From: Anadara kagoshimensis
Taxonomy: Eukaryota; Mollusca; Bivalvia; Arcoida; Arcidae
Assembly: GCA_021292105.1 (NCBI GenBank)
Contig: CM037871.1
Location: forward strand, 14,176,196-14,240,195
Direction: 5' to 3'
DNA length: 64,000 bases
Shown here: piece by piece, positions 1-64,000 of the stretch
How positions within the stretch are numbered: the first letter of the stretch is position 1
Layout: the number at the start of each line of letters is the position of its first letter
Program-made: the position numbers and the translations under genes
The notes under the pieces: model-generated
What the model was told of the DNA's origin: nothing
Databases searched by the model: none
The model's input: the letters and a program-made list of their open reading frames with translations, nothing else

Positions 1-900
1 TTTGCATGGTAGATGACGTCATGCAGTATTTTGTATACTTTTTTATCAATGTTTAACATATTACGGGAATGAACATTGTTAATTATTCTTTATTTATTTG
101 GAAAATCGAGTAATTTTATTTGATTTTCTTTGTGTGTAGGAATACATTTTGTCACCGAGAATACTTGAATCGGGAGGAAATTGGAACGTCATTCCCCTTT
201 GTTGATATTGCTGTGCGTGATTCCGATGTCGCAAAAACGCGCTATATAACAAAATAGTCATGCGGTGTCAACTTTACATATATAATATTCAAAAGAAAAT
301 TAAAAAAGTATTAGGAGAAACGTATATCCAGATTTAGCTTTGCTCAGGTAACTTCATTGTCTAGCAGTGCATGGTGAACGCCGGGTGTTTCAGCTCCGGT
401 TTGTCCCAACCAACCATAGAAAATAGGAAATTGCTGTATTGCCGAGTACTATTTGAAAACAAATTGGATAGGGTCATCCAGATACTGTATACGTAGACCA
501 TAACATTAAAATTAAAATTCCAAGTTGTATGGAAAGCCATAACTGTCTCATGCATAATATAATTGTGTTGTGTAGTCTTTATGTTGTTACGTGGTGTTAC
601 AACATCAATATTCGATGTCGTTTTACCATTATATTAAGTTGAAACTTCGTTATTTAATGTTGACTTATCATGAGCTTAGGTTAAAACTTTAATATTATAA
701 GTTTAAACATTGTTATGTCGAGCCAGAACTTCAACATGCTGTGTGAAATCAACACAATCTAACGTTACTGCACAAAAGAGTTAATTTATCGTTTCATTAT
801 GTCATGTGCTACGTTTGAATTATATAAATTGTCACGTGCTACTTTTTAGTTATATTATTTCATAAAAAATCGTAGTTGTTTAGCCAGAGGCACCTAACGC
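1..900. other. AT-rich intergenic stretch, nothing recognised
   Basis: No open frame with family resemblance, no tRNA-like fold and no clear repeat boundary was seen. Short open frames here look like chance. Confidence 0.5.
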
Positions 901-1087
901 GCTGTAGTCGCGTTCTTACTAATTATATATATAGGTTGTATGCAGGGAGCATACCCCTCCCAGGGGTTAAAGGGGTTACAATTTGTATTTTTATCACGGG
1001 TCTTTTTGACAAACCTGAAACTGATGCCCATCACACAGTGATTGTGGCAGAGTAAAAGAACATTAATTACTCACTGCTCTGAATTCA

Positions 1088-1175
1088 CTGAAATGTCTGT
1101 CACTTCTCCTAAAACTGGTTACGTCTCAAGAATATCATAAGTAAAATATTTTTGAATTAGACGTTACATCTCATT
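1088..1175 (+). repeat. 3' remnant of the tRNA-derived SINE (family 1)
   Basis: The stretch resembles the tail of the SINEs at 25635-25941 and 26505-26825: the 'cttctcctaaaactgg' block, then 'acgtctcaagaatat', then 'gaattagacgtta'. It is strongly diverged and lacks the tRNA-like head. Confidence 0.45.
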
Positions 1176-1298
1176 GAATCAATCTTGCAATCTGATGTAA
1201 TGTGTGAAGCAACGCCCCAGTTGATCAAAGATATAGATATTTCTAATGGATCTATAGAGTAACCATTAGCTCAACCTAAATAGTGTACCGCATTAAAA

Positions 1299-1342
1299 GA
1301 AGTTAAGCAACATCGAGTGTGGTCTACACCTTACAGTGATGT
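1299..1342 (+). repeat. 5S rRNA-like fragment
   Basis: GAAGTTAAGCAAC followed by a TCGAGTGTGGT-like stretch resembles the internal promoter region of animal 5S rRNA. Neither the 5' nor the 3' part of a 5S gene is present, so this is at most a fragment, for example of a 5S-derived repeat. Confidence 0.35.
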
Positions 1343-1553
1343 CAACAACTCGACCAACCAGTCCATCCTCTATTATTCTATTTTAGTCCGTGTTCTGAAT
1401 TTATATATATAATGTCCTCAGATTAGTTTTATTCACCTAATTGGGAGATTAAAGTTGTTTCACCAAGCTGAAGATGCCGTTAAATGCTATAGCTTAGTGC
1501 TCTCAGTTCTCATATCCTCAGTTGTAGTATGAGTTGGATCCGAATACATTGTA

Positions 1554-2199
1554 AAGAATGGAACAATCTAGAGGATTAGTGACTAATTCATTCGGAACAT
1601 CCTCTGGATGTGAAATGATAAAGGCGACATCTTTCTCCTTTTTAGCAGCATATTCTTTCATCTTGGGAACCTTGCAAACCACTCGATAGATTTTGCTAAA
1701 CATTTCTGAGGTTATGGAGTCTAATGCGATCTAGCTATCTAACTTGATGAAATTTTTGGGAAAAATCGGTATCATACTTAATTTTGGGATCAAAAATGCA
1801 AAAAATGAATTTTTCCATAAAACCATAACGTTTAACGCACTCCTGTTCAATAACTGTTCATTGTACGAAAAAGTCGTCCATTGACGAAAAAAGTTTACGA
1901 TCTGACGGAAAAGACGGTATTTTTATATTTTTTCTATCTTGCACATAAAATTCATAATAACTGTTTAAAGTCGACCCTATCATCCAAAATAAATACATGT
2001 ATAACGTACCGTTTTGAATTCGTACCCAAAATAAAGTAACCAATTCTTTACCAAATTATTGGTAGGTTTGGCACTTATCCGTTAGGTCTGTGTTAAACTT
2101 TTGAGTGGCAAGTTCTGTGGATGAGCTTTACTAATAGATATCCTCTAGATTGTTCCATTCTTTCCCGCGAAACCCCTAAAGGTGTCGCCACACTAGTAT
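1554..2199. mobile_element. Non-autonomous TIR element, copy 1
   Basis: A stretch of about 650 bp recurs in direct orientation at 2872-3518. About 610 bp of it (1554-2163) is bounded by inverted ends sharing GAATGGAACAATCTAGAGGA. A further 36 bp to the right (CCCGCGAAACCCC and on) is shared by both copies, so the repeat is longer than the TIR-bounded part. It has no credible coding frame and is probably a MITE-like DNA element. Confidence 0.65.
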
Positions 2200-2340
2200 T
2201 TTAGGCTCAAATGTTACCAGAAAAATGAACATAATTTATGATCCGAGTTAGATGAAAGTTTTGGCTTAACACTACTAGACTAAGGGCTAGACCAAGTTTG
2301 CTATCTCAGATTTAAAAAAAAAATTATTTTCATTTATACA

Positions 2341-2870
2341 TGATCACTGTGGTACAGCGTACACGGGATATTAAAGCATAAAATGAGCAAAACAGCCACT
2401 GTAAACAACACGAGCGGGAGTCGAAAGCCGATTTTTGACTTATCTGTTCATTTTAACATGTGATGGTGTATTGGGGCATCAATCGGACACATAAACGTTT
2501 CTATTGAAATAGTTAACTGCATATGATACACTGTTTAAACTTTAAAACAAATTGATAAAGCGCAAGTGCTCACCTGTGATTTTGCCGTCGCCGGGAGTTT
2601 CTGTTCAATATTTCAAATTTCACCTGATAAATAAAAATTCTGAAGCGTACAATTTCTCTAGGATGTTAAGAACTACATGTCGACCAAATTTCAGCTCAAT
2701 GTTTTGCGAAATAAAGGAGCAGGAGACGTTGAAAGATCGACGTGGTGTACTGGGAATTGATTCTCATCACCGGTTTAGTGTACTGGGAATTGCAAAATTA
2801 CGGTTACCGGGAAACGTGTATAACAATTTTTTCAAGTCCCAATTTTTAAAGAAATTGGGGATTGCGAATG
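2341..2870 (+). repeat. Long repeat, one arm of an inverted pair
   Basis: This region recurs in inverted orientation at about 6765-7199. Shared landmarks are the 'gtggtacagcgtacacggga' block, 'gggagtcgaaagccgatttt', 'gcgcaagtgctcacctgtga' and 'tgtactgggaattgca'. It contains a 112-codon open frame with no recognised family. It sits exactly between the two copies of the 1554/2872 element. Confidence 0.65.
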
Positions 2871-2871
2871 T

Positions 2872-3518
2872 AAAGAATGGAACAATCTAGAGGATTAGTT
2901 CCGAATTCATTCGGAACATCCTCTGGATGTGAAATGATAAAGGCGACAACTTTCCCCTTTTTAGCCGCATATTCTTGCATCTTGGGAACCTTGAAAACTA
3001 CTCCATAGATTTTGCTAAAAATTTCTGAGGTTATGAAGTCTAATGCGATCTAGCTATCTAACTTGGTGAATTTTATGGGAAAATTCGGTATCATACTTAA
3101 TTTTGGGGTCAAACATGCAAAAAATGAATTTATCCAAAAAACAATTACGTTTAACGCACTCCTGTTCAATAACCGTTCATTGTACGAAAAAGTCGTCCAT
3201 TGACCGAAAAAAGTTTAAGATCTGACGGAAAAGACGGTATTTTTATATTTTTTCTATCTTGCACGTAAAATCCACAATAACTGTTTAAAGTCGGCCCGGC
3301 CCTATCATCCAAAATAAATTTAACGTACCGTTTTGAATTTGTACCCATAATAAAGTAACCAATTCTTTACCAAATTATTGGTAGGTTAGGCACTTATCCG
3401 TTAGGTCTGTGTTAAACTTTTGATTGGCAAGTTCTGTGGATGAGCTCTACTAATTGAAATCCTCTATATTGTTCCATTCTTTCCCGCGAAACCCCTAAAG
3501 GTGTCGCCACACTAGTAT
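2872..3518. mobile_element. Non-autonomous TIR element, copy 2
   Basis: Direct repeat of 1554-2199 with the same inverted ends and the same 36-bp right extension. Scattered substitutions and a 4-bp insertion (ggcc) near 3295 separate the two, so the duplication is not recent. Confidence 0.65.
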
Positions 3519-3779
3519 GATACAGTTTGTATGCATGGTGCATACAATAATAAATAAGTTTCACTGTGCAAGTTTATATTAGCTGTTCATAGTAAAGGCT
3601 CTAACCTTGATTTCAAAATTGAATTAGGTAGATTGCTAATATTAAGAGACATAAAGTGATTCCATAGTTTCATTAAAATGTTTAACACTTAAGGATATCC
3701 AAACTAATATGGTATCCACACTAGGAAAATATGACCTTCAAATTTAAAAGTAAAAATGTGGGTTGTTGGATTTAAACGC

Positions 3780-4345
3780 AACAGAAAGGCCCTTGTTCTA
3801 GAAGGTCTGTCAGTGATGCAACCCCTGAAAAAGTCAATAAAGTTTATGATATTGTTACGACTGACAAGCGAGTTACAGAATGGTATGTAGCCAGTTGGTA
3901 TTCCACAGGGAATACATGTATTACATTTAATTCTGACAGAAAATCTTGCAATGAGGAATGCTTTCAGTTGGGTACCAACTTACCAAGGCATTTGGCAATT
4001 GGTCAGAAGCACATCGGGTGCACTTTGTTGTGTGCTTTTTTCAGAGATAAGTTACTATGGATTAAACGTGGGTTTATCAATTCACCCCAGTGGCCAAAGT
4101 TTACACTTGATCACCCTGAAAAAAGACCAATACTGTTACATCAGCTTGAGAGGGTAAGACATCGGCTTCTAGTGATGCTGATCATAATCTGGTGGTAGGT
4201 TATCTCCAAAAGGGACAAACAATCAATGACATATACTATTATCACTTATGATGCAGTTACGAAAAAATAATTAAATTCAAGAAATGACGGAAAGTTCAGT
4301 AAAGATGTGCTGTTCCGCTAAAAGTAGCCTATTTAAATAAGACAA
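3780..4345 (+). pseudogene. Decayed mariner transposase, N-terminal and middle part
   Basis: Conceptual translation gives mariner-like stretches: IVTTDKRVTEWYVASW (the HTH region), CFQLGTNLPRHLA (matching CARWVPRxL) and YLQKGQTIN..YYYHL (matching the conserved YLEKGxTINxxYY block near 4200), then a KFSKDVLF-like piece. The C-terminal part appears at 5735-6015 after about 1.4 kb of unrelated DNA. The same family occurs inside each 3.65-kb unit at 46548-61157. Stops and frameshifts make it non-functional. Family assignment is by motif only. Confidence 0.5.
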
Positions 4346-4684
4346 ATCTTAGGCAATGATAGTGAAACTGCAGCCAGTTGGTGCTTGGTATATTATTATT
4401 ATTAGTAGTACTTGTTATTGTCTATAGAATGATTAAAAATTGCCGATTCAAGGTAAAATATATCACGTTTTAAACAGCATCACTTATGAGTGGTCGGAAT
4501 TGTGCACCGTTATCAGTATGTAGGTTGCATTTACATAGAACATTCAATAAACAAGCTGTTCTTATTTAGAGGTGGTCTTTACGTTAATGCCACTAGACAA
4601 TATAGAAACATATATGTAAAATGTGTAGAGTTTTTTATATCTCATTTTACGAGGGACTATCCTAGTATCCTAGTATTTCCGATT

Positions 4685-5045
4685 GAGAGGCCTAATGAAT
4701 AAGACACCAGTCTACAAAACAAATCCAGGGTCTCTCACCGCTGTGTGTTCGAGTCCCACTCAGACCACATGCGGGAAAGTGATTTTTCCTTGCCGTTGGC
4801 CTTGAATTGTTTACCTGGTATCAGTATAATGTGCCTAGGGAGTGGTACGCTTGTCTGCAGGATACTGACTTTGTGAGCTAGCACGTTAAAGTCGCCATGA
4901 GTGCGCCCTAGTACAAAGCAGACCATAAAACACACTTGCACTTCACATGCATACACGAACTTGTTTATAGATTAATAAAATTAATAGTTCTCATCGCGAA
5001 TAGCTGGAAAATTGCTGATGCGACGTTAACCAACCAACCAACCCA
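4685..5045 (+). mobile_element. tRNA-derived SINE (family 2), full-length-looking copy
   Basis: The head resembles a tRNA: GGCCTAATGAATAAGAC as A box and GTTCGAGTCCCA as B box, about 60 bp apart. A unique body follows, then the tail 'tgatgcgacgttaacc' and (aacc)n. A second copy is at 62730-63345. It lies within the DNA that separates the two mariner pieces at 3780-4345 and 5735-6015. Confidence 0.7.
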
Positions 5046-5734
5046 TTTCCGATTGTCCGACACGGCAATTATTTTTGTGCCTTGTTTCAATACCCGGATA
5101 CAAAATTACACGCGTATCGAGGTGTCAGTATAGTTTTAGGCACTTTTTTGCGATATTTAGGAATTTAAAAAAATGTATATAATATTTTACCAAGTGCATT
5201 ATTTCTGAAATGCTATGGTTATGATAAACTAACAGGCCAAAAATGGCAGTGTCTAAAAACTGGAAATTTTGAATACATGTAGATAAAATTTGAGCTTTCA
5301 TCGTGGATTTGCAAAAAATCGAATCGGTTGACATAAGAATTTTTCTATATTATTTGATAAAACTGTATTTGCTTTCTGAACACATTTATTTAAAAAAATC
5401 TATCGAGCGGATTTTTGACAACCAAAGCATCAGTATACGGCGCCTTGTTGAAGCGTTTATGTCAAAAGATGATTTTCTTTTGCGTCTAAAGACTGTATAC
5501 GAGATTTTGGTACAATGATATGAGCCAGACAATAAAGCATAGAGTCGTCAGTTGATAGGGCCTGGGTCCCCTAGGACAAAGAAGGTTAAAAAGCATTAGT
5601 CTACTGGCAAGGTGATGACCACAGTATTTTGAGACGCAAAAGGTGTTATTGTGTTGACTTTTAACCAAAGAGAAGTACAATGATATATAACTGGAGTGCA
5701 CTATACAAACTTGCTAGACCACACGAGAACTGAT
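5046..5734. other. Unassigned filler between mariner pieces
   Basis: Only short open frames without family resemblance are present. The 10-mer GTGAAACTGC occurs at 4362-4371 and 5739-5748, close to the two broken ends of the mariner copy, so the whole 4372-5738 segment could be one insertion. Confidence 0.3.
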
Positions 5735-6015
5735 ATCTGTGAAACTGCCACAACAGGACAACGCAAGAGTACACAGTTGCAAAGTTACAATGAAGGCTGT
5801 GGGGCGAAATACCACATTCTGCCTAGCTCGTAGCGACTTCTTCTTTTCCCAAAATTGAAAAATGATACCCGAGGGCGTCATTTCAGGTCTGACCAAGAAG
5901 TCATGAAAACAGTTGAGGAATGTGTCAATGGAAATGACCCTGTCTTTTTTCAAATCTGGGGTGATGGATAAGTGCATCACACTAGAGGGCACTGGATTAC
6001 ATTAAAAGGAAGAGG
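5735..6015 (+). pseudogene. Decayed mariner transposase, C-terminal part
   Basis: The plus strand reads QQDNARVHSCKVTMKAV (third catalytic region, matching QDNAPxHxxxV), LARSDFFFS (matching LAPSDFxLF) and FFKSGVMDKCITLEG (matching FFxSGIxxLxxRWxKCIxLxGDYVEK). These are hallmarks of mariner transposase. The reading changes frame and meets stops. It probably belongs to the same copy as 3780-4345. Confidence 0.6.
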
Positions 6016-6764
6016 TGGATCTAATCCGGAAAAAAGGTTAAGCTGGTTTCTTATTGATAGGCCCTCGTAAATGAAAATTCAAAATAAACACATGACACTA
6101 TGGACTATGTTTAACATGTTAAAAATGAAAAAAATGTGTTATATTGTTAAAATTTTTTATTTATAAAATTTAATCAGTTTCAAGACATTTGATTTTACTC
6201 TCGTCTCATTTGTGGATCTGTTTTACACCAGGTACCTCCTTTCGACGACTAATTCATCTTGACCTTTGATATAAATAAGTTATATTTTAGCTGGTCGATT
6301 TGATCTAATGACATTAGGTTAAATATTTAAAAAGATTTCTCAAATTGTAATCTTTATTTTCCTGCTCAGTTCCAAACTACAAAGTTTTTTTTCTTTACTT
6401 TCACTAGTTGCATTTGCTATGACACTGTCAAACTTTAACAATTTAAGAACGGATTATATTTTGACATTACACATGGGTCTTTGTAATGGTTTAGTAAACA
6501 CTTTGATCCCTCTCAATCTAAATATATCGGGGAAATGTTTGTTAAAGATATTGTCTATGTATGTTTCATCTTCATCTCGTCTATAATGCATTATTAATAA
6601 TAACAGATGTTGAGGATTTTCACTAGATAATTAATTGTTTTGTTTGTCATTGAAAAAGCAGAATAAATTCTATATAAGTTCATTAAAACATGAAAATCGC
6701 ACAGCTGGCAAGATATTTGAATCCTCAATTCCCAGTATACCTACTTACTCCTTAATTGCCAATA

Positions 6765-7199
6765 CCCAGTACACCTTTTTGCAATTCCCAGTACACCGCA
6801 TGTTATCCTCCAACGTCTCCTGCTCCTTTATATCTCAATACATTGAGCTGAAATTTGTTCGACATGTAGTTCTTAACATCCTAGAGGAATTGCACGCTTC
6901 AGAATTTTTATTTATCAGGTTAAATTTGAAATATTGGAAAGAAACTCCCGGCGACGGCAAAATCACAGGTGAGCACTTGCGCTTTTTCAATTTGTTTTAA
7001 AGTTTAAACGGTGTATCGGATGCAGTTAACTATTTCAATAGAATCGTTTATGTGTCCGATTGATGCCCAAATACACCATCACATGTTAAAATGAACAGAT
7101 AAGTCAAAAATCGGCTTTCGACTCCCGCTGGTGTTGTTTACACTGGCTGTTTTGCTCATTTTATGCTTTAATATCCCGTGTACGCTGTACCACAGTGAT
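6765..7199 (-). repeat. Long repeat, inverted partner of 2341-2870
   Basis: Reverse complement of the 2341-2790 region with scattered mismatches. Landmarks are 'gtgcaattcccagtacacc'-like text at the left and the 'cccgtgtacgctgtaccaca' block at the right. The 121-codon plus-strand frame here (6635-7000) is antisense to the 112-codon frame in the partner, so neither is likely coding. Confidence 0.65.
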
Positions 7200-8400
7200 G
7201 ATGACAGACTGAAATAATTTTAAAAATTTTATAAAAAATTATGTGCAAGAATCAAGTTTTCGCGTATATGCACGCAACGCCACTGATTACTAATGGATTT
7301 AGCATAATAAACCACATGTATGTAAGAGTTTTCTATTTACATTATACGTGCTAAATATTTTAAATATTTTAATATTTGTATAAATTACAAATACTATTAA
7401 AAATGTATATTTAATATTTTAGACTGGCAATTCTTAGGTATGTTGGTTGAAATATTGAATCTTAAAACAGTCTTTGAATTTTGCAAATGTACTTTAGGCA
7501 CTTTTCATTAGTTACTCTAGAAAAAAAGTACTGTATATTTACGTAATCAGTAATCATGAATGTGCTTTTACCTAGCTTAACATGATAATACAAGATCTTC
7601 AAGCAATACAGTTTAACAAATTAAAATGGCATAGGAACGTAGCATAATGTAACAATACCCGAATACAATGAAGTTCAATTTAACATAATGATACACGAAC
7701 TTGAAATAACGCAGTTTCAAACAATCATAATGATAAATCATCATAAAACAGCGAATTTGCAAATTAAAAACATTTTAATGACTTAAGATAATAATATTGT
7801 AACTGTACTCCATGTGCCAATGTTTAGTTTGTGCCCATATTATCAAACAAACCATCCTTTTCACCGATCAAATGTATACATTCACATGTGGGTTTCGATG
7901 AAAAATAGAAATCATACTACTACAAAACTGATTAATTTTTTCGCTGATTAAACTCTTCTGAGAAGGGATTCCAATAAAATTCTAGTCGGTTTTATATTAG
8001 GTTGGATGGAATAGAAGTAAGAAGGTCTGATGACATTGAAAATTTTGAAACGACCCCTCAACAGTATTTTGTATACAGTCAAAGTTTGCAGTATATAGAA
8101 GTAAAAAAAATGTCTCTTAATATGACTAACACATCGGTATTGTGATTCTATCTTTGAGCTGTATGTAAGACTTTTTGTTCAGCTATAATTTAGATCCAAA
8201 AAGTAAAAAGTTTAATTTTCCTTTAGGTTAAGATTCATCAGTCGTAAAATGGATAAGGTGATTGTATTTATCGATGTTTAAACTCTGTTAATACACTCAT
8301 ATTTGAATCACCACAAAGATATGTTATTTCATGAAGATTTATGAAACTAGACTTATTTATTTGTAAATTATGATATATTTCTATTGAATTTAATATTTTT
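7200..8400. other. AT-rich stretch, nothing recognised
   Basis: No credible coding frame, RNA gene or repeat boundary seen. Confidence 0.5.
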
Positions 8401-8545
8401 TATAAAACATGCTGACCAATGTCCAAATCACAATCCTAAAGCTAAGTTTAATCACTGAAACTGCCAAATTACGCCAGACTTTTGAACTTCCACCAGGGAA
8501 GTGAGGCCTGGTTATCCAGAAGAGTAAACACCTCCTGTTTAGCTA

Positions 8546-9816
8546 CGAGGGGAGATCAAAAAGTTCATAGAGCACGGTATTGCCGCAACAAACCATACAG
8601 TTCATATTTATTTTTCAATATAGTTCTTACTTACCCCAATGCACTAAGCCCACCTTCCTTTCAGACTGTCTATACCCCTCCGTTTGATCCCGAAACCATG
8701 CCTCTGTAGCAGCCTTAAGTCCATCATCATCAGGAAATCTGATACCCCGTAAATGGTATTTTAAATTTCTAAATAGGAAATAATCACTGGGTGCCAACGC
8801 GGGACTGTAAATTTGGTGATAAGTTGTTCGAACTTGCATTCAGGAATCGCTGCTTGTGCAATCCTTGACTTGTGCACAGGAGCATTGTCGCAAAGAAGCA
8901 ATACCCCTCGGGTCAACTTTCCCCTCCTTTTAAATTTAATAATAGTTTTCAGCTGCTTCATTATATCAGCTTATTAAGCCCCAGTGATAGAGATTGCAGC
9001 AACTTTATAATTGATTAATAGAACGTCCTTCGAATCCCAAAACACAGTGGCCATAACTTTGCTAGCTGGTGGTTGATTTTTGAATTTCTTTGGTGCGGGT
9101 GAGCCAGGATGCTTCCATTGCATAGACTCTATTTTTTATTTCTGTGTTCCAATGTTGAATTCATGTTTCATCATCAGTTACTCAGCGTAAATGGAAGCTA
9201 TCCGGGTTATCATTATAAATACCAATAACTCCCGACTTGACTGGAGTCTTTGGAAGCTAACTTTGCATTAAGGTTTCTGGAGACCCATCTTTCGGATACT
9301 TTTGACATCACAAAATGCTCGTGGATAACCGTGTATACACTTTCGTGTGAAATGTCATACTTCCTAGCTATGTCATCAATCCTAATTCGACGAACATTCA
9401 TCATGAGGGTCTCCACAGGCGTGACAATTTCATTTGTGATGGCATCAGCTGGCCGACATGAACGTTGGTCATCCTTCAGTGAGGTGCGCCCACGTTCAGC
9501 GGACCATTTTGCCACTGTTGAATAGGCAGGGCCACTGTCTTCCCACATCTTGGCCATTCGCTGGTGAATTTCTTTGACATTTGATCCCTCTACTGTGAGG
9601 AGTTTTATTGCTGCCCTATACTCAACAGTTTGATTTTCCCTGATTGCTTGATGGTCACAAACTTTGAATGCTTTTGAGAATTACACAAATATGTTGTGAC
9701 ACAATAAACTTGATATGTTTTAAATGTCGGAATGTTGTGTTGTCTAAATAAGTAGAGAAAATGTGTGCTACACTTGGCTGTATACGCTGTTCTATGAACA
9801 TTCTGACTTCCTCTCG
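8546..9816 (-). mobile_element. mariner-family DNA transposon, 1271 bp, complete ends
   Basis: Inverted ends (8546-8580 and 9782-9816) begin CGAGGGGAGATCAAAAAGTT and CGAGAGGAAGTCAGAATGTT and are flanked by the TA target duplication at 8544-8545 and 9817-9818. Length and ends fit the mariner family. The interrupted host repeat is continuous on either side, which confirms the boundaries. Confidence 0.92.
8600..9690 (-). pseudogene. mariner transposase, decayed
   Basis: The minus strand encodes in order: an N-terminal helix-turn-helix region (VEYRAAIKLLTVEGSNVKEI, then SAERGRTSLKDDQRSCRPAD, IDDIARKYDISHESVYTVI), the VTDDETWIQHW block with the second catalytic Asp region (about 9150), LLLCDNAPVHKS (about 8880), and YSPALAPSDYFLF with HLRGIRFPDDDGL (about 8740-8810). 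These are diagnostic mariner motifs. The pieces lie in different frames, with stops after the SERWVSRNL segment and around 8960-9180, so no active enzyme is made. N-terminal part 9213-9557 is the longest intact segment. Confidence 0.88.
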
Positions 9817-10204
9817 TAGCTGATCCGCTATGTGTGTAAACAAAATTAAGGATCATGGAACCATAAGGCATCAGGACAATCTTAGATACAGAAGCATTAT
9901 GTCTATCAACACTGTGATGACGGCCATAAAAGTGTTGAGGGTCCCTTTAACCCAACACTTGCAATAACCCTGGTCAACATTTAAGTTTTTAAACAAATTA
10001 TCACGTTGTTCTGGTAGTGGGCATTAGCTCTACGATAGCATATCATTTGTGAAACAAATAAACCATAAGCAGGATAAGCTGGTATATTGTAAATTGTGTA
10101 TTCTGCAATCTTCAAATTGTCACAATGACGTACGAAATACCTTAGTAGTTTCAATGTTTTGTAATTACAGATGAATTTATTATATCATCTTAAATACCGT
10201 CACC

Positions 10205-10757
10205 ATGGCAACTGCGAAAGGCCTATCCTGCGATAAAGAAAGGACAAACTATTTACGTCTTTGTCGTGGAATAATTGATCTGGGATCTCGAGTATTGAGG
10301 GACATTTTGAAGCAAAACATTTTGCCAGCTGACATCAAGAACGCTGTAAAATCTTCAAATTTAAAACTTAACTCTGGTCAACGTCAGCAGCTGGGCACAG
10401 TTATTCAAGGTGCGGATGCATATTCACAGCTTGATATCAGTTTATTATATTGTTTGATCCGGGGACTTTGTTCTAACATAAAACCTACCAAAGGATGGAA
10501 CTCTCCCTATCCACCATCTCCCACCGAAAATAATGTCGGAGATGACGTAGAGAGAATCAGGTGCATCAGGAATTTTATTTATGGTCATATTGCTGAAACA
10601 CGAGTTTCAGACCTAATCTTTGAAGAGTACTGGGACGAATTAGACAATGTAATGTCTAGAATGGATGCGAGTTTTGGTAGCCAGTACAGAGAGCTTTTAC
10701 TGACTATCGAAATTGACAGCATGGATTTGGTAACAATCAAAAGAGAACATTTAAAAG
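10205..10757 (+). CDS. Gene A exon 1: DZIP3-type HEPN domain
   Basis: First coding exon of a three-exon gene. The ATG lies in CACCATGG, a strong start context; a splice acceptor-like 'taattacag' at 10170 suggests an upstream untranslated exon. Residues 1-184 match the DZIP3/hRUL138-like HEPN domain: DISLLYCLIRGLC, GW..P..PTENNVGDDVERIR, and RNFIYGH at residues 122-128, an R-x5-H spacing that fits the HEPN ribonuclease motif. HEPN domains of this type act as RNA-cleaving or protein-interaction modules in immune sensors. The exon ends AAAG|GTAAGT in phase 1. Domain name is by motif recognition; catalytic activity is inferred. Confidence 0.9.
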
Positions 10758-11051
10758 GTAAGTGGACGCAATAACCGTGAAATTATGCAGATCTATGACC
10801 AAGCTACTTTCAGTCAGTACATTAGTTTTGTCAATAAAATCGAAGATGATTATAAATTTTGATTAGATCACACTTCAGACACTCTGTATTACATTTCTTT
10901 TCTTCTCAACTTAAATCCAATGTGTTATTTAACCGCACTTTGTTTTTTACATTGTTTTGCTAATTTTAATTTCATTTCGATAGAATTGAAGTATTTAAAA
11001 AATAAGCCTGTAGGCATGGTTATCGAGATATACTATGAAATCAAAAGTAAA

Positions 11052-11302
11052 TATACTGATCGAATTCCAAATCACAATCCAAACGAAAAGTGAAAACTTT
11101 CAAAATTGACAAGTTCAGTTAAACACTGTAACTTATACCAGGTAAATGAAGTTGGGTACCAGCTTCAACCGATACGTGTGTATCCAAAATTGAGAATGAA
11201 AGGAACATGCAACTATTAGACGTCAACTATATCTAGGGTTTATTATACAGAGACATAAAACATTTCAATTAATAAGCCTAGGCTTGCAATATTGTCCTGC
11301 TT
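11052..11302 (-). repeat. Diverged retroelement 3' tail in intron 1 of gene A
   Basis: Resembles the tail at 30655-30950 in the same orientation: 'ccaaatcacaatcc' at the left end, 'gacaagttcagttaaacac', 'gaaaggaacatgcaactatta', 'gacgtcaactatatc', ending near 'aagcctaggcttgcaata'. Confidence 0.5.
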
Positions 11303-11496
11303 CAACAATTGATGCGTAAGCATCTTGCTTTTCCTAGCGGTGTATTACCTTTAAAACAAATATATCATCAACATAAGAAACTGCTACAAGTATATTGCTT
11401 GATAGAAAAAGAAATCTTGAAATAATCACGCTGAATGATAATAGTCAGAAGCTCGTTATTTACTTTTTATGTATTATTGTTTAATTATAATTACAG

Positions 11497-11628
11497 AACT
11501 TAAAGAGAAAACAATTAACGATTGGGAAAAAGACGAGAAGACATTCGTAAACACGAAGGCAGCCAAGCACGCACACAGTGAAGTAAAATATAACAAACTT
11601 ACTGTAATAACAGGACCACCAGGATCAG
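11497..11628 (+). CDS. Gene A exon 2: linker and P-loop first half
   Basis: A 132-bp exon between 'aattacag' and TCAG|GTAAGA, phase 1 at both ends. It encodes residues 185-228: a charged linker, KYNKLTVITGPPGS, and the first base of the next glycine codon. The Walker A motif GPPGSGKS (residues 224-231) is therefore cut by intron 2 exactly inside the loop. The hydrophobic strand LTVIT before the loop is typical of STAND NTPases. Joining to exon 1 and exon 3 keeps the frame open. Confidence 0.9.
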
Positions 11629-11649
11629 GTAAGATGTTTTGTTATCTTT

Positions 11650-12935
11650 CCGTAGAATGCGTGCGTGCGTGCGTCGTTAACAAACATTTTCGACTTCTCT
11701 GAAACTCTTGGAAAGAGTTCAATAAAAGTTGGTAAGATGTATATATGGGCTTGTGCAATTCATATTTTTCCGTGGCGTTGCCATGGGAACCATATCTAGG
11801 TCAAGGTAACCTAGGGTCGCAAAAATCTGAAAAATCTTCTTCTCCAAATCCAATAAACTTTTTATATAAGCATGTATATTAGAATATTGTTGTTATTGAT
11901 GTAATGATTATTTTGATATATAGATTAAGGTCAGTGGTTCAAGGGTAAAGGTCACAGTAGCAAAACTATACCAAAATCGGTAATTATCTAAAAAAAATAT
12001 AAACTTTTGTATAGGCATGTATGGATGTAACGATCAATTTGATATATAGATTTAAGTCATTGGCTTAAAGGTCAAGGTCACAGATGCGAAAGAATACTCA
12101 AATGGTTCATTATCTTGAAAACTATTAACTTTTTGTATAAGCATGTACATTTTAATGTTGTAGATAATGATACAATGATAATTTTGATGTATAGAAAAAG
12201 GTCATGGATCCAAAGGTCGATTTCACAGTAGCAAATCAATACCAAAATGATTAATTATCTAGAAAACTGTAAACTTTTTATCTAGGCATATATATTTGAA
12301 TCTTGTTGGTATTGATGCAGCGATTATTTTGGTATATAGATTAAAGTCAGTGGTTTAAAGTTTAAGGTCACAGATGTGAAAGAAAACCAAAATCGTTAAT
12401 TATCATGAAAACTATAAACTTTTTGTATAGCCATATATATATAAATATTGTTGGTATTAATGTGACGATCATTTTGGTATATAGATTAAGATCCTTGGTT
12501 CAAAGATCAGGGGCACAGATGCGAAAGAATACTGAAATGGTTCATTATCTTTGAAACCATTAACTTTGTTGTATAAGCATGTATATAAGATTGTTGTAGG
12601 TATTGATACAACGATCATTTTGATGTATAGGAAAAGGTCATGGGTCTAAAAGTCAAGGTTATGGTTTTCAAAACAATATCAAAAAGATTAATTATCTCGA
12701 AATCTATAAACTTTTTGTATAGGCATATTTTTGGTATTGATGCAGTGATAATTTTGATATACCGATTATGGTCATTGGTTCGAAAGTCAAGGTCACAGAT
12801 GCGAGTAGCAAGTTTTATAAATATATAAATATCCACATCAGAGTTATTGTTCCTTAAATGTAGTAATTATTGTGTTTTTTGTAATGTTTACGGCCCAGGT
12901 GAGCGGTACAGGCCCTATTGTACCTCCTGTTACAA
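11650..12935 (+). mobile_element. Helitron-like bivalve repeat, copy a (left end missing)
   Basis: Shares the 'gcgtgcgtcgtt', 'acattttcgactt', 'ccgtggcgttgccatgg' and 'gggtcgcaaaaatc' blocks with the repeat at 38744-39894, and ends in the same way (GGTGAGCGGTACAGGCCC...CCTCCTGTT). Between 11880 and 12830 it holds about seven diverged units of about 145 bp, each with 'aactttttgtataggcatgt', 'atgatcattttgatgtatag' and 'tcaaggtcacagatgcg'-like text. It begins about 20 bp after the exon 2 splice donor. Confidence 0.65.
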
Positions 12936-13089
12936 TTTGGTTCAGGTAAACATAGAATTAAGCTAGATATTAAACACAAATATTCATTTCCTTAGTGCCC
13001 TTTACTGTTTTAAATTTATTTCTTTTATTAACTTTGTTTTTGTGGTGTTCTTTGTTGTGTAAGATTTTGAAATCTTTATAGGATTTATT

Positions 13090-13215
13090 AACTATGGTTT
13101 CCCTTCTGGAGCAGGTGTCCTTACTTCCCTATAGTTTTATTTAATTTGAATATGAACTTGCTTTATATATACTTTGATTTTGATTTGAACATGGATCGGA
13201 ATGTTTATGGTTGAC
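13090..13215 (+). repeat. Retroelement 3' tail fragment
   Basis: Diverged copy of the end of the tail: 'ttctggagcaggtgtccttacttcc' recalls 'ttccggagcacccggcctcacttcc', followed by 'tttgatttgaacatggatcgg'. Confidence 0.4.
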
Positions 13216-13284
13216 TCTATTATCGTTGTGTTCGTTGTTACCAAGTATACGTTTGTCAGTTAAAAATTGATTTCTTTTCTAAGC

Positions 13285-13740
13285 TGTTCAATGTTTTTAG
13301 TTGTGTTGCTTTTGCCTAATTGAAGTTAAGCTCTTAGGTATGTTACCTGTCGACTAAATTACACATGTACTTTTGTGATTAACTTGTTAAATGTTTTTGG
13401 TTGTGCTTAATATTGCCAAGTTGAAGTTAAATTAGTTCTAAATGTATATACTGGTATTGTCTGATGGTCTTAGTTCTATTAGTTGCTGCCTAGTTTAAGT
13501 TTAAATTATTTCTTTTGTGACACGATTTGATAAATTAGTTCTTTACTTGATTTGAAGTGTATTAAATGGATTTTGCTATTGACTTTTTAAAACTTTTTGT
13601 TCTACATATTCAAAGTATTGTACAATGTTCTATGTAAACTGCCCACTGGTTCTAACTTAATTTTGTGATGAACCTGTATTGTTCGATGTTTTTGGTTATG
13701 CTTGCTATTGCCTAGTTCAAGTTTATTTATGTTTAAGGGT
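13285..13740 (+). repeat. Decayed tandem-like repeat
   Basis: The motif 'aatgtttttggttgtgctt....attgcctagttcaagttt' recurs with variation near 13287, 13387, 13464 and 13680. Spacing is uneven, so this is a decayed local repeat or dispersed pieces of one. Confidence 0.4.
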
Positions 13741-13749
13741 AGATCCATA

Positions 13750-14990
13750 GCTTACACATTGCTTGAACATAAATTGAAATCTTGATATATTTTATATGTG
13801 CAACAAACCATTAAACATGCCAAAATTTCAGGGTAGGATTTTTACTTGCTTGTGAAGTTCTGAAGCGCCATGTGGTGACCATTTTCACGAGGCAAATGAT
13901 CAATGTATATCAACCGTAAAAACAAATAGGCTTTAATTATTTTTCGTCATACTTAAAAACCCCAAGTGTCTTGCATTTAAATTCACCACTGTTTCATGAT
14001 TTTTATTTTTACTTCCGGTCACATCGTGATTTTCTACAGCGTCACCTATCAAAACAGAACATAAACATTCCGGAAAATTATTTAGTCATGCGACCCCTGA
14101 TTTTCACATATATTGCACATGAATATATGTTTGAGTTTCGGAAACAAAAAATAGGGGGTTGTCAAGCTACTTTTTTCATAAAACTGCATAAATATCCTAA
14201 ACTTGAAAAAAGCCTCATTCGTTACGAAAGAAGTTTCCATTTATATCCTACTATACTATTATGAACTCATTTTTTTTCGTTTGGTATTAACAGATCTAAA
14301 AAAAAAACACTGAATGTGAGCTATTTAGGTGTTTAAAACAAAACCAATTTTAAACATCATACGATCTGTACCCATGGCAACCATAACTAAACATAGATAA
14401 TTTAAAGTGGAAAGGAAAATCGTATACGCTGATGAAGCGTTCTTGATTCTAGGCCGACGAAATGAAAAACAAATACAAGAGCATAGCCAAACTGCTATTA
14501 TATTATACAGTATGTTTATTGGAAAATCGTCAGTTTGTGTCCACCTATCTGTATTTATATTTGCTGAAAAAGTCACATGAAGCAGCATTTAAACATAATT
14601 CAATTTTTAAAGGTGTACTCAAATATTTCTATTATATAGAATTTGAACCTAAACAGCGTAGATCTGTATAATTTCCGCTCAAATAAATATTTAGTTAGTT
14701 CTTTGAAATAGTACACACATTTTTTAAAAATAATTTTTGAAAAATTATGAAACTATTAAATTCAATACAATCAGGAGATAAATGCCCTTTTAAGGCGCAA
14801 TAGGGCAAGGTGTAAAAATATTTTTTAATAACGTTTAATTCATTTCTTCGCTGTAAAATTGTAAGTAATGTTCAAGTTGGTTATTTAATTTACATTTAAA
14901 AGTTCAATAGCGTGTATGACGTCCATTTGCGTTGATGTAAGCAATGAGCCAGCAACGCATATAAATATTAACGCATATGTATCAACGGTT
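13750..14990. other. Intron 2 sequence, nothing recognised
   Basis: Contains a 97-codon open frame (13971-14264) with no family resemblance and no splice context joining it to gene A. No repeat boundary seen. Confidence 0.4.
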
Positions 14991-14994
14991 AATC

Positions 14995-15620
14995 ACATGG
15001 CCTGGGAATGTTGTATGACACGACCCACATCTAACAGTGTTGTTATTTGATGGTTTACTCTACCTCGTCGATCCAATTCATCCCAAATATGATCAATCGG
15101 CGTCATGTCCGGTGAATGTAAGGGTCATGGTAGAACGTTAACGTTGTTCTGTTAAAAAAAAGCCGAAGTGAGTGTGCGGTATGTGGATAAGCATTACCTA
15201 GTTAAAAGGCGAAGAGTAGTCAAAACGGTTCAAAAAATGGTATAACTTTAGGAGCCTTAACGTCATTATATTTCCATCTACACTAAGAAAACAGGTTTTA
15301 TGACACTCACAGATGGCACTCATACCATAAATCTGCCTAAACTGAATCTATCAATTTCTTGAACACATGTGCATTGTCATTCGTGGTTAGTCACCTCGAT
15401 TAGTATCTGATGTCATTCCAGTCTGTTGCAACCGGCGTACCAAGGAATGAATCGAAACATATATTCAACCAAGTGTTCTTGCAATATGTGTGACATTGTT
15501 GCCGGCATGAAATATTCAAACTGTGTTTGAGTTAATCGACCCATTGATTCTTTAGATATTTGGCAATATTTGTGTTTTCTTGTTTCCTTGTTACTTGATG
15601 TCAAGAGATCAAATTAGTCA
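14995..15620 (-). pseudogene. Decayed Tc1-like transposase
   Basis: On the minus strand, 15000-15160 reads NVNVLP.PLHSPDMTPIDHIWDELDRRGR in short runs, matching the Tc1 C-terminal block (VLPWPSxSPDLNPIEHxWDELxRR). Upstream, VDGNIMTLRLL and RQIYGMSAI fit the middle of the enzyme. Stops and frameshifts are present throughout. This is a plain DNA transposon remnant inside intron 2 of gene A. Confidence 0.65.
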
Positions 15621-15952
15621 ATTTGGAATTGAATTGGACATGCCATATGAGCTGCACATTTGGCGCTTGAGATTTTCATGAAAAACCTTCAATAAAGACA
15701 CGGACCACTAAGCACCAATATTAAACATTAGATTACACTGCCCTATCATAGATATCTCACCTTTTTAAAATATTTAAATGTGTTGCCTCGGGAGGGCCCA
15801 TAGAGCATATTTTTCTTTTGTTAAAATATTTAAGTTCTTTCCATTATTTTATCAACCGCTTGAAAATATTTTGGATTTATAATTTAGATCCAAATACGTA
15901 CTACTGATGAAAAATTGAATACTGAAATGACCGTCTGTTGCTGGTATAATAC

Positions 15953-16011
15953 ATACATATTATATACATTGTGTGTATGTACAACCCTCAGTATCAGGTC
16001 GAGTCCTTTTT
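15953..16011 (+). repeat. Palindromic MITE, left arm
   Basis: This arm ('atacattgtgtgtatgtaca', 'accctcagtatcaggtcgag', 'tccttttt') is the inverted counterpart of 17628-17692. The two arms belong to one palindromic element opened by the insertion at 16012-17569. Confidence 0.7.
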
Positions 16012-17569
16012 AGCTCACCTGGCATAAAAGGCCATGTGAGCTTTTGCCATCACTTGGCGTCCGTCGTCATCGTCGTCCTCGTCGTCGTTGTCCGTCCGAC
16101 GTTAAAGATAAAATCCTCATAAACCGCTGGACCATTTGCAAGCAAACTTGTCACAACAGTCCTTGGGTGGTCTACGTTAAAAAATGTGTCCGACATGTCC
16201 GCACCTAATTCAAGATGGCCGCCAGCGGGGACCATAGATTAATATTAGACCCTATGAGAAAATGTGTTTAAAGATATTTTTCTCTGAAAATACTAAGCCA
16301 ATTGGAACCAAACTTGGTCACAGTAGTCCTTAGATGGTATCCTCTGAAACCGGTGTTTTTGTTAAGTCTGCACCTGATCCAAGATGGCGACCAGCGAAAA
16401 ACATAGGTTTATATTGGACCCTATTGTTACAATTTCAATTTTCTCCGAAAAACCCTTTAGCCAATGGGAACCAAACTTGGCCAAAATAGTCTTTGAATGG
16501 TCCACTTTACCATTGGGGTTTTTGAGGGCCGCACCAAATCCAAGATGGCCGCCAGCGGAGATCATATTTTAACATTGGACCTTATTTGAAAATACGTTCA
16601 AAGATATTTTTCTCTGAAACTACTTAGCCAATTGGAACCAAACTTGGTCATATTAGTTAGTCCTTAGATGGTACCTTCTGAAACCGGTGTTTTTGTAAAG
16701 TCTGCACCTGATCCAAGATGGCCGCTAACGGAGAACATAGGTTAACATTGGACCATATGGGAACAATTTCAAAGATCTATTTCTCTAAAACCCTCAGACA
16801 ATTGGAACCAAACTTAGCCACAATAGTCTTTGGGTGGTGTTTAATCTTAGATAGCTACAAACAGGAAACATAGGTTAACATTGGACCTTCAGGGAACAAT
16901 TTTAAAGATCTTTTTCTCTAAAACCCTAAAGCCAATTGGAACCACTATTTGCCACAATAGTCTTTAGGTGGCCCACTACAACATTGGTGTTTTTGAGTTC
17001 ACACACAATCAAAGATGGTCTCAGTGGAGAACGTATTTTAACATTGGACCCTATGGGAAAATACGTTCAAACATATATAGAGTCAATTGGAACCAAACTC
17101 GGCCACAATAGTCATTGCGTCTTTACATTTGGTATTTTAATATAACATCTGCATTTACAAATCAACTCCTGTGAAACCACTTGGCCAATTGCAACCAAAC
17201 TTTGTGACAATAGTCCTTGTGTGGTCCAATTGATATATAGTGTCCGACAAGTTGGCCACTATAGTACATCAGTCAGACTGCCTTATGGCTTTTGGTCCTC
17301 GACCATAATTTTTAGTTCATTGACCAGTTTTTGGATAAGGAACATTTCTCAGGTATTATACATGAAAAAGTCTATGATACTTGGTATGAATTGTGTCGAA
17401 ATTTTGAAATATGGTTTAGTTTTGAAAGGAAATAATATTGAAATTTTGTGATAGAAATAAATATTGTGTAATAAATTTCAAGCATTTATTTAAACATTAG
17501 ACAATTTGTGATTTTCATTCTGCAACAACTCTACCTAGGTGAGCTATACAGGCTCCTGGAAGCCTCTAG
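16012..17569 (+). mobile_element. Helitron-like bivalve repeat, copy b
   Basis: Begins with an inverted repeat hairpin (AGCTCACCTGGC ... GCCATGTGAGCT) followed by GTCCGTCGTCATCG-type text, and ends GGTGAGCTATACAGGCTCCTGGAAGCCT then CTAG. Terminal hairpin plus CTAG before a T, and insertion into a T run with no duplication, fit Helitron ends, but no Rep/helicase gene is present. The interior has about six diverged units of roughly 170-190 bp with 'ccaattggaaccaaacttgg', 'ccaagatggccgccagcgga' and 'acattggaccctat'. Its bounds are fixed by the interrupted MITE. Confidence 0.7.
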
Positions 17570-17692
17570 TTTTGTAGCCGTATCACAACGAGTCGCGCTT
17601 GTGCGATGAGTAGTGATACAGCTACGACAAAAAGGACGAGACCTCATACGAAGGGTTGTACATACACACTGTGTATATAATATTTTCATCCA
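17570..17692 (-). repeat. Palindromic MITE, centre and right arm
   Basis: After the Helitron-like insertion the palindrome resumes: 'gtagccgtatcac' and 'gtgatacagctac' form an inner hairpin, then 'gacaaaaaggacgagacctc' and 'gggttgtacatacacactgt' mirror the left arm. The outer end TACACACTGTGTATATAATAT recurs at 37905 and 38025. Confidence 0.7.
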
Positions 17693-18003
17693 ACATTTCC
17701 AATAAGGTTAATCAAAATAATAATAAAAAAATAATTTATGTTAAACATTACATTTTACCACAAAAACACTGAACTATGTTATGACATTCCCTAATAACGT
17801 CACAATGAGAAAGTGCACGTGCACTTTACCGCTAATGATGTATCACCACAGTGTGGTGATAAAAGATTCTGTATCATGCGTGTTCGATTACACTTGTATT
17901 TCGTCAAAACAGATAGAGAAACTAGTCTTATGCTAGATAAAATATATACCGAAGTTGATCTTATGTACAACATTTTTTTTCATCACCGACTTATTTTTTT
18001 CAG

Positions 18004-20552
18004 GTAAATCAGCTATCGGTCACCACATTGCACTTGCTTTACAAGAGAATGGTTATCAGATAATTCCAGTCGAATCCATTGAAGATTTAGAACATTCCTG
18101 GGTACCAGACTGTAAACAGGTATTTTTGTTCGATGATGTATTTGGAATTCACAAGCAAGATAATATTGAAATAGGGAACTGGTACAAAAGAATGAAAAAG
18201 ATTGATATGTTACTAAAAAATAGTAAAATGATCATTTGTATTAGAATACAATTTTCCTTGGATCAAAATTTACTGTCTATTTTTTCTGAGTTTGAGCATT
18301 CCATTGTGGATGTAACACGAAATGATTTAGTTTTGTCAAAACATGAAAAAGAAAAAATGTTTTTGAAACATTTATCGGTTGTTGAAAAACAAGCATTGTG
18401 TAATGAATTTGTTAGAAATTGTGATTTTTCATGTTTTCCATTGTTGTGCAGATTGTTTGCTGCAGACAGTGAATGTAAGCTTGATTTAAAACTATTTTTT
18501 AAACAACCTCTGTCTCTTTTGAAAAAAGAAATAGAGTTTTTGAGAACAAATAAGGATATTCGATATTTGTGTCTAGTTCTTTGCGTGGTAAATAACAATA
18601 AACTGTCTCAAAATTTGTTTAGCATCGAAGCAGAAAGCAAAGACAAAAAACAAATGCGTAAAGATTTTACAGAATGTTGTGGTCAGTTAAGGTCATTGTC
18701 ACGTGAAGATGTTAAATTTCATTTAGATTTGCTTTTGGGTACATATTTACAAAAACAAGATGAACATTATAGATTTATACATGACATCCTATATGACATT
18801 GTGTTAAGCACCTTGACACCAACATTTCACCCATCAATTATCAAACATTGTTCCTCCAAATTCATTAACCAAAGAGTTGTTTTATCATCTAAAGCAACCA
18901 TTAAAGAAGATATTTATCCATTTATTGTGTTAGGAGAAGGGTTAAGAAAGGATTGGGTGAACCGCTTGATTCAAGATTTGAATATGGAGAAGTATTTCGA
19001 TGTATTTTTAAATATATGCCTTCAAGATGAATCTGTTGAAGATTTATTTTTCGAACAATTTAAAACTAATTGTACATTAAACAAACAAAATTTCTTAAAC
19101 ATCATACAGTTTTCAGATACATATTTTAAGGAACTGTCTCCTCATATTGTTCACACTTCACTAGATAGATTTCAGTCATTTTTTTTAGATTTTTCTTTGT
19201 TTTTATGCAAAATAGATTTAACACCAGTTCATTTAGTTGTCGCTAATAATATGACCAAAACATTTTCTTTCATATGTAGCCTTTTTTCGCCATCGGAAAA
19301 ACACAATCTTATTTCTTCTCAACCTTTTCTGGAATTAACTGCTTTTTATGGCAATAACGCAGTATTTAAATTATCTCTAGATTCACATCCAGAAACCAAA
19401 CAATATTTCAAATTTAATGGTGGTTGTTTGTTTTTGGCATCTTATAGAGGACATATAGAGATAGTACAGCATATACTCGAAACATTTACTCAAATCGAAT
19501 ATTCAAGCAAATTTAAAGCTTTATTGATTGCATCCATTAATGGACATGACAACGTTGTACAGGTATTACTTAAAAATAGTGCCGACATTAATAAAGGTAA
19601 TAATAATGGTGTGACTGCGTTACATTTTGCATCAAGTAAAGGACATGACAACGTTGTACAGGTATTACTTAAAAATGGTGCCGACATTAATAAGGGTGAT
19701 AATAATAGTATGACTGCATTACATCGTGCATCTTCAGAAGGACATGGCAACGTTGTACAGGTATTACTTGAAAATGGTGCCGACATTAATACAGGTTATA
19801 ATGATAGTCTGACTGCATTACATTATGCATCTACTGAAGGACATGCCAACGTTGTACAGGTATTACTTGAAAATGGTGCCGACATTAAAAAATGTGATAA
19901 AACTGGTGTAACTGCGTTACATCGTGCATCTTGTGAAGGACATGACAACGTTGTACAGGTATTACTTGAAAATGGTGCCGACATTAATAAAGGTAATAGT
20001 GATGGTGTGACTGCATTACATTTGGCAGTTTGTAAAGGACATGACAACGTTGTACAGGTATTACTTAAAAATGGTGCAGACATTGATAAAGTTAAAAAGG
20101 ATGGTGGAACTGCCTTACATCGTGCATCTTCTGAAGGACATTACAACGTTGTACAGATATTACTTAAAAATGGTGCCGACATTAATAAAGCTGATAATAA
20201 TGGTTGGACTGCATTATATGCTGCATCTTTAGAAGGACATGACAACGTTGTACAGATATTACTTAAAAATGGTGCCGACATTAATAAAGCTAATAATAAT
20301 GGTTGGACTGCATTACATGCTGCATCTTTTCGAGGACATGACAACGTTGTAGAGGTATTACTAAAAAATGGTGCCGACATTAATAAAGGTGATAATGATG
20401 GTGTGACTGCATTACATCGTGCATCTTCTAAAAGACATGACAACGTTGTACAGGTATTACTTAAAAATGGTGCTGACATTAATATAGGTGATAGTAATGG
20501 TCTGACTGCATTACATGATGCATCTTCCAAAAGCCATGACAACGTTGTTTAG
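18004..20552 (+). CDS. Gene A exon 3: nSTAND3 NTPase and ankyrin array
   Basis: Last coding exon, after a 'ttttttttcag' acceptor, phase 1. It completes Walker A (G229-K230-S231) and gives Walker B as VFLFDDVFG (residues 268-276), then KMIICIRIQF, a sensor-like strand. This pattern is that of nSTAND3 ATPases in animal immune-type proteins. A helical region (about residues 300-730) precedes about ten and a half ankyrin repeats of 33 residues from residue 733, consensus TALHxASxxGHDNVVQVLLK and NGADINKGxNxG. The frame stops at 20550-20552; the total is 1077 residues. The array itself continues in DNA to about 22930. The product is probably a cytosolic sensor: HEPN effector, STAND switch, ankyrin ligand-binding surface. 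That role is inferred from architecture. Confidence 0.9.
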
Positions 20553-22930
20553 GTATTACTTAAAAATGGTGCTGACATTAATATATAGGTGATAATATTG
20601 GTCAGACTGCGTTATATGTTGCATCAATTGCAGGACATGACAGTGTTGTACAGTTATTACTTAAAAATGGTGCCGACATTAATAAAGATGAAAATAATAA
20701 AAGGAATGTATTGCATTAGGCATCCACTAAGGACATGACCACGTTGTACAGGTATTACTTAAAATGGTGACGACATTAATAAAGGTAATAATAATGGTGT
20801 CACTGGATTACATTGTGCATCTTTAGGAATACATGACAACGTTGTACAGGTATTACTTAAAAATGGTGCCGACATAAATAAAGGTGAAAATAATAGTATG
20901 ACTGCATTACATGCTGCCTCTACTGAAGGACATGACAACTTGTACAGGTATTACTTAAAAATGGTGCCGACATTAATAAAGGTTATAATGATAGTCTGAC
21001 TGCATTACATTATGCATCCACTGAAGGACATGCCAACGTTGTACAGGTATTACTTAAAAATGGTGCCGACATTCATAAATGTAATAAAACTGGTGTGACT
21101 GCGTTACATCGTGCATCTTTTGAAGGACATGACAACGTTGTACAGGTATTACTTAAAAATGGTGCCGACAATAATAAAGGTAAAAATAAAAGTATGACTG
21201 CATTACATGCTGCCTCTACTGAAGGACATGACAACGTTGTACAGGTATTACTTAAAAATAGTGCCGACATTAATAAAGGTAATAATAATGGTGTGACTGC
21301 ATTACATCATGCATCTTCAAAAGGACATAACAACGTGGTACAGGTATTACTTAAAAATGGTGCCGACATTAATAAAGGTAATAATAATGGTGTGACTGCA
21401 TTATATCGTGCATCTTCTGAAGGACATGACAACGTTGTACAGGTATTACTTAAAAATGGTGCAGACATTAATAAAGGTGATAATAATGGTGTGACTGCAT
21501 TACATCATGCATCTTTAAGAGGACACGACAACGTTGTACAGGTATTACTTAAAAATGGTGCCGACATTAATAAAGGTGATAATAGTGGTCTGACTTCATT
21601 ACATGCTGCGTCTTTAGGAGGACATGACAACGTTGTATAGGTATTACTTAAAAATGGTGCAGACATTAATAAAGGTGATAATAGTGGTCTGACTTCATAA
21701 CATGCTGCGTCTTTAGGAGGACATGACAACGTTGTATAGGTATTACTAAAATGGTGCCGACATTAATAAAGGTGATAATAATGGCGTGAATGCATTACAT
21801 GTTGCATCTTTAGGAGGACACGACAACGTTGTACAGGTATTACTTAAAAATGGTGCCGACATTAATAAAGGGGATAATGATGGTGTGACTGCATTACATG
21901 TTGCATCTTCTGAAGGACATGACAACATTGTACAGTTATTACTTAAAAATGGTGACGACATTAATAAAAATAATAATGGTGTGACTGCATTAGATGCTGC
22001 ATCTTTAACGGACATAACAACGTGGTACAGGTATTACTTAAAAATGGTGCCGACATTAATAAAGGTAATAATAGTGGTCTGACTTCATTACATGCTGCGT
22101 CTTTAGGAGGACATGACAACGTTGTATAGGTATTGCTAAAATGGTGCCGACATTAATTAAGGTGATAATAATGGCGTGAATGCATTACATCAAGCATCTT
22201 TAGGAGGACACGACAACGTTGTACAGGTATTACTTAAAAATGGTGCCGACATTAATGAAGGGGATAATGATGGTGTGAATGCATTACATCAAACATGTTT
22301 AGGAGGACACGACAACGTTGTACAGGTATTACTTAAAAATGGTGCCGACATTAATAAAGGTAATAATAGTGGTCTGACTTCATTACATGCTGCGTCTTTA
22401 GGAGGACATGACAACGTTGTATAGGTATTGCTAAAATGGTGCCGACATTAATTAAGGTGATAATAATGGCGTGAATGCATTACATCAAGCATCTTTAGGA
22501 GGACACGACAACGTTGTACAGGTATTACTTAAAAATGGTGCCGACATTAATGAAGGGGATAATGATGGTGTGAATGCATTACATCAAACATGTTTAGGAG
22601 GACACGACAACGTTGTACAGGTATTACTTAAAAATGGTGCCGACATTAATAAAGGTAATAATAATGGTGTGAATGCATTACATCAAGCATCTTTAGGAGG
22701 ACATGACAACGTTGTACAGGTATAACTTAAAATGGTGCCGAGATTAATTAAGGTACTAATAATGGTTTGACTGCCTTACAAATTGCCTTCTCTAACGGAC
22801 ATGACACCGTTGTGCAGTTATTACTAGACAATGGCACTGACAGTACTTAAGGTTATAAATGTGATTAGACTGCGTTACATATCGTATCCTCTGAAGAACA
22901 CAACAACGTTATACAGGAAGACAATGACAC
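19517..22930 (+). repeat. 99-bp ankyrin-coding tandem array
   Basis: About 34 head-to-tail 99-bp units, each coding one 33-residue ankyrin repeat. Units are unusually alike at DNA level ('ggacatgacaacgttgtaca', 'ggtattacttaaaaatggtg', 'ccgacattaataaagg'), including silent positions, which points to recent amplification or gene conversion. A three-unit block of 295 bp is itself duplicated (22128-22422 and 22423-22717). Confidence 0.93.
20553..22930 (+). pseudogene. Interrupted 3' continuation of gene A ankyrin array
   Basis: After the stop at 20550 the array runs on for about 23 more units. Open blocks of 181 codons (21095-21640), 98, 82 and 84 codons alternate with stops and small indels. 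Recurrent breaks are CAG to TAG in the GTACAGGTA part (21639, 21738, 22127, 22422) and one missing A in CTTAAAAATGG. The last units (22740-22930) are the most diverged. Either the end of the gene has decayed, or an alternative splice or assembly error hides a longer frame. Confidence 0.75.
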
Positions 22931-23285
22931 TGATATACATAATGATACTTATGGTGGTTTGATTACATAAATCCTTGTATAGGCAAACAAGTTTGATTTG
23001 TCCGCTTGACTTTACATTTAAATATTTATCCCGAACCAAGTACTTGTATGTATAGGGAGCACATGTGTTTATTTTGTATTTATATCTTGAGATATACTAA
23101 CCTCATAGAGGCAGCTGTGTCGTATGTATGTATTAATTTTGTATGTTGACACTACCCATATATTGAGTACATCCTCCTTTATGAATATTTCTAATGAAAG
23201 GTCAAGCGGACAGGTCAATGTTGTTTACCAATATATGATAGTATTATTATTATATTTAAAGAGAGTGTCTCCTTTACAACAAAAA
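22931..23285. other. 3' flank of gene A, nothing recognised
   Basis: Sequence after the last recognisable ankyrin unit. No clear polyadenylation signal was assigned. Confidence 0.4.
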
Positions 23286-23303
23286 ACCACAATAATAATA
23301 ATA

Positions 23304-23350
<47 letters not shown>
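23286..23350 (+). repeat. (AAT)n followed by poly(A) run
   Basis: A short AAT microsatellite passes into about 45 uninterrupted adenines. It may be a retroposon tail, but no element was identified just upstream. Confidence 0.9.
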
Positions 23351-23351
<1 letters not shown>

Positions 23352-23549
23352 ATAATATTAATTCTTGATACAGTCTAGGATATGTCATGAGGTCACTGAT
23401 GCCTTATTTACCAACTAAATCCATGGATTAATCTATCGTGAACCATATTTAACATTAAATGAATACAAAAATATTGATGTCATGATATTTTAAGAGAATT
23501 TTTTTAAAAGATAAAGAACAATGTTGTTAACATGTAATGTCATCAGGGT

Positions 23550-23630
23550 AACTGTAGTTTCTGTACCTTCTTCATTAGCTTGCAACATCTCGATGTAGGT
23601 AAAATATTCTTGACTTAGACGTTGAACACC
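23550..23630 (+). repeat. 3' fragment of tRNA-derived SINE (family 1)
   Basis: 'tttctgtaccttcttcatta', 'gcaacatctcgatgtaggta' and 'attcttgacttagacgtt' match the tail of the SINEs at 25635-25941 and 26505-26825. Confidence 0.6.
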
Positions 23631-23639
23631 ATTACTCAC

Positions 23640-24550
23640 CTCACCGTTCTTAGTCAAGAATTCACATTCAGAAATTTTCATATTTAATGCTTTCATGTAT
23701 TTTGAGGTCCAGTGCAATCAAAAACAAACTTTATATTTTGAAATGTTTTTTTCTTACGTATTCACATGTTTTCATCATAACTACAATATTTTTTTATATT
23801 TTGGGGGCTAATATGTTTATCCACAATAAGTGGTCAGCATGGCAAAGCAAATAAGTCAAATATATATAATAAAAAGACACAGGATTTATGTAATGTTTAT
23901 GTCGCCAAAATGATGCCATTTTCATCCAAATTCAAATAATTTGTATCACTCTTGATTGAACATCAACTCGATTAGAAACATCAATATCCGATTGCCGAAT
24001 AAGGCCTAAATAATAAACACTACATTTTGCAAGTCATATGATTTCGAGACGCTATGTAAGATGTATGTTTCTTTAGTAACAACTCAGTATAAATTTGTGA
24101 AATTGTAGTTTTTTTTATTTTAAGCTTATTCAAATCTGTACTTCAAAGTTTGGTTGTTTTGTAAGCGTAAGAGAATGGAATGAGTTTGTGTTTATTATGA
24201 AGATGTAATAATGACAAAAAATTCTCATTTTAACATGATTCTGTGAGATTTATAATGGTATTTGGTATATGATTTTGTGTAATAAGAAGCATTTAGCGCT
24301 GACCGACCAGGACAAAGGGATATTTTGACGTTATGTTGTCATTAAGTCTGTAGATTCGACAAATTCGGAAAACATTAGATTAACTCCCTTTCAACTAAAT
24401 GATCCGGTCAGGATTTGTGCCAAATGTTTATTTATTTTATTTCATTATTTTCAAGATAACTCCATTTTTGAAATTTTAATGTACAATTATATTATAAATG
24501 TAGTGATATACAGATGCATAAATTCGTTTAATTGCTTTTAATTAGTTTTA
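23640..24550. other. AT-rich stretch, nothing recognised
   Basis: No credible coding frame, RNA gene or repeat boundary seen. Confidence 0.45.
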
Positions 24551-24554
24551 CTTA

Positions 24555-24738
24555 CAGTCAAGCTTGTCTATAAAGACCACCCAGGGATACTATTTAAATT
24601 GGCCTTAACGTGAAGGTGGCAATTATATATATACAGGTGCCAACAACATGGATAAAATCCAATTAGGATTTAAAGTTTTCTAGACGTTAAAAGCATGTGG
24701 ATTTTATATAAGGGTGACCTTTAAGACAGGTTTGACTG
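24555..24738. mobile_element. MITE, 184 bp, Tc1/mariner type
   Basis: Inverted ends CAGTCAAGCTTGTCTATAAA and CAGTCAAACCTGTCTTAAAG (continuing GACCACCC / GGTCACCC) are flanked by TA on both sides. It is the same family as 40915-41093. No coding capacity. Confidence 0.85.
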
Positions 24739-24749
24739 TATTTTACATG

Positions 24750-25420
24750 TATGTCTGAAGTGCCAGTGTACTTACTTTGTCACCTATTTATGTGAAATTG
24801 ATTTAGAAATACAATTACAAAAACCGATATCTAGAATAGTGTAGTTTTTGTATTGTGAGTTTAGTTTATCTTGTTTGTGGTATACTAAAAGTTACATGGG
24901 CCTCATCATGGGTCTGAAGTGCCAATGTACTTATTTTGTAACATATTTATATGAAATTGAATTAGAAATAAAATTACATAATTTATATATCTAGAATATT
25001 CAAGTTTCTGCATTGTTAGTTAGATGAACCAAATCTGTGGTATGCTGAGAGTCTTATTGGCCTTATCATGGTTTTGAAGTGCCAATGTACTTATTTTGTA
25101 ACATATTTATATAAAATTGAATTAGAACTTATATTTTGAATATTGATTAAGTCTATATTGTTTTATTCATTTATCAAGTTTGTGGTATACTGAGAGTCTT
25201 ATGGGCCTCATCATGGTTCTAAAGTGCCAATGTACTTATTTTATAATATATTTATATGTAATTGAACTAGATTATAGAATATTGAATTAGAAATAAACTT
25301 ACATAACTTATATATTGAGTATTGTTTAAATTCTTGTATCATTCATTGATTTATCAAGTTTTTGGTTTACTAAACGTCTAAAAACCGCATGGGCCTCATC
25401 ACTAGCTTTAAGTTTGAAGT
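24750..25420 (+). repeat. Tandem repeat, units of about 145-160 bp, four copies
   Basis: Units start near 24752, 24912, 25072 and 25215 with 'tctgaagtgccaatgtactt', followed by 'gaaattgaattagaaataaa' and 'tgggcctcatcatgg'. Units differ by substitutions and small deletions. It begins about 10 bp after the MITE at 24555-24738. Confidence 0.8.
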
Positions 25421-25634
25421 AATCCAGTCAATAAATTGTTAGTCGAAATATACGAAATTTGTTATTTCTCTATTGTTAAAAGTGCATACTTTGATTGAAC
25501 ATATTTTTGCTCAATGAAAGACTCATGGAAACATCATTACCATTCTTCAAAAAGAGCATAATGTATATACATTGTAGATGGGAGTAAACAAATAAGAGAA
25601 GTGAGTGAAGTTGAGTTATGGTGTTTATGGTGTC

Positions 25635-25941
25635 AAATCAAGATTTCACATATATCGAGACGTCGCCAGCTTTAGGCGAAGGTACAGAAATTTTGACTGT
25701 GCGTTGCGCTGATGGCATTATACAGCAGTGGTCTTTAGCGTGCCAATCCCACCGTGACACGACACCTCGTTTATTTCAAGTTCCCATCCGAAATAACTGT
25801 GACTTTTATTTCGTAATGCCGAGTGCTTGGCGAAACAGTCTCTACCCACTTTCAAGTCTTGGGTCAGACCCGGCCGGGGATCGAACCCACAACCTCCCAC
25901 TTACAGAGCGAGCATTCTACCAACTAAGCTACCACAGTGAT
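25635..25941 (-). mobile_element. tRNA-derived SINE (family 1), minus strand
   Basis: The minus strand starts with a tRNA-like head: TAGCTTAGTTGGTAGAATGC (A box) and GGTTCGATCCC (B box) with 35 bp between. The body ('aagacttgaaagtgggtaga', 'cattacgaaataaaagtcac') and tail ('gacgtctcgatatatgtgaa') follow. It is not a tRNA gene: the acceptor stem does not close. The better-preserved copy of the pair. Confidence 0.8.
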
Positions 25942-26230
25942 TAAATAAGAGAAGTGATTAGATTATTTATTCACCAGTAACTATTACTACTAGGTACCAT
26001 AGTGTGATTAAAATCAGTGTTTATCATCAATTTAGAAAGTACAAGTAAATGTATTTATCTTAAGCAGGTAATTTCTGGTTGTTAATACGTTTTCTAATTT
26101 ACTACTTGTTGTTCAGTTATAATTTCTTTCTGGAATAGGAGAACTCTGTTTTTTAGGTGGTCCTTAATGTCAGCTCACGGATCAAAGCATCTCTTTCTAT
26201 TTAGTCTCGGATATTTCCAGGTGTAAGGCC

Positions 26231-26440
26231 AATTGACGGATCGGCGGCCACGCCCACAATGTTCCGACAAAGGCCCAGCATGCTTGAATTTCACGCAACA
26301 AGAATGAAAACTCGGTCTGAATAGTGATATTTAATAACGTCACTGACACAAGAACGTCATTAGTTGCCGTGGCGCTGCTTTGGTACCTTAATAGCGGCCA
26401 ATGTCAGAATATAATAGGCGTTGCCGGCGATACATCAATT
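26231..26440. mobile_element. MITE, 210 bp
   Basis: Inverted ends AATTGACGGATCGGCGGCC and AATTGATGTATCGCCGGCA. Related partial copies lie at 28390-28426 (end only) and 29878-29990 (left half). No coding capacity. Confidence 0.65.
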
Positions 26441-26504
26441 ATCAGTTTGCTTGCCTAAGGCCGATGTTTTTCTCAGAAATCTAGAATTTCACCAACAATA
26501 TCAA

Positions 26505-26825
26505 AACTGACTGCAACGACTGCGTTGGCCTAGTAAAAAGGTCGCTTCGTAAATGAGAGGTCGTGGGTTCGAACCCTGTTCTGAACCAAGACTTGAAAGT
26601 GGGTATTGACTGTTCTTTTGCCAAGCATTCGGCATTACGAAAAAAAGTCACAGTTCTTTCGGATGGGAACATAAAGTAAACGAGTTCCCGTGTGACGGTG
26701 GGTGTTGAACAATAAAGAACCCTGCTGTATAATGCCTTCAGCGCAACAACCAGGCAGAAATTTTGCATCTTTCTAGAGCTAGCAACGTCTCAATATAAGT
26801 TAAACATTCTTGACTGGGACGTTAG
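26505..26825 (+). mobile_element. tRNA-derived SINE (family 1), plus strand
   Basis: Same family as 25635-25941: B box GGTTCGAACCC at 26568, then 'aagacttgaaagtgggtatt', 'cggcattacgaaaaaaagtc', 'cccgtgtgacggtgggtgtt' and the tail 'caacgtctcaatataagtta'. The A box region is degenerate. Confidence 0.75.
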
Positions 26826-27084
26826 CACTCAACACAGCTCTAAAGTGAGTAAGTGAAATAATATTGGCCGTAAAACACATAAACTTTTGCCCATTGTATT
26901 ATATGTGCTGTGTTAGCTTGCTGAGGATTGGTTGCGCTACGGGTATTTTTCTGGGCGTATTTCTGGGGTTCTTTTAGGACAAAATTTGAAATATCGCTCC
27001 TTTGTCCTGGATGTGAAGAAGCTGGGGAGCAGAAAAACGAACCGTAATAGGCGTGTAAATTCGGATTTGATTTGACCATATAAT

Positions 27085-27156
27085 ATCAAAATAAAAAAAA
27101 TAAAAATAAAAATAAAAATAAATAAATAAATTAATAAATAAATAAATAAATAAATT
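27085..27156 (+). repeat. (AAAAT)n/(AAAT)n microsatellite
   Basis: Runs of AAAAT pass into AAAT units over about 70 bp. Confidence 0.95.
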
Positions 27157-27499
27157 TGAAATCGATAGCGATTTTATAAAGATCTAATAGTCAATGGGCG
27201 ATAACTCAAAGTAGAATTGAAGATGTCCTTGTTGTGTTTTTAAAATTCAAATCGACCGGATCATCAATACTTTATTTTACACATCGATAAATACGCCCAG
27301 AACAAATAATATAATATTTCAATAAAAATGAAAAATTAATATTTTCGTTATTTTACTGCGGATGTGTTGTGTAAACATAACATTACTCGGGGTATATAAA
27401 AAAGATGGAAACGATTGCCTGGCTACTTCAACTATTTAATTTTCGAGATGAGGACAGATTTGGTACCAGTCTGTCCATATTATCAATAGACGACGGACT

Positions 27500-27685
27500 T
27501 TTTTCCTTTATTTTTCCATTTTGATTCCACATGTGACGGCTATAGTCTGATTATCTGGATAGGATTACTATTTCGAATCTTGAAATTCGCGCGTTTTACT
27601 TATTTACTTGTTTTAAAAGTTTATAGATTTGTGGATTGTGATTTGAACATGGAATGACATGTTTGTTGTTTTTTATCATTGTAAG
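27500..27685 (+). repeat. Diverged retroelement 3' tail
   Basis: 'ttttgattccacatgtgacggctatag' and 'ggattgtgatttgaacatgg' recall the tail at 36260-36450 (cacgtgacgggtgtag, ggattgtgattcggaaatgg). Weak. Confidence 0.4.
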
Positions 27686-27940
27686 TTATATTTGTAAAAT
27701 ATTTTTATTCCCATATTTATAATTCATTTCAAAAAGTTCACCAAGACCTTTCTAGTCCTAAAACATTGGGATATACAGACTTGCTCTTTCTTGTGTAACA
27801 GGAGGTTAGTGCTGTACCACATCAAAATCAACCATGTGTACCAGTAAAATACCTAACGAGATCAGGTCCTTCGGAAGGCCCAAATATGTGCAAGAGGTTA
27901 ACCACAATGGGACCAAAAATGTAACTGGAGCTCCGTATTT

Positions 27941-28126
27941 GGGTTCGCCGCTGTACCACCCTCTAACGTTTGTGCGGAACACTTATTTCCAATGGTTATG
28001 AAATAACATGACACGACGTTTTCCCGCGAATTCAACGTCATTCCGGGAATCTGTGACGTTGACGTTTTCCAAAACGGTCCGCACGTACGTTAAGAGGTAT
28101 TGATCACGTGGTACAGCGGCGAACCC
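27941..28126. mobile_element. MITE, about 186 bp, GGGTTCGCC ends
   Basis: Inverted ends GGGTTCGCCGCTGTACCAC at 27941 and 28109-28126 are almost perfect. The interior carries 'cacgacgttttcccgcgaat' and 'gttaagaggtattgatcac'. A diverged relative is at 33512-33682. Confidence 0.8.
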
Positions 28127-28129
28127 CAT

Positions 28130-29460
28130 TGAACCACCTTGTAAAACTAAAAATGTAAACGTTAGCGTAATAATCCAAATACTGGACGGACCAAGTATAA
28201 AACAACATTGTAATAATTAAACACTTCTTACAAGTGCTTCTGAAATATAGTAAACTCTGAAAAAAGATTGACAAAGGAAACGGTAATTTCGTTCTAAATT
28301 TATATTTTAATTAGGGGATAACTGTCTTGTAATTTTCGATTTGCCGAGTTTTCATTTTTTTAGTGTGCAATTGAAGCATACCGGAAATTTGTTGAAACAT
28401 TGTGGGCGTGACCGGCGATACGTCAATTTGAAGACCTACATGTACATGTATATCGGTAGTTATACTGGTTATCCCTATTCTAATTCAAAACATACTTTAA
28501 AGGACAAGGCAAGTATTTTCCGAAAATGATACTAAAATTACTCGGGGTTTTTCTAAATCTATACGAACAGGTTGAGACGGATCATACACCCGGACAATTT
28601 ACAGCATTGTAGGAATTTCTCTGACTTTAAAATTTGATTCTATGAAAAAAGAAACAAAAGTAAAGTGCATTCCGGATAAGACACGATCACTTACGGACAC
28701 TTAATTGACGACATCATAATTTACGCAAAAACGAAAGAACGTCAACAAAATTTGATGACGTCATTTTACTAAGACACGGATGACGGCATACAAAAGTGAA
28801 CATTTGATGCAAATATTTGTTTACAAATCGCATTTCTGAGCGTAAGTAAAAAATCCTACACCACGAACAGTGTAATATTTACAATGACAGGAAAATATTC
28901 ATTCTCGTATGATATATATATTCTGTCCTACCTGTGTAGATTTAATTAATCCATCATGACGGTTTGGTACCAAATGTACAAGTGCAAGTACCCGGGAACT
29001 TCCAAGCGGTATATTGTGATTATACTGTGAGCCAAATATTGACATCAGCCAATAAAACGGGCGTTACATACAGAATGAATTTGAATAGCCGTTTTAAAAC
29101 TTAAAAAAGAAATTTCATACTATGAGATTATTTATTTCAGTTCTAGTGCCACAGTTCAGTTTTAGTATACATGTAGAGTAAACGAATGGTGTTTTAGGTC
29201 TTATCAGATTATTTTACTTTTGTCACTCTTTAAAGAAATTTCTCGCATAGCGATTGGTTAACTTGCCGAAATACATGGAACTATGTTCGGAAATCTGCCG
29301 GGGTACATAAACGCACGCAACGTTTAGCGGTAAAAGGGAAGTAACTCGTACATCTCTGACGTCTAGTTACGCTAAACAAAGATGGAGACAACGTACGCAA
29401 GTCACACAAAATACGAAATGGAATTTAAAAAGATCCAACTGGTTACGCTTTGAAGGGTGA
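28130..29460. other. AT-rich stretch; one short MITE end only
   Basis: Apart from the 28390-28426 match to the end of the MITE at 26231, no gene or repeat was recognised. Confidence 0.4.
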
Positions 29461-29467
29461 CAAAAAC

Positions 29468-29581
29468 GTTATACAGTGCTTTTGCAGGTTACACGGCCCC
29501 ATGTACCCCTGCGGCTCAGGGTACATACATCTTTGACGGGGTACATGGGGCCGTGTAACCTGACAAAGCCCTGTATAACTT
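29468..29581. repeat. Long hairpin with 25-bp perfect arms
   Basis: Arms 29485-29509 and 29538-29562 are perfect reverse complements (start CAGGTTACACGGCCCC), with a 28-nt loop. Imperfect pairing extends outward about 17 bp (gttatacagtgcttttg against caaagccctgtataac). The arms are GC-rich against an AT-rich background. It could be a small palindromic MITE or a foldback RNA. Confidence 0.85.
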
Positions 29582-29877
29582 ATAATATCAGGACTCACGT
29601 ATATCGAGACTAAGCATCTAAAACATATAGCTAAGTCCCACAGTCCCACTATACCATGTAGAGTGAAAATGAATGAATCGGTTTTAAATATGAACAAGTA
29701 CACTTCACTAGAATACAAATATAGAATTTAACAAAATAGTACTACTATATATTCTAACTTTAATAAAAAGCTGAATAAAAATATGAATGACAACCAGAGT
29801 TATAGTAATAAGATAGTCCTATATTCAGGGTATCTAATTACGTGTCAAGCACTGCATGTGATTAAATTCAGGGATCT

Positions 29878-29990
29878 CCGGCAACGCTCACAATGTTCAA
29901 ACAAAGGTTTGGCATGCTTAAATACACGCAAAAAGAATAAAAATTCGACCTGAATTGCGCCGTTTAATGACGTCACTAACACTAGCATCC
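29878..29990 (+). repeat. Partial copy of MITE 26231-26440
   Basis: 'ccggcaacgctcacaatgtt', 'gcatgcttaaatacacgcaa' and 'taatgacgtcactaacac' align to the left half of that MITE in the same orientation. Confidence 0.6.
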
Positions 29991-30365
29991 AAAATTATCC
30001 TGAGTATTTGATGTCCAATGGTTCATTTTTGCTTCGATTCGCATTTTTCATTTAACACGTAGCGTATGTTTCCAGCTTGACAGGAGGTGCATAACCTTTC
30101 GGAGCATCAGGTATCATTTCACCGTTAGACGTTATAATGTCACTGTATTCAAAATAATCAGGATATATATGACATAACACAGTTCAGTTTTGTCTCCATC
30201 ATCATTTTTTGTTACACACGTTGCAAGTGTACACGTAGATAAACAGGATATGATAACCCTTCTTAAGCACCCGGCTTCACTTGTTAAACTAAGTTTGTCG
30301 GGTTTCAAAGTTTTTACTTAGTTTTTGATATTTTGATTTGAACAAGGACCAGTGTATGTGCTTAT
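29990..30365 (+). repeat. Two diverged retroelement 3' tails in tandem
   Basis: 29990-30160 ('tgatgtccaatggttcattt', 'caggaggtgcataacctttc', 'ggagcatcagg') and 30195-30365 ('aagtgtacacgtagataaac', 'cttaagcacccggcttcact', 'ttgatttgaacaaggacc') each align to the tail at 36200-36450. Confidence 0.55.
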
Positions 30366-30654
30366 AATTGGAACATTAAACAAAATTTATCGAAGTCTGT
30401 TTGATTTTGATTTTATGATAACAAATGGTATTTAAGCTCTAATAATCGAAGAGCATCGAAATAATCATTATCACGTTGTCCTGTTGCATTGCTTATTTTA
30501 CAATAAATTGTAGTTTCAATATATTAAATGATTTTTAAGTATGGAATTTTTCAAAACATTAAAATGACGCAAATACCGATATCTGGTAACCATAATTACA
30601 TAACATGTATAACGCCCATGTCCTATAGCTACCTTAAGAGGTACTTTATCAAAA

Positions 30655-30950
30655 ACAAACATACTAATCCATGTCCGAATTACAATTCCGAAGCAAAGTA
30701 AAAGGTTTGGAACTGACAAGTTAGGTTAGACACGTTAACTTCCACCAGGGAAGTAAGGCCGGATGTTCCGGAAGGGTTAAGACCTCCTGTTTAGCTAGCT
30801 ACAACCGCCACGCGTGGAAGCAAAATTGTGTGAAAGGAACATGGAACTATGAGACATCAAATATATCAAGGACAATCCTGGACACAGAGACATTAACAGT
30901 TCTGTGATGACGGCCTTTAAACTGTTTGAGGACATTGGTAAGCAATTTCA
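30655..30950 (-). repeat. Retroelement 3' tail
   Basis: Good minus-strand copy: 'cttccaccagggaagtaagg', 'gacctcctgtttagctagct', 'gaaaggaacatggaactatg', 'gacaatcctggacacagaga', 'tgtgatgacggccttt'. It is the uninterrupted counterpart of the copy at 8408-10100. Confidence 0.75.
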
Positions 30951-31599
30951 CTCAATATGATCTAGTTTTGCGCATTTACTTTTTTCTCAGTCTCAAGGTA
31001 AACAAATCGTGTCTTTACAAAAAGTCGTGTGCTAAATATTATTACGTTATAAGCACTGACCAAAATTGCGCCTGCTAGTTCTATCAGGTTGATAGGTGAT
31101 TGCAAATCGTAAGTAAAATATTGAGAAAACACCATAAGAAACTTGTACAAAGGTGATATACTGATATCCAAGATAGATACTGAAAACTATATTGAAAGAA
31201 TCTCCGAACATTTTGGTTGTACCTTTATGTGTATTCTGTGATAAGTAACGAGACTAAGATATAAAGGAGAAATGCAAATAAAAAGTTGTATACATTGAAG
31301 ATTTTCTGAAAACCACAGTATTACTGACGAGAAAGACATTCATCAAGGAAAAGTTGTTATTTACTACTTTATCCACAATTCATGAAAGGAAAGTAATTAA
31401 TATTTCTCGTTTAATGAAACAACATTATTTCTTTGTTTCGATTTGGTACCTCCTAAATACACAGTTTAAAGTTGACAGGTAAAGAATATTGCTAAATAAC
31501 TGAAATAACTGAAAGATATTATCATATCTTCACATAAAAAGGCAATATGAAAATGACCAGAGATTAACTTCATATAACAGAGAAGGCGTCATGCATATA

Positions 31600-31905
31600 A
31601 ATTGTTGACACAGGGATCTTGCAAGTCCGTACTTATCAAGGTGCTCAAAAACCTTTATGGTCGTCATCACGGTATTATCATAAGTATCATGTTTTGGTAT
31701 CCAAAATTTCCCTGTGCACATTCCATGGCCCAACGTTTCAGGTTCCTTTCATTCTAAAATTTTATTTCACAAGTGACGGGTGTTGCTACTTAAACAGGAG
31801 GTGCTTACCCTTCCGGAGCACCCGGCCTCACTTCCCTAGTTAAGAGTTTTACTTTATTTTTGTATTATGGTTTTAACATGGATTGACATGTTTTTGTCTG
31901 ATTAT
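31600..31905 (+). repeat. Retroelement 3' coding end and tail
   Basis: Plus-strand copy from 'ttgttgacacagggatcttg' (coding end, LLTQG-like) to 'aacaggaggtgcttaccctt' and 'ccggagcacccggcctcact'. 5'-truncated. Confidence 0.7.
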
Positions 31906-31909
31906 CAGA

Positions 31910-33125
31910 ATTTATGAAGTAAGTCTAATTCGCCATCGTATCTTGTTCGTGATACGTGTATGACCCTTGTTAATGATGATAATGTTTAATTCTAGTGCTT
32001 GTTAAAACATTTAAAAAAATGAGAGAAATACTCCAACCAAACTGTAATCACTGATGTTTTACACTAAGTTTTTCCTAAATTATTTCTAAGCAATGTTAAA
32101 TTTTATAATAAAAAATGAAACTTGTTTTAATAGTGTTTGTGTAACCTGTGTATACTGTTCTGTATTTGTTTACTTTCCCATATAACAGAATGTAAAATAC
32201 AAGTTTGGGTAGATTCGTAGGTCAAGTTACAAATAGTTGAGTTTGATAATAGTAATTCTTAATATTATATTAACATGATTTGTTAAAGCTATCGTCAACT
32301 TAATACAATACTACTCTTCACGTCTATTTATTTATTTATTTATTTAATTTTGCAGCACTAGATATTATATTCAATCTTTTTTAAAGATAAATATAAAAAT
32401 TGACAGCTGTAGAATAGCAGCCAGATGAACAATACATTAAAATAAAAATAATCAATTTAAAAATTAACCATTTTCATTATATATACGATTTTATGAAAAA
32501 CAACAAAATAAAAGTTATAGCAGCATGATATTTCAAGAAATATGTATAACACATTGAATGATGATTATAAAAATTATAGCATTGTATATTACTTGTATTT
32601 GTAATTTATCACAAAGTTAAAATTCAAGCTTTATTTCTAATGAATATTGTGCAATCGAAATATATTGCGCTATGACAAGGCATGCTGTCGTTGGTTTTCA
32701 TTTTGTCATTTGATTATGTTCATGAAAATCAAACTACAAAACAATAATATTGTCCCGTTTTTAAAACTGATCTTTATTTAAGACGTAAATTCAAACTATG
32801 CGGATGCCATTAATCGCCATTACCAAGCGTTAGCATAAAACAATAATTTCATCACGCCACACTGTCTGCTATTAAAATTGGAATAAAAGTATTTACAAAA
32901 ATGAAATTATCCCGCTTTGTCACAGATATGAAATAAATAAAAGACATTTAGATTATAGATATTTCTAATGAGAGGTGGCAAGTTTTACACATGTACTAAC
33001 ATAATTTGAAATTCATTTTAATTAAGCACCATTTCCATTAATTATCACTGCTTAGTGTTTGCAAATAACAATAGTGCCATCACATCACACCGACTGCTAT
33101 TAAGATTACAATATGAACTAGAACT
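31910..33125. other. AT-rich stretch, nothing recognised
   Basis: A short (ATTT)n run lies at 32328-32345. No gene or repeat boundary seen. Confidence 0.45.
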
Positions 33126-33129
33126 GTCA

Positions 33130-33385
33130 CTTGAGAACCAAATACCCCAGACCGAAACATATAACGTTTTCCAGCGACTTTGACCTTTCCGACATGACCT
33201 TGGTTAAAGGTCATGACACACCTTTAGACAATGGAGATTATTCATGTGAAGTTTAATAACAGTCGTCAAAAGCACCTATAAGATATGACCCGGTCACAGT
33301 TTTACACAGACAGACAGACGGACGGACAGATAGACAGACATGGTGATTCCTATATCCTCCTAATACTAGTTTGCGGGGTTTATAA
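33130..33385. repeat. Dispersed repeat with (ACAG/ACGG)n run
   Basis: 'gaccttggttaaaggtcatg', 'cacagacagacagacggacg' and 'ttcctatatcctcctaatac' have the look of a widespread bivalve repeat. Only one copy is in this window, so the call rests on resemblance. Confidence 0.4.
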
Positions 33386-33511
33386 TTATGGGCATTTAAA
33401 ATAATTACACAACATTATTGAGAGACAGTAGAAAAATGCATATGTTATAAAATAACAATAATAATAAGATAAAATAAAATGAGATTCATTATTACGTAAG
33501 CACCATTACCA

Positions 33512-33682
33512 AAGTACAAGGTGATACCCCTAACATTTGAGCAAAATTATTATCAGCATATCAGTTCACTTTTTCCCGTAAACACGACGTTATTTCAGGA
33601 ATTCGTTGCGTTAACATTTACAAATGCCCGACACAATTGTTAAGAGGTGTTGACCACATTGTACGCTAGCGAACTCTGTTGC
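33512..33682. repeat. Diverged copy of MITE 27941-28126
   Basis: 'aacacgacgttatttcagga', 'gttaagaggtgttgaccaca' and 'gctagcgaactc' align to the right two thirds of that MITE. It ends 39 bp from the stop codon of gene B, in its 3' flank. Confidence 0.55.
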
Positions 33683-33720
33683 CATTGTTTAGTACTAACC
33701 AATAAGTTTAACATAATGCT

Positions 33721-34462
33721 TTATAAAACTTCTGCATATCCCGTTTTGTCACTGACGTTAAACTCCAAACTACTTGGTGTAGTTCTTGAATTATTAGGTT
33801 CTATATCTGAATAATGAAGTCTATCTGTGTTGACATTCTCTCTACTTATTTTGCTTCCACTTTGAGCCACCGAGGGCTTTGGTGTTACAATTGGTGGCTT
33901 TTTGTTGATTGGTGGTTTACTGGCATTTGTTTTACTATTTTTTGGTTCGTTCTTAGTTTTCTTATTAACTATGGCATACACTGGCCCTGTTTCCATATCT
34001 TGTTGGTTTTCCTTTTTGTCTTGTATAGCATACACAGAAGCATCATCGTTTTCATGTTTTTGGGTCTTTGGTTTCTTTACCGGCATCGAATATACGACAC
34101 CACCTTGAACTTGTTTAAGGGATCTATTTATTGGAACAGAATGCATGGTCTGGCCTTTATGTGTAGTAGTTGAGTTTGTGTTAGAAATGTTGGAGCGTGT
34201 CGAAGTTTCAACCTCTGCATAACCACCAGAGATATCAATAAAAGTATTCTTATCTCTAGGATCGGTTAAATTTATTTCGGCATAACCTCCTATATTGTCA
34301 TCTTCTAGAGGATCACTATCCATACTACGGTATAACTCATTGTCCCTCATATCATCACCGTCGGCATCATCTTCATCATGAACAACAGCCTGGTTCATAT
34401 AACTATGTGAGTCAGCCTTTGGACCTGGTTCATCGTACTGGTGCTTTCTTTTTCTTTTTCGT
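33721..34462 (-). CDS. Gene B exon 6: tyrosine-rich cytoplasmic tail
   Basis: Last coding exon of a six-exon receptor gene (492 residues). It follows 'tttgaattaag' as acceptor, completes Arg246 and runs to a TAA at 33721. Residues 246-252 are RRKRKRK, a stop-transfer after the membrane helix. The 241-residue tail has an acidic stretch (275-301) and ten tyrosines: SYMNQ at 267 (Grb2-type YxN), GGYAEI at 306, GGYAEV at 327, VVYSMP at 370, SVYAIQ at 390, PVYAIV at 408, LHYSDI at 463 (ITIM pattern) and TGYAEV at 488 (ITSM-like), plus a proline-rich stretch KPPINKKPPIVTPKP (428-442). Such tails bind SH2 and SH3 proteins after phosphorylation. The family is not one I can name. Stretches upstream of the acceptor (to 34551) are intron, not coding. 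Confidence 0.9.
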
Positions 34463-34729
34463 CTTAATTCAAAATTAAATAAAAATATATTTTTCATTGT
34501 ACAAGCAGCAGTTCTAAATACTCCCGAAACGAAAAATATAATACACGACAATATTCAAAGACAGAACAATAGTTTACAACATTAAAGACCATGGCAAAAC
34601 AATATTTACGGATATTTTGTTTATTTGTTTGACACAACATGGAACTAACTTTACAAATAACAGTAAAATAAATTGTTCCGCAATATTCTTATCAAATAAA
34701 ACTGTGAATGTATGGGTCTTATATACTAA

Positions 34730-34876
34730 AAAAACAAACATACAAATCCATGTCCGAATCGCAACCCAGAAGCAAAGTAAAACATTTGGAATTTACAAGT
34801 TAGGTTAGACGCGTGGACTTTCACCAAGGAAATGAGGCCGGGTGCTCCGAAAGGGTAAGCACCTCCTGTTTACCCT
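34730..34876 (-). repeat. Retroelement 3' tail, left of an inverted pair
   Basis: 'aaatccatgtccgaatcgca', 'acaagttaggttagacgcgt', 'gaggccgggtgctccgaaag' and 'cacctcctgttta' match the end of the tail in minus orientation. Confidence 0.7.
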
Positions 34877-34919
34877 TCACCAAAATACAGAAAAATGTGA
34901 GAAACAATACTTTTTTTAT

Positions 34920-35150
34920 TTTCATTACAGTATTGTTGATAACTATAATATCTATGTGTCTAGGATTGTCCTGAATATATTTGACGTCCAATTGTTCCAT
35001 GTTCCTTTTATTCTTTATTTTGATTACACATGTGATAGAAGAAGCTTTTAAAACACCTGACATCACTTTCCTGGTAAAAGTTCACATGTAAAGCCTAATT
35101 TGTTTCAAATTTTTACTTTGCTTTGGGAATGTAAATTATGGATTAGTGTG
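34920..35150 (+). repeat. Retroelement 3' tail, right of an inverted pair
   Basis: 'tattgttgataactataata', 'gtctaggattgtcctgaata', 'tttgacgtccaattgttcca' and 'ctttcctggtaaaagttcac' match 36187-36450 in plus orientation. With 34730-34876 it forms an inverted pair with about 45 bp between. Confidence 0.65.
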
Positions 35151-35654
35151 TGAATTTAGTAGCTTTAGAATATCCACGTAAAACAATTTTTAATTGAAAG
35201 AAAATCCATTTCGTTATTGCACTTGGAGATACGACTTCTACGAGTACATAACGTGCGATCACTAAATTCATGGAAGGAAGAGTTTTGACATTTTTTTTAT
35301 ATTTTTTCAATAAAGTGTGATTAGACATAGATTCTTGCTTTTGTACTCTTGTACACTTGTTTAATGTAAGATTAACAAACTGTCTATCAATATTTATAGA
35401 TTTGTAAGAAGATCTGTAACTATATTTTTGATATTTTAGGACACAGCATCAATAAAATAGTAACTATTGTCCTCTGCTAATGGTAAGGGGGCACTCTTTA
35501 GCTCAGTCTATGCACACCATTCAGAATTAGTGCCTGATTTACTTAGAGGCATTCAAAACATACAAGAATATACAATCCTCTTAATATCTTAATAATATCT
35601 TATCAGTATACGTCACGGGCTACCCTGTTTCACATGTAAACAATCGGTATACCA

Positions 35655-36460
35655 ATGGGTACAAACTGTGCACCATTGCTTGCTGATTTGTTTCTTTATT
35701 CTTACGAAGCAGAATTTATGCAGAACCTTGTTAAATCTGGAGAGAAAACTGTCGCCAAATCATTCAACTCAACATACAGATACATAGATGACGTTCTGTC
35801 TCTTAACAATCCTAAATTTGGAGACTATGTAAATGTCATCTATCCTAGTGAGCTTGAAATAAAAGACACGACTGATTCCTCAAGTTCTGCTTCATATTTA
35901 GACTTATACCTGAATTATGACGCACAAGAAAGGCTACATTTGAAACTTTATGACAAACGTGATGACTTCAATTTTTCTATTGTCAACTTTCCTTTTTATG
36001 CAGCAATATACCTGCTTCTCCTGCTTATGGTGTATTTGTTTCCCAATTAATACGCTATGGTAGAGCTTGTTCCCACTACGGGGACTTTGTACAACGAAGT
36101 AGGCTGCTTGCAAATAAATTGTTGACTCAGGGATATTGCAAGCCTAGGCTTATCAAGGCCCTCAAAAAGTTTTATGGCCGTCATCACAGTATTGTTGATA
36201 AGTTTGATGTCTCTGTGTCCAGGATTGCCTTGGATATATTTGACGTCTCATAATTCCATGTTCCTTTCACACAATTTTGATTACACACGTGACGGGTGTA
36301 GCTAGCTAAACAGGAGGTGCTTACCCTTCCGGAGCACCCGGCCTCACTTCCCTGGTGGAAGTTCACGTGTCTAACCTAACTTGTCAGTTCCAAAGTTTTT
36401 ACTTTGCTTCTGGATTGTGATTCGGAAATGGATAAGTATGTTTGTTTTTTGATTACAAAT
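35655..36460 (+). mobile_element. 5'-truncated retroelement: RT fragment with 3' tail
   Basis: The plus strand encodes the C-terminal half of a reverse transcriptase: GTNCAPLLADLFLYSYEAEF, then RYIDDVLSLNN (the catalytic Y-x-D-D box), IYPSELEIKD, SYLDLYL and YDKRDDFNF..IVNFP, followed by a coding end with LIRYGRACSHYGDF and KFYGRHHSIVDKF. The non-coding tail (36255-36460) is the sequence repeated across the window. This RT type is common in bivalves; I place it with Penelope-like or non-LTR elements without certainty. The fragment is incomplete and broken in at least one place. Confidence 0.8.
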
Positions 36461-36708
36461 AATGCATACTGAATAAGACAGAAGAAATATTAACATTTTC
36501 ATGTCCCTTGTATTTCAAACGACACAATTAGCTTTGAACTTAACGATTTAAAACAACAAAATTCAGACTTGTCTGTCAGAAGATAAAATGATTGCCGATA
36601 AAGTGTCGACTTATGTTATATGCTATGATATCCTAAAACATCGTTTACTGTCTGTAATTTCTGTGTAAGAGTTTAGATTAAAATAAAGACAAAAGAAAGT
36701 AAACCTAC

Positions 36709-36796
36709 CTACTACAGACTATGGCTAATATTATAATAACAATAACAACCAAGACGCCACCTCCAGCAGCAGATGCCAAAATATGCACTGGTAGAC
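36709..36796 (-). CDS. Gene B exon 5: transmembrane helix
   Basis: An 88-bp exon between 'tttatccag' and AGTAG|GTAGGT. It codes residues 217-246. A small-residue run (ASAAGGG) leads into VLVVIVIIILAIVC, a single hydrophobic span of about 22 residues. Phase 1 on the 5' side joins exactly to exon 4 (Gly217), and phase 2 on the 3' side makes Arg246 with exon 6. Because the phases and the change of character (stalk, helix, basic cluster) both agree, the exon is well supported although it has no start codon of its own. Confidence 0.9.
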
Positions 36797-38286
36797 CTGG
36801 ATAAAACATGAACGATATGCATGACAAAGACAAAATTATCATAACTTTGATAGAGCAGCATAATGTCAGAGTTCAAATCATCAAAATTCAGGAAAGTTCA
36901 TTTGGAAAATAAACGTTCTTCACCGGCGTAAGAAAAAACAAAAAGAACTTGCCAGACCATGTTCAAATCAAACCTCAAAAAGCGCAGCAACAACAAAAAG
37001 ATACAAAAAATCGATAATTTTACCCAAAATATCATAAGATCGTTTAGTATCACAAAATATATAAACGTATTGAGTATAATCAATCTCATAAATTTTCACA
37101 ACCAATATGGGCTCTGAATTTACATTCTTCAAAACAATCATTCTGAAAGGCTAAGTGCAAATAAAATTATTAAATGAACAATTAGTAACGCGTGTAAATT
37201 TCATAACATTTCACAAGATAGCCCGTCCCGTCTGAATCAGTCAATTAGCAAAAGAACCACTGCGATATATCTACCTCATTGAAAATTAGAAAATTTGGTT
37301 TTTTTTACACCAAAACCAAAATGCTTTATTATATCAGGATTAATAATTTTAGAACAAAAATGTTTGGGACTTCACCAAGAGTGCTACAGTCACACCTACA
37401 AAGAAACTTAGTTCCAAGTGATTATTAATCACTTTCTAAGTAAACTATATCATTTTATTTGTTAAAATTCTTTCTGTAGTTAAAATACTAAAATATATAA
37501 AAATATGGTAGAATTGGATTTTTGGTTAGTGTATTTAACGAATATTTATATTTCGCATAACGTCCATTTCCTAATGCAAAAAGATGTTTATAGTATTATT
37601 TGTCATAGAAAAAACATTTTTACTTATGTTGTGGAACAGATGCTTTGTTCTGATTGTTTAAAATCATTTTTGCCAAAGGACACCCGTTTTGTGTCTGGAA
37701 TATATTAAGGGAGATAACAGTGTCTTTTGCAATTTTGTTGTGTCCAAGTTACATCGTTTACATCTAGTGGTATGTCACATGTAACCAACTATTAAACAAA
37801 TCATTGATAAAGCATGTCAAAAATTGTTGTAACAAACAAATTTGTTGCTAGCTATGAATCACTTTTATGGGGTGCCCAGACTTTCTAGATGGACCTGTAT
37901 ATACACACTGTGTATATAATATGCATGTCTCGGGTGTTTTGTTCAAGTTCATAATACAAATTTGTTGCTAGTTATGAATCACTTTTATGGGGTGCCCAGA
38001 CTTTCTAGATGAACCTGTATATACACACTGTGTATATAATATGAATGTCTCGGGTGTTTTTTTCAAGTTCATAATACATGTATATTTAATCAATAGATTG
38101 TTTTTATTTGAATATGGACTTGACGAAAATTTTAATTTGTTTTTTAAAGTAAGAATGCGTCTTGCGTTTAAGTATTTAAAAGGCTCTAATCATCGATATT
38201 AGAGTTCTTTTTTAAAAAATGTTTATGTAAAATACAGGAGAAAGTTCGAAGAAAACAACAATAATAAGTGAAGTAGAATACCATAC
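36797..38286 (-). other. Gene B intron 4
   Basis: Contains the 120-bp tandem duplication at 37838-38077. Otherwise nothing recognised. Confidence 0.8.
37838..38077 (+). repeat. 120-bp tandem duplication
   Basis: Two copies exactly 120 bp apart ('tttgttgctagctatgaatc' at 37841 and 37961, three or four differences). Each contains the palindrome TATATACACACTGTGTATAT, which matches the outer end of the palindromic MITE at 15953-17692. Confidence 0.9.
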
Positions 38287-38514
38287 CTTTGTTTTCGTCA
38301 GTGTTTGTAGATGTCGTTGTTGTTGCTGAATGTTTAACGGTGATCTTTGATGTTGCAGTACCAGTGTTAGTTGTACCAGTTGTAGACTCACCAGATGTGG
38401 AATCAGAAGCAGTGGTATCCTTTGTATTTACAGGTGGTTCCGTAGACGTGGTAGTTGCTGTAGTAACATGCGTGTCTTTGAAACACTTTAGATTTATATC
38501 GATGCCATTTATAC
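38287..38514 (-). CDS. Gene B exon 4: end of ectodomain and Ser/Thr stalk
   Basis: A 228-bp exon between 'tgtaaatag' and AAAG|GTATGG, phase 1 at both ends. It codes residues 141-217: INGIDINLKCFKD, with the eighth extracellular cysteine (Cys151), then about 62 residues very rich in Thr and Ser (TTATTTSTEPP, STTGTTNTGTATS, SATTTTSTNTDENK). This is a mucin-like, probably O-glycosylated stalk holding the ectodomain away from the membrane. The exon lies directly before the membrane helix. Confidence 0.88.
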
Positions 38515-40404
38515 CTATTTACAATTACATTATATATTAAAGCGAATTGAAGATGGCACATTGCTCTGGTCTCTTGCGATTTTTTTCTTCGATCAAATTG
38601 TAATACAATTATATATGATGTAAAATTTTATGTATGGAATGTTTTAAGGTAGTGACATATATGGATTTATGTTAAGTTTCAAAGACAACAAACACCGATT
38701 GTAAACAGATTTTGTGAACTCATATTTATTTTGTTGTCATTTTAGCTCACCTGACCAAAGGTCATGTGAGCTTATGGTATGGTGCAGCATCTGTATGTGC
38801 GTGTGTGGGTGCGTGCGTCGTTTACAACATTTTCGACTTATCCTCTGAAAGTACTTGGCAGATTTCAATGAAACTTGGTGGAAAGTATATGTGGGCTGGT
38901 GCAATTCAGATTTGTTCGTGGCGTTGCCATGGCTACCATAACTAGGTCAAGGGCCTAGGGGTGCAAAAATCTTAAAAAATCTTCTTCTCCGAAAGTATTC
39001 ATTGGAGAAAAAATCTGATGTGCTATTTGACTTCTCTTTGGTCTTAAGCCTATAGTTTGTTCATTTTGTGAAATTGGGACAAAAAAGAGGTTACGCGTTT
39101 TTGCGTTTAATTTTGAAAAAAATCGGAAAATAGCTTCAAATTGTAATAACTTGACTATTTGACCGGATAATGATATGGGGTTTTCAGTTTTGACATCTTC
39201 TTGTTTGTATCTTCAAAATGAGGTCAGGGTCAGTTGTGAAGGTCATGCCCTAATTTTTTTTAACCCCTGATTATAATTATTATCTCGAAAACTATAAACG
39301 TTTTGTATAGTCATGTAAATTAGAATGTTGTATGTATTGATACAACGATCATTTTGATGTATAGAAAAAAGTCATGGATTCAAATGTCAAGGTCACAGAT
39401 GCAAAACAATACCAAAATAGCTAATTATCTCGAAGACTATTAACTTTTTGTATAGGCATGTATATTAGAATGTTGTAGGTATTGATACAACGATCATTTT
39501 GATGTATAGAAAAAGGTCATGGATTCAAATGTCAAGGTCACAGATGCAAAACAATACCAAAATGGTTAATTTTTTCGAAAACTATTAACTTTTTGTATAG
39601 GCACGTATATTAGAATGTTGTAGGTATCGATACAACAATCATTTCGATGTATTGAAAAAGTTCATGGGTTTAAAAGTCAAGGTCAAAGATGCAAAACAAT
39701 ACTGAAATGGTTAATTATCTTGAAAACTAAAAACCTTTTGTATAGGCATGTATACTAGAATGTTGTAGGTATTGATACAATGATCATTTTGATGTAAAGA
39801 AAAAAGTCATTGGGGTTTAGTATTTATGTTTTCTTTAAATCTATCAGCTAGCCATTAGTTATCAGGTGAGCGTATCAGGCCCATGGGCCTCTTGTTATAT
39901 ATAATGCTGGTTCATATTACAAATAGCCTTTTTCTTGTCCGGATTGAAATGTTTTCAATAGTTGAAAAATATATTGAGTTTATAACTAAATCCAGCAAAA
40001 CAATTTTAGAAATAAAGTACAATGTCATGTCAGTACTAGGGCACAACATCGATATAAGTGAAAAATTTCTTGACTAAGTCATACATCAAACTAATTTTTC
40101 TCCTCTTTTTTAACATCCACTTTATATCTATGTAACGATCAAATTTTATTTGATGTTAGGTGGACACACCATGCACCCCAACAGCATCAAACATATGATA
40201 TAAAGTTTCGATTTTCGAAATCATATTTAACATGCATATCAAGGGGGTTTTCTGACACTGATTCCTTGTATAATGTTGCAATATTTTCCTCCACAGAAAA
40301 AAAGCACGTTAATTTCAGCTTAACATTATTACATATTATTGAAGTTTGGAGTTTATATGTGTGTTTGATTATATATATTTACATTTAATTGTTTTTAACA
40401 TTAC
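38515..40404 (-). other. Gene B intron 3
   Basis: Mostly occupied by the Helitron-like repeat at 38744-39894. Confidence 0.85.
38744..39894 (+). mobile_element. Helitron-like bivalve repeat, copy c
   Basis: Starts with the hairpin AGCTCACCTGACC/GGTCATGTGAGCT and ends GGTGAGCGTATC then AGGCCCATGGGCCT and CTTG. From 39280 to 39830 it has four units of about 145-150 bp ('aactttttgtataggcatgt', 'gatacaacgatcattttgat', 'aatgtcaaggtcacagatgc'). No coding capacity. It is the most complete copy related to 11650-12935. Confidence 0.75.
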
Positions 40405-40719
40405 CTGGTATTAATTTCAGACAATACGTTTTTAATCCCACAAGTCCATTGGTTAGAAGCAGGGTATAATTAAAGACTGTACTAATCGGTTGACTTATAA
40501 GGATTTTATCACAAAAATTTGTTAAGGCGCCATTTTGTTGTCCATATTTGATGTTAGTTCTGCAGTCGGTAATTTGATTTGTTGTTGTTGTGACGAGCAC
40601 TGTTGTATCATTTCTAGCATTAAAGATACAAGTACAATTAGTTACTCGGTTTGAGACATCGGTTGAATCTATGTAGATGGTATCGCTTGTTACTTCAGAA
40701 CCACTGCAAAACTGTATGG
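40405..40719 (-). CDS. Gene B exon 3: cysteine-rich ectodomain
   Basis: A 315-bp exon between 'tattctttcag' and CCAG|GTAATG, phase 1 at both ends. It codes residues 36-141, one compact extracellular domain with six cysteines (40, 64, 66, 88, 105, 135) and three N-glycosylation sites (Asn63, Asn72, Asn119). Alternating hydrophobic and polar runs (DTIYIDSTDVSN, TTVLVTTTTNQI, FNYTLLLTNGLV) suggest a beta-sandwich. The FCSG...IYIDST...NCTC...TDC pattern recalls CUB-like ectodomains of molluscan receptors, but I cannot assign a family. One domain per exon with symmetric 1-1 phases is usual for shuffled extracellular domains. Confidence 0.88.
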
Positions 40720-42055
40720 CTGAAAGAATATTAAAAATTTGAAATGAAAACTAGTCAAATATGATTCAAATATAATTTTTACTCAGAATGCGAGAATAAT
40801 TCAAATGGTATGAATGTATCAATTTTAATAGTCTACTAATAGTATGTAGTACTTCTTCTAGAGACATATTAAGAAATGTCGCTATAGGTATCGTTAATGA
40901 AAGTATACACAGTACAGTCGAACCTGCCTTGAAGGCCACCTCTATATAAAGCCCATCTGTTTATAAAGGCTCGTAGAATTGTATCCCGATTGCTCATTAT
41001 TCATATTATTTGAACCTGTATATAAAAGCCACCTGCCCATAAAGGCCACTTTTACTGGTTCCCTTTGGTGGCCTTTATAGACAGGTCTGACTGTAATTGG
41101 AATTTCATGAATGATGTTGAGATGATGGGGTAACTTGATTGTGATTTGAGTTGGTTTAAAATTAAAAAAACTAGTTACGTTTTACCAAATTTCTGATCTA
41201 AAAGCAAATGTATGACAAAACGGCAGCTCTAGTTATGTCTATCCTGCAAGCTATGAAAAATTATTTAAGTTTTGTCTTGAGTAAAAGAACTAAAAAGACG
41301 AGATAAAACACTTTACTATGCCAAAAGCTCAGCTAGGTATAGCCTGTTGAGCTAAAAAGAGGATCAAAAGATTGTAGTTTGAGGAAACCTGACTTTTTCA
41401 GCAAAAATTCGTTTGTACTACATTTGCTGATTATGAAATTTATTGTATATCATGCATATACATTGTTACAGAGCTGTACTTTGTACATTTGAAAGAAATT
41501 ATAGCCTTATTAATTTCAATTTGTCAAATATCCAAGGAAAAATGGCTTATAATCGATAATACGACCTTGTCAACATTGTTTATTATCAACTTTTATAATT
41601 TATACATTTTAAAATTATTTCAAAGATTTTACATCAAAACACTTGTTATAAGTTCCTACTGTTTAAGTGAAACATGCATGTTGCATGACCAACTACAGGC
41701 ATGGGATGACATTTTACAAAGCTTAGCAGATACTAGAATTTGATAATGAATGAATGGTTAAATTTGCAATTTTTTTGTCAAAATCACCTGAACAATAGTC
41801 CTCAAAAGAAAAAAATAAACTGTCATTATAATAAGTCACAAAATGACATAAATTCGAGACGATAGAATAATAATAATTCTCTCGAGTTTGCGTCTTTTTA
41901 ATCACATCTGCAAAAAGCAAACAAGTTGCGTGCTATCCACCTGGTCTGCTTTCGTGATAAAAAACCAAAGGGGGAAAATAAGTCGTCTGTATTTTGATAA
42001 GTTAAAATGAATATATACTAGTACGCATATGAATCGAAGAGATCTTATATCTTAC
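40720..42055 (-). other. Gene B intron 2
   Basis: Contains the MITE at 40915-41093; otherwise nothing recognised. Confidence 0.8.
40915..41093. mobile_element. MITE, 179 bp, Tc1/mariner type
   Basis: Inverted ends CAGTCGAACCTGCCTTGAAG and CAGTCAGACCTGTCTATAAA with TA on both sides. Same family as 24555-24738. The interior has two further 'cctgtatataaaagccacc'-like units. Confidence 0.85.
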
Positions 42056-42097
42056 TTTTTGCGCCAGTAGGAGGATTGCTTGGAGGACAGGAAGCAA
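42056..42097 (-). CDS. Gene B exon 2: 42-bp linker exon
   Basis: A tiny exon between 'gtctttgtag' and AAAAA|GTAAGA, phase 1 at both ends. It codes residues 22-36, VASCPPSNPPTGAKT, just after the predicted signal peptide, and supplies the first extracellular cysteine (Cys25). Without it the signal exon would still join exon 3 in frame, so the exon could be skipped. It is supported by splice signals and phase agreement, less by length. Confidence 0.75.
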
Positions 42098-43762
42098 CTA
42101 CAAAGACAAAATAAAGAATAGAAAACGTTATACATACTTTATATGGACTCTCTCACAATATATCTCGCAGCCAAGTTTTATTGTTGTGGGCACACAAGTT
42201 ATGCGTGCAATGAATTGAGTATATATTACATCATTATCCGGTCACTTATGTTCTACTTCCCGGTGTTCATAGGAACATAAATTATTCTTTTTCGAAATTA
42301 AGAACTAAGAAATAATTAAGAAATAAATCAGAAAACTGTAAATACATATTTATTACTATTATAATATTTAGGTTTGAAGTTAATATTATAAGTCCGGTCA
42401 CTTATATATTGACAAGACTGACGAAATTTGAAAAGCCAATTCAGTAACAAATTTAAAGGGCAAAGTTCAATTATTTTCATCCGGGTACTTTATGTGTAAT
42501 ATTAAAATGTGCATTGTGAACAAAGTTGAGTTTTTGAGCATTTTCAGTTCAATTTACTTATTTCATTTGAATTAATGTTTTTATTGCACGATTGATATAT
42601 TTTATCCATTTCCGTTAGGGTTTCTCATAGTTTTCTCGGGTATACCCCGCACGAAACTGAAACATAGCTGAACCAGTGCTGGTTAAGAAGTTTACTTTGC
42701 CTAATAGGTCGCTTCTTTAAAGGTCACCGGTCACCAAATTTATCGTTTGTATTTTGCATTCCAATGGGTAGAATAGTCAATATTGATGTGTCTGACGGTT
42801 TCCCACACCTTACATTTACCTATAATACACTAAACCCTTACCTGAACGAACTGCTAATACTCGGTAGTTTCCGACACCGCTCGTAACTTTCCGGCGACCT
42901 AATTGATGACGTACATGGTGTTAAGCTGCTGAGGAAAGACACATTACCTATATATGTATCCATATATTACATGTGGGTTTGTGTGGCGTTTTGAAGGGTT
43001 TTAAAGTTTGATTTCAAGTTAAAATGATATATTTTGTGAAGTTTGGAGATAATAAAATCACAATGACCGATGAATATGTTTTTTCCACAAATTTCAGAAC
43101 AAATTATGACCAGATTTACCCAAGTCCTTCATGCAGCTTTCTAGTTGTTTTGAATGTATTCAGATTAAATATTACGAGATAAGTCAGGAAAATATGAGTG
43201 GTATAATCATTTAAGACAATTCTAATTATTATGAATGAATTCAGTCTAATAAATATATTTTAAACAATTTTTATTTTCAAAATTAATTTAATTCTGTAAT
43301 TCAGTCAGTTCACACATTAAAACAAAGACGTGAATGTCTTGTTCAAATTAACAAATCTAATTTGACTTTAATTTATTCGATTTTCAGAATCCATCAAAAA
43401 TGACAAATAACATTTACCGGGTATATCATAAAGATAATCACACGTGTCAATTAATGTTGCATATTGTAAGGTAAACTCTGTTGATTAAAGGTGGTAGATG
43501 TCTACTTCTAAACAGGATGTTTCCCAGTGTACTGTAGCATATTGATAATCTCTTAATTACTGGTATGAGAGGGGTGTAAATCACACTTTGAACGATATAA
43601 ATTTATTGTGAATAAAAGAAAGAAAGTTTCACTCGAGTTTTGAGTCCTTAGTTAGTCGAGCATAATCCCACTGGTATCACATTTTGATGACGTTTTTTCA
43701 TCCCATTAAAATTAAGCGTAATGAAGTTATTATATGAATTATTTTTTTATTTTACCATGGAA

Positions 43763-43771
43763 ACAATAATG

Positions 43772-43818
<47 letters not shown>

Positions 43819-43819
43819 C
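43763..43819 (+). repeat. (ATT)n microsatellite
   Basis: About 18 ATT units. Confidence 0.95.
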
Positions 43820-44149
43820 AAACTTACTGCAAATAAGGAATAGGAAGCTATCCAATTGAAATAGTTTTCATATTTATGTAATACTGGGGTGAAATATTTA
43901 ATTTGAGAGACAATAACAAATTATTTTTTAAACCTTTATTTTAAAAGTTTCGTTTTACAAAAAACTACAGGTCTTGGACCCAGTTCTACCCGAAAACGTG
44001 TTTTTTTATTCATTACATGGGTAAATAATAATAAAAGTAATAATAATAGTAATAAATCTTTGATTTTATTCTAAAAAGGAATTAAAAGTTGGACAATTTC
44101 TAAAACAAATGTGATCAAAATTATTATTCCTTATGATAAATAGATAAAA

Positions 44150-44496
44150 ATAAGTAAATAAATAAATAAATAAATAACGTAATTAATAATTAGTTAATTA
44201 TTTAATTAATTATTCAGAGATATGTAAAGATAATTAAAATTATATTAACTATTAATCAAAATTAATGTGAACAATATTTTAAATAAAAAACGTAAATTTG
44301 TGTCTTTTATTATTTGTTGTGATAAATAAATAAATAAATAAATAAATAACGTAATTAATTAATTAGTTAATTATTTAATTAATTAATCAGAGATAAGTAA
44401 AGATAATTAAAATGATATTAAATATTAATGAAAATTAATATAAACAATATTTTAAATAAAAAACGGAAATGTGGGTTCTTTTATTATTTGTTGTGA

Positions 44497-44548
<52 letters not shown>

Positions 44549-44575
44549 AAATAAATAAATAAATTTCAAAAGAAA
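44150..44575 (+). repeat. Two 175-bp tandem units with (AAAT)n
   Basis: Each unit has (AAAT)n, then 'aacgtaattaattaattagt', 'agagataagtaaagataatt', 'caatattttaaataaaaaac' and 'cttttattatttgttgtgat'. A third unit begins with a long (AAAT)n run and then stops. Confidence 0.85.
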
Positions 44576-45469
44576 TGTAAAATTATGTTTTGTAAAAATT
44601 TAGTTAATAGTATATCATACTTAGAGCAAACACAAATGTAGTTTTTTTTTCTTGATTTATTTCTTATTATTATGTTTATTTTGTATTAATTTTTTCTGCT
44701 GAAGGAAACTGAAATAGCCAATGCTAAAAAATAAATAAATATATATAAAAACACAGTTATTTCCGATAAATCTGGGTAATAAATGCAGTTCACCATACAA
44801 GCTTCATTTCCTAAATAGCTTGGATAACACCTTCTGCGTCACTTCCGGTTTTGTGCCCTTTTACTACCAAAGGGAGATAATACGGATTTTCAACAGTTTC
44901 AGGGCTTTAATTTACGCTGTAGAAAAGGACAAATATGATTAAAAAATGTTATTTGTGGCTAAATCGACTTTTTATGATGTAATATTTCGGAAAATAGTAC
45001 TAAAAAAATCGGATTTTGGTGACCGGTGACCTTTAATCTTTGGAAAAATTAATTCATAGAGATCTAGGCCAGAGCCCAGTTGTTCGAAGCCTGATTAGTT
45101 CAATCAATGATTAACAAAAATTCAAAAAAGACAATAAGCATCAAACTGAAATTATGAAATTGATAGTTTTATAATGATATGGTTAAGTTTAATTGATTTT
45201 TATTTGCCTTCAACATTTTCAACTTTTATTTTACAACAGATCTGAAATTATGCGGAATTCCAGTTTTGACTAATCAACTGATTAAACTAATCAACCTTTG
45301 TGCAACTGGGTCCTGGTGTCAGTAAAGAGGGACTGATGAAACAGTTATGTTTTGGACTTAACTCGAAATACTCGAAACATATGGACTATATCGAAATGGA
45401 ATTAGGCTCACTTTATGCAAAATATTGCCCAATTCAAATACCAATATATCCAACATAATTTTTATACGG

Positions 45470-45630
45470 ATGTAGCTAGCTAAACAGGAGGTTCCTACCC
45501 TTCCGGAGCACCCGGCCTCACTTCCCTGGTGGAAGTTCACGTGTCTAACCTAAATTGTCAGTTCCAAAGAATTTACTTTGCTTCTGGATTGTGATTCGGA
45601 AATGGATAAGTATGTTTGTTTTTGATTATA
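45470..45630 (+). repeat. Retroelement 3' tail
   Basis: Close copy of 36297-36450: 'gtagctagctaaacaggagg', 'ccttccggagcacccggcct', 'ggtggaagttcacgtgtcta', 'gattcggaaatggataagta'. Confidence 0.75.
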
Positions 45631-45634
45631 CAGA

Positions 45635-45800
45635 CATTATACTTATAAAAAATTGTGATGACGGCCAAACTGTTTAAGACTCTTGATTAGCTAAGACTTG
45701 CGATAGACCCGAGTGGCTTCTTTCGCTGTATCAGGTTTAAGTAGTAAAAGCAAATAAACCATAAATAGGAAATGCAGGTATATTGCTGCGTAGAATCGGA
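45635..45800 (-). repeat. Retroelement RT coding-end fragment
   Basis: 'gtgatgacggccaaactgtt', 'gacttgcgatagaccc' and 'aaataaaccataaataggaa' are the reverse of the RT coding end (IPAFPIYGLFAF-like). It faces the tail at 45470-45630 head to head. Confidence 0.6.
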
Positions 45801-46013
45801 AAGTTGATAGTAAATTTTGAACGTCTGGTAATATTTTGTAAAGTTGCGATTTGCAGTTCATATTAAATAAACCTTACTTTCGTATAATCTAAATGGCACC
45901 GTTGATTCAATTTGGTCGTACGTGCTATTTTGTTTATGACAGTATAAACAAACCATTATTATAGATGGGCATGTATTTCACGAGGATTTGGTTTTGTGAC
46001 GTAAAACAGTTTT

Positions 46014-46017
<4 letters not shown>

Positions 46018-46053
<36 letters not shown>

Positions 46054-46054
46054 A
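46018..46054 (+). repeat. (AAAT)n microsatellite
   Basis: About nine AAAT units. Confidence 0.95.
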
Positions 46055-46079
46055 AACAGGCGGACATGCTTTTCATTAG

Positions 46080-46440
46080 ATATAAACAAAACAAACCAAC
46101 TCACGTCCGAAGCACAATCCAGAAGCAAAGTTAGATCCTCCAAACCAACAAGTTAGGCTAGACACTTAAACTTTCACTAGGAAAATGAGTCCGGGTGTTC
46201 CGGACGGTTAAGCAATTCTGTTTAGCTAGATACATCCCACGTGTGTTATCAAATTTGTGTAAAAGGAACATGGAATCGCAAAACGTCAAACACGCTCAGG
46301 GCAATCTTGGACACAGAGACACCAAACTTATCAACACTGCGACTATGGTCATTAAACCCCCGAAGACCTCGACAAGCCAAGACTTAGATCGCCCTAGAGC
46401 AAAAAACTACGTCTTTAAGTGCCTGATTTATCTATCACGA
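46080..46440 (-). repeat. Retroelement 3' tail and coding end
   Basis: Minus-strand copy: 'caacaagttaggctagacac', 'gagtccgggtgttccggacg', 'aaaaggaacatggaatcgca', 'ggcaatcttggacacagaga', 'gacctcgacaagccaagact'. It ends about 110 bp from the tetramer. Confidence 0.7.
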
Positions 46441-47984
46441 AATATTATATATAAACAATGTAGCAATATTGATAATTTATATAATTATAACATTTACGAC
46501 CCAGATTTATATTATTTCTAACAAATTATAACAATTCATTAGTAATAGACTAGGCACATTTTCAGAAAAGACGTCGTTTTAAAGAGGAAGAGGCATTTTT
46601 TAGTAAAAGCAAACCATATATCATTCTTACCTAATTTGGGAGTGCTGAGTCCGAAAATGGCGGATACCAAGCTGAAAAATGGCTCTAAGTAGGTAAAAAT
46701 TTAAATACAAAATGGCCGCCAAATCAAAATGCATTTTTGCATGAAAGTTGATGAAGAAGATGTTTTGGTAGCAACGAACTGCAATTAATCAAAGATTGCA
46801 ATCTTTCAAGGCTTAATTGGGTGTTAATGAAGAAAATTCAAACAAAATACATATGGGGCTTATTGCTCACCTGAAAACATGTAAAAGATACTGAAATTTT
46901 AGGGGAACAACACCTTCGTTGATTATCATACACAAAATTTGCTACGGAGTTAGATCTTGGCATGTTGATTATTTTTGCAACTTGGTGTTGTTATCTATTT
47001 ATGATACTCTTTAAAAATATGGTCAAAACTTAAATTCGCAAAAATTATACTCCAGGGGTAACAACTCATCTATGGATCATCGTATTTTTACAAACATTGC
47101 TACTTAGTTTGTCATGTCCATTATTTTTTAATGTCTTCTTTATATAACACTAATAGTTTTCTAGTAAATAACCACAAAACAAGCACAATTTGCGAAAAAA
47201 TCAAGTATTTTCAGGTGCAATAACTCTGTAAAAAGGGGTTTGATATTTATGAAATCAAAAGATCAGACATGCCGGTCAGCCTTCGTCTCAGGTGGCCTGG
47301 TGAAAAAGGTCAGTATGAAAAAATGCATATATTTGACTCATGAACGAAGTTCAAATGTTTAATTTAAGTTAGTTTTAAAGGTTTTCGCTTTTGGTTTTGG
47401 ATTGTAATTTGAACATAGGACTATGTTTCTGTTTAATTAAATGAATTAAGTATGACACATAACATGCTGAAACACTGATATATGTATTCTAGAGTGTGAA
47501 TAAAATAGCTTACAAAATTGAAACCTGTGTTCTCACGAAATGCTTAAGATTTTTTTCTTTTGCAGTGGAAGAGCAAAGTAAATGTAACAACACTAGCCTT
47601 CCAAACCTATTTAGAGGTGCTAAGTCACCAGCGAGCAACTCTAAGCTGACTATTTCCTAAAAAGGTGAACTTGCACTACAAAATGTTTATGTGAAGTTTG
47701 ATATTCAACTATAGCAAAAAGTAATACTACATTTTATTTTATTAAAACTGATAAGAAGTAAGAAGACTGAATGATATACCGCGAGCCTTCTGTTTAAGGA
47801 GATTAACGCCGATGTACCTTTTCAACCCTTCTATCACCTGACTATTTAAATCCGTGTATCCGAAGACCAGTGTAATTTTGTAAGTTAATATCAGCAAGGT
47901 ATTACTCTAAAATAAATAGGACTAGTGACTTGGAAAATGTAAAAAATTGTGAAAGAGCACGATCCAATATTTGCACAAAAACGG

Positions 47985-48850
47985 TTAGGCACCTATCCAT
48001 ACTGATATGATAGCAACATGCCCCTACATAGGCAAGAGTAAAAAGGTGGGTGGCGGATTATGAAGAGGACAAGCAGAACATTAATGATGACCCCAGTCAT
48101 GGAAGGTATGCCACAGTTGCAACCCCAAAAATTGTCAATAGAGCTTTGTTGTCATTCCATTCATGGTAGCCGAAATCACCATTGCTTGCTCATTTTTGAG
48201 ATATCCTTTTCTTTCAAAAAGAAAAAAAAATGTTTTTGCAAATCTGTAAAAACAAAAATACTCTAAACATTTTCACAAATTTTGAAAGTTGGGCCACTAA
48301 TCATTTTAAAATTGTGAAAACGTAGATAAAAAACCATGGTATTGTTATGACTGACAGGTGAGTTACAGAAACTATAAGGGCATTTCATAGAGAACGGTAC
48401 ATTCTATTCTGACATCTTGCCATAAGAAAGCTTTTGGTCTGTTGGGCTCCTGGCAATTAATCAGCAGCACACAAGATGCACTTTGTCGCGTGTAAATCTA
48501 AACATTTTAGTGGTATATCCTGCTAGTTTCCACAAGAGCTTTATTTCTATGGAGTCAAAGCGGTAAATATTTTATCCCTGAGCCCAAATAAGAGTCTAAA
48601 CAATGTTCATATACGCCAAAGAAGGCAGAGAAAGACTGTTCCATCACCACAGTTAACTTAGATACGGATGGAATTCTGATGGTACATGTAGATTATTTCC
48701 AAAAGGGACAAAAAATAAATGGCACATAATTTGTATTACTTTTCAGGCTGTTACGGAAAAATATTCAACTCCAATGTTGTGGAAAACTCAGTAAAGGTGT
48801 CTTACTCCACTGACACAATTCTAACATTGTCTTGACTGCAATTAACGATT
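47985..48850 (+). pseudogene. Decayed mariner transposase inside unit 1
   Basis: From about 48050 the plus strand reads VADYEEDKQNINDDPSHGRY then ATVATPKIVNRA, matching the mariner N-terminal block (E.DxREGRPxTATTPxxIxxV). Further on, YIYPEPK-like text, SYTPKKAEK, GILMVHVDYFQKGQKINGT (near 48680) and GKLSKGVLLH (near 48800) follow mariner order. Many stops and frameshifts. The same remnant recurs in the other three units at about +3651, +7300 and +10955. It is the same family as 3780-6015. Confidence 0.65.
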
Positions 48851-49239
48851 GTGGTTTTAAATTTTAAATTGAGTGGCCAACTTTTTGCTTAAGCTTGGGC
48901 ATCATTCTTGCTATTTACATTATCCAGTTTTATAGTGAGATGATGATGTTATATTGGAGGACTTTCTGAATTTTCAAGAAAATGAATTATTTAAAAGTTG
49001 CATTGAGCTCCTTAAACATCGCTGGCAAAACTGTATAGAAACTGATACTTTGTTGTAAAATAATGCAATATTACCGTCAAAATTCAAACCGCTACCTATG
49101 AGGTTTACACCGTATCAATCGATATATGTTTTTAAATAATGATTGTGATTCTACCTAATTAACCTATATCATTCTTATAAGTTTGACGCATGATGACATA
49201 GTAATTTGGTATTTTGACATTGACAACCACGGGTTCTAC

Positions 49240-50190
49240 ATACTATTTTTGAAATACAGCAAACTCGAATTATGTCAAATTAAGCATGTTGCCAACTTTT
49301 ACTTAAATTTGAAACCCCAAGTAACATTTTTGCATTAGTACACTATAAGTCGCCATTTTGTTTTTGGAATTATGAGATGAAAAACTCAATATTGAGCTTG
49401 GTATCCGCATATGTGAATTCGAGGTCCTCAATTTATGTTATATAAATCATGTTACCAACTTTTACTAAAATTTGAAACCCCAACTAACATTTTTGCATTG
49501 GTACACCATAAATTTAAGTCGCCATTTAGTTTTTGGAATTTTGGGTTAAAAAATTCAAAACTGACCTTGGTTTTCATCATTTTTGGAATCGGCATCTTCG
49601 TATTGTGTTAAATAAATCATGTTACCATTTTTTACCAAAATTTCTCAACCCAAGTAACATTTTTTTGCATTGTAAGAAAAAACCATTTATTTTAGCCGCC
49701 ATTTTGTTTTTTGAAATTATGGGTTCAAAAACTCAAAATGAGCTTGGTATCTGCGTTTTTTAATTCGCCATCCTATAATAATGTTAAAAAATCGTGTTAC
49801 TTACTTTTACCAAAATTTGTCAACCCAAGTAACATTGTTTGCATTAGTACACCATTAATTTTAACCGCCATTTTGTTTTTGGAATTATGGGTTCAAAAAC
49901 TCAAAATTGACCTTGGTATCCGCACTTTATTAATTTCAGCACCCTCGAATTATGTTAAATAAATCATGTTACCAACTTTTACTAAAATTTGTCACCCCAA
50001 GTAAGATTTTTTGCATCGGTACACCAATAATTTAAGTCGCCATTTTGTTTTTAGGATTATGGGTTTAAAAACTCAAAATTGAGCTTGGTATCCGCCATTT
50101 TTGAATTCAGCACCCTCGAATTATGTTAGAAAAGCATGTTACCAACTTTTACTAAAAAATGCCGCTTCAAGTCACAATTTCTGAATTTGT
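49240..50190 (+). repeat. Subrepeats of about 170 bp at the 3' end of unit 1
   Basis: The block 'gagcttggtatccgc', 'aaatcatgttaccaactttt', 'accccaagtaacatttttgc', 'agtcgccattttgtttttgg', 'attatgggttcaaaaactca' recurs with the phrase 'ggtat' near 49400, 49571, 49747, 49916 and 50088, a period of 169-176 bp. A single inverted copy sits at the start of the unit (46635-46740). Equivalent blocks close units 2, 3 and 4. Confidence 0.9.
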
Positions 50191-50198
50191 TCCTAGTC

Positions 50199-53100
50199 GA
50201 CTAGGCACATTTTCAGAAAAGACGTCGTTTTAAAAGGAAGAGGCATTTTTTAGTAAAAGCAAACCATATATCATTCTTACCTAATTTGGGAGTGCTGAGT
50301 CCGAAAATGGCGGATACCAAGCTGAAAAATGGCTCTAAGTAGGTAAAAATTTAAATACAAAATGGCCGCCAAATCAAAATGCATTTTTGCATGAAAGTTG
50401 ATGAAGAAGATGTTTTGGTAGCAACGAACTGCAATTAATCAAAGATTGCAATCTTTCAAGGCTTAATTGGGTGTTAATGAACAGAAAATTCAAACAAAAC
50501 ATATGGGGCTTATTGCTCACCTGAAAACATGTAAAAGATACTGAAATTTTAGGGGAACAACACCTTCGTTGATTATCATACACAAAATTTGCTACGGAGT
50601 TAGATCTTGGCATGTTGATTATTTTTGCAACTTGGTGTTGTTATCTATTTATGATACTCTTTAAAAATATGGTCAAAAACTTAAATTCGCAAAAATTATA
50701 CTCCAGGGGTAACAACTCATCTATGGATCATCGTATTTTTACAAACATTGCTACTTAGTTTGTCATGTCCATTATTTTTTAATGTCTTCTTTATATAACA
50801 CTAATAGTTTTCTAGTAAATAACCACAAAACAAGCACAATTTGCGAAAAAATCAAGTATTTTCAGGTGCAATAACTCTGTAAAAAGGGGTTTGATATTTA
50901 TGAAATCAAAAGATCAGACATGCCGGTCAGCCTTCGTCTCAGGTGGCCTGGCGAAAAAGGTCAGTATGAAAAAATGCATATATTTGACTCATGAACGAAG
51001 TTCAAATGTTTAATTTAAGTTAGTTTTAAAGGTTTTCGCTTTTGGTTTTGGATTGTAATTTGAACATAGGACTATGTTTCTGTTTAATTAAATGAATTAA
51101 GTATGACACATAACATGCTGAAACACTGATATATGTATTCTAGAGTGTGAATAAAATAGCTTACAAAATTGAAACCTGTGTTCTCACGAAATGCTTAAGA
51201 TTTTTTCTTTTTGCAGTGGAAGAGCAAAGTAAATGTAACAACACTAGCCTTCCAAACCTATTTAGAGGTGCTAAGTCACCAGCGAGCAACTCTAAGCTGA
51301 CTATTTCCTAAAAAGGTGAACTTGCACTACAAAATGTTTATGTGAAGTTTGATATTCAACTATAGCAAAAAGTAATACTACATTTTATTTTATTAAAACT
51401 GATAAGAAGTAAGAAGACTGAATGATATACCGCGAGCCTTCTGTTTAAGGAGATTAACGCCGATGTACCTTTTCAACCCTTCTATCACCTGACTATTTAA
51501 ATCCGTGTATCCGAAGACCAGTGTAATTTTGTAAGTTAATATCAGCAAGGTATTACTCTAAAATAAATAGGACTAGTGACTTGGAAAATGTAAAAAATTG
51601 TGAAGAGCACGATCCAATATTTGCACAAAAACGGTTAGGCACCTATCCATACTGATATGATAGCAACATGCCCCTACATAGGCAAGAGTAAAAAGGTGGG
51701 TGGCGGATTATGAAGAGGACAAGCAGAACATTAATGATGACTACAGTCATGGAAGGTATGCAACAGTTGCAACCCCCAAAAATTGTCAATAGAGCTTTGT
51801 TGTCATTCCATTCATGGTAGCCGAAATCACCATTGCTTGCTCATTTTTGAGATATCCTTTTCTTTCAAAAAGAAAAAAAAATGTTTTTGCAAATCTGTAA
51901 AAACAAAAATACTCTAAACATTTTCACAAATTTTGAAAGTTGGGCCACTAATCATTTTAAAATTGTGAAAACGTAGATAAAAAACCATGGTATTGTTATG
52001 ACTGACAGGTGAGTTACAGAAACTATAAGGGCATTTCATAGAGAACGGTACATTCTATTCTGACATCTTGCCATAAGAAAGCTTTTGGTCTGTTGGGCTC
52101 CTGGCAATTAATCAGCAGCACACAAGATGCACTTTGTCGCGTGTAAATCTAAACATTTTAGTGGTATATCCTGCTAGTTTCCACAAGAGCTTTATTTCTA
52201 TGGAGTCAAAGCGGTAAATATTTTATCCCTGAGCCCAAATAAGAGTCTAAACAATGTTCATATACGCCAAAGAAGGCAGAGAAAGACTGTTCCATCACCA
52301 CAGTTAACTTAGATACGGATGGAATTCTGATGGTACATGTAGATTATTTCCAAAAGGGACAAAAAATAAATGGCACATAATTTGTATTACTTTTCAGGCT
52401 GTTACGGAAAAATATTCAACTCAAGTGTTGTGGAAAACTCAGTAAAGGTGTCTTACTCCACTGACACAATTCTAACATTGTCTTGACTGCAATTAACGAT
52501 TGTGGTTTTAAATTTTAAATTGAGTGGCCAACTTTTTGCTTAAGCTTGGGCATCATTCTTGCTATTTACATTATCCAGTTTTATAGTGAGATGATGATGT
52601 TATATTGGAGGACTTTCTGAATTTTCAAGAAAATGAATTATTTAAAAGTTGCATTGAGCTCCTTAAACATCGCTGGCAAAACTGTATAGAAACTGATACT
52701 TTGTTGTAAAATAATGCAATATTACCGTCAAAATTCAAACCGCTACCTATGAGGTTTACACCGTATCAATCGATATATGTTTTTAAATAATGATTGTGAT
52801 TCTACCTAATTAACCTATATCATTCTTATAAGTTTGACGCATGATGACATAGTAATTTGGTATTTTGACATTGACAACCACGGGTTCTACATACTATTTT
52901 TGAAATACAGCAAACTCGAATTATGTCAAATTAAGCATGTTGCCAACTTTTACTTAAATTTGAAACCCCAAGTAACATTTTTGCATTAGTACACTATAAG
53001 TCGCCATTTTTTTTTGGAATTATGAGATGAAAAACTCAATATTGAGCTTGGTATCCGCATATGTGAATTCGAGGTCCTCAATTTATGTTATATAAATCAT

Positions 53101-53848
53101 GTTACCAACTTTTACTAAAATTTGAAACCCCAACTAACATTTTTGCATTGGTACACCATAAATTTAAGTCGCCATTTAGTTTTTGGAATTTTGGGTTAAA
53201 AAATTCAAAACTGACCTTGGTTTTCATCATTTTTGGAATCGGCATCTTCGTATTGTGTTAAATAAATCATGTTACCATTTTTTACCAAAATTTCTCAACC
53301 CAAGTAACATTTTTTTGCATTGTAAGAAAAAACCATTTATTTTAGCCGCCATTTTGTTTTTTGAAATTATGGGTTCAAAAACTCAAAAATGAGCTTGGTA
53401 TCTGCGTTTTTAATTCGCCATCCTATAATAATGTTAAAAAAATCGTGTTACTTACTTTTACCAAAATTTGTCAACCCAAGTAACATTGTTTGCATTAGTA
53501 CACCATTAATTTTAACCGCCATTTTGTTTTTGGAATTATGGGTTCAAAACTCAAAATTGACCTTGGTATCCGCACTTTATTAATTTCAGCACCCTCGAAT
53601 TATGTTAAATAAATCATGTTACCAACTTTTACTAAAATTTGTCACCCCAAGTAAGATTTTTTGCATCGGTACACCAATAATTTAAGTCGCCATTTTGTTT
53701 TTAGGATTATGGGTTTAAAAACTCAAAATTGAGCTTGGTATCCGCCATTTTTGAATTCAGCACCCTCGAATTATGTTAGAAAAGCATGTTACCAACTTTT
53801 ACTAAAAAATGCCGCTTCAAGTCACAATTTCTGAATTTGTTCCTAGTC
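50199..53848 (+). mobile_element. Tetramer unit 2: 3650 bp
   Basis: Abuts unit 1 with no intervening base: CCTAGTC|GACTAGG. Nearly identical to unit 1. It differs at single bases and homopolymer lengths (for example GATGACTACAGTC instead of GATGACCCCAGTC near 51737). Confidence 0.92.
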
Positions 53849-56800
53849 GACTAGGCACATTTTCAGAAAAGACGTCGTTTTAAAGAGGAAGAGGCATTTT
53901 TTAGTAAAAGCAAACCATATATCATTCTTACCTAATTTGGGAGTGCTGAGTCCGAAAATGGCGGATACCAAGCTGAAAAATGGCTCTAAGTAGGTAAAAA
54001 TTTAAATACAAAATGGCCGCCAAATCAAAATGCATTTTTGCATGAAAGTTGATGAAGAAGATGTTTTGGTAGCAACGAACTGCAATTAATCAAAGATTGC
54101 AATCTTTCAAGGCTTAATTGGGTGTTAATGAACAGAAAATTCAAACAAAATACATATGGGGCTTATTGCTCACCTGAAAACATGTAAAAGATACTGAAAT
54201 TTTAGGGGAACAACACCTTCGTTGATTATCATACACAAAATTTGCTACGGAGTTAGATCTTGGCATGTTGATTATTTTTGCAACTTGGTGTTGTTATCTA
54301 TTTATGATACTCTTTAAAAATATGGTCAAAAACTTAAATTCGCAAAAATTATACTCCAGGGGTAACAACTCATCTATGGATCATCGTATTTTTACAAACA
54401 TTGCTACTTAGTTTGTCATGTCCATTATTTTTTAATGTCTTCTTTATATAACACTAATAGTTTTCTAGTAAATAACCACAAAACAAGCACAATTTGCGAA
54501 AAAATCAAGTATTTTCAGGTGCAATAACTCTGTAAAAAGGGGTTTGATATTTATGAAATCAAAAGATCAGACATGCCGGTCAGCCTTCGTCTCAGGTGGC
54601 CTGGCGAAAAAGGTCAGTATGAAAAAATGCATATATTTGACTCATGAACGAAGTTCAAATGTTTAATTTAAGTTAGTTTTAAAGGTTTTCGCTTTTGGTT
54701 TTGGATTGTAATTTGAACATAGGACTATGTTTCTGTTTAATTAAATGAATTAAGTATGACACATAACATGCTGAAACACTGATATATGTATTCTAGAGTG
54801 TGAATAAAATAGCTTACAAAATTGAAACCTGTGTTCTCACGAAATGCTTAAGATTTTTTCTTTTTGCAGTGGAAGAGCAAAGTAAATGTAACAACACTAG
54901 CCTTCCAAACCTATTTAGAGGTGCTAAGTCACCAGCGAGCAACTCTAAGCTGACTATTTCCTAAAAAGGTGAACTTGCACTACAAAATGTTTATGTGAAG
55001 TTTGATATTCAACTATAGCAAAAAGTAATACTACATTTTATTTTATTAAAACTGATAAGAAGTAAGAAGACTGAATGATATACCGCGACCTTCTTCTGTT
55101 TAAGGAGATTAACGCCGATGTACCTTTTCAACCCTTCTATCACCTGACTATTTAAATCCGTGTATCCGAAGACCAGTGTAATTTTGTAAGTTAATATCAG
55201 CAAGGTATTACTCTAAAATAAATAGGACTAGTGACTTGGAAAATGTAAAAAATTGTGAAAGAGCACGATCCAATATTTGCACAAAAACGGTTAGGCACCT
55301 ATCCATACTGATATGATAGCAACATGCCCCTACATAGGCAAGAGTAAAAAGGTGGGTGGCGGATTATGAAGAGGACAAGCAGAACATTAATGATGACTAC
55401 AGTCATGGAAGGTATGCAACAGTTGCAACCCCAAAAATTGTCAATAGAGCTTTGTTGTCATTCCATTCATGGTAGCCGAAATCACCATTGCTTGCTCATT
55501 TTTGAGATATCCTTTTCTTTCAAAAAGAAAAAAAAATGTTTTTGCAAATCTGTAAAAACAAAAATACTCTAAACATTTTCACAAATTTTGAAAGTTGGGC
55601 CACTAATCATTTTAAAATTGTGAAAACGTAGATAAAAAACCATGGTATTGTTATGACTGACAGGTGAGTTACAGAAACTATAAGGGCATTTCATAGAGAA
55701 CGGTACATTCTATTCTGACATCTTGCCATAAGAAAGCTTTTGGTCTGTTGGGCTCCTGGCAATTAATCAGCAGCACACAAGATGCACTTTGTCGCGTGTA
55801 AATCTAAACATTTTAGTGGTATATCCTGCTAGTTTCCACAAGAGCTTTATTTCTATGGAGTCAAAGCGGTAAATATTTTATCCCTGAGCCCAAATAAGAG
55901 TCTAAACAATGTTCATATACGCCAAAGAAGGCAGAGAAAGACTGTTCCATCACCACAGTTAACTTAGATACGGATGGAATTCTGATGGTACATGTAGATT
56001 ATTTCCAAAGGGACAAAAAATAAATGGCACATAATTTGTATTACTTTTCAGGCTGTTACGGAAAAATATTCAACTCAATGTTGTGGAAAACTCAGTAAAG
56101 GTGTCTTACTCCACTGACACAATTCTAACATTGTCTTGACTGCAATTAACGATTGTGGTTTTAAATTTTAAATTGAGTGGCCAACTTTTTGCTTAAGCTT
56201 GGGCATCATTCTTGCTATTTACATTATCCAGTTTTATAGTGAGATGATGATGTTATATTGGAGGACTTTCTGAATTTTCAAGAAAATGAATTATTTAAAA
56301 GTTGCATTGAGCTCCTTAAACATCGCTGGCAAAACTGTATAGAAACTGATACTTTGTTGTAAAATAATGCAATATTACCGTCAAAATTCAAACCGCTACC
56401 TATGAGGTTTACACCGTATCAATCGATATATGTTTTTAAATAATGATTGTGATTCTACCTAATTAACCTATATCATTCTTATAAGTTTGACGCATGATGA
56501 CATAGTAATTTGGTATTTTGACATTGACAACCACGGGTTCTACATACTATTTTTGAAATACAGCAAACTCGAATTATGTCAAATTAAGCATGTTGCCAAC
56601 TTTTACTTAAATTTGAAACCCCAAGTAACATTTTTGCATTAGTACACTATAAGTCGCCATTTTGTTTTTGGAATTATGAGATGAAAAACTCAATATTGAG
56701 CTTGGTATCCGCATATGTGAATTCGAGGTCCTCAATTTATGTTATATAAATCATGTTACCAACTTTTACTAAAATTTGAAACCCCAACTAACATTTTTGC

Positions 56801-57503
56801 ATTGGTACACCATAAATTTAAGTCGCCATTTAGTTTTTGGAATTTTGGGTTAAAAAATTCAAAACTGACCTTGGTTTTCATCATTTTTGGAATCGGCATC
56901 TTCGTATTGTGTTAAATAAATCATGTTACCATTTTTTACCAAAATTTCTCAACCCAAGTAACATTTTTTTGCATTGTAAGAAAAAACCATTTATTTTAGC
57001 CGCCATTTTGTTTTTTGAAATTATGGGTTCAAAAACTCAAAAATGAGCTTGGTATCTGCGTTTTTTAATTCGCCATCCTATAATAATGTTAAAAAAATCG
57101 TGTTACTTACTTTTACCAAAATTTGTCAACCCAAGTAACATTGTTTGCATTAGTACACCATTAATTTTAACCGCCATTTTGTTTTTGGAATTATGGGTTC
57201 AAAACTCAAAATTGACCTTGGTATCCGCACTTTATTAATTTCAGCACCCTCGAATTATGTTAAATAAATCATGTTACCAACTTTTACTAAAATTTGTCAC
57301 CCCAAGTAAGATTTTTTGCATCGGTACACCAATAATTTAAGTCGCCATTTTGTTTTTAGGATTATGGGTTTAAAAACTCAAAATTGAGCTTGGTATCCGC
57401 CATTTTTGAATTCAGCACCCTCGAATTATGTTAGAAAAGCATGTTACCAACTTTTACTAAAAAATGCCGCTTCAAGTCACAATTTCTGAATTTGTTCCTA
57501 GTC
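53849..57503 (+). mobile_element. Tetramer unit 3: 3655 bp
   Basis: Same junction with unit 2. It shares the CTACAGTC variant with unit 2 and has its own 'cgaccttcttctg' change near 55086 where the others read 'cgagccttctg'. Confidence 0.92.
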
Positions 57504-60500
57504 GACTAGGCACATTTTCAGAAAAGACGTCGTTTTAAAGAGGAAGAGGCATTTTTTAGTAAAAGCAAACCATATATCATTCTTACCTAATTTGGGAGTG
57601 CTGAGTCCGAAAATGGCGGATACCAAGCTGAAAAATGGCTCTAAGTAGGTAAAAATTTAAATACAAAATGGCCGCCAAATCAAAATGCATTTTTGCATGA
57701 AAGTTGATGAAGAAGATGTTTTGGTAGCAACGAACTGCAATTAATCAAAGATTGCAATCTTTCAAGGCTTAATTGGGTGTTAATGAACAGAAAATTCAAA
57801 CAAAATACATATGGGGCTTATTGCTCACCTGAAAACATGTAAAAGATACTGAAATTTTAGGGAACAACACCTTCGTTGATTATCATACACAAAATTTGCT
57901 ACGGAGTTAGATCTTGGCATGTTGATTATTTTTGCAACTTGGTGTTGTTATCTATTTATGATACTCTTTAAAAATATGGTCAAAAACTTAAATTCGCAAA
58001 AATTATACTCCAGGGGTAACAACTCATCTATGGATCATCGTATTTTTACAAACATTGCTACTTAGTTTGTCATGTCCATTATTTTTTAATGTCTTCTTTA
58101 TATAACACTAATAGTTTTCTAGTAAATAACCACAAAACAAGCACAATTTGCGAAAAAATCAAGTATTTTCAGGTGCAATAACTCTGTAAAAAGGGGTTTG
58201 ATATTTATGAAATCAAAAGATCAGACATGCCGGTCAGCCTTCGTCTCAGGTGGCCTGGCGAAAAAGGTCAGTATGAAAAAATGCATATATTTGACTCATG
58301 AACGAAGTTCAAATGTTTAATTTAAGTTAGTTTTAAAGGTTTTCGCTTTTGGTTTTGGATTGTAATTTGAACATAGGACTATGTTTCTGTTTAATTAAAT
58401 GAATTAAGTATGACACATAACATGCTGAAACACTGATATATGTATTCTAGAGTGTGAATAAATAGCTTACAAAATTGAAACCTGTGTTCTCACGAAATGC
58501 TTAAGATTTTTTCTTTTTGCAGTGGAAGAGCAAAGTAAATGTAACAACACTAGCCTTCCAAACCTATTTAGAGGTGCTAAGTCACCAGCGAGCAACTCTA
58601 AGCTGACTATTTCCTAAAAAGGTGAACTTGCACTACAAAATGTTTATGTGAAGTTTGATATTCAACTATAGCAAAAAGTAATACTACATTTTATTTTATT
58701 AAAACTGATAAGAAGTAAGAAGACTGAATGATATACCGCGAGCCTTCTGTTTAAGGAGATTAACGCCGATGTACCTTTTCAACCCTTCTATCACCTGACT
58801 ATTTAAATCCGTGTATCCGAAGACCAGTGTAATTTTGTAAGTTAATATCAGCAAGGTATTACTCTAAAATAAATAGGACTAGTGACTTGGAAAATGTAAA
58901 AAATTGTGAAAGAGCACGATCCAATATTTGCACAAAAACGGTTAGGCACCTATCCATACTGATATGATAGCAACATGCCCCTACATAGGCAAGAGTAAAA
59001 AGGTGGGTGGCGGATTATGAACAGGACAAGCAGAACATTAATGATGACCCCAGTCATGGAAGGTATGCCACAGTTGCAACCCCAAAAATTGTCAATAGAG
59101 CTTTGTTGTCATTCCATTCATGGTAGCCGAAATCACCATTGCTTGCTCATTTTTGAGATATCCTTTTCTTTCAAAAAGAAAAAAAAATGTTTTTGCAAAT
59201 CTGTAAAAACAAAAATACTCTAAACATTTTCACAAATTTTGAAAGTTGGGCCACTAATCATTTTAAAATTGTGGAAACGTAGATAAAAAACCAAGGTATT
59301 GTTATGACTGACAGGTGAGTTACAGAAACTATAAGGGCATTTCATAGAGAACGGTACATTCTATTCTGACATCTTGCCATAAGAAAGCTTTTGGTCTGTT
59401 GGGCTCCTGGCAATTAATCAGCAGCACACAAGATGCACTTTGTCGCGTGTAAATCTAAACATTTTAGTGGTATATCCTGCTAGTTTCCACAAGAGCTTTA
59501 TTTCTATGGAGTCAAAGCGGTAAATATTTCATCCCTGAGCCCAAATAAGAGTCTAAACAATGTTCATATACGCCAAAGAAGGCAGAGAAAGACTGTTCCA
59601 TCACCACAGTTAACTTAGATACGGATGGAATTCTGATGGTACATGTAGATTATTTCCAAAAGGGACAAAAAATAAATGGCACATAATTTGTATTACTTTT
59701 CAGGCTGTTACGGAAAAATATTCAACTCAAGTGTTGTGGAAAACTCAGTAAAGGTGTCTTACTCCACTGACACAATTCTAACATTGTCTTGACTGCAATT
59801 AACGATTGTGGTTTTAAATTTTAAATTGAGTGGCCAACTTTTTGCTTAAGCTTGGGCATCATTCTTGCTATTTACATTATCCAGTTTTATAGTGAGATGA
59901 TGATGTTATATTGGAGGACTTTCTGAATTTTCAAGAAAATGAATTATTTAAAAGTTGCATTGAGCTCCTTAAACATCGCTGGCAAAACTGTATAGAAACT
60001 GATACTTTGTTGTAAAATAATGCAATATTACCGTCAAAATTCAAACCGCTACCTATGAGGTTTACACCGTATCAATCGATATATGTTTTTAAATAATGAT
60101 TGTGATTCTACCTAATTAACCTATATCATTCTTATAAGTTTGACGCATGATGACATAGTAATTTGGTATTTTGACATTGACAACCACGGGTTCTACATAC
60201 TATTTTTGAAATACAGCAAACTCGAATTATGTCAAATTAAGCATGTTGCCAACTTTTACTTAAATTTGAAACCCCAAGTAACATTTTTGCATTAGTACAC
60301 TATAAGTCGCCATTTTGTTTTTGGAATTATGAGATGAAAAACTCAATATTGAGCTTGGTATCCGCATATGTGAATTCGAGGTCCTCAATTTATGTTATAT
60401 AAATCATGTTACCAACTTTTACTAAAATTTGAAACCCCAACTAACATTTTTGCATTGGTACACCATAAATTTAAGTCGCCATTTAGTTTTTGGAATTTTG

Positions 60501-61157
60501 GGTTAAAAAATTCAAAACTGATCTTGGTTTTCATCATTTTTGGAATCGGCATCTTCGTATTGTGTTAAATAAATCATGTTACCATTTTTTACCAAAATTT
60601 CTCAACCCAAGTAACATTTTTTTGCATTGTAAGAAAAAACCATTTATTTTAGCCGCCATTTTGTTTTTTGAAATTATGGGTTCAAAAACTCAAAAATGAG
60701 CTTGGTATCTGCGTTTTTTAATTCGCCATCCTATAATAATGTTAAAAAAATCGTGTTACTTACTTTTACCAAAATTTGTCAACCCAAGTAACATTGTTTG
60801 CATTAGTACACCATTAATTTTAACCGCCATTTTGTTTTTGGAATTATGGGTTCAAAAACTCAAAATTGACCTTGGTATCCGCACTTTATTAATTTCAGCA
60901 CCCTCGAATTATGTTAAATAAATCATGTTACCAACTTTTACTAAAATTTGTCACCCCAAGTAAGATTTTTTGCATCGGTACACCAATAATTTTAGTCGCC
61001 ATTTTGTTTTTAGGATTATGGGTTTAAAAACTCAAAATTGAGCTTGGTATCCGCCATTTTTGAATTCAGCACCCTCGAATTATGTTAGAAAAGCATGTTA
61101 CCAACTTTTACTAAAAAATGCCGCTTCAAGTCACAATTTCTGAATTTGTTCCTAGTC
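57504..61157 (+). mobile_element. Tetramer unit 4: 3654 bp
   Basis: Same junction with unit 3. It has the CCCCAGTC variant of unit 1 rather than that of units 2 and 3. It ends GTTCCTAGTC and is followed by TA (61158-61159), matching the TA before unit 1. Confidence 0.92.
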
Positions 61158-61159
61158 TA

Positions 61160-61500
61160 TAATTAAAATTTTGATCATTCGGGTCTTTATACGAAATGAA
61201 AGGTAAAGCAGACAGGTCAAAGTTGTTTACTTATACTGGCCTGTCAGCATACACTAGTACTATAGACTTGCTAATGAAATGCGTGTTTAAAATTTACCAC
61301 AAAGCAAATTTTTAATAAGACACGGCAGTGTAATAGAAATAAAAGTTAAAATGCCCGATTTAAATTTATGTTGTATAGAAACAATTTTACGAACAGACAT
61401 TTAAGTTGAACAAATCCTATAAAAATGAACGTACCAATAATTTGAAGCCAAAAGAAAAACAGAAAGGAGATAACTATGAATTAGATAAAAAACAAATAAA
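61160..61500. other. Intron 1 sequence, nothing recognised
   Basis: AT-rich DNA between the tetramer and the first coding exon of gene B. Confidence 0.5.
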
Positions 61501-61507
61501 AACAAAC

Positions 61508-61571
61508 CTGTCGTTGGAAGGTGAAGCAGGGCAAGTCCAAAGACAAACGACACGGAATATGGAGAACACAT
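61508..61571 (-). CDS. Gene B exon 1: signal peptide
   Basis: The ATG at 61571-61569 opens 21 codons that end at CGACAG|GTTTGT in phase 1. The peptide has a short polar start (MCSPYS) and a hydrophobic core (VSFVFGLALLHL), a good secretory signal; cleavage is likely near residues 21-23. The phase-1 G joins TT of exon 2 to give Val22. This start was chosen because it alone gives a signal sequence in the frame required by exon 2. The exon overlaps one unit of a 65-bp tandem duplication. Confidence 0.78.
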
Positions 61572-61665
61572 AGTCAGCCATTTACACTTGTCAACATTAG
61601 TCCAAGGAAAAACGGTACAGAATATAGAGGATATATGTAGTCAGTCTTTAACTCTTGTCAACAAG
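61535..61665 (-). repeat. 65-bp tandem duplication over the gene B start
   Basis: Two units, 61535-61599 and 61600-61665, align from 'gtccaaagacaaacg' / 'gtccaaggaaaaacg' to 'cacttgtcaac' / 'ctcttgtcaac' with moderate divergence. Only the gene-proximal unit has the ATG; the distal unit has ACA-TAT there and no open signal sequence. Confidence 0.8.
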
Positions 61666-61669
61666 GAAG

Positions 61670-62290
61670 TGTTTATACTCGGGTATTAAATACAAAACCA
61701 GTTATGAAATAACAGGTCAAATTTCAATATGAATTCATTCAAAATCACCCAAGTGCAACACGTCTGGTTAGTTTTTAAGTTTAAAAATAGACCTTCTTTT
61801 CTTTATTATTTATAGTACATTAATAATGCATGCTGACACACTTGTATCTGTCAACATGCTACCGGTAAATAAGTTGTTTTGTTTAGCGAGATATACATCT
61901 TACACTTTATTCGTCAGATCATGTTCAAGTTTCATTTTTTTCTTAACATAGAAGACTTTTACTGAATACTATCATTTTTTTCTTAATTTTTAAGATATCA
62001 AGAAAATTAGGGTGTCATTTTAAAGATCAGTCAAAGCTTGTTACAGCTATATAATTTAATTTTGTCGATTATTTTACTTGTTTTACCATAAAATTATTGC
62101 CAAAGTTAATCAGATTTAAGATAAGTAAAATCATAGAGGAGGACTGATTGTGAAACTGGAATCAGGGGATGAATACATCGCTTGTCGTTAGCTCGCTACT
62201 AGATCAGTTCATTTGAAACGATTCTCTCTTGCCTGCAATTGTCTAGAAAAATCATTGAAAATTCCGTTCCGGTCCAAAAATATTGCATAT
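61670..62290. other. Upstream flank of gene B, no promoter recognised
   Basis: Expected location of the 5' untranslated region and promoter. No TATA box or initiator could be assigned with confidence. Confidence 0.35.
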
Positions 62291-62297
62291 GTCACTA

Positions 62298-62559
62298 GAA
62301 AGGGGTTTTACCGGAATAATCAGACAAAATCCGGAATCTTTAGATTCCGGAAAATTTACCGTAAAAAATATAGCCTAATTATTCCGGATTTTGACCGATT
62401 ATTCCGGTTTTTGTCTGATCATTCCGGATTTTGACTAATTATTTCGGATTTTGACTTATTATTCCGGATCTTTGTTTTAAGATTCCGGATTTTTCCAAAG
62501 ATTACGAAAAGTGTCTAACTATTCCGGAATTTCGCAATTATTTCGGTAAAAACCCCTTC
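62298..62559. mobile_element. MITE, 262 bp, with ATTCCGGATTTT subrepeats
   Basis: Inverted ends GAAAGGGGTTTTACCGGAAT and GAAGGGGTTTTTACCGAAAT with TA on both sides (62296-62297, 62560-62561). The interior is a run of about nine 'attattccggattttgac' units of 17-20 bp, one or two of them inverted near the left end. Confidence 0.75.
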
Positions 62560-62729
62560 TATTGTGTAACGGGATGTCACAAATCATATGTAGAATCTCA
62601 GAATTTTTTACCATTGGAGTGCGAATGTTTATATTTTTTCCTCTTTATTCGTTATATATTTTACTTAACGTAAACTTACTATTAGCTTTTTTTCGAATAA
62701 ATTCATTCTTCCTTAACTGTCGTGAAGTC

Positions 62730-63345
62730 TCATAATAAATAAGACTTCAGTCTACAAATCCAGGGTATTTCACAGCTTTGAGTTTGAGTACCGCTAAGAC
62801 TACATGCGGGGAAGTGAAATTTCCTTGTCTTTCCTTGGTCTTTAATTTATTGGTTCACCCGTTGTCAGTATATCGTGATTCGGGGAGTGGCACGTTTGTC
62901 TGCTGCGTACTGACTCGGTGAGCTAGCACCAGTTGTATAGAGGGAAATTCCCTTTATACTACTAGCACCGTAAAGTCGATCTGAGCACGCTGGTACACGG
63001 CAGACCATACAACCTACTTTCACTTCACATGGAAAACAAGAACTTGTTCATAGATTAATCCATAATAATTTATACAGTACAGACCTGTCGAAATTTTAAC
63101 ACTGAGCTAATGAAAGTATTCAAAGTTCGGCTGCTGAGTGACTAAAATATGGGTAGCTAGAAGCTGAAAAGGTGTCAAGAGATAGATAGAAGCGACCAAA
63201 AGCTGACGAGCTAATAAAAGGCAGAAATGAGCTGCCGGTTCGGCACCAACTCTTCAGCTGATTGTTAAACTTTCGACAGGTCTGTACTGTAGTTATCGTC
63301 GCGAATAGCTGAAACATTGCAACATTCAACAAACAAATGTATGTC
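62730..63345 (+). mobile_element. tRNA-derived SINE (family 2), split by a MITE
   Basis: Second copy of 4685-5045: 'aagacttcagtctacaaatc', 'catgcggggaagtgaaattt', 'cggggagtggcacgtttgtc', 'tactgactcggtgagctagc', 'tcgcgaatagctgaaa'. It has a local duplication around 62930-62970 (gctagcacc ... actagcacc) and is interrupted at a TA by 63075-63289. Confidence 0.75.
63075..63289. mobile_element. MITE, 215 bp, inside the SINE
   Basis: Inverted ends CAGTACAGACCTGTCGAAA, nearly perfect for about 35 bp, with TA on both sides. The flanking SINE sequence rejoins cleanly, which confirms both boundaries. Confidence 0.9.
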
Positions 63346-63349
63346 TTGA

Positions 63350-63680
63350 ATGTTTTTTTCACTGAAATTTACATGTTGCATATTCAATAATAATATTTCA
63401 ATTGTGGATGTAGAAGTTAAAATTCATTAAACAGTTTTACATTGTTAAAAAATTAATAGAAAATTCTGAAAAATGTATTCATTATTATTTTGGCAAAAGT
63501 TACATTTTATCAAAACATTTTAACATTTAGCAAATCTCTAAATTACCTACACCTTTTGTTTAAAGAAAAGAGGAAAATTTTAGCTAAAAACCTACTTAGT
63601 GTGCCCCTACCGTACTTGCTACAAACTACATGTATATAGAAAAATACCCGGAAATAGTCATAAAATCAACAACAGGTAAT
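63350..63680. other. AT-rich stretch, nothing recognised
   Basis: No coding frame or repeat boundary seen. Confidence 0.45.
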
Positions 63681-63683
63681 ATA

Positions 63684-63866
63684 CAGTACATGCCTGTCGA
63701 ATGTTTAACACTTTAGTGCCGAATCGGCAGTTACATCTCGGCCCCTTGTTGTCTATACTCGGCACCTTTTTGGCAGCTGCTGTCCACAGCTCGACAACTT
63801 TTCGGACGTTCGGCTCCTCGGCACCTTTTCGGCCACTCGATTCCCTGTTAACTGCAGGCATACGTA
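63684..63866. repeat. Probable diverged relative of MITE 63075-63289
   Basis: The left end CAGTACATGCCTGTCGAATG resembles that MITE; the right end (gttaactgcaggcatacgta) is a poor inverted match. The interior is rich in TCGGC blocks, as in its neighbour. Confidence 0.45.
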
Positions 63867-64000
63867 CATTTGTTTATCGCCATATTTTGGAGAGGAAATC
63901 GTGAAAATTATCTAACTCTGGAGTTAGTCAAAGGGATAATATTCGTATTATTATATATAGGTATATATAATAGTGTCAATGAACGCCGAAAAGGAGTCGA

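Follow-up and report, generated by a model that had tools for sequence, protein, structure and literature searches.

A predicted type I receptor with a tyrosine-rich tail and a mosaic ectodomain belongs to a clustered gene family in the bivalve Anadara kagoshimensis

Introduction

The paired receptors of vertebrates, among them KIR, LILR and SIRP, are encoded by clustered gene copies in which ectodomains and tails are reassorted; their ectodomains are of the Ig or lectin type, and activating and inhibitory partners have been defined. CUB-like domains are cysteine-rich modules of ~110–130 residues, probably rich in strands, and are found in secreted or membrane proteins. For invertebrates, five Ig domains have been described in the oyster receptor CgIgIT2 (PMC11999971), and ITIM, hemITAM or core YxxI/L/V motifs in the tails of Botryllus FcoR and Hydractinia Alr (PMC12065747); immune diversification is the subject of a review (PMC13428168).

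Here we analyse a gene, termed gene A, within a 64,000-nucleotide stretch of A. kagoshimensis DNA (the window), which lies on contig C15 of a genome of 1.115 Gb in 36 contigs. We suggest, with a probability of roughly 0.6, that gene A is functional and encodes a type I surface receptor belonging to a clustered, recombining recognition family. New in this analysis are a break between gene A and its neighbour, paralog B, inside the ectodomain exon E3, and a further paralog, C, that combines an A-like tail with an E3 closer to that of another neighbour, B2, than to those of A and B.

Exon structure of gene A

Splicing the six minus-strand exons of gene A in silico (Table 1) yields 1479 nt, corresponding to 492 amino acids and a stop codon, with no in-frame stop across the six exons and with intact splice sites. 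All five introns are GT-AG, the exon phases are 1,1,1,1,2 (entry phases 0,1,1,1,1,2) and the order recurs in paralogs B and C, which bears out the join proposed in the initial annotation. The protein features claimed there were also recovered from the rebuilt gene, namely eight ectodomain cysteines (residues 25, 40, 64, 66, 88, 105, 135 and 151), three N-glycosylation sequons (63, 72 and 119), the membrane helix and ten tail tyrosines (254, within HQYDEP, 267, 290, 306, 327, 370, 390, 408, 463 and 488). Conceptual translation shows a predicted eight-cysteine module spread over exons 2–4, followed by the Ser/Thr stalk, the helix and the tyrosine-rich tail. The Kyte-Doolittle profile contains a single strongly hydrophobic stretch (19-residue windows starting at residues 217–231, values 1.9–3.0); hydrophobicity is less pronounced in a second stretch at residue 7. 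The stop-free run at 33721–34554 extends over 277 codons, compared with a maximum of 185 among 30 simulated Markov-1 sequences, each 64 kb long. The analysis confirms that the six exons constitute a real gene, predicted from its sequence to encode a cell-surface receptor. We note that an out-of-frame ATG at 61582 (minus strand), 11 nt 5' of the gene A start codon, is shared by all three copies, A, B and C.

Table 1. Positions of receptor exons, the A/B breakpoint, repeats and neighbouring frames (window coordinates unless stated otherwise)
Feature	Position	Strand	Description
Exon 1 (E1)	61508..61571	-	start codon and signal peptide (MCSPYSVSFVFGLALLHLPTT); GT donor; ATG also in B and C
Exon 2 (E2)	42056..42097	-	42 nt, phase 1-1, first ectodomain cysteine (ASCPPSNPPTGAK); AG and GT sites
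Exon 3 (E3)	40405..40719	-	core of the ectodomain with six invariant cysteines; phase 1-1
Exon 4 (E4)	38287..38514	-	Ser/Thr-rich stalk and last ectodomain cysteine, phase 1-1
Exon 5 (E5)	36709..36796	-	membrane helix; hydropathy
Exon 6 (E6)	33721..34462	-	cytoplasmic tail, ten tyrosines, stop
A/B breakpoint	40663	-	recombination-like; inside E3; best of all split points
Tandem array	46548..61157		four ~3.65-kb units; inside intron 1, filling most of it
HEPN_DZIP3 frame	10175-10774	+	perhaps one gene with the nSTAND3 frame
nSTAND3 and ankyrin-repeat frame	17937-20552, ankyrin on to about 22725	+	perhaps one gene with the HEPN_DZIP3 frame
AID/APOBEC-like deaminase frame	L040:4753-5352; contig C15 14244948-14245547	-	Pfam SNAD4, E 1.9e-19
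B3	L013:903-1492 and 3273-3488; contig C15 14261902-14264487	-	stalk, helix and tail exons

Paralogs B and C

The tail exon of gene A has two relatives on contig C15, which belong to paralog B, ~56 kb from A, and paralog C, ~530 kb from A, and both of these carry the six exons in the same order and on the same strand. Relative to A, E1 is 96% identical at the nucleotide level in B and 94% in C, and E5 is 89% identical in B and 73% in C; E2 is 94.5% identical in B and, in C, is diverged yet present, flanked by AG and GT sites of its own. E4 can be aligned between A and B only from 38501 downstream, and the E4 of C is a diverged copy. Splice sites are as expected at the inspected exon edges of B and C, except for the E4 acceptor in B, which is not preserved, the sequence preceding E4 being unrelated to that of A. 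The tail of B is 91% identical to that of A in amino acids and 94.8% in nucleotides. Paralog C is partly broken, its tail exon being interrupted, and the larger of the two tail pieces is 89% identical to A in amino acids; at the two gene ends, C matches A at 87.8% over 998 bp and at 87.9% over 4.6 kb.

Selection between A and B was assessed for E1, E3, E5 and E6. Both E3 (dN 0.240, dS 0.532, dN/dS 0.45; dN>dS in 0.3% of bootstraps) and E6 (dN 0.039, dS 0.110, dN/dS 0.36; dN>dS in 0.2% of bootstraps) are under purifying selection, and the short length of E1 and E5 does not permit a clear ratio (bootstraps 0.41 and 0.20). Tail comparisons with paralog C gave dN/dS values of 0.85 and 1.01, seemingly unconstrained, and the C tail looks like that of a decaying copy. 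The interrupted tail of C, together with the recent repeat array in intron 1 of gene A, would suit a reading of gene A itself as a non-functional or mis-joined relic; we consider this very unlikely, given the six exons free of in-frame stops, the intact sites and the purifying selection between A and B. The units of the array are 99.5% identical to each other, with dispersed relatives (73–95% identical) on many contigs.

A break inside the ectodomain exon

Sliding identity between A and B amounts to ~0.8–0.98 from intron 1 through E2, intron 2 and the first 60 nt of E3, drops to 0.58–0.78 in the rest of E3 and then to 0.28–0.54 in intron 3, which is not alignable, and is back at 0.89–1.0 in the tail exon. 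On either side of the breakpoint (Table 1), A and B differ at 9.6% of 635 sites (5') and at 29.0% of 255 sites (3'); the likelihood ratio of 48.7 is uncalibrated, the split having been picked from the same data. Between the neighbours A and B, divergence is much greater in the ectodomain exon than in the flanking exons and introns. Purifying selection on an exon would be expected to have the opposite effect, with fewer differences there than in introns. Amino acid identity is 65% in E3 versus 91% in the tail, making the ectodomain the more diverse part, as would be anticipated for receptors that serve recognition. Synonymous differences follow the same division, with 27.0 of 70.8 sites in E3 versus 15.5 of 152.0 in E6 (Fisher test on rounded counts, 1.8e-6).

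Positive selection was considered as the source of the ectodomain divergence and rejected, as dS is also high (0.53) and dN/dS lies below 1 in all computed E3 pairs on C15 (0.42–0.76). Within the cluster on contig C9, E3 ratios are close to 1 (21 pairs, 0.60–1.32; bootstrap share with dN>dS 0.17–0.72), and no computed pair has a dN/dS significantly above 1; positive selection on E3 is therefore not demonstrated. Rather, the synonymous divergence of E3 combined with a dN/dS below 1 is better explained by an older ancestry of the segment. A mosaic pattern is also suggested by paralog C, the E3 of which is 60% identical to that of B2, 46% to that of B and 43% to that of A, next to its A-like tail; in the E3 tree, the placement of B2 and C is not resolved. 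Swapping of E2, E3 or E4 would keep the reading frame because all three exons are of phase 1-1.

The genes could also be old duplicates in which conversion homogenised tails and flanks and the ectodomain diversity has no function. The tails and 3' flanks of A, B and C are indeed 88–95% identical, and the low E3 ratios on C15 would agree with such a history, but the break falls inside the ectodomain exon and both of its sides are otherwise open and constrained, so that we regard this account as unlikely. It differs from the recombining recognition family that we prefer solely in purpose. In such a recognition family, recombination or gene conversion among tandem copies would keep the tail uniform or reshuffle the ectodomains, and the recognition part would stay diverse.

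An ectodomain family on three contigs

Used as a query against the genome, E3 returned 19 matches with E values of up to 10, of which 12 fell below 0.001. The E3 family comprises 17 exons clustered on contigs C15 (4), C2 (5) and C9 (8), those on C9 (53.36–53.44 Mb) and C2 (45.05–45.13 Mb) being recovered in searches with members of these clusters; such tandem copies are a feature of clustered recognition-receptor families. Six cysteines are invariant in all 17 aligned E3 sequences, an alignment that consists of 16 of the counted members and one distant sequence from outside the 17 (L039, E 4.5), and that omits L038 (E 3.1, one stop) as well as L034, the frame of which ends early and which is nevertheless counted among the eight C9 copies. 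Weak and more distant E3 look-alikes (E 0.02 and above) lie at 68.8 Mb of C9 and also on C6; open frames with Cys and a Thr-rich stretch follow in two of the three inspected.

Beyond E3, the architecture of the family is drawn from the tails of A, B, C, B2, B3, one C9 gene and one C2 gene. Within 10 kb, the C9 gene contains an E3, followed by an exon with Cys and a Thr-rich stretch and by an exon for the helix; its tail bears the motifs NELY, YAEV, YAMP, YAMP and YAVP, three of which are of the YxxP type. In the best conserved stretch, its tail is 58.8% identical to that of gene A over 34 residues (E 7.6e-9, from an alignment of two sequences only with composition correction off). In the C2 gene, E3 is accompanied by a Thr-rich exon and a helix frame, and the tail ends in YTELQ; B2, a divergent neighbour on C15, combines an E3 with a stalk, a helix and a tail in which YTEL and YTQL occur. 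Downstream of gene B, the stalk, helix and tail exons of B3 encode YTEL/YTDL repeats, with no E3 of their own found nearby; B3 may represent a remnant or supply gene B with an alternative 3' end.

Neither the full gene A protein nor the 17 ectodomain exons and four further pieces matched any Pfam family above cut-off, and a PDB profile search with the ectodomain was empty at E up to 10. The initial description of a type I receptor outside the named families therefore stands, now with paralogs. At E up to 1, Pfam contained no Ig model matching either the full protein or any of the 17 ectodomain exons. CUB-like domains share with the module its size, its cysteine-richness and probably an abundance of strands; comparison of the 17 aligned ectodomains with CUB models gave no match at E up to 1. 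Fifteen Pfam families matched gene A weakly at E up to 1, all below cut-off and several on the helix; these matches, the best of which was RIFIN (1.8e-4, 22 bits versus a cut-off of 32), were rejected. Single-sequence structure prediction of E3 returned a pLDDT of 32.8 and a pTM of 0.21, a confidence at which no fold is shown. We found no description of the ectodomain family in the titles and abstract openings of the open-licence papers searched.

Tyrosine motifs of the cytoplasmic tail

The motif content of the gene A tail was compared with 5000 shuffles of the same tail. The three YAE(I/V) motifs were reached in none of the shuffles, and five Yxx(I/V/L) motifs were reached with P 0.006. Crk-type SH2 domains bind YxxP sites and Grb2-type SH2 domains bind YxN sites; the two YxxP (P 0.14) are at chance level within A alone, and the single YxN (P 0.60) is near chance, as is the single ITSM (P 0.07). 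The ITIM pattern (S/I/V/L)xYxx(I/V/L) has one site in the tail, LHYSDI (P 0.29). The unusual motif mix of the initial annotation thus holds for the triple YAE(I/V), and dissolves into near-chance occurrences for the single ITIM, ITSM and Grb2-type sites. The SH3-type proline stretch that had also been claimed is rejected, the tail containing no PxxP core.

An inhibitory ITIM/ITSM immunoreceptor, recruiting SHP-type phosphatases via LHYSDI and TGYAEV, would accord with the match of these two sites to the ITIM and ITSM patterns and with the presence of LHYSDI in the broken copy C. Oyster IgIT receptors are described as inhibitory in the title of a paper cited in PMC11999971. However, single ITIM and ITSM sites arise fairly frequently in the shuffles, and the ITIM label is further weakened by paralog B, which keeps nine of the ten tail tyrosines and has His in place of the tenth, Tyr463 of the ITIM; moreover, the one C9 tail examined contains neither motif. 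The shuffle results and the loss of Tyr463 in B therefore lead us to prefer a docking tail and to consider a dedicated inhibitory switch quite unlikely. A multi-site phosphotyrosine docking tail, as predicted from these motifs, fits better than an ITIM/ITSM switch. Upon contact of the ectodomain with a ligand, a Src-family-like kinase would phosphorylate tail tyrosines in YAE(I/V), YxxP and YMNQ, which may then gather SH2-domain adaptors, so that the tail would act in docking and not as a dedicated ITIM switch.

Such a tail might instead serve cell adhesion in a mucin-like, adhesion or structural membrane protein of epithelia with a non-immune role. The Thr-rich stalk and the short ectodomain are in keeping with this proposal, as is the resemblance of the YxxP sites, read as Crk sites, to those of adhesion scaffolds; local clusters and mosaic ectodomains are, however, more usual in recognition families, and we judge an adhesion role to be improbable, though not negligible. 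The most likely role of the gene A family would be the recognition of microbes or self on haemocytes or epithelia.

Neighbouring genes

The AID/APOBEC-like deaminase frame (Table 1) sits between receptor genes A and B, just past the end of the window. A second copy with 100% protein identity is located near gene C, and both copies lie inside a recently duplicated segment that is 98.1% identical over 10.2 kb; a further 11 weaker deaminase matches on contigs C12 and C13 include none beside a receptor exon found here. Cytidine deaminases take part in the gene conversion of lamprey VLR genes. That ectodomain pieces were swapped among the tandem copies, at breakpoints within the ectodomain exon, with a SNAD4-type deaminase taking part in the conversion is highly improbable in our estimate: the link between deaminase and receptors is purely one of position (the mosaic itself was measured), and such a role is disfavoured by the secretion that the name SNAD implies.

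The HEPN_DZIP3 and nSTAND3-ankyrin frames on the plus strand, which perhaps form one gene, are tied to the receptors by position only. Two minus-strand frames at 8627–8839 and 9213–9680 resemble, by eye only, pieces of a mariner-type transposase.

Comparison with known receptor systems

If the recognition-family reading is true, A. kagoshimensis possesses a germline receptor family whose ectodomain has no Pfam or PDB match and whose design parallels that of immune and allorecognition receptors: diverse outside, with a uniform tyrosine tail inside, clustered and recombining. The genes, exons and breakpoints named here would permit tests of how recognition diversifies in an animal that lacks antibodies.

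Oyster IgIT receptors such as CgIgIT2 (PMC11999971) resemble the predicted gene A product in being mollusc type I receptors with tail tyrosine motifs, and IgIT is reported in haemolymph; they differ in their five Ig domains, no Ig domain having been found in gene A. Botryllus FcoR and Hydractinia Alr, as described in PMC12065747, are clustered invertebrate type I receptors that likewise join variable ectodomains to tyrosine-motif tails. FcoR ectodomains are composed of Ig and sushi domains, whereas the gene A module, with its six to eight cysteines, matches no Pfam family above cut-off, and FcoR and Alr are allorecognition receptors, whereas the gene A family is known here from sequence alone. 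With the vertebrate KIR, LILR and SIRP receptors, the gene A family shares the arrangement of copies in clusters, with ectodomains and tails that appear to be reassorted.
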